In this document: piece by piece, positions 1 through 64,000 of the stretch
Layout of the letters: each line of letters begins with the position of its first letter
How positions within the stretch are numbered: the first letter of the stretch is position 1
NCBI GenBank assembly: GCA_035048485.1
Contig: CM068583.1
Location: 50,140,790 to 50,204,789 of the forward strand
DNA: 64,000 nt
Source: Pteria penguin
Lineage: Eukaryota > Mollusca > Bivalvia > Pterioida > Pteriidae
Direction: 5' to 3'
Notes under the pieces: generated by a model
Told to the model about the DNA's origin: nothing
Database searches by the model: none
The model's input: the letters and a program-made list of their open reading frames with translations, nothing else
Position numbers and translations under genes: made by a program

Positions 1-226
1 AGTTGATACCTGCTGATTTGCCATCATGTAATTTACTTAACATATAGTGAACATTAGCTTCTGCTATTGGTCTTATTTTAAATGTTTGGGCTGGTATAAT
101 TTTCGTGTCTGTAAATTCGTTAGGGGAACTAAAAGTATTCACAGAATCTATTATATCATCTTTCATGAATTTATCTCACAATTTCGTGTCAAATTTATTA
201 AAAAGTTCAGCAATTTCTTTCAAATG
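1..226 (-). pseudogene. Non-LTR retrotransposon reverse transcriptase fragment (start of RT domain)
   Basis: Read on the minus strand, this stretch translates to a peptide with FSSPNEF, an FKIRPI block and LHDGKSAGIN at the window edge. The KSAGI motif after an L..L spacing is the usual opening of the RT domain in jockey/CR1/RTE-type non-LTR elements. An in-frame TGA lies near the start of the visible frame, so it looks dead. The rest of the RT would lie to the left of the window. The clade cannot be decided from this little sequence. Confidence 0.6.
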
Positions 227-1017
227 TAGTCTCAGCTATTGCTGCACCATCACATAGCTTGTTAGTGAGTGAGTTCCTTGTGGTACTTATTGCTTAATAC
301 CGCGCCATATATCTCCCACCACATGGCTTTCGGCTCGTTGCCCCCCCCCCCCCCCCTCAATAGTATCAATAAACAAAAGTAAATAACTCACTGCAGTCGA
401 CATGTCAAATTATCCCTCATATCGCCTCATCTTACCTTTGATTGTTTTCCATCCTCCGTGACCTCAACCCAAATGTCATTTAAACTTCGACAAGTACACT
501 TCCTAACATTCCGTGTATATTTGTTTGTTTTTCGAGTTGCATGCGCCGTTTCGAGGTGAAAATAAGCTTCATTCGAAAGAAAAGGAGGAATCTGTATTTT
601 CCTGGGTAGACAAAACTGAGGTATAAGTTTTCTATTAATATCTAAGCTTTTGAGCAGTCAGATTTCAATGTCAAGAGAGAATTTGAATTTCATAATTGTC
701 GCCTTGTCATTTCTTAATTCACATTCTTACTTTCAAAGTCTAGACGTAATCATTTTGTCCGGATTGACTATAACCCTTGTGTCCAGTCTATAACTGTATG
801 GTATATATTACTGTATAAAGGAACAGAACAGTATCTGTGCACTCACATCATTAGATTTTGAATTTTGCATGGTTTTCTCATAGAGCTTTTCTAGGAAGTA
901 ACTACATACTACATAGGACTTTAGTGTTGTTTGTACATAACCATTAAAATAATTCAAATTCAGAAAGAGGGTCTTCAAGGTTTCTTGAAGTACTTTAAAC
1001 TCAAATATTGATACTAA
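227..1017. other. No gene seen; AT-rich non-coding with a C homopolymer
   Basis: I see no splice-flanked open frame or recognisable element. A run of 16 C lies at 341-356. Confidence 0.5.
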
Positions 1018-1088
1018 AGACATTTCGATATAAAATGAAACTCATCTTCAGTATCTGTGTTGCAAAATGGACAAATGCGATTCTGCAT
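1018..1088 (-). pseudogene. Degenerate non-LTR pol C-terminal zinc-knuckle-like scrap
   Basis: The minus strand reads RICPFC..DTEDEFHFISKC. This CPxC...EDExHFxxxC pattern is common near the C-terminus of invertebrate non-LTR pol proteins. The frame breaks with stops soon after. It lies upstream (in minus orientation) of the RT fragment at 1-226, so the two are not one collinear copy. Confidence 0.4.
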
Positions 1089-2998
1089 ATGTATTTTCAT
1101 CTCTGTAGACTAGTTTTATTTAACAGTTAGAAGAAAAACATTACTTACAAATAAATATCGAATATTGATTATACATAAGTTTCGTGCATTGTGAATGACA
1201 TATGACTGCTATAATTGTGCTTACACATAAAACTGTTGATAGATAAATTTTATTCAGATTCATATTTTAAATAAAAATTTAATATAGATATTATTGATTG
1301 TCAACCTCTCTTTCACTGTAGTTATAAATTAACAATCTGCAAGCAGATGGCATTTCCAACTTCTAATGTTACGGCTGTGATAAGACAGTATACATTTCAA
1401 CGTGCACACCATTTTATCATGTGAAGATTTATTTAAGCAAATCCCCGTGAAATACAAGTTCAACCCCGTCTCCAAATCAAACCCATTTATATAGATTTTA
1501 TGCTAGAACATTCCGTATCAATTGCATTCTTTTATCATTTTGGCGATATCAAATAGCGTCATGCATGTACCGCTCCCTGCCGATGTTTGCAAATGTTTAT
1601 CATGACAGTTATAGGTGCTACTAGAAATTTCATTTTTGAAAGAATTTGATCAAACGTAACTATGTAGCACGAATATTCGTTTACCATGTCATATCATTTT
1701 ATAATATATTATTCTAAACATATTTGAAGTTATTTATCTTATGGAATTACTCACAATATTTGTTGTCTATAATCATTAAATGAATTCTTGCGTACTCTAG
1801 CGCACTCTGGTGTGTTACAACGGTGACAGTCTTTTTCCTCCCTGTAACACACTTCGAGTCTGCTGGAGCACCGGGTTTAGAGCGCAATCTGCCAATCTTG
1901 AAATCATAATTTGGTCATTTAATTTTTGTACTTGATTTGTCTACACATATGGATACATTTGAAGTTGTATTCCTTTTCACGACATATCTTGGCTTTTGAA
2001 TTTGTGCTTTAAAATTTCATCAACTGCAATGCTAATTACTATCCCAGTGCAGTACCACAAAGAATGCATAACAAGCGCTACGTAGTTTTATGTTACATTT
2101 GTAATTATTCACAACAATCTCTTTTTTTTCAAGAAACAATGTAATATAAATTTAACGAATTTACAGGTGTGTGTACTACAAAATTAATCGTTTCTATAAA
2201 CATATGCACATAATTTTATCATTGTCAAGCCTTGAGCTATAAAAAATAAAAATAAATAAATAAAAAATAAAAAATAAAGCAAAGTGAAGATATCGGTATG
2301 CAGTTAAACTATGCATATATTCATATATCATATCGCGATTTTTTCATCTCTTTACACGACTTTTTACAGCGAATCGCTTGTCGCACGTTTAGGCCTATTT
2401 GTCGCACGATTCGGCGTGCGACAGCCTGAGTGCGACAGGTTAGACACCCTTGGACGCCGCTCACCTTTTTGTTTTTAGTTATGACCCAATATAGCCTATA
2501 ATTTACGTGGCCCCAGTGTAATATATAATGGAAGGTATGATCAAACATTCCAAAGTCAGTATCATTTTGAGTCAGTTGTACACCAGTCGATCGGCTCCTG
2601 TGTATTATAATGTAACTATTTTAATTGTTCTGCCTCCGGATCGATAAGTCGGGGCATATTGTTTTTGTCATGTCTAAGTCTGTCTGTTTGTCTTTCTGTC
2701 TGTCAACAGATACCTTAACCTTAACATTTTAAAAAATTATTATTATCTTATTATCTATTATCATACGTAATATGGCAGGGAGGTATATTTAAATACGTGT
2801 TTAAGGTAATTATATTGTAATACATTTTAAGCGATAATATTTTGCATCATATAAATGAGATACTAGTATATGCATATTTTACTATAGCATAGGCAGATCT
2901 AGAAATCTGAATATCTACTGGTGACATTTCCAAAAGATGATAGTATCTTGCGGAAAATGGCGCCTTTTGTGTTCTAATTCATTTCTTCTTGCTTTCAG
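1089..2998. other. No gene seen
   Basis: AT-rich sequence without supported exons. Small hairpin-prone stretches occur near 1818-1855 (tgtgttac...gtaacaca) and 2376-2432 (repeated gtcgcac/gtgcgac), but nothing I can assign. Confidence 0.45.
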
Positions 2999-3352
2999 AG
3001 ACAGAACAAAGATAACTCTGTAGTGTGGAGATGCAGCGTTAGAAACAAAGTTCAAACATGTCCCATGATTGTGCATCCACATCAAGATGTCTTCTCCACC
3101 TATGATCAACACCACACCCACCAATCCAAACCTGGAATCCTGCGTGTCATCACTATTAAGAAGAAAGTATGCGACAAGGCCATGAAAGAACTATTCGTAC
3201 CCGCACCTACAATCGTGGACCAGATCTTTCAAGAGTATGCTGATTCGAAGGAACCAGAACATGCCAGACCAAACCCCACCCAGTTAGCCCGGACAGCAAA
3301 CAGGAAAAGACAACAGTCCAAACCAGACAACCCAACAGATCTATCTTTTCAG
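2999..3352 (+). pseudogene. MULE transposase, 5' exon with FLYWCH-like zinc-finger part
   Basis: This is an open 118-codon block after a good acceptor (gctttcag) and before a donor (cag|gtaaat). It contains WRCSVRNKVQTCP and a later DQHHTHQSKPGI. The W-x-C...C...HxH arrangement is that of the FLYWCH-type DNA-binding domain found N-terminal in Mutator-like transposases. A basic stretch, ANRKRQQ, follows. It joins in phase with the exon at 3575. The element is broken further on, so I treat the whole as a pseudogene. The first exon, upstream of 2999, was not found. Confidence 0.7.
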
Positions 3353-3574
3353 GTAAATATATTTATAAAAGATACTTGTTAAAAATTTGATATTGATTTG
3401 ATTGAAAATTAAATGAAATTAGAAATTTTATATTGATTTCACATGCTAATGTTGCTTAATTCATATCTGAAGTAATATGGAATATGTCAATATTGCTTTT
3501 CACGCTTAAGTGGTATCGGTAATCGGTTTATCGAGAGCAAATCGTATTCATTCTTTACTTATTTTCTGTTTTAG

Positions 3575-3855
3575 GTTGACGAGGATTTCATCACAAATAT
3601 ATGGAGACGAACTTCTACCGTGGAAATGTGAGATCGGGGACTAAACGCCATCTACTATTCGCCACCAACCGACAGCGCCAGCTACTTACTAATGCCAAGA
3701 CCTGGTATATTGATGGTACCTTTAAGATAGTCAGCAGACAATTCTACTAACTTCTATCTATTCACTCATTCGTATGCTCTGGAGAAGATATGAAGCAGTT
3801 ACCTGGTATTTTTGTCCTTATGTCTGGTAAGAGTAAGCGAGGTTATAAAAAAGGT
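3575..3855 (+). pseudogene. MULE transposase, exon with first catalytic Asp (WYIDGTFK)
   Basis: The exon begins VDEDFI after an acceptor (ttttag). A frame change to GTKRHLLFATNRQR follows, then TWYIDGTFKIVSRQF, the conserved WxxDGTF block carrying the first Asp of the MULE DDE triad (near 3706-3724). A TAA stop and second frame change follow, and then LLSIHSF and LPGIFVLMSGKSKRGY, also typical of MULEs. At least two frame changes and one stop make it non-functional. Confidence 0.75.
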
Positions 3856-4040
3856 GAATTCTAACATGAGTATCATAATAATGTTATAAGTAAATTATAC
3901 TATGTTTTATTTTTGTTATATATTACATATGTATCAATTCCTCGTTAATTATTGATGTGTTAATTGAATCTATATCTTCAGGTCCAGATGTAATAATTAT
4001 GTCTTCATAATCATAACATGTATATTCTTTATTGTTTTAG

Positions 4041-4077
4041 GTTTCAAAGCTATATTGGACCTACTACCAGGGACCAG
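4041..4077 (+). pseudogene. MULE transposase, short exon fragment
   Basis: A 37-nt block between acceptor gttttag and donor ccag|gtatg reads FKAILDLLPG. In MULE transposases a similar segment follows the ...YKK block. It supports an intron-containing MULE gene here. Confidence 0.45.
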
Positions 4078-4159
4078 GTATGATTTATATAACGTATGGA
4101 TCTAAATAATCTAAACAAACATGAATGTAATTATTACTATATATTTGCACAACTACTGT

Positions 4160-4717
4160 CAGGCGCGGATCCAGCCAGGCTTCCGTGGAGGGGGACTTTG
4201 TACCTTGTTCCCCCTACCAAGGATCTACCCTGCATCCACCGGGGACATATAGGCAGTCCCTAGACCCTGCGCCGAGTTTTACGCCTCCTCCAACTGAAAA
4301 TCTGGATCCATGCCTGATAAAATTTCCGTGAATTAGAACAAAAGGGGCCTAATACGGCACACACGATTTTGCAAGATTTTTGTCATATCTTCTCAGGGAA
4401 ATACCATCCCTACCTATGGGAGGGAGGGAGGTGTGAACATGATAATTTTTGACCGAAAATATTACGACAGTTTTCATCCGATTTCAGAGTTTTTGCGGAA
4501 TATTTGAAGTCAAGAAAATGTCGATGAATAATGCAAAAAAGCGCACCAGATTGCACCATTTTGCCTCATTTTTGCAAAATTTTCTCGGGGGAGGTCCCCC
4601 GAATCCCCACCTGTGGAGGGGCGGACCCCTCCCATAACCTCCCCATTTGGCCCCTCAGGCCTCAATTGTGAGGTACCCCCCCCCCCCCGGGCACATGAAG
4701 TTTTGGATCCGTGCCTG
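4160..4717. mobile_element. 558-bp GC-rich MITE, hAT-like termini, ACTGT flanking repeat
   Basis: The termini are inverted: CAGGCGCGGATCCA at the left and TGGATCCGTGCCTG at the right. ACTGT flanks both sides (4155-4159 and 4718-4722). The interior carries G- and C-runs and no transposase. An internal near-copy of the terminus (ggatccatgcctg, about 4302-4317) hints at a composite or older nested end. The short direct repeat is shorter than the 8 bp usual for hAT, so the superfamily is tentative. Confidence 0.55.
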
Positions 4718-4842
4718 ACTGTAATTGAGTGATCGTCAAGTGCCCGACATCACACATTTTGGCACACTTGTTCATTATGACGTCATAAATAAATGGCCCG
4801 TCAAACATGAATTTGACTATGACGCCACAATGGAACTACGCA

Positions 4843-5109
4843 TTGATTGATTGATTGATTTTTGTTTTACGTCACACCACGTATATGGTGACGGCATCTG
4901 CCTGATGCGGGGCATACAAATTTTGACCTTTGCAACGGACCCACCCGAAGCAGTGAGGGATCTTTAACGTGCCATGCATACCACGACACGGGGCCTCGGT
5001 TTTTACTGTCTCATCCGAAAGAAATGACACCGGCATGACCAGAGCGGGACTCGAACCCCGGCCTCCCGATCAGGAGTCCGACGCGATACCACTTGGCCAC
5101 GCCGGCTTA
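4843..5109 (-). mobile_element. tRNA-derived SINE, minus strand, 11-bp target-site duplication
   Basis: On the minus strand there is a tRNA-like head with box A TGGCCAAGTGG (5099-5089) and box B GGTTCGAGTCC (5057-5047), a conserved body, and a TCAATCAATCAA-type tail. A perfect 11-bp direct repeat, GGAACTACGCA, flanks it (4832-4842 and 5110-5120), so the insertion is complete. It lies in the MULE remnant region, head to head with the next SINE. Confidence 0.85.
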
Positions 5110-5164
5110 GGAACTACGCAAGACCTATGTATTTTATTTCTGTATAAAGTACATTGATCGATGA

Positions 5165-5433
5165 AGCCGGCGTGGCCTAGTGGTATCGCGTCGGACTCCT
5201 GATCGGGAGGCCGGGGTTCGAGTCCCGCTCTGGTCATGCCGTTGTCATGTCTTTCGGATGAGACAGTAAAAACCGAGGCCCCGTGTCGTGGTATGCATGG
5301 CACGTTAAAGATCCCTCACTGCTTCGGGTGGGTCCGTTGCAAAGGTCAAAATTTGTATGCCTCGCATCAGGCAGATGCCGTCACCATATTCGTGAAGTAT
5401 TCGTGGTGTGACGTAAAACAAAAATCAATCAAT
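5165..5433 (+). mobile_element. tRNA-derived SINE, plus strand, 13-bp target-site duplication
   Basis: Same family as the preceding SINE, with box A TGGCCTAGTGG (5173-5183) and box B GGTTCGAGTCC (5215-5225), and a tail ending in repeated atca units. A perfect 13-bp direct repeat, CATTGATCGATGA, flanks it (5152-5164 and 5434-5446). The two copies form a roughly 270-bp inverted repeat with a 55-bp spacer. The box A difference and body changes show that they are separate insertions. Confidence 0.87.
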
Positions 5434-5623
5434 CATTGATCGATGACGTCATAACGCCCCATACTTGACCCACTTTTCAACACAGAAAGCGATGTTTGGC
5501 AGACTTTTGACGGTTCAGTTTATAAATAGGAAATGGAAGTTTCCAGTATGATATTTTGGCGTTAAAGCGCATATATATATAAATATATAGAATTAGTGTC
5601 TTATTTTGTATTTTCATGCAGGA

Positions 5624-5935
5624 ATAAAGTATAATGTCTGATGCATTTATGAGATATAATGCGCTAACGCATAATGCACGGTCACGTTTTAAGTTTGTAT
5701 ATTTATATCCATATAATGTAACTTTGTCAGTAAAATTGTCTATCTTTTTAATTGTGACTACAATCAGCGATACTCAGCCCACAAGTTCATTAGGAGGCTG
5801 TTGGCCGTACCGTTTCTGCCTGCCGAACAGATTCCCTTCATCATCAAGATGAAAGAAACCACTACATCAGAAACAAGAACAACGCCTAGCGTGGCATAAT
5901 ACGCCCGTCGCTTAATTCGGACGGGATCAATTCGC
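5624..5935 (+). repeat. Duplicated segment, copy 1: MULE exon plus end of Helentron-like repeat
   Basis: This 312-bp segment recurs at 6669-6980 with only a handful of differences. Its 3' part reads YNQRYSAHKFIRRLL and FLPAEQIPF, a MULE transposase segment, and ends inside the terminus of the reverse repeat starting near 5874. In this copy the splice acceptor is lost (tttttaattgtgac). It therefore carries the junction between the MULE and the inserted element. Confidence 0.7.
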
Positions 5936-8026
5936 ATTTGGCATGATTTTCATGAAAAACATCTGTTTACTAAAATTAATTGCGTTTCATAGCATTTTAT
6001 CATAGGAATAAGTCCAAGGGCAATAACTCCTGCAGAAATGGTCCTATCGAACCCATCTTGGAACTTGACCTGCGAAAAAAAAACCTTGAAATTTTCTAGT
6101 ACAAGCAGCCCCCCCCCCCCAACACCCCAACACCCCCCTCCTAAAATTATAAATTTCTCAAAAATGAAGAAAAAGATATCAATACCTGTAAAATATGTGG
6201 AAGTTGGTACATTTTACTTGTTTCATGATTTTCATAATGTTTTTACAAAAATTAGATTTTTAATGAATTTTCAAAACAAAATCTTGAAATTTATAAGTCC
6301 AAGGGCCATAAATCTGTCAAAAGTGACCAATCGTAACAAAATTTGAACTGGTACTGACGCCGCTTGATATAAAGCTATATACCAAATTTCAATTCAAGAT
6401 CTTGAAAGACGGCAAAAAAGTCCGGAAAACATGACCTAGGACATATGGTCACCCCCCCCCCCCTAAAACTATAAATTTCTCAAAAATGAAAAAAAAAAAT
6501 ATTAAAACCCGTAATATATGTGATAGTTGGTACATTTTACTTGTTTCATGATAAATTTCATAATGGTTTGACCAAAAAATGATTTTTTATGAATTTCTGA
6601 AAAAAATCTTGAAATTTGTAAGTCCAAGTCAAAGTCCGGAAAACATGACCTAGGACATATGGTCACCCATAAAGTATAATGTCTGATGCAGTTATGAGAT
6701 ATAATGCGCTAACGCATAATGCACGGTCACGTTTTAAGTTTGTATATTTATATCCATATAATGTAACTTTGTCAGTAAAATTGTCTATCTTTTTCAGTGT
6801 GACTACAATCAGCGATACTCAGCCCACAAGTTCATTAGGAGGCTGTTGGCCGTACCGTTTCTGCCTGCCGAACAGATTCCCTTCATCTTCAAGATGAAAG
6901 AAACCACTACATCAGAAACAAGAACAACGCCTAGCGTGGCATAATACGCCCGTCGCTTAATTCGGACAGGATCAATTCGCCTGACCTAGGACATATGGTC
7001 ACCCCCCCCCCCCCTAAAAATATAAATTTCTCAAAAATGAAAAAAAGATATTAAAACCTGTAATATATGTGATAGTTGGTACATTTTACTTGTTTCATGA
7101 CAAATTTCATAATGTTTTGACCAAAAAATGATTTTTAATGAATTTCTGAAAAAATCTTGAAATTTATAAGTCCAAGGGCCATAAATCCGTCAAAAGTAGG
7201 TCAATCCTAACAAAACTCGAACTGGTACTGACGCCGCTTGAAATAAAGCTATATACTAAATTTCAACTCAATATCTTGAAAGACGGCAAAAAAATTCCAG
7301 AAAACATGACCTAGGACATATGGTCATCCCCCCTTAAAATCTTATATTATAAATTTCTAAAAAATGAAAAAAAAGATATTAAAACCCGTAACAAATGTGA
7401 TAGTTGGTACATTTTACTTGTTTCATGATAAATTTCATAATGTTTTGACAAAAAATAGATTTTTAATGAATTTCTGAAAAAAATCTTGAAATTTATAAGT
7501 CCAAGGGCCATAAATCCGTTAAAAGGAGGTCAATCGTAACAAAACTCGAACTGGTACTGACGTCGCTTGAAATAAAGCTATATACTGAATTTCAACTCAA
7601 TATCTTGAAAGACGGCAAAAAAGTCCGGAAAACATGACCTAGGACATATGGTCCCCCCCCCCTTAAATTATAAATTTCTCAAAAATGAAGAAAAAGATAT
7701 TAAAACCCGTAACATATGTGATAGTCGGTACATTTTACTTGTTTCATGAGAAATTTCATAATGTTTTGACAAAAAATAGATTTTTAATGAATTTCTGAAA
7801 AAATCTTGAAATTTATAAGTCCAAGGGCCATAAATCCGTCAAAAGTAGGTCAATCCTAACAAAACTCGAACTGGTACCAACGCCGCTTGAAATAAAGCTA
7901 TATACCTAATTTCAACTCAATATCTTGAAAGACGGCAAAAAAGGTCCGGAAAACATGACCCCGGACAGACGGACGCATGGACGGACAGCGCCATAACATA
8001 ATAAGTCCTGTCTAATGACGGGCGTA
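5874..8026 (-). mobile_element. Helentron-like (HINE-type) repeat, reverse orientation, with ~330-bp tandem units
   Basis: Read on the minus strand it starts tacgcccgtc (8026) and ends gggcgtattatgcc...ggcgttgttcttg (5874), matching the forward elements at 34371-36267 and 28613-29342. The interior is tandem units of about 330 bp, each with acatgacctaggacatatgg, poly-C, ataaatttctcaaaaatga and aagtccaagggccataaat (starts near 6430, 6645, 6980, 7306, 7638). It splits the MULE coding sequence. The Helentron label is inferred from the end structure. Confidence 0.55.
6669..6980 (+). repeat. Duplicated segment, copy 2, with intact MULE splice acceptor
   Basis: Copy of 5624-5935 lying inside the reverse Helentron-like repeat. 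It keeps tttttcag|tgtgac before the exon reading CDYNQRYSAHKF, where copy 1 has aatt in place of cagt. The offset between copies is constant (1045 bp) and no gaps are seen. Confidence 0.7.
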
Positions 8027-8043
8027 TAAAAATGCATTAACCA

Positions 8044-8390
8044 TTGACGTATGTCGACAGCACTTGGATCTACAACGCGATCTGGAACCCAGCAACTTGG
8101 AGTTTGTTTCTAAGGACCATCCGAACCAACAACGACGTAGAGGGGTATCACTACCGAATCAACAGAAGAGCGATGAAACCCAGACTTCCATTCTACACAC
8201 TGCTGTTGCTGCTGCACCAAGAGTCTGCTCTACTACCGACACGGATGAAGATGGTCAGTGGGGTAAACTGCTCCGGTACCAGAGGAAATCCACGAAGACG
8301 CTCCAAGGGAAAATTTTCCGGTTATGGGACGGGTATCAGACAGAAGACATCACCGTTTACCAGCTCCTCCGCAAATGTAGCAAGATGTAG
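8044..8390 (+). pseudogene. MULE transposase C-terminal part
   Basis: The first frame reads STWIYNAIWNPATWSLF then TIRTNNDVEGYHYRIN, the conserved MULE block before the C-terminus. The reading then moves to another frame, LLRYQRKSTKTLQGKIF and QLLRKCSKM followed by TAG at 8388-8390, the usual MULE ending. The frame change lies around 8160-8220. A polyadenylation-type AATAAA sits at 8639-8644. With 2999-4077 and 5750-5860 it outlines one decayed, intron-containing MULE gene. Confidence 0.75.
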
Positions 8391-8638
8391 ATCTACTCTC
8401 CAGTGTGCAGAGTCAAATATCATTCTAGCGGATGTATTTTCCTTCTGTATATGTCTATTAATTGTGAATCGTGTGTTAATTTTTATACCCAGTATGTATT
8501 TTATGTATTTATATTTATGCATTATTGTTCTCCTTGTATATGGATATTGAATGTGTTGTAATTGTGTGTGAATATTTTAATGCTTTTGTTGTATCGTACT
8601 TGCATTTCTCATTGTTTCTCTTGTAAAACATCCCGGCG

Positions 8639-8644
8639 AATAAA
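8639..8644 (+). terminator. Candidate polyadenylation signal of the MULE gene
   Basis: AATAAA about 250 nt after the MULE stop codon. A ttc microsatellite follows at 8652-8669. Confidence 0.35.
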
Positions 8645-8774
8645 ATGACAATCTTCTTCTTCTTCTTCCAATACGAAGTGTACTCAAAAGTTGAGCGTTA
8701 TACTTCATGTGGCAGTCAAGATAAAAGCCTCGCAGGGCAGTTTTATACAGTTAAAAAGTTAAAATCTTTGATCC

Positions 8775-9225
8775 TCATCCTAAGCTGAAGTGGGCAGGTG
8801 ATATGTAGCCCATTGCAGTCCGGTAGTCCTCCAAGGAACATGCTGATGTCATTGCTGATGGAAGTCTGTTCCAATCCCTGATGGTAAGCGGGAAGAAGGA
8901 GAACTGGTATACATCCTTTTTCGCTATTGGGATGCGAAAGGTATGTTGTCCCCTTGTCCTGGTGTCTGTCTGGATTAGGTATTGTTCTGCTGGAATGGCC
9001 ACCAGATTGTGCTGGATCTTGAATAGCAACAGAAGGCGGATCTTTACTCTTCTGATCTGTAGCGGTTCCCATCCCAAGGAGTTGACCATGCTGGTGACGC
9101 TGCCTGCTTTCCTATCCCAGTAGTTCCTTGTAGCGAATCGTGCTGCTCTACGTTGGACTTTCTCTATCTGGTTGCTCTGACCGCTAGTGTGAGTGTCCCA
9201 TATGGAGGCAGCGTGCTATGTATGT
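8775..9225 (-). pseudogene. Non-LTR retrotransposon pol, C-terminal end
   Basis: On the minus strand the frame reads AASIWDTHTSGQSNQIEKV, QRRAARFATRNYWD, LGWEPLQIRRVKIRLL, FSFFPLTIRDWNRLP and SLEDYRTAM, ending with TGA at 8777-8775. This is the tail of RT proteins in jockey/CR1-like elements of invertebrates. It is a 5'-truncated copy without RT catalytic motifs. A related tail is at the right end of the window (63857-64000, plus strand). Confidence 0.75.
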
Positions 9226-9700
9226 GTCAACTCTCATCCTTTATGAAATAACAAGTTATTCTATTAATTACAATAGAAAAGAGTCATACATCAATATGGA
9301 TAGACACGACTCCACATGGGGTGACTTGACAAGATATAATTCAGTAACAGAAAAATGAAGTTTGTAGATAAATCCGTTTCGCAGAAAATGGAAGTGACTG
9401 ATGCTAAGAATAAAGATAAAAAATTATAACAATAAATGTTAAGAAATAATTTCAAAATAACAGAAGGCTCTTTCGACGGGGCGACTTAACTTGACATTTT
9501 GGAGCCACTTAACTGATATAGGGCGACTTTACGTTGGGGCGACTTAACTTTGGGGTGAATTAACCGTAGACCACGGAACAATGTTATCCGTTATATGAAC
9601 AAACTTTAATTCGTGTAGTTGGACTTCCGCTGTCTGCAGCGGCGTCGCTGAATATAATTTTACAAAGACTTTTAGATGTATGTGTATATATATCGACACA
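9226..9700. other. Upstream region of gene A; no gene seen
   Basis: AT-rich. Several repeats of the gcgacttaac type occur at about 9478-9560 (gggcgacttaac, ggcgacttta, gggcgacttaac). The candidate 5' UTR and promoter of gene A would lie just before 9701, but no clear TATA box is visible in a convincing position. Confidence 0.4.
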
Positions 9701-9867
9701 ATGGCCGTCCATTTAGAAGATTCTAAGTATAAGAATATACTACTTGTGAATGATGTCTATGAACAATGGATGAAGGTGTTGACTGAGCTTGGAATCTCTC
9801 ATTCAGACCTAGCCGTTCACCTACTTACTGTCCACGAAAAATTATGTGCTCAGTGCTGCATTAACAG
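9701..9867 (+). CDS. Gene A exon 1 (N-terminal module)
   Basis: Starts at ATG 9701 (MAVHLEDSKYK) and ends before donor acag|gtaaaa in phase 2. It carries YEQW, LAVHLLTVHEKLC and AQC. About 14 of 32 residues match gene B exon 1 from the Tyr-Glu onward, including W, G, H-L, V-H-E and C-x-Q-C. An upstream in-frame ATG at 9680 is possible; the homology begins after 9701. Confidence 0.75.
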
Positions 9868-12800
9868 GTAAAATACAGATAAAAACAAAGTCTGTGTTTT
9901 ACTGATTGTAATATCTTAATTATATCAACTTTAATTTCTATTGAAACGGTCGGCTCATACCTTCACCACCGTTTCTATTTCACCATTCATATTTTGTGTG
10001 GGAAAACTTTGCTGATAGAAACTGGATCATTGCATCCAAAAAATGGAGTGACAGGCACAAATCACTTACCTTTTCAGCTAATTAAATCCTTAACTATTCA
10101 TATCTATCCATTTTCTTGTAAAACAAGAAATACACCAAATATTTTGGAATGTATTTATTTGAGTATACATGGATTGTTTTATAAGAAAATGGATAGATAT
10201 GAATAGTTAAGGATTTAATTAGCTGAAAAGGTAAGTGATTTGTGCATGTTACTCCATTTTTTGGATGCAATGACCCAGTTTCTATCAGCAAAGTTTTCCC
10301 ACACAAAATATGAATGGTGAAATAGAAATGGTGGTGAAGGTATGAGCCGACCGTTTCAATAGAAATTATATCAACTTGTGATATAGCTATAACTTTTTGT
10401 GCTTTCTTTCACCCCTTTTACGTTTTTTTTTCGAATTTTTGGATGCTCTGAATGCTCAAACTTTTCGTAACGACCAATGATGCCGTTTCGTACTTAGACA
10501 TTACGTACCTTTTGCATTTATAATTGGTATCTTTAATATTTATAACTGGGAACATTTGTACCTGACGGTATGAGTAAGAATGTCTTACAGTTGTCATAGC
10601 TAATTGACCTATCTCCAGTTCCTGAGATTTCTAAAAATAAAATGGCGGTATAAGAGGGCATGTGGTAATATGTGTGAATCTCGTCGTTCATTAAGGATGT
10701 GTTTTTTATAAATTTTTGATGAATTATTGTCTGCTCAGTATCAGAGACATATATACACAGAGACTAGAAACTCCCGTTGAAAGCTATATAGCTCTCTCAC
10801 ATAGGTAACATTTCCCGACAGGCATCCCGATAAACCGGATGTCCACCATATTGTTCTCAGTGTTGGTTCACCTGAAACTTTTAAGCTCATGAAAAAGAGA
10901 AATTAATAGTGATCTTCAAACAAAGGTAGTTCCGTTAAGTAAAAAAGGCAATATACAAACCATTTGAATCATTAAGCATTCCATTTATGGTACATTCAAT
11001 GTGAAACCATAACCCCTATCAGAAGCCATTTGATGGTGATACCCCCGTAAAACATTCTTTCAGTTGCAGTCAAATATTTTACACAATATTGAAGCACGTG
11101 TGACCATTTTTCGTTTATAGCACTTTCAATGCTTATTTAAGTTATAGTTAGTGTTGTACATTGGAAGTGTATTGGTGTAATTGGAAGATAATCGGAAAAG
11201 GTAAACAGATCGATTATCGATTTAAATTGGAAATCCATATTCTTTGAAATTTGAGGCTGACAAATAATAGACCACATAGCAAATCTGATTATTATTTGAC
11301 CAATTCGGTGTCGTCATTGGTTTTAGTTGCCATCTTGCATTTGTACATCCTCGGCCTTTTCCTGCATAACGTAATAAAACCCTCGGCTTGGAAGCCATTC
11401 GTAGCAATTATTGAAAACAGTTCCTGTAGACTGTAATTATGGACGCTTGCACGACTACCAGACAAATAAGTCTGTGCTTGGCATGTAATGAAGACGGTAT
11501 AGAAGACTTTCACAATTCAACGGACCAAATTAAACACTAATCCTGAACTATTGCAGCGTTATTTACTTTCCTGGACACAGATTGTGTACCAGATTACATT
11601 TTACTGAGTACAATGGCAGAAACCGATTGATGCATGGACTCAATGTAAGTCATTCCGCCGAGTGACGTCCAAATCTTTTTACGTAGGCAAAAGTAAAGGG
11701 CAAGTTTTTTTTACAAAGGCATGGGTAAAGGGTGAGATTGTTCCGAATGGTCATCTTGTTATTAATAGACATTTTATGCGGAATAATTTATATGCGAAAC
11801 AATTCATGCACAGTTTAGTCCATTTTGAACAATCTTTTCTTTTGTTTTCCCTCTCAGCGACAATTGATAATAAAGAATTGGATAATCGGAATCGAAATCG
11901 AAAATTTATTGAACTTTCTATAAATCATGCATAATTACCCAGCCAAGTGTGAAGATCTCGGGACATTTTTCTCCTTACTACCGACCCCGTTGAGATACGA
12001 CCACAGAGAGAAATTTTGTTAAAACAACAAAGATAAGATCCTCCGCGTGACTAAATTCACATGTTTGTGTTCAGAAAGGTTTTCAGACACATTTTATCCC
12101 ATTGAGTGTGCAAAACTTTGTTTGTTATTTGATTTTAATCCATTTAAAAATAGGCAGTAAATCTTCTATCTTTTTTTAAACCAGAAAACTGATAGTAAAT
12201 AATCTTATTACCTGTCAATATATTACTTGTTTTATATTGGAAGTCATTTTATAAACATTAGAGAAATAAAAGTTGCCATTTTAGTACGAATCGAAGAAGT
12301 TATCAACACATAATTGGACATTTTGCAATGTGAATTTTCTTTAGCCGCCCGGATCGCTGTTTTCTTTTTACTTCTTTACATAGGAGGGAGTATAGCAGTT
12401 CATATCACGTTGAGTGTGCATATAAGATAAAACATTACTTTGTTTTGTTATTTATCATCTGAAAGTTTCAATTAAACACTAAATTGTTATTTACTGCCCA
12501 AGAATGACAGACACTGGTGCTTCCCCTGGTGTGATAATGCTTATTTATTAAACAAACAGTAGTAAAGGCAGGTGCATTGATTGCTTATATCAACAACTCG
12601 TAAATGGCAACAGATGCTGTTAAATGAATAAATATATAAAGAGAAATAAAAGTGTAGAAAAAAAAGTAGAAAATCCTGCTTTTAGAAATATTCTATAATG
12701 ATTTTAAATGATAAAATGAGACTTGATTTTTTAAGACAGAAAAAAGAAAAAATACAGATAAAATCAACCTAAAAGATAAAGAAATAAAGTAATAGGTGAT

Positions 12801-15800
12801 TGTAGAATTTGGGCCGAGATGCATTGGCAGGAAAAGACCAACTGCGATATGCGTCCCCGTACGATAACCGACAGGTTAAAATCGGTGTATAGTAGAGCAC
12901 GGTCACCTAATTAGCATAACAAAAGGACGTGCATCATATTCTGACGAAGCGGCAAGTTTCCAGTCTCTGTGTATATATGTCTCTGTCAGTATAGAGCTAT
13001 TGAGTAAAATTATTCATATGGATGTGTCTTTCATGTTTCAGAAGAGTTGTAGCTTGTAGTGCTAACAGTAACAGATACTAGTCGATTTGGTCAATTTTTG
13101 TGACAGGTGTAAAGCAGGTTTGCCAACTGTATCCTCAGGTCCTTTGGCAAAAGTCAAATGCAACATTCCTTAAACAGCTATATCTCCAACATTTCTCTGA
13201 TATCTTGACAAATTTTTAGGTAATATTGGTGATTACAGAGTTTGGAACAACTACATATATGTATATTTATAATTTCATGATGATAAATTAATCAAAGCTT
13301 GACAAACTAGTGTGGTATATGGCTTTGTGAAGTTAGTCCATAGATCATCAAAGATGGTATTGCTTAAACCATGCAAAGCTTTAAATACTATTGCCCTCGT
13401 GTACATCTGTGTTTACTGTTAAGTAATTAAGTTGCCCCAATCCACACAAAGGTATCACATTATACTAACAAATACAGAGCGTCAAGACAAACATCCGACT
13501 TGTATCCAGTAAGCTAATTATGTAACACAATATGGACGGCAGTTTAAGGAATGTTGCAATAGACTTTTGCCAGAGGAACCTGGGGATAAAAGTGACCAAC
13601 ATGCTTTACACCTGTCACAAAATTTGACCAAAATTACTAATGTCTGTTAGCACTACAAGCTACATGTAAGACACAACCATATGAATAATTCAAATTAACA
13701 GCTCTATGCTAAGTAGTCAATGATTTATAAAAACACATCCTTAATGAACGTTAAGATTCATGCATATTACTGCATGCCCTGCTATACTGCCATTTTGTTT
13801 TTAGAGTCTAGGGACATCTGCTAAGGAGCGCAGGACTGGAAAAAGGTAAATAAATCATTGTTTTCCACACAACTATATTTTTATGTTTACTGACAGGTAA
13901 CTTTACTGTTCATCTGAAACCAAAAAACAACAAAAACACTCTTTCAAATTTCAGTCTCTTGGTCTTTATTAAGTAAGATTTGGAAATCAGTCTTTTGTGC
14001 CAAAAAAAAAAGGAGTGTTTGTCATTTTTTTTTCAAATTTATGTTTATAAATACTTCCCTTTGGAGGACTTTAAAATTTTTATACTGTATATGAAAAGTG
14101 TTTTTGGATTTTAATATGATACTTCCATTTGAAGGACACAGAATTTGTTTTCATTTTAAAATCAAGAGGGGCTTCCAGAAGTGAAATGTAAAACCGCAAA
14201 TAAATCATGAGAAAATTTTCATTATTGAATAATGAATTAAATATATACGTGAATAGGTATGATCACCACTATAGTAGAGGACAAAAAGAGATTATATTTT
14301 TATTATTTATAAGTACGATACATCATTTTTTGCAGTATTATGAAATACATGAAACAATCAACATGACATGAAAAATGTAGATGATAACAATTGATGATAA
14401 TTCTATATACCGGTAAATAAGCACACTGCAAAGTTATACAGTACTAAGATCTATGATGATAACTATGTTAACAGCATTAAATTGACAGTACTTATAAAAG
14501 TAGCGCTATATACATTACACAGTACACTCAAGGTCCACATCTCTTTACACACTTACTGGAAGAAGATGAAAAATTCTGTGTTATCCAACTAAATGATTAT
14601 TAATGCAACATTCATATTTATTTTTGAATGATATATAACTAAAAAATTCCTATCTTTTCGAAACATTTACTTATAAATTTATTCAACTGTACAAAATACC
14701 AGTACGAACCTTCTCAATACAAGGTATGAATAATCCCCATACGAAAAATCTCAGTATGAAAAAGTATCAATACGAATGATCCCAGAACCCTGAAATACAT
14801 GTACACTCCATTTCTCCAGCTATTGCCAGTTTGGGGATTATTATTCACAAAACTGTTGTCTTTTCGTATTAAATTAGCTAGCAAGATATGTTACATTTAT
14901 ACAAGGTTTCCATTTCATTACTTAAATACACTACTCAGATTGATAAAAAAATTATGATGAAAGCCTTTACTTTAGTGGTCCCAGTGTCTTAGAGAAGATG
15001 CTCAAAGCACCAATGTGCCCTTTGTAAACATTGAATTTTTCGTGTAATGCATACTAAATCACATTTTGCCATCAGATACATGATTTAAACTTGGCGTGGC
15101 ATAAATAAAGAATAAACAAGCATGATAAATTTAGGATCTCTTCAGAATGTTTTACTTTTATTCAAACCTTTGGTATAGATTAACATTGTATGAAGTGAAA
15201 TCAGCAAATAACTTTTATCTCCTACATGAGCATGTACTGACCTTTTAAAAAGCAATCATCAATGACAGCTAAGATCACATTTGACTATACCCCAGACTTT
15301 TGGGTGACAAAATAGTTTTAGTGTTGACGCGTTAAGCATTCAAAAGCTGGGGCCAAGCAATAAACAACATGGCTTCAGTAATCAATTAAAAAGGTAAATT
15401 TGTTAAAATGTACTCCCTAAGTTTTCTTCTGGATCCGGAACGTGTATTTCCAGATTATCGGTGCAAAATAACATGGAGGAAATTGTTACTGTACTTGTTG
15501 TCCAGATAAACAGATTTTCCCGGATAATCAGAGCCCGGATTAACAGAGCATCACTGTATTTACAATAACATTAATAATATATGAGTGAAAATTTGCACCA
15601 TGTCATACGCTTAAACCAAAGGCATTATAGAGTTCTCACTAAACTTTGAAAATTACCCCATAATACATGAATTCAGAAGGTTTCGGAAGGTACCCAAAAC
15701 AATGAGGGATCTTTGAAGTGCTAGTTTTCAGAGACACAGGACCTTGGTTTATAGCTCGCCAGGACAAATGTCTGAGAGCTCATGTCATAATCCTGGCGTC

Positions 15801-18800
15801 TGCATCCGTCCTCTGGAAAACTCTAACCTGGGCTATAACTTTTAAACCATAAGAGATAGGACTTGGATATTTCTTAAGTACATTCCTCATGACCAAAGCT
15901 TTCATTTAGTGCCATCTCTTTTTATCTCATGACCTTGACCTTTGACTTTGTCCTACTTCTCAAAACATATTACAGATTTATAAATCTTTGCTTTTAATGT
16001 CTAAAGTAAAAGTATTCTTTTAAAGCATAATACACCGATCCTAGCCAAAGAAATATCATATACCGAAAAAAAAGTTTATTAATGTTAATGACACTAGTTT
16101 TGAGATTTACTATGTGTATGTGTTCCATTGATCTACATTTAAGAAAGTCTGTGCTTCATAGTTAGTTGAAAAAAAAAAACATAATAAAAATCATAATATA
16201 ATTTTGTTCCTTTTGCAGAGAAAAAAGTAATGAAACCATTAAAGGTATGTAACAGTTTGATCCTTTGAGATCTGTATTTCTTGGTGTTAAAAGTGAATTT
16301 TATATGCATTATCAGTTCCATCACAATATTTATACATCGCATGAAAAATTTGTTATTAAATGAAAACATTGAAATCTCAGTTTATGTAATGAAGTTGGTG
16401 GTGATATTTTGTGATAAAATCTCTGGTTAGGGCATTGAATGCATATATTCATATGATTTCCCTTCATACATTAGAACATCAGAAACCAGAAACTGTCCGG
16501 ACTAAATCTCGACGTAAACCTCTTGTGGTCATGGCAAGAAAAAAGATTGATGAAGCTCCATATTCTGAGGATTTGGATGGTACGGAATATGGAGAAAATA
16601 TAGAACAATTTTCAGTTAAATTAGAAGGTATGTGAGAAACTGAATTCAAGTTCTTGCTAATTAAATTTTTCATGGATAATATGAATCAAAATCATAAAGA
16701 GAAATTTCTTATTTAATTTACATTAATAATATTAAAAGGATGCAGTACTTGTTTGTTAGATAGGTACATTAATAATTGTTGTTTTATACTTCATCATTAT
16801 ATGAAAGTGTGTAATGTTTGATTGTAAACAATATACCGGTATTGAAACTCCATTTAAATCAATTTAAGCTCCAGACTATGTGGATGAGGAAGAAAGCGAA
16901 GGAGTTATTCCACCTGTATCAAATGATCTTCATATTCCAGTTCCAACTGGGGGAATTTCTAATGCACAGGGACCTACCCCGCTCTTCATCTCAAAAGTGA
17001 GACCTGTAACTCCTCCTCGTTTACATGCAGGCACAGAGCAGGTAACTCATAAGGTTTAAATATGTCATTCTCTTTTCATTTCATTTTCATTTTCTTTTTA
17101 TATTTGGCATGCATGCTTCACTAATAAAGCCCTTTCAAATACACCAAGTTCATTGATCTTGTGACCTTGATCTGTGATCTATATTTCAAAATTTGCCTAA
17201 TTTCGACTTTGTTGCCGCCAAGGGCACTCATGTTCCTCAAACACATCTTGTTTCCTTTAATTTCTTTACAGTTTAACTTTGGTTACGGTAAGTCAAAGTC
17301 ACGGTTAGTCGAAATTCTGTCTGTCCATGAATATTCTTCGGGTCATAACGTCTTCCTTTTACTTTAGAGGGAGACAATATTTCACACAATTGTTGTCCAT
17401 GATCCAAGGGTGTGTCATGACGTTGAATCAAGGTCATATCTACAAGGTCAAGGTCACAGTGCACTCATTGCCAGAATTCTCGTCTGGGTCATTACTTCTT
17501 CCTTTTATTTTGGAGGGAGATAATATTTTACACAATTGTTGTCATTGACCCAAGGGTATGTCATGACCTTGAAATAAGGACATATGTACAAAGTCAAGGT
17601 CACAGTGTACAGATTGGCAGAATTATTTTGCAGGCCATAACTTCTGTTACATTTCAGGGAGATGTCATGACCTTGAAATAAGGTCATATGTACAAAGTCA
17701 AGGTCACAGTGTACAGATTGGCAGAATTATTTTGCAGGCCATAACTTCTGTTACATTTCAGGGAGATTACGTTTTCCACAATTGTTGTCCATCACCCAAG
17801 AGTGTGTCATGACCTTGAACCAAGGTCATATCTTCAAGTTCAAGGTCACTGCATACACAGGCAGAATTCTTGTCTGGGCTATAACTTCTTCATGTTATAT
17901 TGCAGGGAGATTATATTCGGCAAAATTGTTGTCAATGACCGAAGGCTGTGTCATGACTTTGAAGGAAGATAATATCTTCAAGGTCATTATCACAGTGCAT
18001 ACATAGCCAGAATTCTTTTCTGGGCTGTTACTTCTTCCTATAACGTTGGAACCAAGGTCATAAATGCAATTTGAAGGTCACAGTACTTACATAGCCATAA
18101 TTATTGTCAGGACTATCACTTCCTCCTGTTATTTACAAAGGAGATTAAATTTTGCAGAATTGTTGTCCATGACCCAGGATTTGTCATGACCTTTAACTAA
18201 GGTCACATCTTCAAGGTCAAGGTCACAGTGCACACCTAGTCATAATTCTTGTCTGGGGCAAAATTTCTTCCTGATATGTTGCAGGGAAATTATATTTTAC
18301 ACAATAGTTGTCTATGACTCAAGGGAGTGTCATGATCTTCAACCAAGGTCATATCTAAAAGGTCAAGGTCACAGTGCTGACTTAGCCAGAAATCTTATCC
18401 GGAGTATAACTTCTTCCTGTTATGTTGGAGGGAGATTATATTTTGTACATTTGTTGTCCATGACCCAAGGCTGTGTGATGACCTTGAAGGAAGATAATAT
18501 CTTCAAGGTCATTGTCACAGTGCACACATAGCCAGAATTCTTTTCTGGGCTGTTACTTCTTCCTATAATGTTTGGGGGAATATAATTCGCACAATTGTTG
18601 TCCATTACCCAAGGGTGTGTTATGACCTTGATCCAATATCATGTCTTCAAGATCAAGCTCACAGTGCACCAAAAACCACAATTCCTGTATGGGCCATAGG
18701 TTCTTATTTATACATTTTAGGGAGATTCTATTTGTTGTCCATGACCCAAGGATGTGTCATGACCTTGAACCAAGGTCATTTCTACAAGATTGTTCACATA

Positions 18801-21800
18801 CATGATTGTTTTCATTAATTATACCTCAAAATGTACAAGAGGGACATCCATTACACTTATACCAGTGATGTTTCTAGGGATGAATTTTTTGTTTCAACTT
18901 TGATGCCATGGGGGTATTCATCCAACCTTGACAGTTCTAGTTTAGATATATTATAATCATTGTCTCTTAAAGTGTCATTGTTTGTACAAAGAAGTTTATT
19001 AATACAGCAATAAAGGTGGAAAAATTGCAAACAACCAGTTATATCCCTGCAACAAAATTGTTGGGCTATACTAGAATCAGGTTGTCTGTCTGTCTGTTCG
19101 TCTGTCCATCTGTAGACACAGTGGTTTCCGGGCTCTATGGTGTTATCCTTTTCACCTAGTCAAGATACCATACATACAGACTCCCCATAGGATGAGGATG
19201 ATTCCTATTGATTTTGGGGTCAAAAAGTCAAAGGTCAAACATACTGGACATTGAAACATGTATAGGTAAATGATTTCTGGGCTCTGTAGTGTTATCCTTT
19301 TCACATAGAGTCAAGATACCATACATACAGACTCCCCATGGTATGAGGAGGATCCCTATCGATTTTAGGGTCAAAAGGTCAAAGGTCAGGTGTACTTGAG
19401 ATTGATATAGGTAAATGGTTCCTGGGCTCTGTAGTGTTAACCTTTTCACCTAGAGTCAAGATACCATACGTACAGACTCTTCATGGGATGAAGATGATCC
19501 CTATCAATTTTGGGTCAAAAAGTCAAGTGTACTGGACATTGATAAAGCAACATCATTTTCGGGCTCTTATGTGTTATTTTTTTAACTTAGAGTTGCCATA
19601 TCACACATATGGACTCCTCAGAGGTCAAGTGTACTGGACATTGATATAGGTAAATGGTTTCTAGGTTCTCACGTGTTTCACAATTTTGATCTTCTTCAAT
19701 TCTGTACAATTTCCCATATATATTGAACCTTTGCCTGACACCTAAAGGTGTGTGTGAGTGACAAGTCCTTCAACAAAGGCCTCTATGGTTGGGTCAACAT
19801 CATCACAACACACACTTCTCTCAAGGAAAATAACTGCACAAGTTCATACAACCCACAATTTCCCCTCTCACCTGGAGTTTTGTCATGCCCTTGACCTTAT
19901 CTGCACAAGGTCAAGGCCATATTCAAAGAATCATTTTGCTGGCAGTGGATATTTGTGTCTGCCCCATGGCGACAGAACAATTCTTTTTCAAAATGGAACA
20001 TAAAGTTCTACAAATATATCTTTATATGCTAATGTCATAAAAATGATACAGATTTTTAACATAGGAAACAAAATTTTGAACAATAAAGGGGAATAACATC
20101 CAATTGAGGAAACATTAATGCAATAAAAAGATATATTTAGTCATGACCAGCCTGATCCACATATATCTGATGTAATAAGTGTATCTCAGCAATGAAAAAT
20201 TTATTTTCAATTTTCTACATAAAGAAATGGGATAAACATACTGTATATCTCTTCTTGCAAATATTTTTTTGAGGATTACCAAGAAAATGTCTGCTTTAGG
20301 TACATTATATTTAAAGTTGTGCTTCTATATTGAGTTGAGTTGTAATTATTCATTTGAAGTTCATATTTGTTACAGAATTCTTTGAATATATTAAAAAAAA
20401 GATATAAAAATACTTAAGGATGCATTATAACATCTGAGTGAATTATATTATTGATTTATTACCTTCACTATCAAAAAGGTTAATAATATGGAAAAAAGTT
20501 TATGTATTACCTGTCAATTTAACTACCAGTGGAGTTAATGCATGCTTTATTTATGATGTTTTATTTCCCCACCAGGTATGGCAGGGGGCATTAAGTGTTT
20601 GCTTTGTCCGTCCTTCCATCTGTCCATCTTCTGTCACACACTGGTTTCTTGATAACCCAAGCACCTTTCATTATAAAACAAAGCAAAATTGGATATATGC
20701 TTACTTTCCATGAGAGGATGAACCCTAATGATTTTGATGTCAAAGGTCAAGGGCACAGCTAATGAAAATAGGCTGTAATTATTTGTTTCCAGATGATAAC
20801 TCAAGTACTTTTTATCATACTCAAACCAAATTTTGATATGTGCTTACTTTTCAAAAGGAGAAAAATCTTATTTATTTTTGGGGTCGAAAGGTCAAAGGTC
20901 AAGGTCACAGCTGACGAAAATAGACTGTTATTGGTTTTTGGATGAATACTCAAGTGCCTTTCATTATATTGAAACCAAATTTGGGTGTATGTTTACTTAT
21001 AAAGAGAGGAAGAACCCTGTTGATGTTGGGGTCCAAAGGTCAAGGTCACAGCTGTTAAAATAGACTGAAATTATTGGTTTCTAGCTGATTTTCATCTATA
21101 TGTATTATTATACATCATTAATTGTTCATTTAAAATTTAAAATTTCATGATAAGGGAAGGATGCTTATAGATTTGAGGGCTAATATGTCAAAAGGCAAGG
21201 TTACTGATAATATTTATAGGAGTTATGACTCATGAAACTTATAATTTAGGAAAGCTTTGTTGCTGCTATGAATTAACCCCATGCAGGGACATATGTTTTA
21301 CAAACGTGGCTCAATTACTTCTTTGATTCCATGATGGTTAACCTTAATATAATTCCATGAATATGGATATGGATTTCAGTAATGCCATGTAATTTGTTAC
21401 TTTAAGTATCATGTCCAATCATTCATCTTATTTTGCCCAATCATTCATCTTATTTTGATATTTATATCACTAAAACTTAACTTACAAAGCTTAGATATTG
21501 AATTTCAGTGCATTCAGAAGGAAGACAATATAAAAAAAGCCAGCTTATCACATGAAACAGAACCAGTAAGTGAGAACATGTAGCATTATGAGGAGTAAAA
21601 TCAACTGTTTGTCATTTTTTGGACAGCTTTTGCAAAGCTTTTGTTAGCATACAGCTCATTCCATTTAAGGTTTATGACAGAAAATCTTTGAGATTATCTA
21701 TGATGCAGGAAATTTCTATATATGAAGGAAAGTAAGAATATATTTTCTTCAATAATGGATTTATTCATTTGCATAATGTCTTTTGTCTTCTCTTCCAACC

Positions 21801-24800
21801 ATGGTTAACTTTGACTGTTTACGCTTTGGTTTACATTTAACAGTGATATACAAACAGCATTTCTGATTAACATTTTATACGTTTTAATTGTGGAAAGTGT
21901 CCTGTGTTATGAGGAGGAAAGAGGTGTCTGTAAAAAATAAAAATTTTCTGGTACAGTGAAAATTACCCCCACAGGAAATGTCAGACTAGTATATTTATGA
22001 CATTTTCCCCCAGAGAAATTAAACATGTTTATAGTGTACTGACAAACTTTATTCTCCAGAGTAAATCACTGACCTTAAAAGGGGATACTGACAAACTTTC
22101 CCTCTTTAGGCTTCAGACTGATTGTCTTAAGTTCTATATCTCTACTTACTGAGACTTCCCTATCTATTAGAAATGTATTAAGGTCTACATCCTTAAGTAC
22201 AGACACATCCCTTTCTATAGGAATTATATTAAGACCCACATCTATAAGTACAGACACATCTCTTTCTATTAGAATTATATTAAGGTCTACATCTATAAGT
22301 ACAGACACATCCCTTTCTATAAGAATTATATTAAGGTCTACATCTATAAGTACAGTCACTTGCCTTTCTATAAGAATTATATTAAGGTCTACATCTATAA
22401 GTACAGCCACTTGCCTTTCTATTAGAATTATATTAAGGTCTACATCTATAAGTACAGCCACTTGCCTTTCTATTAGAATTATATTAAGGTCTACATCTAT
22501 AAGTACAGACACATCCTTTTCTATTAGAATTATATTAAGGTCAACATCTATAAGTACAGTCACTTGCCTTTCTATTAGAATTATATTAAGGTCTACATCT
22601 ATAAGTACAGACACATCCTTTTCTATTAGAATTATATTAAGGTCAACATCTATAAGTACAGTCACTTGCCTTTCTATAAGAATTATATTAAGGTCTACAT
22701 CTATAAGTACAGACACTTGCCTTTCTATTAGAATTATATTAAGGTCTACATCTATAAGTACAGACACATCCTTTTCTATTAGAATTATATTAAGGTCTAC
22801 ATCTATAAGTACAGACACAACCTTTTCTATTAGAATTATATTAAGGTCAACATCTATAAGTACAGTCACTTGCCTTTCTATTAGAATTATATTAAGGTCT
22901 ACATCTATAAGTACAGACACATCCTTTTCTATTAGAATTATATTAAGGTCAACATCTATAAGTACAGTCACTTGCCTTTCTATAAGAATTATATTAAGGT
23001 CTACATCTATAAGTACAGACACTTGCCTTTCTATTAGAATTATATTAAGGTCTGCATCTATAAGTACAGATACATCCCTTTCTATTAGAATTATATTAAG
23101 GTCTACATCTATAAGTACAGTCACTTGCCTTTCTATTAGAATTATATTAAGGTCTACATCTATCAGTGCAGATACATCCCTTTCTATTAGAATTATATTA
23201 AGGTCTACATCTATAAGTACAGTCACTTGCCTTTCTATAAGAATTATATTAAGGTCTACATCTATAAGTACAGACACATCCCTTTCTATAAGAATTATAT
23301 TAAGGTCTACATCTATAAGTACAGCCACTTGCCTTTCTATTAGAATTATATTAAGGTCTACATCTATAAGTACAGACACATCCCTTTCTATTAGAATTAT
23401 ATTAAGGTCAGCATCTATAAGTACAGTCACTTGCCTTTCTATAAGAATTATATTAAGGTCTACATCTATAAGTACAGACACATCCCTTTCTATAAGAATT
23501 ATATTAAGGTCTACATCTAAAATTACAGACACATCCCTTTCTTTTAGAATTATATTAAGGTCTACGTCTATAAGTACAGCCACTTGCCTTTCTGTTAGAA
23601 TTATATTAAGGACAACATCTATAAGTACAGTCACTTGCCTTTCTATAAGAATTATATTAAGGTCTACATCTATAAGTACAGACACATCCCTTTCTATTAG
23701 AATTATATTAAGGTCTACATCTATAAGTACAGACACATCCCTTTCTATAAGAATTATATTAAGGTCTACATCTATAAGTACAGCCACTTGCCTTTCTATT
23801 AGAATTATATTAAGGTCTACATCTATAAGTACAGCCACTTGCCTTTCTATTAGAATTATATTAAGGTCTACATCTATAAGTACAGCCACTTGCCTATCTA
23901 TAAGAATTATATTAAGGTCTACATCTATAAGTACAGTCACTTGCCTTTCTATTAGAATTATATTAAGGTCTACATCTATCAGTGCAGATACATCCCTTTC
24001 TATTAGAATTATGTTAAGGTCTACATCTATAAGTACAGTCACTTGCCTTTCTATTAGAATTATATTAAGGTCTACATCTATAAGTACAGTCACATCCCTT
24101 TCTATTAGAATTATATTAAGGTCAACATCTATAAGTACAGCCACTTGCCTTCTATTAGAATTACATTAAGGTCTACATCTATCATTACAGACACATTCTT
24201 TTCTTCTATAATATCTCAAGATCTACATCTTCAAGTGCAGACACTTCCCTATCAATTAGAAATATGTTAAGGTCTACATCTGTATATACAGACACTTCCT
24301 TTTCTTCTAGATTATCTTCCATTTAAAAAGAATGTGTATTTGTACAAAGAGATCCTTAAAATGTTGTTACAGTGAAGCTGTTAACTCTCACTGGTCAATA
24401 AAAATTGTACTGAATTAAAATAGATAATTTTTTATGTTAATGACACTTGTGAGTCAGAACATTATGGAAATACAGACCTTCAGGTAGGGCAGAGTCAAGA
24501 TGCACTGTTTTTAGCTCACCTGAGCCAAAGGCTCAAGTGAGCTATTGTGATCAATCACCGTCCGTCGTCCGTCGTTAACTTTTCACATTTTCGACTTCTT
24601 CTCCAGAACCACTGAACAGAATTTGATGAAACTTGATAAGCATGTAGTACTCATGGTCCCCTACAATTGTTGTTGTTTTTTGTCCGGATTCATCAACAGG
24701 TGGCGCCACCACAGGCAAAAGTAGGTCAAAGAGGGTACCCTCCTTTGACAAACTTCTTCTTCAGACCGGGGGCATACAGAGACAAACCGAATGCATAGGA

Positions 24801-27800
24801 ATGTTCTAGAGGGATGTGTGAAGAAGTGCTGTTATTTTTGGTTCCGTTCCGAAATCAAATTTTTGACGTTTTTTTGTACTTGGTAGTTTTAATGCAGAAA
24901 AGAGGTATTTTTTTCTTTTAGTAAACATTGATGCATTAATTTGGTTTAATTTGATCATTTTGATGGTAAGAAATACTACTGCAAAGAAAAAAATTCCAAT
25001 ATTTTATGTTTTGGATTTTTTATGAATTTTTTAAGACTTTCAAGAAAAAGGGGGGTGGGATAATTGGTGTAAACATTTCACAGTTTGAACTTTTTCTTCG
25101 GAACCACTGGCTGGAATTCAATGAAACTTGGCATGCATCAAATACTCAAGGTCCCCGACAAATGTGGTCATCTTTGTCAGGATCCATGAACAGGTGGCAC
25201 CACCACAGACAAAAGTAGGTCACAGAGGGTACCCTCCTTTGACAAACTTCTTATTCAGATCGTGTGCATACAGCGACAAACCGACTGCATAGGAATGATT
25301 TAGAGGCATATGGGAAGAAGTGTTGATATTTTTGGTTCCATTCCGAAATCAAATTTTTGACGTTTTTTTCATTTTTCTTTTGGACTTTGTTATTTTAATG
25401 CATTAAAGAGTTATTATTTTCTTTTAGTAAACATTGATGCATTCATTTGGTTTCATTTAATCATTTCTATGGTAAGGAATGCTGGTGCGAAGGAATTTTT
25501 TCAATATCTGGATTTTTGAATTTTTTATGAATTTTTTAAGACTTCCAAGAAAAGGGGGGGTGGGGGCACAATTTTTTTCATATCTTCAACTTGATCTACA
25601 GAACAACTTGAAGGATTTAGATAAAACTGGGTAGGATGCAAGTACTCATACTCCTTTTCAAAGGTTTTGTTTTTTGTGCGGATCATCCAAATAGGTTAAC
25701 AGATAATGCCACCATGTCTAAAAGTAGGTCTCACAATGGTACATATACAATGTACCACTTGGTAATTGAAATATGGAGAGTAGCGGTTCAAAATCCAGCT
25801 GTGGTCAAAATTTTCTTTTTTTTTTTACACATCTAAATAAGTTTTTAGATGTTTCTCAACACTCAACATATGAAATTAGGAATTTTACGTTTAAGACTTC
25901 CAAAAAAAAAAGGGGGGGTGTTTTGGCCATTTTTCACATTTTCAACTTTTTCTACAAAACTGTTCGAAGGATTTTAATAAATCTTGGTAGAAATAAGTCA
26001 CTTATGATCCTCTTCAAATTCTGTTGTTTTCGTCCAGACCTCTTTACAGGTGGCGCCACCATAGTCAAGAGTAGGTCACAAAAGAGTTCCCTCGTTTAAC
26101 AATATTCTTTTTCATACGGGCTGTATACAGAGACAAACAGAATGCATAGAAAATATCTAGAGGGATGAGTGATTATGTATTGTCATTTTGGTTACCTTCC
26201 AAAATCAAATTTTAGAATTTTTTTCGACATTTCTTTGGACTTGGTGATTCATTGCAGAAAAAAGTGTCATATTTCCTAGTTAATTGATAATGATGATTTC
26301 TTATGGACTATTGTGATCATAATTATGGTAAGGATTGTTACTTTGAAAGAATTTTGTCAATATCTCAATTTTTGGATTTTCTATGAATTTTTTAAGACTT
26401 CCAAATGAGGGTGTATAGGAACGATTCAATCACATTTTTTTCACTTCTGCTGTTATACCACATGAAAGATTTTAATGAAACATGGAATACATGAAGTACT
26501 AAAAGTCCTCTATCAATTTGGTAAATTTCATCCAAATTGGTTAACAGATAATGCCACCATGTCTAAAAAGCAGTTCTCACAATAGTACATATACCACTTG
26601 GTAATTGAAATATGGAGAGTAGCGGTTCAAATCCAGCTGTGGTCAAAATTTTTTTTTCATTTCTTTACACATCTAAATAAGTTTTTAGATGTTTCTCAAC
26701 ACTCAACATATGAAATTAGGCAATTTTAAGTTAGATCTGGACAATATTTGAAACAATTGTTGTTCATGACCCAGACTTGAAATCAGTCAACAAAAGGCCC
26801 CACCTAAAGAAAATGACTAACTTGTTGCCCTGAATGACTTCTTGCAGAGACAAAGGAAATGCTTAATATCAAAATCACCTGAATGGATGTGCAAAAAAGT
26901 GTTGTTTTTTATTCTAGCCTGAAATAAAATTTGACATATTTTCCACATCTGTGTTGACTTAGTCACATTAATGCAAAAATAAATGAATTCTTCCTTCATG
27001 CATGACTGATAATCTAGGTACTCAGGTGAGCGATATAGGCCCACTTGGGCCTCTTGTTTCTGTATTTGAATACTGATGTTTAAAAATTGAAATCCACCCA
27101 CTCAATGTTCAGAGATTAAAAAAACCCTGAATTTTTACTGTTTTTAAAAGAAAAAAAAAAGGTGAATCATGAAAATTTTTTAATACATTATTTAATAAGC
27201 ATTACATTGTTAATGATTTTGTTGTCTCGTTAGTTATCTCAGATAGATGACACAGTTGTAATAAAGGAAGAACCGAAAGATTATGATGAACAAGATTCAA
27301 TATATAATTCTGAATCTCACAGGGTAAGATCAGGTTTCTTCAAGTTCATATTGTAAATTTAATGTCATTTCCTTACTATTGTTACTATTTTGTAATAGTA
27401 AATTAATGAGCAGAAATTTGCAGATTAATCAATATGTTTTCTTTTATTTAAATCTATACAAATACTGTTCTTATACATGTTTTCTTTCAAATATAATTTG
27501 CCATTATTGTTTGGAATGAAAAAAATACCTCAAGTTTTCATGGACTTCAAGTTGAAAAAAATTGATGAAGATCATATGATTTTATGGCAGGAAGTAATAT
27601 AACACTAATGAAAGAATGTTATCACTTTTTACAGGAAGAAATTGTACCGAGAATGATAATGTTCAACAATGAAATTCTGAATGTACAAAATGACCTGGAA
27701 ATGAGTTCCTTGACCCTTAACTGGACAGAAGAAGATTTGAAGAAAGAAAGACAGAGAATGAAATGGAGAGAAGAAAGGAGAAAACAAAGATCACTTCAGA

Positions 27801-28507
27801 AAGAGAAAAACACACCAGAACAAGAGGAAGAACGTAAACGCCGTGAAAGGGAACGTATGAGGAATTACAGAGCAAAACTGAATCCCGATTACAAGGCAAT
27901 GATAAGAGAGAGAGATCGTGAACGGATAAAAAGACGAAGACTGGAAATGTCAGAGGATCAAAAACTACTGGTTAGACAGCGAAATGCAGCACAAAAACGA
28001 ATAAAAAGAAAATTAGCTAAACTTGGTTTAAATTCCATGATGCCAGAGCTAAACTCAGATGGGGTGCCATTGTCATTGGGTATATATGATTTACCAAATA
28101 CCTCTCTAAATTCATCATATTCAGGTATTGAGATACAAGACTCTTCAATGTCCACAACCGAGAATGATTTTTCTAATGATTCTTACGAATCCAATACTTC
28201 TGCAGTTCCAGAAAAGAATCTTCCAGCAACATCGTTTGCTGACTCTTTTACTTCACTTAATACAGCACCAAAACCATTTTCAGCAATTAAAAATGCCTCC
28301 ACACAAAAGGCTTTTACAACTGTGCATGACACTCAAGCTTCTTCCTCACAAGCTGATATTTCAATAGCATCAGAGAAGGATTGTGCCCCATATCCACGAC
28401 CACTCTTGCCTCAGGCATTGAATGCTTTACCTGTGGCTTTTCCCACATTTGTGAACTCATCCGAAATCTCAGCTTCTCCTGTAGTTGTATCAAAAGGTAG
28501 TTTGTGA
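9701..28507 (+). CDS. Gene A: predicted nuclear DNA-binding protein with N-terminal module, putative SUMO motifs and STPR-like repeats
   Basis: The spliced model joins 9701-9867, 16219-16244, 16475-16627, 16869-17041, 21509-21565, 27234-27323 and 27635-28507 (512 codons plus stop; phases agree at every junction). An optional 39-nt exon, 13807-13845, also fits. Residues about 15-52 form a module with YEQW, HLLTVHE and C..C. A basic patch (KSRRK, ARKK) and acidic linkers follow. IKEEP at 202-206 and VKLE near 112 match the psi-K-x-E sumoylation pattern. Residues 253-275, 282-304, 305-327 and 328-350 are arginine-rich 23-residue units like the STPR domain of silkworm FMBP-1. The Ser/Pro-rich C-terminus may be an activation or interaction region. 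I infer a chromatin or transcription role; no named orthologue is recognised. It shares its N-terminal module and exon phases with gene B, which converges on it. Confidence 0.72.
9932..10368. mobile_element. Foldback/MITE with ~180-bp near-perfect terminal inverted repeats
   Basis: The left arm starts taatttctattgaaacggtc and the right arm ends gaccgtttcaatagaaatta. The arms stay nearly identical in to the central 50-60 bp. The direct repeat aattatatcaactt lies at 9918-9931 and 10364-10377; because it overlaps the arm end, the exact duplication length is ambiguous (about 9-14 bp). Long inverted repeats with a 9-10 bp duplication would suit a Mutator-type MITE; this is inference. Confidence 0.65.
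10610..13806. mobile_element. Foldback element with ~310-bp arms, interrupted by a nested insertion
   Basis: The right arm (about 13540-13806) is the reverse complement of 12993-13170 followed, moving outward, by 10610-10734. Shared blocks include ttaaggaatgttgca, caggtgtaaagca, gtagcttgtagtgctaacag, cattaaggatgtgtttttta and aaaatggc. The left arm is split by the element 10742-12985. The loop is about 370 bp. No transposase was found. The outer right end coincides with the start of the optional gene A exon at 13807. Confidence 0.6.
10742..12985. mobile_element. 2.2-kb hAT-like non-autonomous transposon with 7-bp target duplication
   Basis: The terminal inverted repeats begin CAGAGACATATATACACAG and end with the matching complement (...tatatatgtctctg); they extend imperfectly about 35 bp. 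TCAGTAT flanks both ends exactly (10735-10741 and 12986-12992). The CAGnG start is hAT-like, though hAT normally duplicates 8 bp. The interior has no recognisable transposase; the open frames at 11222-11513 and 11662-11934 are short and unassigned. Confidence 0.65.
13807..13845 (+). CDS. Optional gene A exon at the edge of a foldback element
   Basis: It fits phase 2 on both sides and reads SLGTSAKERRTGK before donor aaaaag|gtaaat. The acceptor would be the less usual tttttagag. The stronger upstream tttttag does not keep the frame. The acceptor lies in the arm of the foldback element, so this may be an exonised end or a false call. Gene A is also in frame without it. Confidence 0.3.
15425..15561. 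mobile_element. Possible pogo/Tigger-like MITE remnant
   Basis: The stretch ccggataatcagagcccggattaacagagcatcactg|ta reads on the minus strand as CAGTGATGCTCTGTTAATCC, the style of Tigger-type termini at a TA target. The left end is unclear. Confidence 0.3.
15685..15755 (-). mobile_element. Degenerate SINE body fragment
   Basis: Matches parts of the SINE body (aatgagggatctttgaagtg and gacacaggaccttggttta, compared with cagtgagggatctttaacgtg and gacacggggcctcggttttta at 4943-5010). The tRNA-like head is not preserved. Confidence 0.45.
16219..16244 (+). CDS. Gene A micro-exon (26 nt)
   Basis: Flanked by a strong acceptor (ttccttttgcag) and donor (aaag|gtatgt). It has one leading base that completes the split codon of exon 1, eight codons EKSNETIK, and one trailing base completed by the next exon. 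Gene B exon 2 has the same phase pattern. Confidence 0.6.
16475..16627 (+). CDS. Gene A exon with basic nuclear-localisation-like patch
   Basis: Reads HQKPETVRTKSRRKPLVVMA then RKKIDEAPYSEDLDGTEYG and FSVKLEG, between acceptor cattag and donor gaag|gtatgtg (phase 1). The SRRK and ARKK clusters could act as a bipartite nuclear signal, and VKLE fits the sumoylation consensus. Confidence 0.7.
16869..17041 (+). CDS. Gene A acidic/proline-rich linker exon
   Basis: Starts in phase 1 after aatttaag and reads APDYVDEEESEGVIPPVSND, then VRPVTPPRLHAGTEQ, with donor cag|gtaact in phase 0. No fold is recognised. A clear counterpart was not seen in gene B. Confidence 0.65.
17150..18820. repeat. ~145-bp tandem repeat with aaggtcaaggtcacag blocks
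   Basis: About eleven degenerate units share gggagattatattttacaca, ttgttgtccatgacccaagg, tgtgtcatgaccttgaacca and aaggtcaaggtcacagtgca. One near-perfect local duplication repeats the 104-bp phase at about 17562-17665 and 17666-17770. It lies in a gene A intron. Open frames here are by-products of the repeat. Confidence 0.75.
19075..19680. repeat. ~150-bp tandem repeat (four units)
   Basis: Units share gtaaatggtttctgggctct, gtgttatccttttcacctag, agtcaagataccatacatac and actccccatgg...gatgaggatgatccctat. It starts with a tctgtctgtctg run. Confidence 0.65.
20575..21110. repeat. ~145-bp tandem repeat (four units)
   Basis: Units share actcaagtacctttcattat, aaaccaaattgggtatatgc, ttacttt...gaggatgaaccc and gtcaaaggtcaaggtcacag. 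It resembles the neighbouring tandem repeats in style, not in sequence. Confidence 0.6.
21509..21565 (+). CDS. Gene A short exon (19 codons)
   Basis: Phase 0 at both ends, between aatttcag and donor cca|gtaagt. Reads CIQKEDNIKKASLSHETEP. It parallels gene B exon 44381-44440, which also opens with a Cys segment, has NIK and ends in a Glu-Pro before a gtaag donor. Confidence 0.65.
22075..24310. repeat. 51-bp minisatellite, about 41 copies, with a 689-codon open frame on the minus strand
   Basis: The unit on the plus strand is tctataagtacagacacatc + cctttctattagaattatat + taaggtctaca (51 bp = 17 codons). Variant units differ at one cluster: gacacatcc, gtcacttgcc or gccacttgcc. The minus frame repeats VLIDVDLNIILIER followed by DVS, QVT or QVA, from 24144 to TAA at 22077-22075. 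It lacks an ATG at the array start (the frame opens at GTG). A one-base loss near 24148-24152 (ccttct for cctttct) shifts the outermost copies out of frame. It lies inside a gene A intron. I regard it as a satellite with fortuitous coding potential, not a proven gene. Confidence 0.8.
24513..27056 (+). mobile_element. Helentron-like (HINE-type) repeat, copy 1
   Basis: Begins AGCTCACCTGAGCC with a short palindrome, and ends CTCAGGTGAGCG...GGCCCACTTGGGCCTCTTG. The subterminal inverted repeat (GCTCACCTGAG / CTCAGGTGAGC), the 3' hairpin GGCCCA..TGGGCC and T-rich flanks fit Helentron-associated elements. Inside are 4-5 degenerate units of about 500 bp with caggtggcgccaccacag, agtaggtcacagagggtacc and catacagagacaaaccga. 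A near-identical copy lies at 29349-31912. Confidence 0.65.
27234..27323 (+). CDS. Gene A putative SUMO-motif exon (30 codons)
   Basis: Phase 0, between tcgttag and donor agg|gtaaga. Reads LSQIDDTVVIKEEPKDYDEQ then DSIYNSESHR. IKEEP-K-D is a classic psi-K-x-E-P acceptor context. Gene B has an exon of the same length and phase with IKQEPEDSD. Confidence 0.72.
27635..28507 (+). CDS. Gene A last exon: STPR-like arginine-rich repeats and Ser/Pro tail
   Basis: Starts phase 0 after ctttttacag with EEIVPRMIMFNNEIL. Four 23-residue units follow: TEEDLKKERQRMKW..., TPEQEEERKRRERERMR..., NPDYKAMIRERDRERIK... and SEDQKLLVRQRNAAQKR.... This is the periodicity and Arg/Glu pattern of STPR domains, which bind DNA as tandem helices in insect FMBP-1. 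The remainder is Ser/Thr/Pro-rich. The frame ends at TGA 28505-28507, but a usable donor (aaaag|gtagtt, 28497) two codons earlier means a further exon cannot be excluded. AATAAA at 28539-28544 supports an end here. Confidence 0.72.
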   Translation, partial: EEIVPRMIMFNNEILNVQNDLEMSSLTLNWTEEDLKKERQRMKWREERRKQRSLQKEKNTPEQEEERKRRERERMRNYRAKLNPDYKAMIRERDRERIKRRRLEMSEDQKLLVRQRNAAQKRIKRKLAKLGLNSMMPELNSDGVPLSLGIYDLPNTSLNSSYSGIEIQDSSMSTTENDFSNDSYESNTSAVPEKNLPATSFADSFTSLNTAPKPFSAIKNASTQKAFTTVHDTQASSSQADISIASEKDCAPYPRPLLPQALNALPVAFPTFVNSSEISASPVVVSKGSL

Positions 28508-28538
28508 TTTGTGTATTTGTAATTGTATTAAGGCCAAA

Positions 28539-28544
28539 AATAAA
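28539..28544 (+). terminator. Candidate polyadenylation signal of gene A
   Basis: AATAAA about 30 nt after the TGA. A 3' UTR this short would be unusual, so a longer UTR is also possible. Confidence 0.35.
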
Positions 28545-28612
28545 AATACCAGTGTTTACACTAACAAAATGAAAAAAATATGGGGTGGGTTAGAAGGCTT
28601 TTCCTTTTTTTG

Positions 28613-29342
28613 TACGCCGTCATTATGTTATGGCATTGTATGTCTGTCTGTCCACCTCACTATCTGAGGTCATGTTTTCCAGACTTTTTCCTGCAGTCTT
28701 TCAAAGTATTGGATTGAAACTTGGTATATAACTTTATATCAATGAGGTAGGTACCAGTTTGCATTTTGGTATGATTGACTTGGTATTGCCAGAGTTATGA
28801 CCCTTGAAAATTTCAAGGATTTTATCATGTTTATGTGCAAGTTTGTTTTGTTTGTTTATTTATGATTTATTCTGTTACGTCACTGAAGAAGAATAGAATT
28901 CTAAGAATGCTTAAATAGTGTAGAGGAAGATTCTTTTGATTATTCAGTGGTTACGGAGTTATGGCACTTGGGTTTTATTTCATTGATAAGATAATGGCAA
29001 TTTCTATGGGATAACATAACTTGAGAAAATTTCAGTGGTTTTTCATGAAACTCATAGAGAATGCTCAAATAGTGCAGAAGAAGAGCCCTTTTGATTCTGA
29101 AAAAAAAAATGCTTAGCCATTACAGAATTATGGACTTTGATTTTTATTTTCTTTTTTTCAATTTTCACATATTTTTTCTTCTGTATCATTTGATTTTCTC
29201 CATGAAATGAAAAAAGGTAGCCAATTCATGTCATCTCCAGATCCTCATTAATAGGCAAGGGGAGGGAATGTTTCCATACCTTATAATTTCTCGATTTAAA
29301 CTAAGCTATGGGCGTATTATGCCAAGCTAGGTGTTGTTCTTG
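28613..29342 (+). mobile_element. Helentron-like repeat of the tacgcc...ctcttg family, short copy
   Basis: Begins tacgccgtcattatgttatg with tctgtctgtcc, and ends ctatgggcgtattatgccaa then gctaggtgttgttcttg. The same ends occur at 34371-36267 and, reversed, at 5874-8026. It abuts the next element at 29349, separated only by gttttt. Confidence 0.55.
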
Positions 29343-29348
29343 GTTTTT

Positions 29349-31912
29349 AGCTCACCTGAGCCAAAGGCTCAAGTGAGCTATTGTGATCAATCACCGTCCG
29401 TCGTCCGTCGTCCGTCCGTCATCCGTCGTTAACTTTTCACATTTTCGACTTCTTCTCCAGAACCACTGAACAGAATTTGATGAAACTTGATAAGCATGTA
29501 GTACTCATGGTCCCCTACAAGTGTTGTTGTTTTTCGTCCGGATTCATCAACAGGTGGCGCCACCACAGGCAAAAGTAGGTCAAAGAGGGTACCCTCCTTT
29601 GACAAACTTCTTCTTCTGACCGGGGGCATACAGAGACAAACCGAATGCATACGAATGATCTAGAGGGATGTGTGAAGAAGTGTTGTTATTTTTGGTTCCG
29701 TTCCGAAATCAAATTTTTGACTTTTTTTGACGTTTTTTTTTGTACTTGGTAGTTTTAATGCAGAAAAGAGGTATTTTTTTCTTTTAGTAAACATTGATGC
29801 ATTAATTTGGTTTAATTTGATCATTTTGATGGTAAGAAATACTACTGCGAAGAAAATTTTTCAATATTTTATGTTTTGGATTTTTTATGAATTTTTTAAG
29901 ACTTTAAAGAAAAAGGGGGGTGGGATAATTGGTGTAAACATTTCACAGTTTGAACTTTTTCTTTGGAACCACTTGCTGGAATTCAATGAAACTTGGCATG
30001 CATCAAATACTCAAGGTCCCCGACAAATGTGGTCATTTTTGTCAGGATCCATGAACAGGTGGCACCACCACAGACAAAAGTAGGTCACAGAGGGTACCCT
30101 CCTTTGACAAACTTCTTATTCAGATCGGGTGCATACAGCGACAAACCGACTGCATAGGAATGATTTAGAGGCATATGGGAAGAAGTGTTGATATTTTTGG
30201 TTCCATTCCGAAATCAAATTTTTGACGTTTTTTCATTTTTATTTTGGACTTTGTTATTTTAATGCATTAAAGAGTTATTATTTTCTTTTAGTAAACATTG
30301 ATGCATTCATTTGGTTTCATTTAATCATTTCTATGGTAAGGAATGCTGGTGCGAAGGAATTTTTTTCAATATCTCGATTTTTGAATTTTTTATGAATTTT
30401 TTAAGACTTCCAAGAAAAGGGGGGGGGGGGGACAATTTTTCATATCTTCAACTTGATCTACAGAACAACTTGAAGGATTGTGATAAAACTGGGTAGGATG
30501 CAAGTACTCATAGTCCTTTTCAAAGGTTTTGTTTTTTTGTGCGGATCATCCAAATTGGTTAACAGATAATGCCACCATGTCTAAAAGTAGGTCTCACAAT
30601 GGTACATATACCACTTGGTAATTGAAATATGGAGAGTAGCGGTTCAAATCCAGCTGTGGTCAAAAAAAATTTTTTTTTTTTTTTACACATCTAAATAAGT
30701 TTTTAGATGTTTCTCAACACTCAACATATGAAATTAGGAATTTTACGTTTAAGACTTCCAAAAACAAAAGGGGGGGGTGTTTTGGCCATTTTTCACATTT
30801 TCAACTTTTTCTACAAAACTGTTTGAAGGATTTTAATAAATCTTGGTAGAAATAAGTCACTTATGATCCTCTTCAAATTCTGTTGTTTTCGTCCAGACCT
30901 CTTTACAGGTGGCGCCACCATAGTCAAGAGTAGGTCACAAAAGAGTTCCCTCGTGTAACAATATTCTTTTTCATACGGGCTGTATACAGAGACAAACAGA
31001 ATGCATAGAAATGATCTATAGGGGTGAGTGAAGATGTATTGTCATTTTGGTTCCCTTCCAAAATATAATTATAGAATTTTTTTCGACATTTCTTTGGACT
31101 TGGTGATTCAATGCAGAAAAAAGTGTCATATTTCCTAGTTAATTGATAATGATGATTTCTTATGGACTATTGTGATCATAATTATGGTAAGGATTGTTAC
31201 TTTGAAAGAATTTTGTCAATATCTCAATTTTTGGATTTTCTATGAATTTTTTAAGACTTCCAAATGAGGGTGAATAGGAACAATTCAATCACATTTTTCA
31301 CTTCTGCTGTTATACCACATGAAAGATTTTAATGAAACATGGAATACATGAAGTACTAAAAGTCCTCTATCAATTTGGTAAATTTTATCCAAATTGGTTA
31401 ACAGATAATGCCACCATGTCTAAAAAGCAGTTCTCACAATAGTACATATACCACTTGGTAATTGAAATATGGAGAGTAGCGGTTCAAATCCAGCTGTGGT
31501 CAAAATTTTTTTTTCATTTCTTTACACATCTAAATAAGTTTTCAGATGTTTCTCAACACTCAACATATGAAATTAGGCAATTTTAAGTTAGATCTGGACA
31601 ATATTTGAAACAATTGTTGTTCATGACCCAGACTTGAAATCAGTCAACAAAAGGCCCCACCTAAAGAAAATGACTAACTTGTTGCCCTGAATGACTTCTT
31701 GCAGAGACAAAGGAAATGCTTAATATCAAAATAACCTGAATGGATGTGCAAAAAAGTGTTGTTTTTTATTCTAGCCTGAAATAAAATTTGACATATTTTC
31801 AACATCTGTGTTGACTTAGTCACATTAATGCTAAAATAAATGAATTCTCCTTCATGCATGACTGATAATCTAGGTACTCAGGTGAGCGATATAGGCCCAC
31901 TTGGGCCTCTTG
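29349..31912 (+). mobile_element. Helentron-like (HINE-type) repeat, copy 2
   Basis: Collinear over its full length with 24513-27056 and very similar, with scattered substitutions and small homopolymer indels. It has the same subterminal inverted repeat and 3' hairpin. The open frames in both copies are by-products of the repeat. Confidence 0.65.
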
Positions 31913-33540
31913 TTTTTTTTGTAATTTGGTCATTCATTAATATCATATATGATTTCAAAATACCCAACAGGTTCATACTTTTGTATAAGAAAAGGATTTA
32001 ACTAATTCTTGCTCTATAAAATGTAAACCTTATTTACCTACGTGTTTTTTGTTCAGAAAAGCCTGATACATGCAAATTCCAGATAAGTGAAACGTGAAAA
32101 TGTTTAGAAAACATATTGGGTCAATGGTAAAAATAAAGGGTCCGTCAAGTTAGCAATTACACAGCTATTTTTTGTTTTGGCTTAATATATATAAAAAATT
32201 TACTGAAAGTTTGTCAAATTAAAGTTTGATGAAGAAGATATGGCGCATAAATAAGGGATATTATTAGGATTGTGAACACAGGATTATTTTCCTGCTTCTT
32301 GATTCTGACAGAATATGAAACTAGCAATTATTTGGCTCTAATTCAACTAAATTGAAAATTTCCCAATTGTACATATTGGTGTTACTTGTAATCACAGTTT
32401 GACACTTTTCTTCTCCAGGAAAGGTGCACAGATATGTAAATAACTTAACATCATCATAAAGGTTGTAAAGACGTTTTTCCACTTCTGAAATATATTTATT
32501 TATAATCTTTCTAAAATCTCACTGTACAGGAATAATTTCACGAACAGATCTTATATTGATGATTATGATATACTTTTTGTAGGTATTTATGAATCATGAT
32601 CCATATCTAGTTGTCTCTAACACCACTTATGGATACTACATGCAAATGGTGGCATAAACTTGATGATAAAGGCTCCTCTATAGTATTGTAAGCTCTTGCC
32701 CAATTCCATCTGGGTACATTTATTTAGTCAAAATTCATTATTGAAAACAATATTTCAAGGAATAAATGGTGTGGTTCCCTGTGCTGATTTTCTTAAATGA
32801 TCACTATATGTATATGAAGATTATTGCAAACTGTTAAATTTTTCAAATAACTGGGATCAGTCTTTATGGCATATGCAGTTTTATACACATTTGTAGAAGT
32901 CTTTCTTGTTTTAGTTCATCAGAATGAATGTTGAGAGAGTTAATGAGATGACCTTTGTATGACATCCACCGGGTTTAAGTTTTCCTTTTAACTCATTGGT
33001 GAGCTTTTTCACTATCTTAACATGTTAATATGACCCAAAGACTGAGAGCGTATCATGCTATAAAACCTTTAGTTTTTGCATGTATGCTTGAATAGTGAAG
33101 CTGTTTCAACCGAGTATAACATCTTAATAGTCAGTGGTCAGTACTTCATCCAAATTAAATCTCTGATTAAGTTTTAATTCACAATAAGGATGTTTGATGT
33201 ATGTCGATGATATGGAAACATTTCCTGCACCTAGTTTCCCTTAGCTTGAGTAAATTTGAATTTTGAATTAAGTGTACAGAGTGTTTTTATTATTGCTCCA
33301 TGTATAAACCATCATTGTATCTAGTCAAATGAAAATAGAAATCATCAAATACCCTTAAAATTTGAAATTGTTCATGTACCAGTATATTTTTTTTATTTGT
33401 ATATTTCACATATAATACAACAGGTTTAGATTTTAGTTTTATGTACATGTTATCGAAATTCTTTGTGAAAGTCTGTTATATGTGATGTCATTGTACTTAG
33501 TAAAGAATATATTAGACTTAATTTTATTTGTCTTCTTTTT
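31913..33540. other. No gene seen between the two tails
   Basis: AT-rich sequence with no splice-flanked open frames. If gene A continues beyond 28497, a terminal exon might hide here; none is convincing. Confidence 0.4.
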
Positions 33541-34370
33541 AGCTCACAAGAGTCAGAAGCGCAAGTGAACTAAAAGTCTTTGTGATCAGTCCAATGTTAG
33601 TTAACTTTTCAGATTTTGAACTTCTTCTAAAAAAAATCAATTTATTAAAACTTGGTAAAGGTGAAACATTCACAGATTCCTTTAACAAGGTAATCAGCCT
33701 AATTATATCCTTGCAGACTAAGTTTGAAAGGTATATAGGAATCACCCTCTCTGTCTGACCACCTGTACGTCTGGTTAAGAAGTTCTGAAAACAGATTTCT
33801 CTTACAGTATAATCGATAGGGCTTTCATATTTCACACACACATTCACCATAATAAGTACATGTAGTACATTTTGATACCAAGACATTTGACCTAGTGACC
33901 TCGACCTTGAGACTTGTAATAATATTTTTGTTAAGAAGCTCTGTAATCAGATTTCTCTTACAGTTTAAGATAGGGTTTTCATATTTCATACACACATTTA
34001 CTATAACAAGTATTACATTTTGATACTAAGAAATTTGACCTAGTGACCTTGATTTTGAACTTTGGCCTTGTAATACTTTGAATAAGAAGTTCTGTAAGCA
34101 ATTTTCTCTTACAGTATAAACAATAGGGCTTTCATAACTCACTCACACATTCACCATAAGTACTGCATTTTAATGTCATAATGTTTGACCTAGTGACCTT
34201 AAACTTCAATCTTGTATCAATAATTTGGTTAATAAGTTTCGTAAGGAGATTTCTCTTACAGTATAAGGGATTGTGCATTCATATCTCGCCATAATAAGTC
34301 CTACATTTTGATACCAAGTCATTTGACCTAGTGACCTTTAGCTGGAACTTTGACCTTGTAATAATTCTTA
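33541..34370 (+). mobile_element. Diverged relative of the agctcacc repeat, 5' part, with ~150-bp tandem units
   Basis: Starts ttagctcacaagagtcagaa, a diverged form of ttagctcacctgagcc. Four to five units share gaagttctgtaagcagattt, ctcttacagtataa...ggg, ctttcatatttcacacacac, cattttgataccaag and tttgacctagtgaccttga. It is interrupted at 34370 and resumes at 36268. A reverse copy lies at about 43380-43790. Confidence 0.5.
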
Positions 34371-36267
34371 TACGCCCGTCATCAGACGGGGCGTATTATG
34401 TTATGGCGTTGTCCGTCTGGCGTACGGGATAAGCTTGTTAGGGCTATTACTACTTCCCTTGTGCATGGATTTCAATAATATTTCACAGAATAGTTGTTTA
34501 GGACCCAAGGGTGTGTCATGACCTTGACCCAAGTTCATAGGTCAGAGGTCATAGTCACAACATGCAAAGTGAGTAAAACTTTGTCCGGGCCATAACTTCT
34601 TCTCCTGTGCACGGATTTCAATAATATTTCACAGAGTTGTTACTTAGGACCCAAAGATGTGTCATGACCTTGGTCAAAGGTCAAGGTCACAACATGCAAA
34701 GTGAGTAAAACATTTTTCGGGCCATAACTTCTTCCCGTGTGCATAGATTTCAATAATATTCATAGAATTGTTACTTAAGACCCAAGGGTGTGTCATGATC
34801 CAAGGTCATAGGTCAAAGGTCATAGTCACAACATGCAAAGTGAGTAAAACCTTGTCCGGGCCATAACTTCTTCCCCTCTGCATGGATTTCAATAATATTT
34901 CACAGTATTGTTACTTAGGGCCCAAAGATGTGTCATGACCTTGAACCAAGGTCAAAGGTCATGGTTACAACATGCAATGTGAGTAAAACATTGTCCGAGC
35001 CATTACTTCTTCCCCTGTGCATGGATTTCAATAATATTTTACAGAATTGTTACTTAGGACCCAAGGGTGTGTCATGACTTTGACCCAAGGTCATAGGTTA
35101 AAGGTCAAAGTCACAACATGCAAAGTGAGTAAAACCTTGTCCAGGCCATTTCTTCTTGCCCTGTGGATGGATTTCAATAATATTTCACAGAATTGTTACT
35201 TAGGACCCAAGGGTGTGTCATGACTTTGACCCAAGGTCATAGCTCAAGGTCACAACATGCAATGTTAGTAAAACCTTGTCCGGGTAATAACTTCTTCCCC
35301 TGTGCATGATTTGAATAATATTTCACAGAATTGTTACTTAGGACCCATGGGTGTGTCATGACCTTGACCAAAGGTCATAGACCAAAGATCAAGGTCACAG
35401 CATGCAAAATGAGTAAAACCTTGTCCCGGCCATAACTTCTTGCCCTGTGCATGGGTTTCAATAATATTTCACAGAATTGTTACTTAGGACCGAAAGGTGT
35501 GTCATGACTTTGACCCAAGGTCATAGGTCAAAGGTCAAGGTCACAATATGCAAAGTTAGTAAAACCTTGTCCAGGACATTACTTTTTCCCCTGTGCATGG
35601 ATTTCAATAATATTTTACAGAATTGTTACAACTGACCCCATGGTCATCTGTCAAGGTTACAACATGCAAAGTGAGTAAAACCTTTTTCAGGCCCTAACTT
35701 CTTCCCCTGTGCATAGATTTCAATAATATTTCACAGAATTGTTACTTAGCACCCAAGGGTGTGTTGTGACCTTGATTGTCAAAGGTCAAGGTCACAACAT
35801 GCAAAGTGAATAAAACCTTGATCGGGCCATAACTTCTTCCCCTGTGCATGGATTTCAATAATATTTCACAGAATTGTTACTTAGGACCCAAGGGTGTGTC
35901 ATGACCTTGACCCAAGGTCATAGGTCAAAGGTTAAGGTTACATCATGCAAAGTGAATTAAACTCTGTTACTATGATAAGATGCTATGGAGATGCTATGTA
36001 ACGTGATAACTCAAGTAAACCTCGGTTGTTTTTTATGAAACTTATACATAATGCTTAAATTGTGTAGGGGAAGCCACTTTTCAGTTTTGAAAAAAATCCA
36101 TTTTGTTGTTACAGATTTATGTGACTTGGATCCCTCTTTTTGGATTTCAGTATCTCATAAAAGTATTACCAGAGACCCATGTTTGGGGGTAATAAAACCA
36201 TATGTTCACATTGATCCCGTCCAAAGTAAGCGATGGGCGTATTATGCCAAGCTAGGCGTTGCTCTTG
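34371..36267 (+). mobile_element. Helentron-like repeat of the tacgcc...ctcttg family with ~140-bp tandem core
   Basis: Begins tacgcccgtcatcagacggg and ends gcgatgggcgtattatgcca + agctaggcgttgctcttg. The core (34430-35960) has about eleven units of about 140 bp with cataacttcttcccctgtgc, atggatttcaataatatttc, acagaattgttacttaggac, gggtgtgtcatgaccttgac and aacatgcaaagtgagtaaaa. It is inserted into the neighbouring repeat, whose ...acttctct/agatttctcttaca units continue on the right. Confidence 0.65.
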
Positions 36268-36470
36268 TTTAAGAAAGATTTCTCTTACAATGTATGAGAC
36301 AAGGGTTTGATATTTTTGAACAGTAAGAGTTAGGGTTAATATACTGTACAAATGTATATCATGACCTTGACCTAGACTTGCTGTTAATCTATGAACAAAT
36401 TTGTTGTTACTTATCTTTGCTGCTGCAGTCCCGATAGGTCAGTTCTAGTTTATTTTTGCAACAATAACAA
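36268..36470 (+). mobile_element. Continuation of the interrupted agctcac-type repeat
   Basis: Resumes with aagatttctcttacaatgta and atgaccttgacctag, matching the units at 33770-34340, so it is the right part of the split element. Confidence 0.45.
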
Positions 36471-37498
36471 TTGAAAATTTGGACAGAGGCGATTTGGGCC
36501 AAAAAGATGTTATTTCATAAGTACATATATATTGTAATATAACATTATTGCCCTTCATCAACACTTTTTGCGAGTACAACCAATTTCCCTTTGGTCACAA
36601 GCCTTGTAAGAAAAACACCTACTAAAAGAGATCTAATTCCTTTGCATCAAATTTCTTGAAGTCATTTATATTACTCCATCTTAATACCCAAATGAAAAGG
36701 AACAAATATATCTACAAACATTGGTCTTTTGAGTTTTATTTTGTAATATTCCTCAAACAAAAACTCTCCCTGTTTGAAGCACTTTTTTTCGCAACATTAA
36801 GACCGTATCTTAATCATGTTTTCTTATCAACAATGTATAAAATCAGTTAAATGTTTAGTATCATAGCATTTTGCTTCACTACACTAGGTAATTGATATAA
36901 AGCTCTACAGGTCAAAGTTCAGAATAGTTAAGGGAAGGGTGTAGTCCATCCTGTAGGTTACCATCTGTCATCCATACACTTTTTATTGCAGTTCCTTTTG
37001 AACAGTAGTTTTAATATGGGGCCTTGACTGGATGATAGAATATTCACTGTTGTTGATTCTCAACAAGTATTGGAAGTTTTGTTCAAAATGGCACCGTAAT
37101 TGCCATCTTGAATTTGTTTTATTCCCGAGCTTTCTTACTTAATTGGATTTGATGATAATGTATGATCTGTAGATGGCCCTGCATGAAATCTGACCAGCCA
37201 AATGACCAATAATCTGATCTTTGTTCTAAAATGACCTACCTGATATACAAATCTTGAAAGTAAGTCATTAGTTGAGGTTGAAACTATTTGTCACAAGATC
37301 TGGTATTTACATGTAATGAATACAAATTCTAATCTTGTTTCTATGGTAACTTTGAAATTTGACACATGAATTTGGCCCAAAGCTGATGATGCACATTTAG
37401 GTCCTAAGGAATTTCATGTAAAGTCTAAGACCATTTCACTGTGGTTTGATTTATGACCCATGCTTCAATGGTGATCTTGAAAGATAACAATCAAACTT
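36471..37498. other. No gene seen
   Basis: AT-rich. Diverged tgaccttga-type repeat traces occur, but no exon or element border can be supported. Confidence 0.4.
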
Positions 37499-37680
37499 AA
37501 AGCTGAGCTCTGACTATTTAAACATAATTTTTGGGGAACGGAAATTGCCAGAAATAGATCTGGCAATCTCCGTTCCCAACTAAATATAGAAGATTGCCAG
37601 ATCTATTTCTGCCAATTCCCGTTCCCCAAAATTTTTTATCACGTCACCCATGTTTAAATAGTCAGAGCTCAACTTTAAAG
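37499..37680. repeat. ~180-bp foldback palindrome
   Basis: The arms aaagctgagctctgactatttaaac and gtttaaatagtcagagctcaactttaaag, plus ttttggggaacgg and the inner block gccagaaatagatctggc, pair across a short centre near 37580. Its right end touches the next element. Confidence 0.6.
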
Positions 37681-40122
37681 CTGGCCTCTCACCATAAAAA
37701 GCCGAGGTGTTTCGAAAAATTTTTACGGGAGCGAAGATGACATAGGTCAACCTCACTCCCGTATGTTTTATGAATATTAAATTAACGTCTGACCAAAAAG
37801 CTCGAACAGAGCTTCCTCCCACGGTATAAAAGAAACAGGCGTAGTCATGCAACCGTGACATTCCATCGAAGACACGACAAAGGCAACATGGCGTCACAAA
37901 CAGAAGTACATGTAATTATCTCTATATCATTCCTTTTTTGTTTCATTTTTTTGAGTAACATACATAAATAATACAAAGGTAGTTATAACAAAAGATCACA
38001 TGATGCTGCAATGTTGTATGCATTTGCCACGAAAAGGCCACCGTGCGTAACGTAAATAGACAAATTTTAAAGTTGAATGAACAAATTATATTACATGTTC
38101 TAGTTATTTAGATATTATAATATGACCAGGTATTACATATATCATAATGTACAAATAGTATCGTGTGTTCAGTTGTACTTGTAACGAACCCAACCCTCTC
38201 CGTGCAAATGTAAAAAGGCCAATAAGATATACCGGTAAGTAATTTGAAAACTGACGATATTCAGGTAATACTATCTTTTCTCCAAATAACAAGAGCCAAA
38301 TTCCAATACTCCACAACAGACCACACATTTGGAAAGCATAATATTATTTATACATGTATACTTTACTGTAAATTAAATACACATCAGTTTACACACATCT
38401 TTTGGAGTGTTCGAATGAGAAACATACAAACAGGAAATGGTATAGATTGAAGAAAAACTCTTCAAAATTATACACAAGATTCTGTTCACGATCCTACATA
38501 ATGGGTGCATACTGAATAATGTTATTTGTAAATTATAAGACTCTTCTGACGTCTGGATTCACAAAGGTATTATTTTAATTTATTTCATTTTGTTTTATTT
38601 ATTTTATTTCAAGTACAAACATTTTTCATCAATAATAGTACGGAAACAGAAAACTATATGACACTTTTGTGATAATTTATATTGTTATTTACGGCTAGTA
38701 CGGTGTTCATACAAATTCAAGAACTAGTAACATTTTTAGCTAAACAACCTGCGTTTTTGAGACACGAATGCCCCAGTTGCAAATAAATATAGCTGTCAAT
38801 GTTCAACCCCCGGGGTCACACGATGACGCTTAGGGAATATACTAACTGTTGAATTTTGGTAACTGTAACAACATTCTATTGAAAGTTATTAGGCACTGCA
38901 GAATTACGGAGGTACATACAGACGGACGGGAACGACCGAACGCTTTTTTGCCCAAGATCAGACATGTACAAAAAGCGGAAGGGGCAAGCGCAGGTGTTAA
39001 GAGAACGAAAAATGTTTAAAAATCATTTATTGATTAGAATTAATAATAATGCTGTTTGTTTGTAACTGTTCGACTTGACATGGATCCCCATTCATAGAAT
39101 TATACAAAACATTGTGGAGCTTCTAACCCATCCATCACTGTTATCCCATTCCCCCTCCCCCAAGGAAAGACTAGGTAAAAAAAGAACTTATGCTGTTTGA
39201 AGAACAAACAGCTTTTTTCTTCTCTCCATCATTTCTGTCTCTGTAAATGTAAAAATACTAATAATCGAACACTCTGAATGCAACCCGGGTAGAATATGGA
39301 AGACGGGTTTAAGGTGTTAAGAGAACGAAAAATGTTTAAAAGTCATTTATTGATTAGAATTAATAATAATGCTGTTTGTTTGTAACTGTTCGACTTGACA
39401 TGGATCCCCATTCATAGAATTATACAAAACATTGTGGAGCTTCTAACCCATCCATCACTGTTATCCCATTCCCCCTCCCCCAAGGAAAGACTAGGTAAAA
39501 AAAGAACTTATGCTGTTTGAAGAACAAACAGCTTTTTTCTTCTCTCCATCATTTCTGTCTCTGTAAATGTAAAAATACTAATAATCGAACACTCTGAATG
39601 CAACCCGGGTAGAATATGGAAGACGGGTTTAAAGGATAAGGCAAGAAGCAGTTTAGTCAGACCAGAACCCTGCGTCTCCTATTTGCAGTGGATCATGTTA
39701 TGAAGTGCAATAACATATGCATGTTTACACTATACATGTAGACTTGCATCCGTATTGTATAAGATCAGTAAAAAATGAAATTATAGACACATAACTAAAT
39801 TTTTGTGAAGGAATTATATAAATGTAAAAATGTAAATAAAGTGCTGTAAGTGTTAAATATCTAAGTAAAGTACATAGTGAGGAAAAAAAGTTTTCATACG
39901 GTTTGTACAGCCATGCTGACCGTCCGTGCAGGTCGCCGCCAGTTAAATGTCACGGTTTGTCGATTTGACATTTCTTTTTTGTGGTAAGCGAGAGCATTTA
40001 GGTCAGACGTTCATTTAGTATTCATAAAACATACGGGAGAGAGGTTGACTTATGTCGACCTCGCTCCCGTAAAAAAATTTCGAAATATTTCGCCTTTTTA
40101 TGGTGAAAGGCCAAAGAGGCTT
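37678..40122. mobile_element. 2.4-kb element with ~120-bp terminal inverted repeats
   Basis: The left end, ggcctctcaccataaaaag..., and the right end, ...ctttttatggtgaaaggcc, match in inverted order for about 120 bp, including gtctgacc/ggtcagac and cgggag blocks around an internal palindrome (acgggag...ctcccgt). The interior has a TATAAAAG at about 37825 followed by an ATG at 37888 (MASQTE...), the 320-bp tandem duplication, and no recognised transposase. Long inverted ends suggest a Mutator-like non-autonomous element. No clean target duplication was found. Confidence 0.5.
38992..39631. repeat. 320-bp tandem duplication, two nearly identical copies
   Basis: Copy 1 38992-39311, copy 2 39312-39631. 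I could see one substitution (aaaatcattt versus aaagtcattt). Each copy begins aggtgttaagagaacg and ends aagacgggttta. The identity implies a recent event or an assembly duplication. Confidence 0.85.
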
Positions 40123-41518
40123 TAAGCCAAAGTCAAGATACATATCTGAGTAAAGGGGAGTATATATGACAAGGTTAACTGATAAATGTTTGAAATGCAG
40201 CCAAGATCTGAATTTAATGATACTATGATGACCTTGAAATTTGACACATGACCTTACAGGGATTTTCTACCCTGTTCCAAAAGGAGTAAGGAAAATATCT
40301 GCATGATCCAATATCCTGATACCTTTGTTTATGTGAAATTAGAGATCAATTAAAACTAAGAACAGAACTAAACTGATTAAACATTACAGAATGACAAATG
40401 CGTCAAAAATAATAAACAACCTGTATTTGTAAATCCATCATTTATACACTGCTGTGCAGTTTATCTTTATAAACATTAAAATATTAATACATTGCACATC
40501 GATATATCAATTGCTACAAAGATATGATGTGTATGGTATATAATGTGTATGGTAAAATGCATGTGATAAAACAGAAACTTAAGTCAGAAGATTTTATCCT
40601 CATATACATTTTACAACTGGTTCAAAACATACTCTCTTGAAAACTGGTCCAACTGGGATACTTTACAACACATTCAAATCCCAACAAAGTATTGGAATCT
40701 ACAATATACACACAAGTAATACAGACAGAGGAAACTCTAATTGTAAATGATACAATTACTGTACAGATAAAGGACAATACCATTGCATTCTTTAATTGTA
40801 TACTTTTCTCCCAGATACTGTACATTATAAAGTATGACATAAATTCATAAATTGATCCATAGATTTTACCAGGGTTTGAGGTAGACAGCCATCTAATTTC
40901 ATCTTCAATATGACACAAAAATGTCCGTTTCAAAAGGCATGATTCCTGTCTATTAAACAGAAAACAATGATTATTCGGACAAAAGGAGGGATGTAAAATC
41001 TCCAAAATGACTGACACAAATTCAGATAACTTCACAGATGATAATGGGAAATGATGAACAAATTACACATACAGACGGACCTTTCATAATATGACTGTTG
41101 TTTTACATTTATATAGCAATTAAACTGTGATATCTTGTCATCATGTAAAGCTGGGCAATGGTTATCAGAGATATCTAATCTTCAACTACAGAATATAAAA
41201 AAAAAATTATGATAGAATTTAAAAAAAAAAAGATTTTGGATTAAAGGTATTGTACATGTACAAAATGTTTTCAATAGAAGATTAAAAGGATTTTGGGTTG
41301 AAAGGTAAAAAGATTAAGGATTGAATATAAATAGATTTAAAATATACTTCAAGATCAGAGAGTTTTGTATCCATCAAGGAATTGAGATATCACAGTCTGG
41401 TTGTAGGTTTTATAATAAATTAATGCAGAACATTAGATATACATGTAAATGTATATATACACACACTTGAATATATATTGCACAATTACTGGAATCAAGA
41501 TAAGACATGTGACACAGG
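40123..41518 (-). other. Probable 3' flank/UTR of gene B; no other gene seen
   Basis: The minus strand holds a 137-codon open frame (41035-40622) with hydrophobic stretches but no splice or family support. It lies directly downstream of the gene B stop and may be 3' UTR. Confidence 0.35.
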
Positions 41519-42493
41519 CTAACTTTCTAATGATGTCTCACTGTGTGATAAACATTCCTCAGTATGTGAAGCACTTTGTTTTGATTCAGTCTTAACTTCT
41601 CTTTTAATGATATCCCCTGTTTCCTTAATAGACACATTACAGATCTGTTGTACAGAGCTGTTCTTTTCAGTTGAGATTTCTACAGGGTAGCTACTATCTC
41701 TCTCTTGAGTATCTTGGTTCTGACCTTCTTGATTCGCTATTTCTAACACGTTTCTCATTTCATTCAAAGTGCCTTCCTCTAAATCAGAAGATATTTCAAT
41801 ACAGTCTTCTGAAGTCTCTTCTTGACAATTACTGCTACACTCTTTGGGTGGAAATGATCCATATTCTATGAGATGATCTATAACCCGAGTGGAGTAAGGT
41901 TTTGGTTTCGGTCTACCTCTGGGTTTATTCTCCAGTCTCTCTACTATACTCATACTGCCACCGTTCTTGGCTTGCAATTGTTCTAAGTAACTTTTCCGAA
42001 AGCTTCTGATTGTACTTTCATTAATGTGTCTGTTCATTAATTTGGAGAAATATTTTGCTGCTTTGGCACATCCTAGATCTATTGCATATTTTGCTAAAGT
42101 TGCTTTACTTTCTGGAGTATATTTTTGATACTCCCCTCTTTTTCTTCTTTGTCCTGGAGGTAAAGGAGGGGTTTCAGGTTTTGGTGGAGTAGGTACTTTT
42201 GGTCTTCCTCTTCGTTTTGATTTTATTTCGGTAAGGAAGTCAACATTTTTCCCTTGGGTCTGTGATACATATTTCTTTTTAAACTCGCGCACAGTACTTT
42301 CTCTGACTTGTTTATTCAATTCTTTGGAAAAATGTCGTACAGCTTTAGCAATTCCATTTTCAATAGCAAATCTTGCAATTCTGGCTTTATCCTCTGGTGA
42401 ATATTGTTCATAATAACCTCTTTTTTTCCGAACACTTGCAACTGGTGCCTTATCAACAGATATCCCATCATCTATATATGAGTATTGACTTTC
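41519..42493 (-). CDS. Gene B last exon: duplicated HTH domain plus AT-hooks
   Basis: Acceptor tttttcttag, phase 0, beginning ESQYSYIDDG. HTH copy 1 starts KKRGYYEQYSPEDKARIARF and ends ESTVREFKKKYV. The AT-hook KRRGRPKVP and a Pro-rich linker (PTPPKPETPPLPP) follow. HTH copy 2 runs from RKRGEYQKYTPESKATLAKY to ESTIRSFRKSYL. AT-hook KPRGRPKPKP is next. The acidic tail carries IKRE and VKTE and ends SETSLES with TAG at 41521-41519. Confidence 0.82.
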   Translation of the reverse strand, partial: ESQYSYIDDGISVDKAPVASVRKKRGYYEQYSPEDKARIARFAIENGIAKAVRHFSKELNKQVRESTVREFKKKYVSQTQGKNVDFLTEIKSKRRGRPKVPTPPKPETPPLPPGQRRKRGEYQKYTPESKATLAKYAIDLGCAKAAKYFSKLMNRHINESTIRSFRKSYLEQLQAKNGGSMSIVERLENKPRGRPKPKPYSTRVIDHLIEYGSFPPKECSSNCQEETSEDCIEISSDLEEGTLNEMRNVLEIANQEGQNQDTQERDSSYPVEISTEKNSSVQQICNVSIKETGDIIKREVKTESKQSASHTEECLSHSETSLES

Positions 42494-45400
42494 CTAAGAA
42501 AAATACACAAACTACTTTTTGAACTTTCAGTGTTAATATATTGGAATGCATAAAAGTTCTTTTCATAAAAAAGTAATGTATCCAGCTAAAGTAAAAAAAA
42601 AAATTATAATCAGAACTTTATACAACTGCTCAAGAACATGTAAGTTAATTGTTATTCTTGAATTATCATTACCTGTGGAACATCTTCTAATCCTTGCATA
42701 TATGCAGTGTCAGCCTCAGATGACATGGTTCCAGTGTAACCATTATCCAGGAAGGTCATGGGATGTGTTCTCTAAAAATGTTGCAATAATGCATCAATTA
42801 AATGCTACAAAATATGCAGCATATTATCATACAAAAATAGAATAGAAATTTTGTTTCATATGAGAGTCATGCAGCTCAGTCTTACATGTATTAAAATGTT
42901 TGTACTCTGTATCTAACACACAAATTTTAAATTGATAGTTGCAGTAAAGCTTTAATAAAAAAGATAGATGGGAACAAATAAAACCTGGACTTATCAAGGC
43001 TTGTGTATTTTAGCCAAATTTCAGTGTTGATAGCCGATTGTCAATTTCATGATATTTTTTGAAATAGTGCAATTATCCTTCTTTATATATTTGAACATAT
43101 TTCTATCTGTGAATTCTGAATGAAATAGAATTGTGCTTACACTGCTTATTAGTATAAATCCAATAAAAACTAGATGTTTGTCCATCACCTGGACTTATTA
43201 TAACCATGACAACAAATTTGGTATAGAATAATGTGTATGTGTTGTACTTGTTATGGTGAATAATTCTTGATTCATAATAATGTGTGTGTGAACAAGCACA
43301 TTCATCCTGGCAAGCTAAAAATGATACCGTTGTCTCATACATTATAAGAAAAATCTGCTCTCTTAACCAAATTATTATTACAAGGTCAAAGTTCAAGGTC
43401 AAGGACACTAGGTCAAATGACTTGGTATCAAAATGTAGAACTTGTTATGGTAATTGTGTGTGAGAAATATGAAAGCTCTGTCCCTTATACTAAAAGAGAA
43501 ATCTGTCTAACCAGCAGTTACACATAAAAAGAAAGACATTTGATCTTGTGACCTTGAATTTGGTCTTGTGTTAATATTTCGGTTAATAAGATCTTTAAGT
43601 AGATCCCTCTTACAGTATAAGGGATAGGTCTTTCATATTTCAGACAATTTCATCATAACAAGTACTACATTTTGATACCAAAGCATTTGATGCTTAAAGA
43701 ACTTCTTAATTGGACCAACAGACACACAGAAAGATGGATAGACTGACAGGGTAATTCCTTTTTACCCCATCCCCAAACTTTGGGTATAATAAAAGTAAGA
43801 AGCTGTACAAGTAGAAGATCTGAGTTAGAGAATTTGATCTTCATATGTGTAACTGAAGGTGTTTTACTTGTAAGAATATTTACCTCTGTCACTTCCATGC
43901 TGGACGTATTGGACATATCTGAATCTTCTGGCTCTTGTTTTATTGAAACATCTATTCTATCAACCAAAATTTCCTAAGAATCAAAATATCTATCATGTTA
44001 ACAGAAATCATAAAAAAACCCCACTAAAACCTCTTTGTATTCTTAATTAGTTAAACGATTAACATGACATTATATGATAATAACACATTGCAAACATTAA
44101 TCTATAGTGTAGGAATGAATCTTTTACAAGACTAAGTTAAGTCTTGAGACTTACTTTGACTTTTGTATGAGCAGAATCTGGATCATTCACTTCTTCTGCC
44201 ATATAAACATCTACATGGTCTGTGGTAGATCTGGGCTAAAATGTAATCAGCTTTATTTTACAAAAATCTCACAGTCAATTATGATTTTCCTTATTAATGA
44301 CAATTATGTTAACAGGATAGTACATTTTGTTTGTTTGATCTTTTTTTTTGTAACAGAAACTATAATACTAGCATTCTTACTGGCTCAAGGTCGGTCTTTT
44401 CTTCCTTAATGTTGGCATCAATGTTATTAACCATGCATTCCTGCAAATGTTAAATCTTAAGATGATTGTTAACATATATAAACAAATACTGATAAATATC
44501 AAAATGGTAAAATCTGATTTAAAAGATTAATGTGAGGTATCTGATTAAACATAAAGATCATACTTGGTTGATTCTTATGTTCCCCATGGTGTTAGATGGG
44601 TGCCTACTGTTTTTCAAGGTCATGGGTCACTGGTTAAGAACAGAGATATTGTTGGGATACTTTGTCCAACTCACAATTGCTACATACTTCAACAGAATTA
44701 ATTCATACTTTGAAGAATGTTTCTTATAGGTTGTGGTGAGTCATTACCTCTATCTAAGATTAAGGTCACTGTCTACAGAGAAAATATTTACTTACATGAC
44801 CCATTATTTCCTTATATTTCATAAGAATAACTTCATATTTGGTACAAATGTTTCCAATGGAAAGGCTGAAATTTTCGTACAGAAAGGCAGAGAGTAAAGA
44901 TCTTCATTTCAGGGCCATTTACTGAAGGTCAAGATCAATGACAACATACATGTAGATAAAATCGTTTTGTCTGGCCCATGATATTTACAAGGATCATCAA
45001 AAGAAGTTCATGCTTGGAAGAAACATAATTGATTGGAAAGACTAGTGTTATGACCTTAAAGAAAGGTGATATATTATGGGTCATGGTCACTATCAAATAA
45101 GGTGAATTGTAAGGTGCTTTGAGATAGTGAACTGAAATCATCAGGAGATTTCCTTAAGAAAAAATAAAGACTTCAATTTTTATTGTGTCTGACATAATTC
45201 TACAAGAGTCATTGCCCTTTTTAGAAAGTTGTTTCCCTAAAATTTGTGACAGCAAGCAGGGTTTGACATTAACTTTTGAAAGAGGTGGTCCAGTTGGACA
45301 GCCTCAAGGAAATCATGGCTGTCCAATTTCAAATCTGAGTGGTCCATTTTTGTATCATGTAGCTGAAGTGATTCAAGTTATGCTATAATAGACTACAAAA

Positions 45401-48400
45401 GATTAAGTAATGTTTTAATAAGAAAGAAAACTACCAAATCTGTGGTAAATCTTCACAGTATCAGTTAAAATAGCTGCATTGCAGCATGTACGACAAGTTA
45501 GCATGAAACCTCATCCCAACACAGAAGATTTGGTATACACACTGATAACTGTTAATTTCACAATTTACACATTACAATTTAATAACAAATAATCATGAGA
45601 AAACTGTGGTAAATCATCACAGAATATTAGGTACATGAGGCAGGTCAAGTTGGTGTGAAACCTTGTCACAACTTATCAGAAATGGTATTTTATATCCCCT
45701 TCTTTCCCCTTGTGGCCCTTTATCGTAAACCCAAAATTGAAAAGTAATATCAGTTACTTGTTACACTACTAACAACCTGCAGGTAATATCCATATCCAAA
45801 CACTGCAACGGTCCAAATGCAAAACAGCATCACTCATCTGTTGCCATTAATTTCAGCAACATAAAATGATATGATTGACAGCATTATGACACTGGTTGAT
45901 TTCAATATATATTACAAGAATATTATCTAGTTATCATTGGGTATGTTCAAACGATACTTTTTTTTCACATCACTCATATCTATGAAAGTGGCTTTCAATA
46001 GTTTCTCTTAAAATCTTTTTGGCATTACGATGCACTGTTGTTTTGTTCATACAACCCGTAATACTAATTGCTATTGTTGAATACTAGTTACTGAGCTTAT
46101 GTTCATCAACTGATAAATAGCAGTTTGATAGCATTCACAGTGAAATGATTCAGATATGCCAAAAAATTGTAAAAGCTCAACAGCAACCTGTCCAGTCGGG
46201 CTATCTATGGAAATTTTTATCCATCCACTACTGATTTTTACTAAACAATGTCAATCTGATGTGCCTTAAAGTGGAACCCTGATGCAAAGCAGGCGTTGCT
46301 TTTGTTGGATAATTTCTAATGTACACTAGTAGTTCTGTGCACCATCAAATAAACAAGAAAGCCTGAGACGATTTAATTCATTGTGTATGTTTTGGAATTA
46401 TTTGCCCTTTCATTAAATCTTAGCAGGACTTTAAAATACCGATTCATGTACATTAAATCAAAAACTTTATAAAAGATTCAAATAATTTTACTTTTCTAGA
46501 AATATGACACAGACATTTTCCTACTGTACTGTAAAGATACACTAGAAAGTATTTGAATTAACATGAAGATAAAGCCATAATATGAAAAACAATAAAAAAC
46601 CCCCAAAATTTATTCCAGTTTATCATCTAATGCCTCTTACAACTGTATCTGTGAATGTGCCACTGTATCACCTTCAGCTGTATACAGAGAGTGTCAAAGG
46701 CTGTTACTCTTGGAAAATTTTAGGTGTCACAATTATTTCGCTTCATGCAAATTTACACAATGGCATTTTCTTGTGCCAAGTTTGGTTGAAATTCTTATAC
46801 AGTACAGTCCGGGTGGAACTTTGAATGCCCACTGTCCACAGTAGGCAGTCCACCTAAAATTTCAGTGGGCATTAGGAGTGGATATTTACCTGAGCTATCA
46901 AGCTGTCCACTTACCTGTATGTTAATTCTAACTGACTCTTACAATAATGTCCACTGTGTCCAGTGGACATTTTTAATGCCCACTCTAAAAATGCCCACTG
47001 TGACCAGTGGGCAAATTAAGTTCCACCTGGACTGTACTGTAGCTATTTAGGAGGAGATGCGATAAAGAGGTTAAAAATTTCTAAACATCAAGGGCCTCGA
47101 CTCTTGAAGATTTTAAGTGTCACAATTATTTCCCTTCATGCATATGATGATGTCTCTTTGTGCTAAGTTTGTTTGAAATCTGTACAGTGTTTAGAAGTTG
47201 TGATGACAAGGTTAACAAAATGTAATTCAACACAAATTCTATATGTCCAGGACCATAATTCTTGCAAAATTTACAACAGTCTCCTTTCCTACAAAACTAC
47301 CTACACATGATGATCATCCTTCCCACCCCACAAAGTTTGATTGACATTTAATGGGTGTGGACAGCTAAATAGATGGACATTGTGATTCCTATATATCCCC
47401 ATATTTAGTTTGTGGGGTGAATAATAATTAAATATGAAGTAATATTATAAACTTTTTAAAGTACTTTTGTATTCATATCTATGATTACATTTTGCTTTTG
47501 AGAGAGGTTATGACACACAGACTCTATACGTCTCCTAGCTTTCACTTTTCTTCTTCCACTTCCAATAATTTTCCCAGGTGAAGAAACTTGGTCTACTTTT
47601 GTAACATCATTCTCCACAGGCAGCAATGTTGTTGCAACGTTGACTGATATTTCACAAACTTTTTCTTTTGGAGTATAAAATGTTTCTTTATCACTTTCTG
47701 TGAATATTTCTCCATAAGAATTATGGTCTGTTTCCTCTTTAAAAGATAAAAAGAAATTATTAACATATTTGAACTAAGCTAGTTATAATTAAATAAAGAC
47801 AACTTTTTTATTCTTTTAAGGTACATGTAGAACATTCATGCCTTGATACCATTAAGTACAAAATGTGCTACACCTAAAAAATCACCTCAATGGTTGGATG
47901 TCGTAAGAAATGGGGAAGTCATCCAAATCCTATTATGCATCAAAACTGGTGAAACCAAAGACTCCACAAAGTAAAGCACCCCCTCACATGACCTTGACTT
48001 TTGTCTTTTAAAATCACTTGAGTTTTTCACATCATCAGAAAAAAATAAAAGTAAAAAAATCCTCCAAGGAAATTTGTGAAGTGGAGAGTGCTCACAAGGA
48101 TTTCCATTTAATACTGGGTAAATCCCATCTGTGACCTACTCACATGGACTTAGGTTGTTGACCATAAGAAGTTTTTCCATCTATCACCAGTACATAAAAA
48201 GAAGTACATACCGGTATGTCTTAATAAACTTTACAAAAACTGTCCACAAGGGAACATGATAGATGACTGAACTACTTAATGAAAGGAGAAATAAACCTTC
48301 AATTAAAGGAATTCCAGGACAGACACAGCAATGTTTCTACATTGTATATCCTGTAGGCAACAAATTGTGCAAGGGGTTAATGAGGAGCTTCAAAGATGAG

Positions 48401-50664
48401 TACATTACAATCATATGCATGTCAAGTTATGTTAATTTCAAGGATCAAAGTACATTGTACATCTTGACATTGACATGTATAAACATTTACCAACTGATTT
48501 AATGCATTATTGTTTTTTTTAATAAATAACAATATTAATTCCAGTAAAAAAAAACTAATAAGCTACAAATACTGACCTAAGTTACTGTTTTGAGGTATTG
48601 GGGAATGACAAGTTTTTCCACTAAATGGGCTGAAATGATAAAATATAATTTTTCAATGTTTAGAAACATACAGTTTATGGGCATTCTAGGCCTATTCATT
48701 AAATAAGCTTAAGTTTTACATCCAAGCCACTTGATTTACACTAGATATACGTAAAACCATGGACTTGTTGAGATTTGAACCCATGACTATCCAAGTAAAA
48801 GACGAACATATTAACACTTACCTAGTATATGGTAAGCATATATAATATTGAAGGTATGTAACTTTATAACTGATACAACTTTTTCACATATATCTTGCTC
48901 CCTTGACATATGGTTTTTTCTCAGTCCAAGTATTAACATTAATTATGATGAAAATCCAAGCGAAAAGTAGTTGCCTGGCATTTGGTCTTTGAGGCATGTT
49001 AAATTCATGTTTTGCTAACAACATGGTATATGAGCTTATCTCCACAAAGTTAAGAAGCCCAGTGGACAATTCATCACACAGTCAGTTTAAGTTACCCAAA
49101 AACTGTGTCAACTATTTCTTCATTTTAAATGTCCTTATTTATAAAGTTCTAAATAAAAATTCAGTTTATCAATTATTTCATTATTTTGTACATTTACATC
49201 AGAGTTTACGAAAAGTGCCGGATTGCCGGTGATCTCCGGAAGTTTTAAGACCTCAGCTGGACAAAGTGTCCTGTGGATTTTTAACACTGGGAATAATAAA
49301 ATTCTAATTCATATTTTTCTTTTATTAAACTAAAACTCGTATTAAATCATTCTTAGCTGATTTCTTTTGTCTTCGATATACGCGGTATTTATTGGATTGT
49401 AGCAACTGAATCTGGACCAGACTTCTGTTTTATATTTCATGTACTCATTTCCGTTATACGAATTTGTCCTTCTGTCATTCTTATCTTAATTAAAATCGCA
49501 AGATGTCATGGCCGATTAAATGGTCAGTTAAAGCCTCATCATCTGGTAAGCAGGTAAAACGGACGCCAGATAATGATACTGAAATTCCTGAAAGGAAAAA
49601 GCCTGCTTGAAAATTTAATCCCCAGTGGTTAATCGACAAGAAGTGGCTGCGATACGATAATAATAATCAGTTAATGTTTTGTGATCCGTGTACTGAGTAC
49701 GTGAAAAGTGGTAAAAACAAAGGTAACTATACTGGCAGTTTTGTCAGTGGTACCGCAAATTTTAAAACATCTGCACTAACAAATAATAATGATTAAACCA
49801 GTTGTATATTGAATTTGTTGTTTTAAATATGTCCGGTAGATTTGGGCCTTGTCCGGGGGATTTGGGGAAATTTCATCAATCGACAAGACACAATGTCCTG
49901 TGGATTTTTATGCTCATTCGTAAACTCTGTACAGGGATGTACATGTAATTAGCGATTCTCTCCAATGTTGATGAAAGTTTTATGAACACATTATTTGATG
50001 TGTTTTCATCAATGTCAAGAAAATATAACATTCATGTAAGAAAGATATCTGAAAATACCCATCTGCCCCATTTCACATGAAAACTCGAGTAATATAGACT
50101 TCTGGTTCTGGTTAACATCATTTATATACTGTGACGTCAGACTTCAAACATTAACGTTATAATTAAAACCCTGGGAAAAATAGCATTTGCACAACTTCTA
50201 ATATCATATTAAGGAGATAAAGGACTGAAAAAATTCCATCAAGCTGTTTATGGATTATGCTTTATGGCATACATCGCATAATCTTAGTTATGCAGAAATA
50301 TCTTTTTGGCAGCAAATTGTGTATGTTAGATACCAACATTATATAGAAAAATTGTGCGAATATTCTTACGGCACTTTAAAAGGAAAGAGGTGCAGAGCAT
50401 GCAGTTTCAATTTATCCAAATTCAAAAACAAAACAAAATTTGTATTTTTACCATTAAAACAAAATAAGCTGAATTTAAATCTGCTCACAAAAAAGGGATT
50501 TATGAGACGTGGCAATTACAGTACCTTTCTCGACATTGCTTGCAATGCTCTTCATGTACTTCGAAAAGATGTGATAGAACCTGACCAGCAGACCCCCATT
50601 TCTGCGACAGTTTGACCCAAGATTCGTAAGCAGGACCAAATATTACTCCTCTTATTTCAGCCAT
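41519..50664 (-). CDS. Gene B: N-terminal module, putative SUMO motifs, two transposase-derived HTH domains each followed by an AT-hook
   Basis: The model joins, in minus order, 50664-50525, 48629-48577, 47736-47489, 44440-44381, 44235-44155, 43973-43884, 42771-42673 and 42493-41519. This gives 581 residues with all phases consistent. Residues 13-44 form the YESW...HLFEVHEEHC module shared with gene A. A basic GRRKVKARRR patch follows. IKEE (158-161), IKQEP (205-209), IKRE and VKTE fit the sumoylation consensus. Residues 280-333 and 374-427 are two copies of a KRGxYxxYxPE...ESTxRxF(K/R)K domain. RGRP AT-hook cores follow at 352-355 and 449-452. This HTH-like domain is familiar at the N-termini of pogo/Tigger-like transposases in cnidarians and molluscs; no DDE catalytic domain follows. 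A nuclear DNA-binding role is inferred. Confidence 0.78.
42673..42771 (-). CDS. Gene B exon 7
   Basis: Phase 0, 33 codons, acceptor catttttag, donor cag|gtaatg. Reads RTHPMTFLDNGYTGTMSSEA then DTAYMQGLEDVPQ. No motif recognised. Confidence 0.7.
43103..43795 (-). mobile_element. Reverse copy of the agctcac-type repeat in a gene B intron
   Basis: The minus strand carries atttgacctagtgtccttgac, gtataagggacagagctttca and gataccaagtcatttga, matching the tandem units at 33770-34340. The border near 43790 is approximate. Confidence 0.45.
43884..43973 (-). CDS. Gene B exon 6 (IKQEP motif)
   Basis: Phase 0, 30 codons, acceptor gattcttag, donor gag|gtaaat. Reads EILVDRIDVSIKQEPEDSD and then NTSSMEVTE. 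Same length, phase and motif as gene A exon 27234-27323. Confidence 0.74.
44155..44235 (-). CDS. Gene B exon 5
   Basis: Phase 0, 27 codons, acceptor cattttag, donor aaa|gtaagt. Reads PRSTTDHVDVYMAEEVNDPD then SAHTKVK. Acidic linker without a known fold. Confidence 0.7.
44381..44440 (-). CDS. Gene B exon 4 (IKEE motif)
   Basis: Phase 0, acceptor catttgcag, donor cca|gtaaga, reading ECMVNNIDANIKEEKTDLEP. Counterpart of gene A exon 21509-21565. Confidence 0.7.
44441..46797. other. Gene B intron 3, right-hand part; repeat traces only
   Basis: Diverged ~150-bp units with aaggtcactgtctacag and gggtcatggtcactatcaa at 44600-45130 and a mollusc-type interspersed stretch at 45230-45380. No exon supported. 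Confidence 0.4.
46800..47039. mobile_element. 240-bp mariner-like MITE with TA target duplication
   Basis: The ends CAGTACAGTCCGGGTGGAACTT and AAGTTCCACCTGGACTGTACTG are inverted repeats flanked by TA on both sides (46798-46799, 47040-47041). The interior has repeated tgcccactgt / ccagtggac blocks. The CAGT..TA pattern is that of Tc1/mariner-pogo non-autonomous elements. Confidence 0.75.
47042..47488. other. Gene B intron, no feature seen
   Basis: No supported feature between the MITE and exon 3. Confidence 0.4.
47489..47736 (-). CDS. Gene B exon 3 with basic patch
   Basis: Starts with two bases completing a Glu codon, then ETDHNSYGEIFTESDKETFY and later GSGRRKVKARRRIESVCHN. The upstream splice (ttttaaag) fits the phase. 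The 3' border at aat|gtaatc is the only phase-0 GT that preserves the whole frame but is a weak donor, so this end is uncertain. Confidence 0.6.
47737..48576. other. Gene B intron 2, no feature seen
   Basis: AT-rich with no supported feature. A short plus-strand open frame at 48263-48502 lacks splice context. Confidence 0.4.
48577..48629 (-). CDS. Gene B exon 2
   Basis: 53 nt, one leading and one trailing base, reading PFSGKTCHSPIPQNSNL between acceptor catttcag and donor ttag|gtcagt. A second in-frame acceptor (catttag) lies 9 nt inside, so two isoforms differing by three residues are possible. Confidence 0.6.
49200..49929 (+). mobile_element. hAT-type element remnant carrying a TTF-like zinc-finger fragment
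   Basis: CAGAGTTTACGAA (49200-49212) and TTCGTAAACTCTG (49917-49929) are 13-bp inverted ends with the CAGnG start of hAT elements. Inside, tgtcctgtggattttta occurs twice in direct orientation near both ends. No clean 8-bp duplication was found. It lies in gene B intron 1 in opposite orientation. Confidence 0.55.
49503..49796 (+). pseudogene. ZNF862/hAT-like N-terminal zinc-finger fragment
   Basis: From ATG 49503 the frame reads MSWPIKWSVKASSSGKQVKR, an in-frame TGA, then KFNPQWLIDKKWLRYD, QLMFCDPCTEYVKSG and FVSGTANFKTSAL, ending at TAA. The KFxxxWL...WLxYD...MxCxxC...F..GtxnFktsaL order is that of the TTF/ZnF N-terminus of hAT-related transposases. The stop and the missing His ligands make it a relic. 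Confidence 0.6.
50525..50664 (-). CDS. Gene B exon 1 (N-terminal module)
   Basis: ATG at 50664-50662 (MAEIRGVIFG). It ends ...CKQCRE before donor ag|gtactg, phase 2 exactly as in gene A exon 1. The frame stays open to an earlier in-frame start at 50745; 50664 is chosen because it matches the position of the gene A start relative to the module. Confidence 0.72.
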
Positions 50665-50919
50665 TGCGTCATACTTTAACTTGTGTATGACATAATATAT
50701 TGATAATAGACCAAAAATGCTGTAAAACTGCTTGGAATACAACACCTCATTAAAATTTTACGTTTTGTCACAAAAACGGATGTGCTTACGCAGAAACTAT
50801 TCGCAGGTCCTGTAACGTATCTCTCTCGGATCGTCAACGCCAGTATTTAACGAGAAACAAGATTGTTTTAAAAGAAGATGCAGTCAATATTTATTTTTGT
50901 GTATAATTTACATCAACAA

Positions 50920-50986
50920 ACCTGAGCTTAAATTCTTCTTCTTCTTCCTTGGTATTTTCCCCTCTGTCAAGGTAATATATCCCATC
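50920..50986 (-). other. Candidate extra 5' exon upstream of gene B
   Basis: The minus strand has acceptor ttttttacag and donor ctcag|gtttgt around a frame GIYYLDRGENTKEEEEEFKL. It lies 260 bp before the gene B start and could be an alternative 5' exon or part of another transcript. The Glu run comes from a ttc repeat, so it may be fortuitous. Confidence 0.22.
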
Positions 50987-51599
50987 TGTAAAAAACAAAT
51001 GAAAACAAAACTGCAAGCACTAAGAACATATAAAAAGGGGGCAGCATTATAAAATGATCATTGATATGAATATGATACAGTTATATACAGAGTAATAATA
51101 TACACATTTAACTTAAAATTAGATCTGTTGTTGATTCACATCATATTACAGTTACCCGGGTACATTGTAAACCTAGAGTGTACTTTGAGCCATTATTTTT
51201 TCGAAGTAACTTGATAAATCTAGTGTATTTTTTATATGACGTTTGGCATCAGGCTCATGGTATTTTTACCTCAAAGCCTTTGATTCTAAAGATGTGTTCA
51301 AAGATTTTGATTTGTAGACTGATTATAAGATTTATTATAGTCCATGTTAAAAATCCTAATAATAATGTGTGGTGTTATTAATTTCATTTCAGTAGATTGT
51401 ACCACAAAAATAGGTTTGTTCCCGGGATATGTATTGATGTGATTTTTGTGAACAACAACTTTGCCATAATAAAAGTAGTACGTTCTGGAAATTCCGTTTA
51501 ATGACTTAAGACTGATTTTATGATGTTTTATGAACAGTTTTTTTTTTATCAGGAAAAATCTGTGTGTGTGTATCCTGTGACACATTGTTCGTGTTATGA

Positions 51600-52330
51600 A
51601 TTCTATCTTATGTCTCAGATTCTCCTTTTATTGTCCTGATGTCCTCGAGGAAGAATGAGCTATCTAAGATTAGGCGCACAAGATCCACGTCCGTCATGAC
51701 GTGCAACATCCAGAATCCTTCCCCTAAACTAGTGCCTGTGAGAGATTTTAGTTCACGTGTACACTCCACTCGAATCTGATAGGTCTCTGAGCATCGTGTA
51801 ACATCCTCGTTTCCTAATCTACACAACTGATACCAGAAAATATGTACCCGTAAGCATACGTACTTTCGTGATTGAATATTATCTTTAACCCGGCATTTTT
51901 GTCCATTGATTTTTTGAGATGTTAAGTTGTCGTAATACGACAACATGTGGAAGGCTATACATATTCAACAGATTTTCTGTTTTGGTGAAGAAACTGTGAC
52001 TGTTAATTTCCTCGGTGGCTAATTGTCGATCCATTAATGCTAAAAGTATGGTATCCCCCCTTATAATTGCATGTAGGAGGCTAAGTTGCTTCCTATGGAT
52101 TTCTGGCTCTAGAGGTAGTACACAGGGTAGTAGATGTACCACTGAGTTTGCAGTGTATTGTGGCAGCGACTGAATGGAACGCAGTGTTTTCCTATGAAAT
52201 GTACTAAGTTCATACAAGTCACTCTGTGTAAAATGAATCGTCTCCTGTCCAGAAAGGAGCCTTGGCAATACATACACTTGATAAAGTTTTGAGGAGACAA
52301 CATAAACCCACAGACACCATGACAGCCAAA
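51600..52330 (-). pseudogene. Non-LTR retrotransposon pol, C-terminal half, frameshifted
   Basis: The first frame reads YVLPRLLSGQETIHFTQSDL, FHRKTLRSIQSLPQYTANSV, LLPCVLPLEPEIHRKQLSLL and LPHVVVLRQLNISKNQWTKM. The second, shifted frame has CRLGNEDVTRCSETYQIRVE and LVRLILDSSFFLED. The order YVLPRLLyG...LQ.LP..T...VYLLLG.LP.EAEIH.R.LSL is that of the post-RT region of bivalve endonuclease/RT elements. At least one frameshift, near 51885-51946. Confidence 0.7.
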
Positions 52331-52690
52331 GTTTATAAGCGAGTATAGGGTCCTTCTAGCAGAGCTAATTTGGTTTCCTACACTTACTTTTGATTCATAT
52401 GAGATCCAGATGTGTTATTTGGTCTTGCACTGTGATATTATCGTCTCCTTGTACATATATGTTACCGTATGTGTTCCCTTCAGAACGACTCCATATCCCT
52501 TTAAACACTGTGATATATCTGTTGGCTTTTAAAAATTCTATTAAACTTATTGAATTTTCTTTTCATAAGGATAATACCCTTCTGGATCCAAAATTGACCC
52601 AAATTTTGATGTATTCTTAACCAGAACTAATCAAAATACAACACTTGCAGGTGACTCTCAGAACTTTATTTCTTCCCAGATTCGTCGACA
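52331..52690. other. No gene seen
   Basis: Lies between the RT fragment and the 60-bp array. No supported feature. Confidence 0.4.
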
Positions 52691-55600
52691 CGTTTCGAAG
52701 TTTATTAAACTAAACCTGACAAGTCACAAAGACCTATCGGTATACATTGGTGACCTCAGTTTTGTGACACAGATCCTGATAATTCACAAAGACCTGCCGG
52801 TATACACTGGTGCTTTCAAGTTTCTGATGCATATCTTGATAATTCACAAAGACCTACCGGTGTTTATTGGTGAATTATCGTTTGTGACATAGATCCTGAT
52901 CATTCACAAAGACCTACATGTAAACGTTGGTGCATTCAGGTTTTTGACACAGATCGTGATAATTCACAAAGTCTATCGGTATACACTGGAGTCTGCAGTG
53001 TGGTGACACAGATCCTGATAATTCACAAAGACCTTCCGGTATTCACTGGTGTCTTCAGCTTTGTGACACAGATGCTGATAATTCACAAAGACATACCAGT
53101 ATACATTATTGTCAACAGTTTTGTGACACAGATCCTGATGATTCTCAAAGAGCTGCCGGTATACTTTGCTGCCTCCATGTTTGTGACACATATCCTGATA
53201 ATTCCGAAGTCCTACTAGTATACATTGGTGCCTTCAGGTTTGAGACACAGATTCTGGTAATTCACAAAGACTTACCAATATGCATTGGTGCCTGCAGTTT
53301 TGTGACACAGATCCTGATAATTTACAAAGACCTACCAGTATACATTGGTGCTTTCAGTTTTGTGACACATATCCTGATAATGCACAAAGACCTACGTGTA
53401 TAGGTTGCTACATCCAGTTTTGTGCCACAGATCCCTATAATTCACAGACCCTCTGGTATACATTGGTGTCTTTAGGTTTGTGACACAGATCCTGATATTT
53501 CACAAAGACCTACCGGGATTCATTGGTGGATTATCATTTGTGATACAGATCCTGATAATTCACAAAGACCTACCTGCATATATTGGAGAGTGCAGTGTTG
53601 TGGTACAGATCGTGATAATTCATAAAGACCTACAAGTATACATTCGTGCCTTAAGTTTGGTGACACAGATTCTGATAATTCACAAAGACCTTCCGGTATA
53701 CTTTGAAACCTGTATGATGCATATCTTGATAATTTACAAAGACCTACCTGCATACATTGGTGCCTTCAGGTTTGTGACATAGATCCTGATAATTCACCAA
53801 GACCCTCCGGTATACATTGGTGTCTTCAGGTTTGTGACACAGATCCTGATATTTCACAAAGATCTACCGGTATATATTGGTGCCTGCTGGGTTGTAATCC
53901 TGATAATTCATAAAGACCTACCAGTATATATTGGTGCATTCAGGTTTGAGACACAGATCCTGATAATTCACAAAGACCTATCGGTTTACATTGGTGCATT
54001 AAGTTTTCTGACTCAGATCTTGATAATTCACAAAGAACTACCGGTATACATTGGTGACCTCAGGTTTGTGACACAGATTCTGATAATTCACAAAGATCAT
54101 CCGGTATATATTGGAGCCTGCAGGGTTGTGACACAGAGCCTGATAATTCATAAAGACCTACCAGTATACATTGGTGCCTTCAGGTTTATGACACATATCC
54201 GGATACTTCACCTCCCGGTATGCATTGGTGCATCCAGTTTTATGACACAGATCCTGATAATTCACACAGACCTATCGGTGTACATTGGTGCCTTCAGTTT
54301 TGTGACACAGGTCCTGATAATTTACAAAGACCTACCGGTATACATTGGTGCCTTTAGGTTTTTGACACAGATTCTGATAAATGACAAAGTCCTACCTGTA
54401 TATAATAATGCCTCCAGATTTCTACCACAGCTCCCGATTTTCACAAAGACCTATCTGTATACATTGGTGTCTTCAAGTTTGTGACACAGATCCTGATAAT
54501 TCACAAAGATATACCAGTATACATTGGTGTCTACAGTTGTGTGACATAGATCCTGATAATTCACCAAGACCCTCCGGTATACATTGATGTCTTCAGGTTT
54601 GTGACACAGATCCTGATATTTCACGGTATACATTGGAGCCTGCAGGGTTGTGATCCTGATAATTCATAAAGACCTACCAGTATACATTGGTGTGTCCAAA
54701 TTTGTGACACAGATCCTGATAATTCACAAAGACCTATCAGTTTACATTGGTGCCTTCAGTTTTCTCACTCAGATCCTGGTAATTCACAAAGAACTACCGG
54801 TATATATTAGTGACCTCAGGTTTGTGACAAAGATACTGATAATTCACAAAAACCTAACTGTATACAATGATACCTCCAGTTTTGTGCCACAGATCCCAAT
54901 AATTCACAAAGACCTATCTGTATAAATTGGTGCCTTCAGGTTTGCGACACAGAGCCTGATAATTCATGTGTTACCAGTATATATTGATGCCTTGAGGTTT
55001 GTGACACAAATCCTGATCATTTAAAAAGACCTACCGCTATACATTGGAGCCTGCAGGGTTGTGGCACAGATCCTCATAATGCACAAAGACCTTCTGATAT
55101 ACATTGGTGCCTTTAGGTTTTTGACACAGATCCTGATAACTGACAAAGTCCTACCTGTATACAATAATGCCTCCAGACTTGTGCCATAGCTCCCGTTGTA
55201 CACAAAGACCTATCTGTATACATTGGTGTCTCAGGTTTGTGGTACAGATCCTGATATTTCACGAAGATCTATCGGTATACATTGGTGCCTGCAGGGTTGT
55301 GATCCTGATAATTCATAAAGACCTACCAGTATACATTGGTGCATTCAAGTTTGTGACACATATCCTGATCTATTTGTATGCATTGGTGCCTTAAGTTTTG
55401 TGACACAGAGCCTGATAAATCATAAAGACATACCAGTATACATTGATGCATTTAGGTGTGCAACACAGATCCTGGTTATTCACAAAGACCTACCGGTATA
55501 TATTGGTGCCTGCAGTTTTGTGACACAGATCCTGATAATGCAGAAAGAACTGCCGGCATACATTGGTGCCCTCGGGTTTGTGAAACAGATAGCGATAATT

Positions 55601-57870
55601 CACAACGACCCTCTTGTATACATGGGTGCCTTTAAGTTTGTGACACAGATCCTGATAATTCACAAAGACCTGCCGGTATACATTGGTGCCTTCAGGTTTC
55701 TGATGCATATCTTATAACTCATAAAGACCTACCGGTATTTATTGGTGAATTCTCGTTTGTGACACATATCCTGATAAATCACCAAGACCTACCGATATAC
55801 TTTGGTGCCTCCAGTTTTGTGACACAGATAATGTTAAAATTCATAAAGACCTAGCAGTATACATTGGTGCCGTCTGGTTTCCGACACAGATCCTGATAGT
55901 TCTTCATGGCCATCTGGTATACATTGGTGTCTTCAGGTTTCTTGCACATATCCTGATACCTCACAAAGACCTACCGGTATAAATTGGTGCCTGCAGACCC
56001 GGATGCTGATAATGCACAAAGAACTACCGGCATACATTGGTGCGTTCAGATGTGTGACACGGATCCTGATAATTCACTGATACCTATCTGTGTACTTTGG
56101 TGCATTCAGTTTTGTGACACACATCCTGATAATTCACAAAATGTCTGATAATTCATGAAGACATACCAGTTTACATTGGTGTCTTCAGGTCTCTGACACA
56201 GATCCTGATATCTGACAAGGACCTACTGGTATAGATTGGTGCCTGCAGACTCGGTTCCTGATAATTCAGAAAGACTTTCCGGTATACATTGGTGCGTCCA
56301 AATTTGTGACTTAGATCCTGATAATTCACAACGACCTATCGGTTTACATTGGTGCCTTCAGTTTTCTGACTCAGATCCCGATAATTCACAAAGACCTACC
56401 TGTATACATTGGTGCCTTACAGGTTTGTGACTCTGAGCCTGATAATTTATAAAGATCTACCAGTATACTTTGGTGCATTCAGGTTTGTGACACAGATCCT
56501 GATATCTCACAAAAGACCTATCGGTTTGTATTGTTGCCTTCTGTTTTCTGACTCAGATCCTGATAATTCACAAAGAACTACCGGTATACATTGGTGCATT
56601 CAGTTTTGTGACACAGTTCTTGGTAATTCACAAAGATCAACTGGTATACTTTGGTCCCATTAGGTTTGTGACACAGATCTTAATAATTCACAAATGCCTA
56701 TCGGTATACATTGATGCTTTCAGTTTTGTGACACATATCCTGATAATGCACAAAGAACTACAGGTATACATTTGTGCATTTAGTTTTGTGACACAGATCC
56801 TGATATTTCACAGAGACCTACCGGAATTCATTGGTGGATTATCATTTGTGACACAGATCCTGATAATTCACAAAGACCTACCAATATGCATTGGTGCATG
56901 CAGTTTTGTGACACAGATCCCGATAATTCACAAAGACCCTCTGGTATACATTGGTGCCTTAAGTGTTGTGACACATATCCTGATAATTCACAAAGACCTA
57001 TCGGTGCTATACATTGGAGAGTGCAGGGTTGTGGCACAGATCCTGATAATTCATAAAGACCTAGCAGTATACATTTGTGCCTTCAGGTTTGTGACACAGA
57101 TCCTGATAATTCACCAAGACCTTCCGGTATACGTTGGTGCCTTCAGGTTTCTTACACATATCCTGATACCTCACAAAGATCTACCGGTATAAATTAGTGC
57201 CTGCAAACTCGGATGCTGATAATGCACAAAGAACTACCGGCATACATTGGTGCGTTCAGATGTGTGACACGGATCCTGATAATTCACTGATACCTATCTG
57301 TGTTCAGTTTTGTGTCACAGTTCCTGATAATTCACAAAGAGCCTGATAATTCATGAAGACATACCAGTTTACATTGGTGTCTTCAGGTTTCTGACACAGA
57401 TCCTGATATCTGACAAAGACCTACTGGTATAGATTGGTGTCTGCAGACTCGGTTCCTGATAATTCAGAAAGATATTCCGGTATACATTGGTACGTCCAGA
57501 TTTGTGCCACAGATCCTGATAATTCACTGATACCTATTAGTGTACATTGGTGCCCACAATTCTGTACCACAGATCCTGATAAATCAGAAAGACCTACCTG
57601 TATACGTTGGTACCGTCCAGGTTTGTGACACTGAGCCTGATAATTTATAAAGATCTACCAGTATACATTGGTGCCTTCAGGCTTGTGACCACATCCTGGT
57701 AATTCAGAAAGCCCTACCAGTATAAATGGGTGCCTTCAGTTTTGTGACACAGATCCTGATAATTCAGAAAGAACTACCGGTATATATTATTGCCCGCAGG
57801 TATGTTCCACAGATACTGATAATTCACAAAGACATATCTATATACATTGGTGCCTTCAGGTTTATGACAT
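52690..57870. repeat. 60-bp satellite array, about 85 copies
   Basis: Consensus unit: acacagatcctgataattca + caaagacctaccggtataca + ttggtgccttcaggtttgtg. The unit length is a multiple of three and three frames are largely stop-free: plus TQILIIHKDLPVYIGAFRFV, plus CDTDPDNSQRPTGIHWCLQF, and minus DLCHKPEGTNVYRQVFVNYQ. The longest frames are 216 codons (53834-54484) and 194 codons (56608-57192). Units vary and some are truncated or fused (for example near 54630, 56140, 57310). Longer segments recur, such as 55955-56060 against 57150-57260, suggesting segmental copying within the array. No protein-coding role is supported. Confidence 0.85.
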
Positions 57871-58104
57871 ATTTTTTTTTAATTTTACCACTGTGTTTTG
57901 TACCTGAATTACAATCATGTCTTGACATGTTAATGAATTCAGTACGTTTGTTTTTACCTTTCATTGTATCTTGGAACAATTTTCTTGTTTTACATGCTCG
58001 TGTAGTAAATATACATGCATTTTACTTGTGTATTCATTTATTAGAGAATGAAAAAAAAAAATAGACGCCGAGTACAGAATTGTTATTTTTAGAATGTTAC
58101 TCTT

Positions 58105-58352
58105 CTGTTTGAACTGTATAACGATATACACCCTTTCTGTTTGAACTGTATAACGATATCCACCCTTTCTGTTTGAACTGTATAACGATATCCACCCTTT
58201 CTGTTTGAACTGTATAACGATATTCACCCTTTCTGTTTGAACTGTATAACGATATCCACCCTTTCTGTTTGAACTGTATAACGATATCCACCCTTTCTGT
58301 TTGAACTGTATAACGATATCCACCCTTTCTGTTTGAACTGTATAATGGTATC
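58105..58352. repeat. 32-bp minisatellite, about 7.6 copies
   Basis: Unit ccctttctgtttgaactgta + taacgatatcca. Because 32 is not a multiple of three, the open minus frames cycle every 96 nt. Copies are nearly identical; the outer ones carry single changes. Confidence 0.85.
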
Positions 58353-59252
58353 CACTCTTTTTCAGCATTTTCAAAGTAAATATCTACTAAAACATATTCA
58401 TCTTTAATTGAAACGAAAGTTGCCATGGCAATTAACATGAAATTGCCTCAGATTCATTCATCTTGATTTCTTAAAGATAATTCAGTCTATGGTTACAAAA
58501 TAGAGTACATTTTCTAACAGAAATATGCTCAACAATATCATGACCTTTATAATATATCAAGGTCAATTAGCTGAACGTGCAAGTCATTCCTCTTTTAGAG
58601 TTTTTGTGAACAAGAGAATAATAAAACGAGTTGAAAACTTTTCGATATTTGATAATGAAAAAGAAACAAATGGCATTAAAGAAATTATTTAAAAACTTAT
58701 GTGATAATCATAGCATATACGAAAACATAGTGAACTTGAGGCAAATTAACAGACCTAGGAATTTGCATTTGAGTCCAATGTTGTCATATAAGATATCAAT
58801 ACTCATGCTTAACAGTTTTACGAGGGTACAAACGCTATCCACTCACCAAAGTGAGTATTTTGCTTGGATACGTCGAAATCCTCCATCTGTTGGATTTTGG
58901 ACATCAGAGTGCCGAAGTCTTTTTAACCTCAGTTTAACCGTCAAATGATGCTACTAGCTTTGGATAGTATTACGCATAATAATGTCCAAAGTACTTCCCG
59001 AGATTTACAGTATAGAGTGATCATTATTATGTAACTATAGTTATAACGGTAATGGACATATCAAATGCCGAACTTCTCAACTTTGTGGACGTCGAGTGTT
59101 TTTTAATTGTCATTACTATGTCAGCTGTGCTTTTTTAAACCATGAACAAACACCATTCCCGTTCTCAATACATCAGTCACAGTCTTTAAGGAAACTATCA
59201 TAACATTCGTCCTTGGCATGTCATTGCGCTGTCCAACAGGAGAAAAGGCGAC
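58353..59252. other. No gene seen
   Basis: A 105-codon plus frame at 58631-58948 has no splice or family support. Confidence 0.4.
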
Positions 59253-59330
59253 ATGCAAAATGAAGACGATTTGTTCTCGAGTGCACTTTCGTTGTCTGAA
59301 CAGAAGGTTGCCATAGTAAAACTATTTAGG
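59253..59330 (+). CDS. Candidate first exon of an unknown gene
   Basis: ATG 59253 opens MQNEDDLFSSALSLSEQKVA + IVKLFR, ending exactly at a strong donor (agg|gtaaga) in phase 0. The composition is protein-like. No downstream partner exon was found to the right in this window, so it may be a lone exon of an element or a chance frame. Confidence 0.25.
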
Positions 59331-60966
59331 GTAAGATTAGCACTTTGACTAATGCAGTATCGTACAGAATTGAACTGATTCATTTTGTATATCACTTATT
59401 TTTGAGAAGATGTTAAACAGAAATTTTCCGCCATTGTAGCCCTCCCCGGATAACTGGTTGTCTTTCACCTGATGTGACAAAAGCGCTATATAGTAGTCTT
59501 TTCCCCAAACTTATTTTCCCCTATCCGTTACCGGTTTGTATTTTACATTTTCTATATACGCCATATAATGCGGACGTATTATGCTGTGGTACTGTCGCTC
59601 GTTTGTCCGTCTGCATTTCCATTTCCACATTTCTCCTTGTTAACTACAAGGGACAGAAATTATTTAATAGAAGCATGTGATAGGATATAACTCTAGTTTC
59701 TATAAACATAATACCAGTGGACCTATTAGTTCCCAACCAATACATATCCTAAATAATCAAAGAGTTTGTAGTACCAACAAGTGCCGTAAATTTCACACCT
59801 TTAACCTACCTATAGGGATAAGGTAAAAGTAGCATCTACGACAAAACATCAGTGGATAGATAGGGTAATTATTATATTTCGAAAACACGATATCCCTTTC
59901 AGCAAACTCAATAAAAATGTCATCTTGAGTCTGTGTAATCGTTGGAATCCCACCTTCTGTGGATGAAGATAATTAATAGCGTGTCTTAACACTCATGGGG
60001 CATGCGGAATAAAATCTGTCAGTTTACTGGTTTATAACCGAGTCCTAACCTAGAACAAGACGAAGTCGCTGAATGCAGAAATGTATTTCAGAATCGGTTG
60101 AGAAGATAATTAGTCAAAATTGGCTGCACACATCAGTAAATCGTAGTACATGTGTAAAGTATCAAGAAAATCTTTTGACTGGTGTAAAATTATCATTTCA
60201 TACCAAGGACCTTTGAAGAGTGACCTTGAGCGATCAATTTCTTTAAATACCAAGAACATACATAATAATAGTGTGAAAGAAAAAAAAAAAGATAAAGACA
60301 ATAAGAACATCTATTTTGAAACAATTTTGCCTTATTGGCAAGCTTAACAGAGTCTGTTGAATTAAATGGTTTCGTCATAGACAATATGGACTTTTACTGG
60401 AACGTTAAACGCTGACTAATAGGGCGGTGGGGACTGAATGACGGGTCTTGTTGCAACCTCCTTCAGAGGAGACATGGTCCTGAACCTCACCCCCTTTGAC
60501 TGATAGTCGGAACTCCTACAGATCAAGAGTCTGAACTCGATTCCAGACTGACAGAGCACTGTTTCCTCATTTTGATGTCGCTTTATAAATTTTTGATACC
60601 GTCACGTTGTTTTTTGTATTTCTATTCGTGTTTATGTACTTTTATGATCGCTCATCTTAAGACAGTTGTTGATCCTGGATCTCTACATAGATGGTTATTT
60701 ATATGTTCAAATGTGTGTCTTTTCATTATTCTGCTGTTGCGGTGAGTGGGAAGGTAGGCCTGTTAACAACACCAATTTATTGACTATTGTCATATCAAAT
60801 GACCGTCCTAAATATCGTAACTGCACTATAATCGAATATTTTTGTGATGTTCTTATGTGTTTTTCATATCATTATACTGTATACAGTATACTTTCGTGGT
60901 GACCTCTGCTATACGGCTGAGTCAGTAACTTTTCTTTCTTCATTTGTATATATTTGTCGACTGTCT
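59331..60966. other. No gene seen; repeat scraps
   Basis: 59556-59640 resembles the 5' end of the tacgcccgtc repeat (cggacgtattatgctgtggt then tttgtccgtctgc). 60470-60560 has a degraded tRNA-SINE-like head (actcctacagatcaagagtc...ctcgattccag). Nothing else supported. Confidence 0.4.
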
Positions 60967-63113
60967 ACGAAGTATGGAAGGGACATGTGGAAAAAATTAT
61001 CTCGTGCGCACGACTTACTAAGTCGTGCGCACGAGACAGTTATGTCGTTCGCACGACATAAAAAGTCGTGCATACGACATTATAAGTCGTGCGCACGAGA
61101 TAGCTATTGCGTACGCAGGAGATAGTAATGACGTGCGCACGAATTAATCAGCCAATAGCAAACTTCTCTCATATAATTGCAATGGGATCCTTTGCTTTAC
61201 CAGAGATATTGTTAAATAAATCTCTGATTTAGCAATAGTTCCCATTGAAATTAGAACCATGGTGCTTCAGCTATATTTCATGAATTTGTTGAAAGCAGGG
61301 GCTGATCCAGTGATTTGAAGTTAGAGTGGGGCGAAGTCATGCGAGAGGTCTGGGGACCGCCTAGGTTCCTAACAGCCCCCCCCCCCCCCCTCTCGGAAAC
61401 TCGCAATTCGCAATTTTTGGGTCTAAAATTTCACTTCAACTGACCATCCTCAGCTGCATTGTAAACGAAACTTTCAAACGTCCTTTTCCCTACCTTACGT
61501 CCCCTCCTCCTCACTATGTCTTCCCCCTCCACAAATGGAGCGCATTTTGCACTAGCATTTTCCTTAATTTTCCCCCATCCCCTTTAAAAAGCTGAAGTAT
61601 AAACAGGAACTTATGATTATGAATCATTTTGTACGGTGGTTGGTTTAGGACACACATTTTTATAGTTTTAAGTCGCGCGCTCGACTGAATATCTCGAACG
61701 CGCGACTTAAAATATTTCGAACGTATTATCACAAATTGTCTTTTCACATTATCAAACGTAAGAGTAATCTAAAATGATAATGATATCAGATGTTCAAAAG
61801 GTGACCAGTTCGCACTCTTTGTCGATTATTTTGGTAGTATAACTCTTATGCTGCAAAGAAAACGCATTTAGGATTATATATATTTGTATAAAATAAAGCA
61901 ACTTCTAAAATCTTTAGTTATAACCAATAGTGTAATCAGTATCAGAAAAGCCGGATGGATGTTACCGGAAGCTACGACCTACTGTAAGCAATATCAGTAC
62001 TTTAAGATTGGTATGAAATATTTTATTTTCATATGACTTTGAACAATGTGCATTTTCTGTCCAGTCAAGTACATTGGTCGTCAGCGACCAAACATGAATT
62101 ACAATGAATGTTCTGTGTCACATTATCAACTGTGAAAATAGCGTTTTTGCAGTTAGTTCGTTGAAAAGCGAAAACACACAAATTGCACAATCAAAAATTG
62201 ATTTGTTAGGAAAACACATAAACGAGATGGTTGCAACGTGGTTTATAGAGCATTATCTTTGACACCACTAAAATTTTGTAGATAAGATGCATTAAGAAGC
62301 ATAAATTGGAAAATATAACAGATTGAAACACTCATAAGCTGTCATGCTGACAGTTTCTTTGTGTTGTGCTACAGTTTCATGGTCGTTTTGTGTTCGGAAT
62401 ATCTTATATGATATAAATTTAAGTATTTCTGATACTACATGAACCATAATAATAACAATGTAATAAATAAACCGGAGACACATTTTACAATCCATTTCTA
62501 ACAATTTCTATGAAGACACAATAACGTTATTACCATTACTACTCAAGATACTAAGTCGAGCGCTCGAGATACTAAGTCTAGAGCTCGAGATACAAAATCG
62601 ATCGCTCGAGATATTAAATGGAGCGCGGGAGATACCAAGTCGAGCGCTCGAGATACTAAGTCTAAAGCTCGAGATACAAAGTTGATCGCTCGAGATACTA
62701 AGTCTAGAGCTCGAGATACAAAGTCGATCGCTCGAGATATTAAATGGAGCGCGAGAGATACTAAGTCGAACGCTCGAGAAACTAAATCGAGTGTTCGAGA
62801 TACTAAATCGAGCACTTGAGATACTGAGTCGAGCGCTCGCCCAAAAATAAAAGAATGTGTGTCCTAAACCAGTCACCGTAATTTTGAACTTATACTGTAA
62901 TTAATAAGGCAATGTAAAGACTGAAATAGTAATGGAATAGGAAAATCAGGAGAAGTCGAGTAAATTAATTATCAGATGATAAGTCTGCCACCTCTCTCTC
63001 TCTCTCACTTTATTGATTATGTTGTGCGAACGACATAACTATCTCGTGCGCACAACTTAGTAAGTCGTGCGCACGAGATATTTTTTTCCTCATGTCCCTT
63101 CCATACTTCTGTA
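60967..63113. mobile_element. 2.1-kb inverted-repeat element built from short palindromes
   Basis: The ends acgaagtatggaagggacat and atgtcccttccatacttctg are inverted and continue into ctcgtgcgcacgac...aagtcgtgcgcacgag arrays on both sides (60992-61145 and 63020-63080). ACTGTCT occurs on both flanks (60960-60966, 63114-63120) as a candidate 7-bp target duplication. Inside are a cgcgcgctcgac/gaacgcgcgac hairpin (61672-61722) and the 21-bp array at 62540-62835. No transposase was recognised. Confidence 0.6.
62540..62835. repeat. 21-bp array of self-complementary 8-10-mers
   Basis: Units follow gagatactaagtcgagcgct with variants tctagagctc, tcgatcgctc and tggagcgcg at the second half. The 21-bp period gives an open minus frame repeating a heptad of the RALDLVS type. 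The palindromic cores (gagcgctc, tagagct, gatcg) recur with spaced changes. Confidence 0.75.
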
Positions 63114-63335
63114 ACTGTCTTATGATTATTGGCTACTTTAAACATTTTAAACACGCCATAAACGGCCTTCTAGAAAGAATACTGTTCAGTTTGTTTTATC
63201 ATCTTCATGGATTGTTTGAAAAATCCGAAATACCTCAAGGGAAGTGTTTACATCAGATTTTCCCACGGGAAAAAACTACGATGAGGGTGGTATTTCCTCC
63301 GGAACCTGCTATTTAGTAGTTTTCGGGAAGGGGGG

Positions 63336-63660
63336 GGGGCACTAGTATATAATTATATTTCAGGGGGGGGGGGTTGGCCAGGGGGAAATAACTACTGTAT
63401 TACAACAGCTTATTAGGTTAGGTGTTTGGACTAGAAGTTCCGAGTACCAGTCCCGTAGGTGTCCTGTCTCTTAAACGAGACAGTAAAATCTGAGGTCCCG
63501 AGATGAGATTTCAGTTCCCTGATTTGTTTTATATACATGGATATTCCAATGTAAATCAATCATAATGTAAAAATTACCTTGTAGAAATAATCTTGAAAGA
63601 ATCTTTATGAATGTTTTTTCTAAATGGAAGGTATATTAGCCAATATGGCTTATACATTAA
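63336..63660. other. G-run stretch and degraded SINE tail; no gene
   Basis: G homopolymers at 63330-63374. The stretch 63440-63510 (gagacagtaaaatctgaggt, cccgagatgagat) is a diverged piece of the SINE body seen at 5257-5290. Confidence 0.4.
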
Positions 63661-63662
63661 TA

Positions 63663-63856
63663 TATGAGGTGGTCATTAAACATTGAAGGGTTATATAGGG
63701 TTGTCATTAAATATTGGAGGGTTATATGAGGTGGTCATTAAACATTGGAGGGTTATATGATGTGGTCATTAAACACTGGAGGGATGTATGAGGTGGTCAT
63801 TAAACATTGGAGGGTTATATGAGGTGGTCGTTAAACAATGGAGGGTTATATGAGGA
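63663..63856. repeat. 31-bp minisatellite, about 6 copies
   Basis: Unit tatgaggtggtcattaaaca + ttggagggtta with few changes. It directly abuts the pol fragment that follows. Confidence 0.8.
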
Positions 63857-64000
63857 GGAATGTATACCGGTTCTCTTTCTTCCCACGCACCATCAGGGAT
63901 TGGAATAAACTACCATCATCAGTAACATCATCCTGTTCTTTGGAGGAGTACCGAACAGCACTCAGCAACTTACCACCAGCTCAGTTTAGTACAGAGTGAG
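63857..64000 (+). pseudogene. Non-LTR retrotransposon pol, last ~47 residues
   Basis: Reads NVYRFSFFPRTIRDWNKLPS + SVTSSCSLEEYRTAL and ends QFSTE with TGA at 63998-64000. Homologous to the tail at 8775-8950 (FSFFPLTIRDWNRLP), but clearly a different copy and orientation. Upstream pol sequence is replaced by the 31-bp array. Confidence 0.7.

Follow-up and report, generated by a model that had tools for sequence, protein, structure and literature searches.

Introduction

Transcription factors usually retain their DNA-binding domain while the rest of the protein varies. KRAB, ZAD, SCAN, and BTB transcription factors bind DNA mostly through a single type of domain, C2H2 fingers. In the paired-like domain of Tc1/mariner transposases, an AT-hook lies between two HTH units, and PAI and RED of these transposases are not known to be near-duplicates of each other.

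For Sleeping Beauty, a Tc1/mariner transposase, PAI, RED, and a GRRR AT-hook have been described (PMC7827188). DNA binding by STPR has been reported for silkworm FMBP-1, in which a salt bridge joining Glu 4 to Arg 9 within the repeats is reported to be important (PMC4821344). DNA binding is stated for the STPR of human ZNF821 (PMC13362889). Expansions of HTH-Psq have been reported in Aplysia, Biomphalaria, and Octopus (PMC10027918).

An earlier note on a stretch of 64,000 nucleotides of Pteria penguin DNA (C4:50140790-50204789; hereafter the window; host assembly, 838 Mb in 49 contigs) proposed that two neighboring genes, A and B, represent a duplicated family in which an N-terminal chassis was kept and the C-terminal DNA-binding cassette was swapped. 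Here we report a computational analysis of this locus and compare it with the systems above. Positions are those of the window.

Results

Two genes predicted from sequence converge tail-to-tail with ca. 13 kb between their stop codons: gene A, on the plus strand, has five exons and encodes 499 aa, and gene B, on the minus strand, has six and encodes 542 aa. The intergenic repeats may resemble ones from bivalves. The limits given earlier for the pair were right, positions 9701 and 50664 being the first bases of the ATGs of genes A and B, respectively. Each spliced model reads without interruption from its ATG to a single stop, and every inner border is GT/AG. On the plus strand, exon 1 of gene A (9701..9867) encodes the N-terminal module (YEQW...HL..VHE..CAQC) and ends in phase 2. 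After an intron of 6.6 kb, the spliced model continues with exon 2 (16431..16627; phase 2 to 1), exon 3 (16869..17041; first acidic and then rich in proline, phase 1 to 0), and exon 4 (27234..27323; 90 nt, IKEEP). The last exon (27635..28507) encodes four basic 23-residue STPR-like repeats and a Ser/Asn-rich tail; the stop codon is at 28505-28507, and an AATAAA follows at 28539.

On the minus strand, exon 1 of gene B (50525..50664) encodes the corresponding module (YESW...HL..VHE..CKQC) and also ends in phase 2. It is followed by exon 2 (48577..48629; 53 nt, phase 2 to 1), which is the least certain exon, exon 3 (47465..47736; phase 1 to 0), exon 4 (43884..43973; 90 nt, IKQEP), and exon 5 (42673..42771; 99 nt, phase 0/0), which has no counterpart in the gene A model. 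The last exon (41519..42493) encodes two HTH-like units joined by an AT-hook linker, followed by a further AT-hook and an acidic tail. The first AATAAA or ATTAAA after this exon occurs only at 40796.

We evaluated the exons upstream of the last ones by codon usage, training on the last exons of A and B and using open intron stretches as the control. In this test, which is biased towards exons because the control introns also trained its non-coding model, the scores of gene A exons 1–4 were reached by 42/62, 0/33, 0/53, and 0/347 open intron stretches, and those of gene B exons 1–5 by 4/99, 107/1,175, 0/9, 0/347, and 2/279. Codon usage backs exons 2–4 of A and exons 3–5 of B and lends some support to exon 1 of B. 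Compared with open intron stretches, it gives no support to exon 1 of A and exon 2 of B.

Both first exons begin with ATG followed by G and end in phase 2 at a GT. The module that had been noticed in A and B was recovered with 14 identities in about 32 columns (Smith-Waterman score 70), among them Y-E-x-W, H-L, V-H-E, and C-x-Q-C. In 20,000 shuffles, this score was never attained (mean 20.3, maximum 52). The best other of 1,520 open stretches of at least 25 aa in the window scored 45 against the A module and 36 against the B module. A profile made from the two sequences detected nothing else above noise in the window (next E 0.42), and no convincing further copy was found there.

Genome-wide module searches scored the best candidates only. 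With the A module as the query, the three candidates scored were A itself, B (E 0.88), and a match on C3 (E 1.19). With the B module, five candidates were scored and gave three matches: B itself, a frame on C2 with a stop (E 0.08), and A in third place (E 0.65). The best non-self match of A in the 838-Mb genome was B, 41 kb away, at a weak E value. By arithmetic (100 kb/838 Mb), the probability that a best match arising by chance lies no more than 50 kb from A is ~1.2e-4, about 1 in 8,000. The frame at C2:74325101 (E 0.08, 45% identity) was rejected, since it has an internal stop and lacks the HL..VHE part; by eye, C2:74325101 in another frame resembles a transposon relic. The match at C3:66315201 (E 1.2, A module query) was judged to be chance. 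No convincing third module was found in 200 kb of flanking sequence (2.5% N; best match E 0.77), or genome-wide with either query among the few candidates scored. Of the claim that A and B make up a family, the significant likeness of their modules stands; in this genome, they look like a pair.

When the loci of A and B were compared by tblastx with an E limit of 1, the exon-1 pair was not listed. The exons showed no surviving duplication at the DNA level, so the event is probably old. The shuffles and the genome search make a chance origin of the module similarity very unlikely, an argument that is weaker in tblastx and in the B-module search. No outside relative carrying the module was found in searches of which one was ill-suited to isolated small exons: its query, the B module, is a 46-residue exon, outside the length window of what appears to be an ORF-call database, and it yielded one candidate and none scored. 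Scans of viral and prokaryote contigs confirmed no relative.

An AlphaFold model of the module, calculated from the two sequences, has three helices (pLDDT 72), and a fold search with it against PDB at E up to 10 gave no match. The module carries H-x4-H-x3-C-x2-C, a possible metal site; the model sets all four His/Cys residues in one helix, with no metal site visible. Eight PDB chains matched by the module profile (E 1.9e-6 to 2e-4) were rejected as non-credible. In the two chains with displayed alignments, these values came from adding up several stretches, each of at most 7.4 bits, within designed repeat proteins, the single stretches being non-significant.

The gene structures downstream of the module also agree in the ways noted earlier. 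The intron phases are 2,1,0,0 in gene A and 2,1,0,0,0 in gene B; the probability that the first four match by chance is 0.012–0.019 under two phase models, one of which assumes uneven phase frequencies. The 30-codon exon is present in both genes as the fourth exon, with 90 nt, phase 0/0, and IKEEP in A or IKQEP in B, a possible SUMO site. At the sequence level, the exon 4 match is weak (score 36, reached by 6/300 and 109/10,000 shuffles), and exons 2 and 3 of A and B gave no alignment. Therefore, the case for common descent of the entire chassis is made by exon 1, the weak exon 4 match, and the phases. As a layout, the chassis finds support; in sequence, that support is strong in exon 1 only.

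The basic stretch in the last exon of gene A spans 101 residues and consists of a 23-residue unit, a 6-residue spacer, and three further units of 23. A period of 23 was the best of lags 5–40 in the 69-residue core (z 4.4, 0/2,000 shuffles), and it was also found over all 101 residues (z 3.4, 1/2,000 shuffles). Like the STPR proteins FMBP-1 and ZNF821, A has basic repeats in tandem in its C-terminal part, each exactly 23 residues long. Unlike them, A has the Glu 4–Arg 9 pair in only 1/4 repeats (by eye), and 4/4 instead carry a basic residue at 10 and Arg at 12; its first repeat is followed by a 6-residue spacer; and no C2H2 finger match was obtained in the exons scanned (1, 2, 3, and last). 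An STPR model was absent from the library matches of A, and the comparison with FMBP-1 is with its published description. The earlier STPR label is borne out by the 23-residue period and contradicted by the scarcity of the Glu 4–Arg 9 pair; we therefore call A STPR-like rather than STPR.

A search with A at E up to 1 gave one relative from 7,223 candidates, P0001 (ENA, 406 aa, contig of 69,512 bases), which is related to the last exon only. The identity between A and P0001 is 85/101 in the repeats, 10/26 in the stretch before them, and 45/151 in the aligned tail, and 23 is again the best period in P0001 (z 4.3, 1/2,000 shuffles). A POP1_C match of P0001 (18.2 bits against a cut-off of 24.3, E 0.003) was rejected as chance.

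In the last exon of gene B, two HTH-like units of 58 residues are 50% identical (mutual score 205). The 36-residue linker between them contains the AT-hook RRGRPK, PKPETPPLPPGQ, and a proline stretch; the second AT-hook, PRGRPK, comes after unit 2 and precedes the acidic tail. A search with B at E up to 10 gave one relative from 1,118 candidates, P0002 (ENA, 330 aa, contig of 17,010 bases), again for the last exon only. Identities between B and P0002 are 48/58 in unit 1, 31/36 in the linker, 53/58 in unit 2, and 51/133 in the tail. Of the duplicated HTH and AT-hooks described in the earlier note, the order unit–hook–unit was found in P0002 as well; the second AT-hook is absent from P0002. AlphaFold predicted three main helices per unit at a weak pLDDT of 49, and the HTH fold is a prediction only. 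A fold search with the model of the pair gave 15 matches, none credible (best E 4.1), a result that carries little weight at this pLDDT.

B resembles the bipartite paired-like domain of Tc1/mariner, as described for Sleeping Beauty, in having two HTH or HTH-like units and an AT-hook-type motif; we do not claim membership. In contrast to Tc1/mariner, the units of B are near-duplicates, and neither a catalytic domain nor a Pfam HTH family was matched. B would also resemble the transposon-derived HTH-Psq and CENP-B transcription factors in its three-helix units, which in B are predicted at that same weak pLDDT. Unlike in these, no transposase or integrase part was matched, and neither unit of B had a Pfam match to a Psq or CENP-B family at E up to 10, a range in which the HMMER filters drop most matches above ~0.1. 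Compared with the HTH-Psq expansions, A and B form a pair in the searched data, a count taken from the modules. The available text of two papers on pogo mentions neither AT-hook nor GRPR (PMC7386202, PMC7325037).

As had been claimed, the last exons of A and B differ: they gave no alignment (z −0.7). Both ends look DNA-binding. In each gene, conservation is concentrated in the basic regions, which argues for selection on those parts, and since each last exon is conserved in its ENA relative, A and B look like functional genes.

The earlier note knew of no named family with this layout, and sequence searches of Pfam, NCBIfam, PHROGs, and PDB likewise gave no credible match. The library scans were run exon by exon, leaving out exon 4 of A, exons 2 and 5 of B, and the joined proteins; PHROGs was searched with the two last exons only, and NCBIfam with the last exons and the modules. 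A FosF match (16.1 bits, where the cut-off is 280) and other weak library matches were rejected as chance. Literature searches gave no description of this layout among the entries listed, and a search for STPR in molluscs gave unrelated work only. The novelty of the pair, including an N-terminal module and a B HTH-like unit with no credible Pfam family match, extends as far as the libraries and literature searched. Genes A and B may already be recorded in public mollusc proteomes as uncharacterised proteins.

Discussion

We consider A and B to be paralogous nuclear regulators, probably transcription factors, which would have arisen by an inverted local duplication that kept the chassis and left the two copies with different DNA-binding ends. 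From the sequence, we give this reading a rough probability of just under 0.6. If the genes are transcribed as modelled, the small helical N-terminal module common to A and B may bind a metal or a protein partner, and the linker with the short IKEEP/IKQEP exon, a likely SUMO acceptor, would be part of the common chassis. The module and the IKxEP exon would act together as a common effector part. The chassis would end at a phase-0 intron, with the DNA-binding end lying wholly inside the terminal exon of both genes. By analogy with FMBP-1, which acts through STPR, A would bind DNA via its basic 23-residue helical repeats. B would bind bipartitely, through its two HTH-like units and the AT-hook that separates them, arranged like the paired-like domain of Tc1/mariner transposases. 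The same partner would thus reach different DNA sites through A and through B.

The proposal of a duplicated family with a swapped DNA-binding cassette holds for the N-terminal exon, which is likely of common descent; the swap itself goes beyond what this pair demonstrates. Because no outgroup carrying the N-terminal module was found, replacement, capture of an exon, and extreme divergence are not separated. In the case of capture, exon 1 alone, perhaps with its promoter, would have been copied onto an unrelated neighbor, and the phases and the IKxEP exons would be coincidental or convergent. This would fit the strong A/B alignment in exon 1 only, the lack of alignment in exons 2, 3, and last, the shortness of the IKxEP motif, and the modest exon 4 match (109/10,000 shuffles). 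However, chance is an unlikely cause of agreement in four successive phases together with a 90-nt exon of identical placement, and we regard capture as unlikely, with a chance that is still appreciable. We give very little credence to descent of both ends from one ancestral terminal exon that diverged past recognition without any swap. Both ends are basic and each follows a phase-0 intron, which speaks for such descent, but they fail to align (z −0.7), and their strong conservation against the ENA relatives would require a very fast phase followed by slow evolution.

These readings presuppose the gene structures, which are predicted from sequence. If one or both splice models were wrong, exon 1 could belong to another short transcript, or there could be extra exons, and part of the layout would be an artefact of joining. 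The 6.6-kb first intron of A, the codon usage of the first exon of A and the second of B, and the restriction of P0001 and P0002 to the last exons all leave room for such an error. Against it, both first exons have the same outline, from ATG and G to a phase-2 end at GT, and are similar to each other, and we consider the error improbable.

Returning to paralogous regulators on a kept chassis, the terminal exon follows a phase-0 intron in both genes, so a single new terminal exon of phase 0 would be enough to replace the DNA-binding end. The terminal exon would set the binding place, and one change of it would re-aim the protein. We propose tentatively, and with more doubt than confidence, that A and B are an unnamed regulator pair on a new N-terminal module whose whole DNA-binding end was exchanged via one phase-0 terminal exon and which was thereby re-aimed in a single step. 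Like KRAB, ZAD, SCAN, and BTB transcription factors, A and B combine a common N-terminal module with variable DNA-binding ends. Unlike those, their module has no library match, and their ends are of two different types. If true, duplicates that keep the rest of the protein and differ throughout the DNA-binding end would offer a clean natural experiment on the re-aiming of a regulator, with both versions adjoining in one genome and both ends looking conserved elsewhere.

Sequences resembling the gene B module and mobile elements

The genome-wide search with the N-terminal exon-1 module of gene B led to a locus on contig C2 (L002), in which the frame at 1501-1623 has 45% identity with the module, including VIF.P, LSQRWG, and HCKQC, and holds an internal stop. 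This likeness is probably due to chance within a transposon relic.

Within the window, an inverted pair of copies with almost identical peptide frames lies at 4872-5439. One copy overlaps a tRNA-like match (29 bits, E 0.058, at the gathering score), and ARAGORN found no tRNA. The inverted copies are perhaps a tRNA-derived short element. By eye, the minus-strand frames at 8775-9215 and 51885-52355 resemble the end of the reverse transcriptase of a non-LTR retrotransposon; a Pfam search of these frames gave no credible match. Upstream of gene A, the Pfam search gave a weak FLYWCH-like match at 2978-3382 (E 0.05, under the cut-off).

In the flanks on contig C4, long open frames were found on the minus strand at C4:50081826-50084318 (831 codons) and C4:50243945-50245429 (495 codons) and on the plus strand at C4:50114270-50114950 (227 codons). 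The start of the plus-strand frame, judged by eye, resembles a pogo/CENP-B-type transposase. Directly after the window end, the first ca. 5 kb of the flank (L018, from C4:50204790) consists of N.

Tandem repeats in and around the two genes

Intron 3 of gene A holds a 51-bp minisatellite of ca. 43 copies (22127-24305), and 696-codon open frames span most of this array on both strands. A large array of ca. 5 kb with a 60-bp period (120- and 180-bp periods were also read) occupies 52715-57869, ca. 2 kb past the start of gene B. Between genes A and B are an array of a ca. 146-bp unit (34434-35962; alternative period, 430 bp) and a tandem pair of a 320-bp unit (38992-39632), whose 99% matches indicate a recent duplication.
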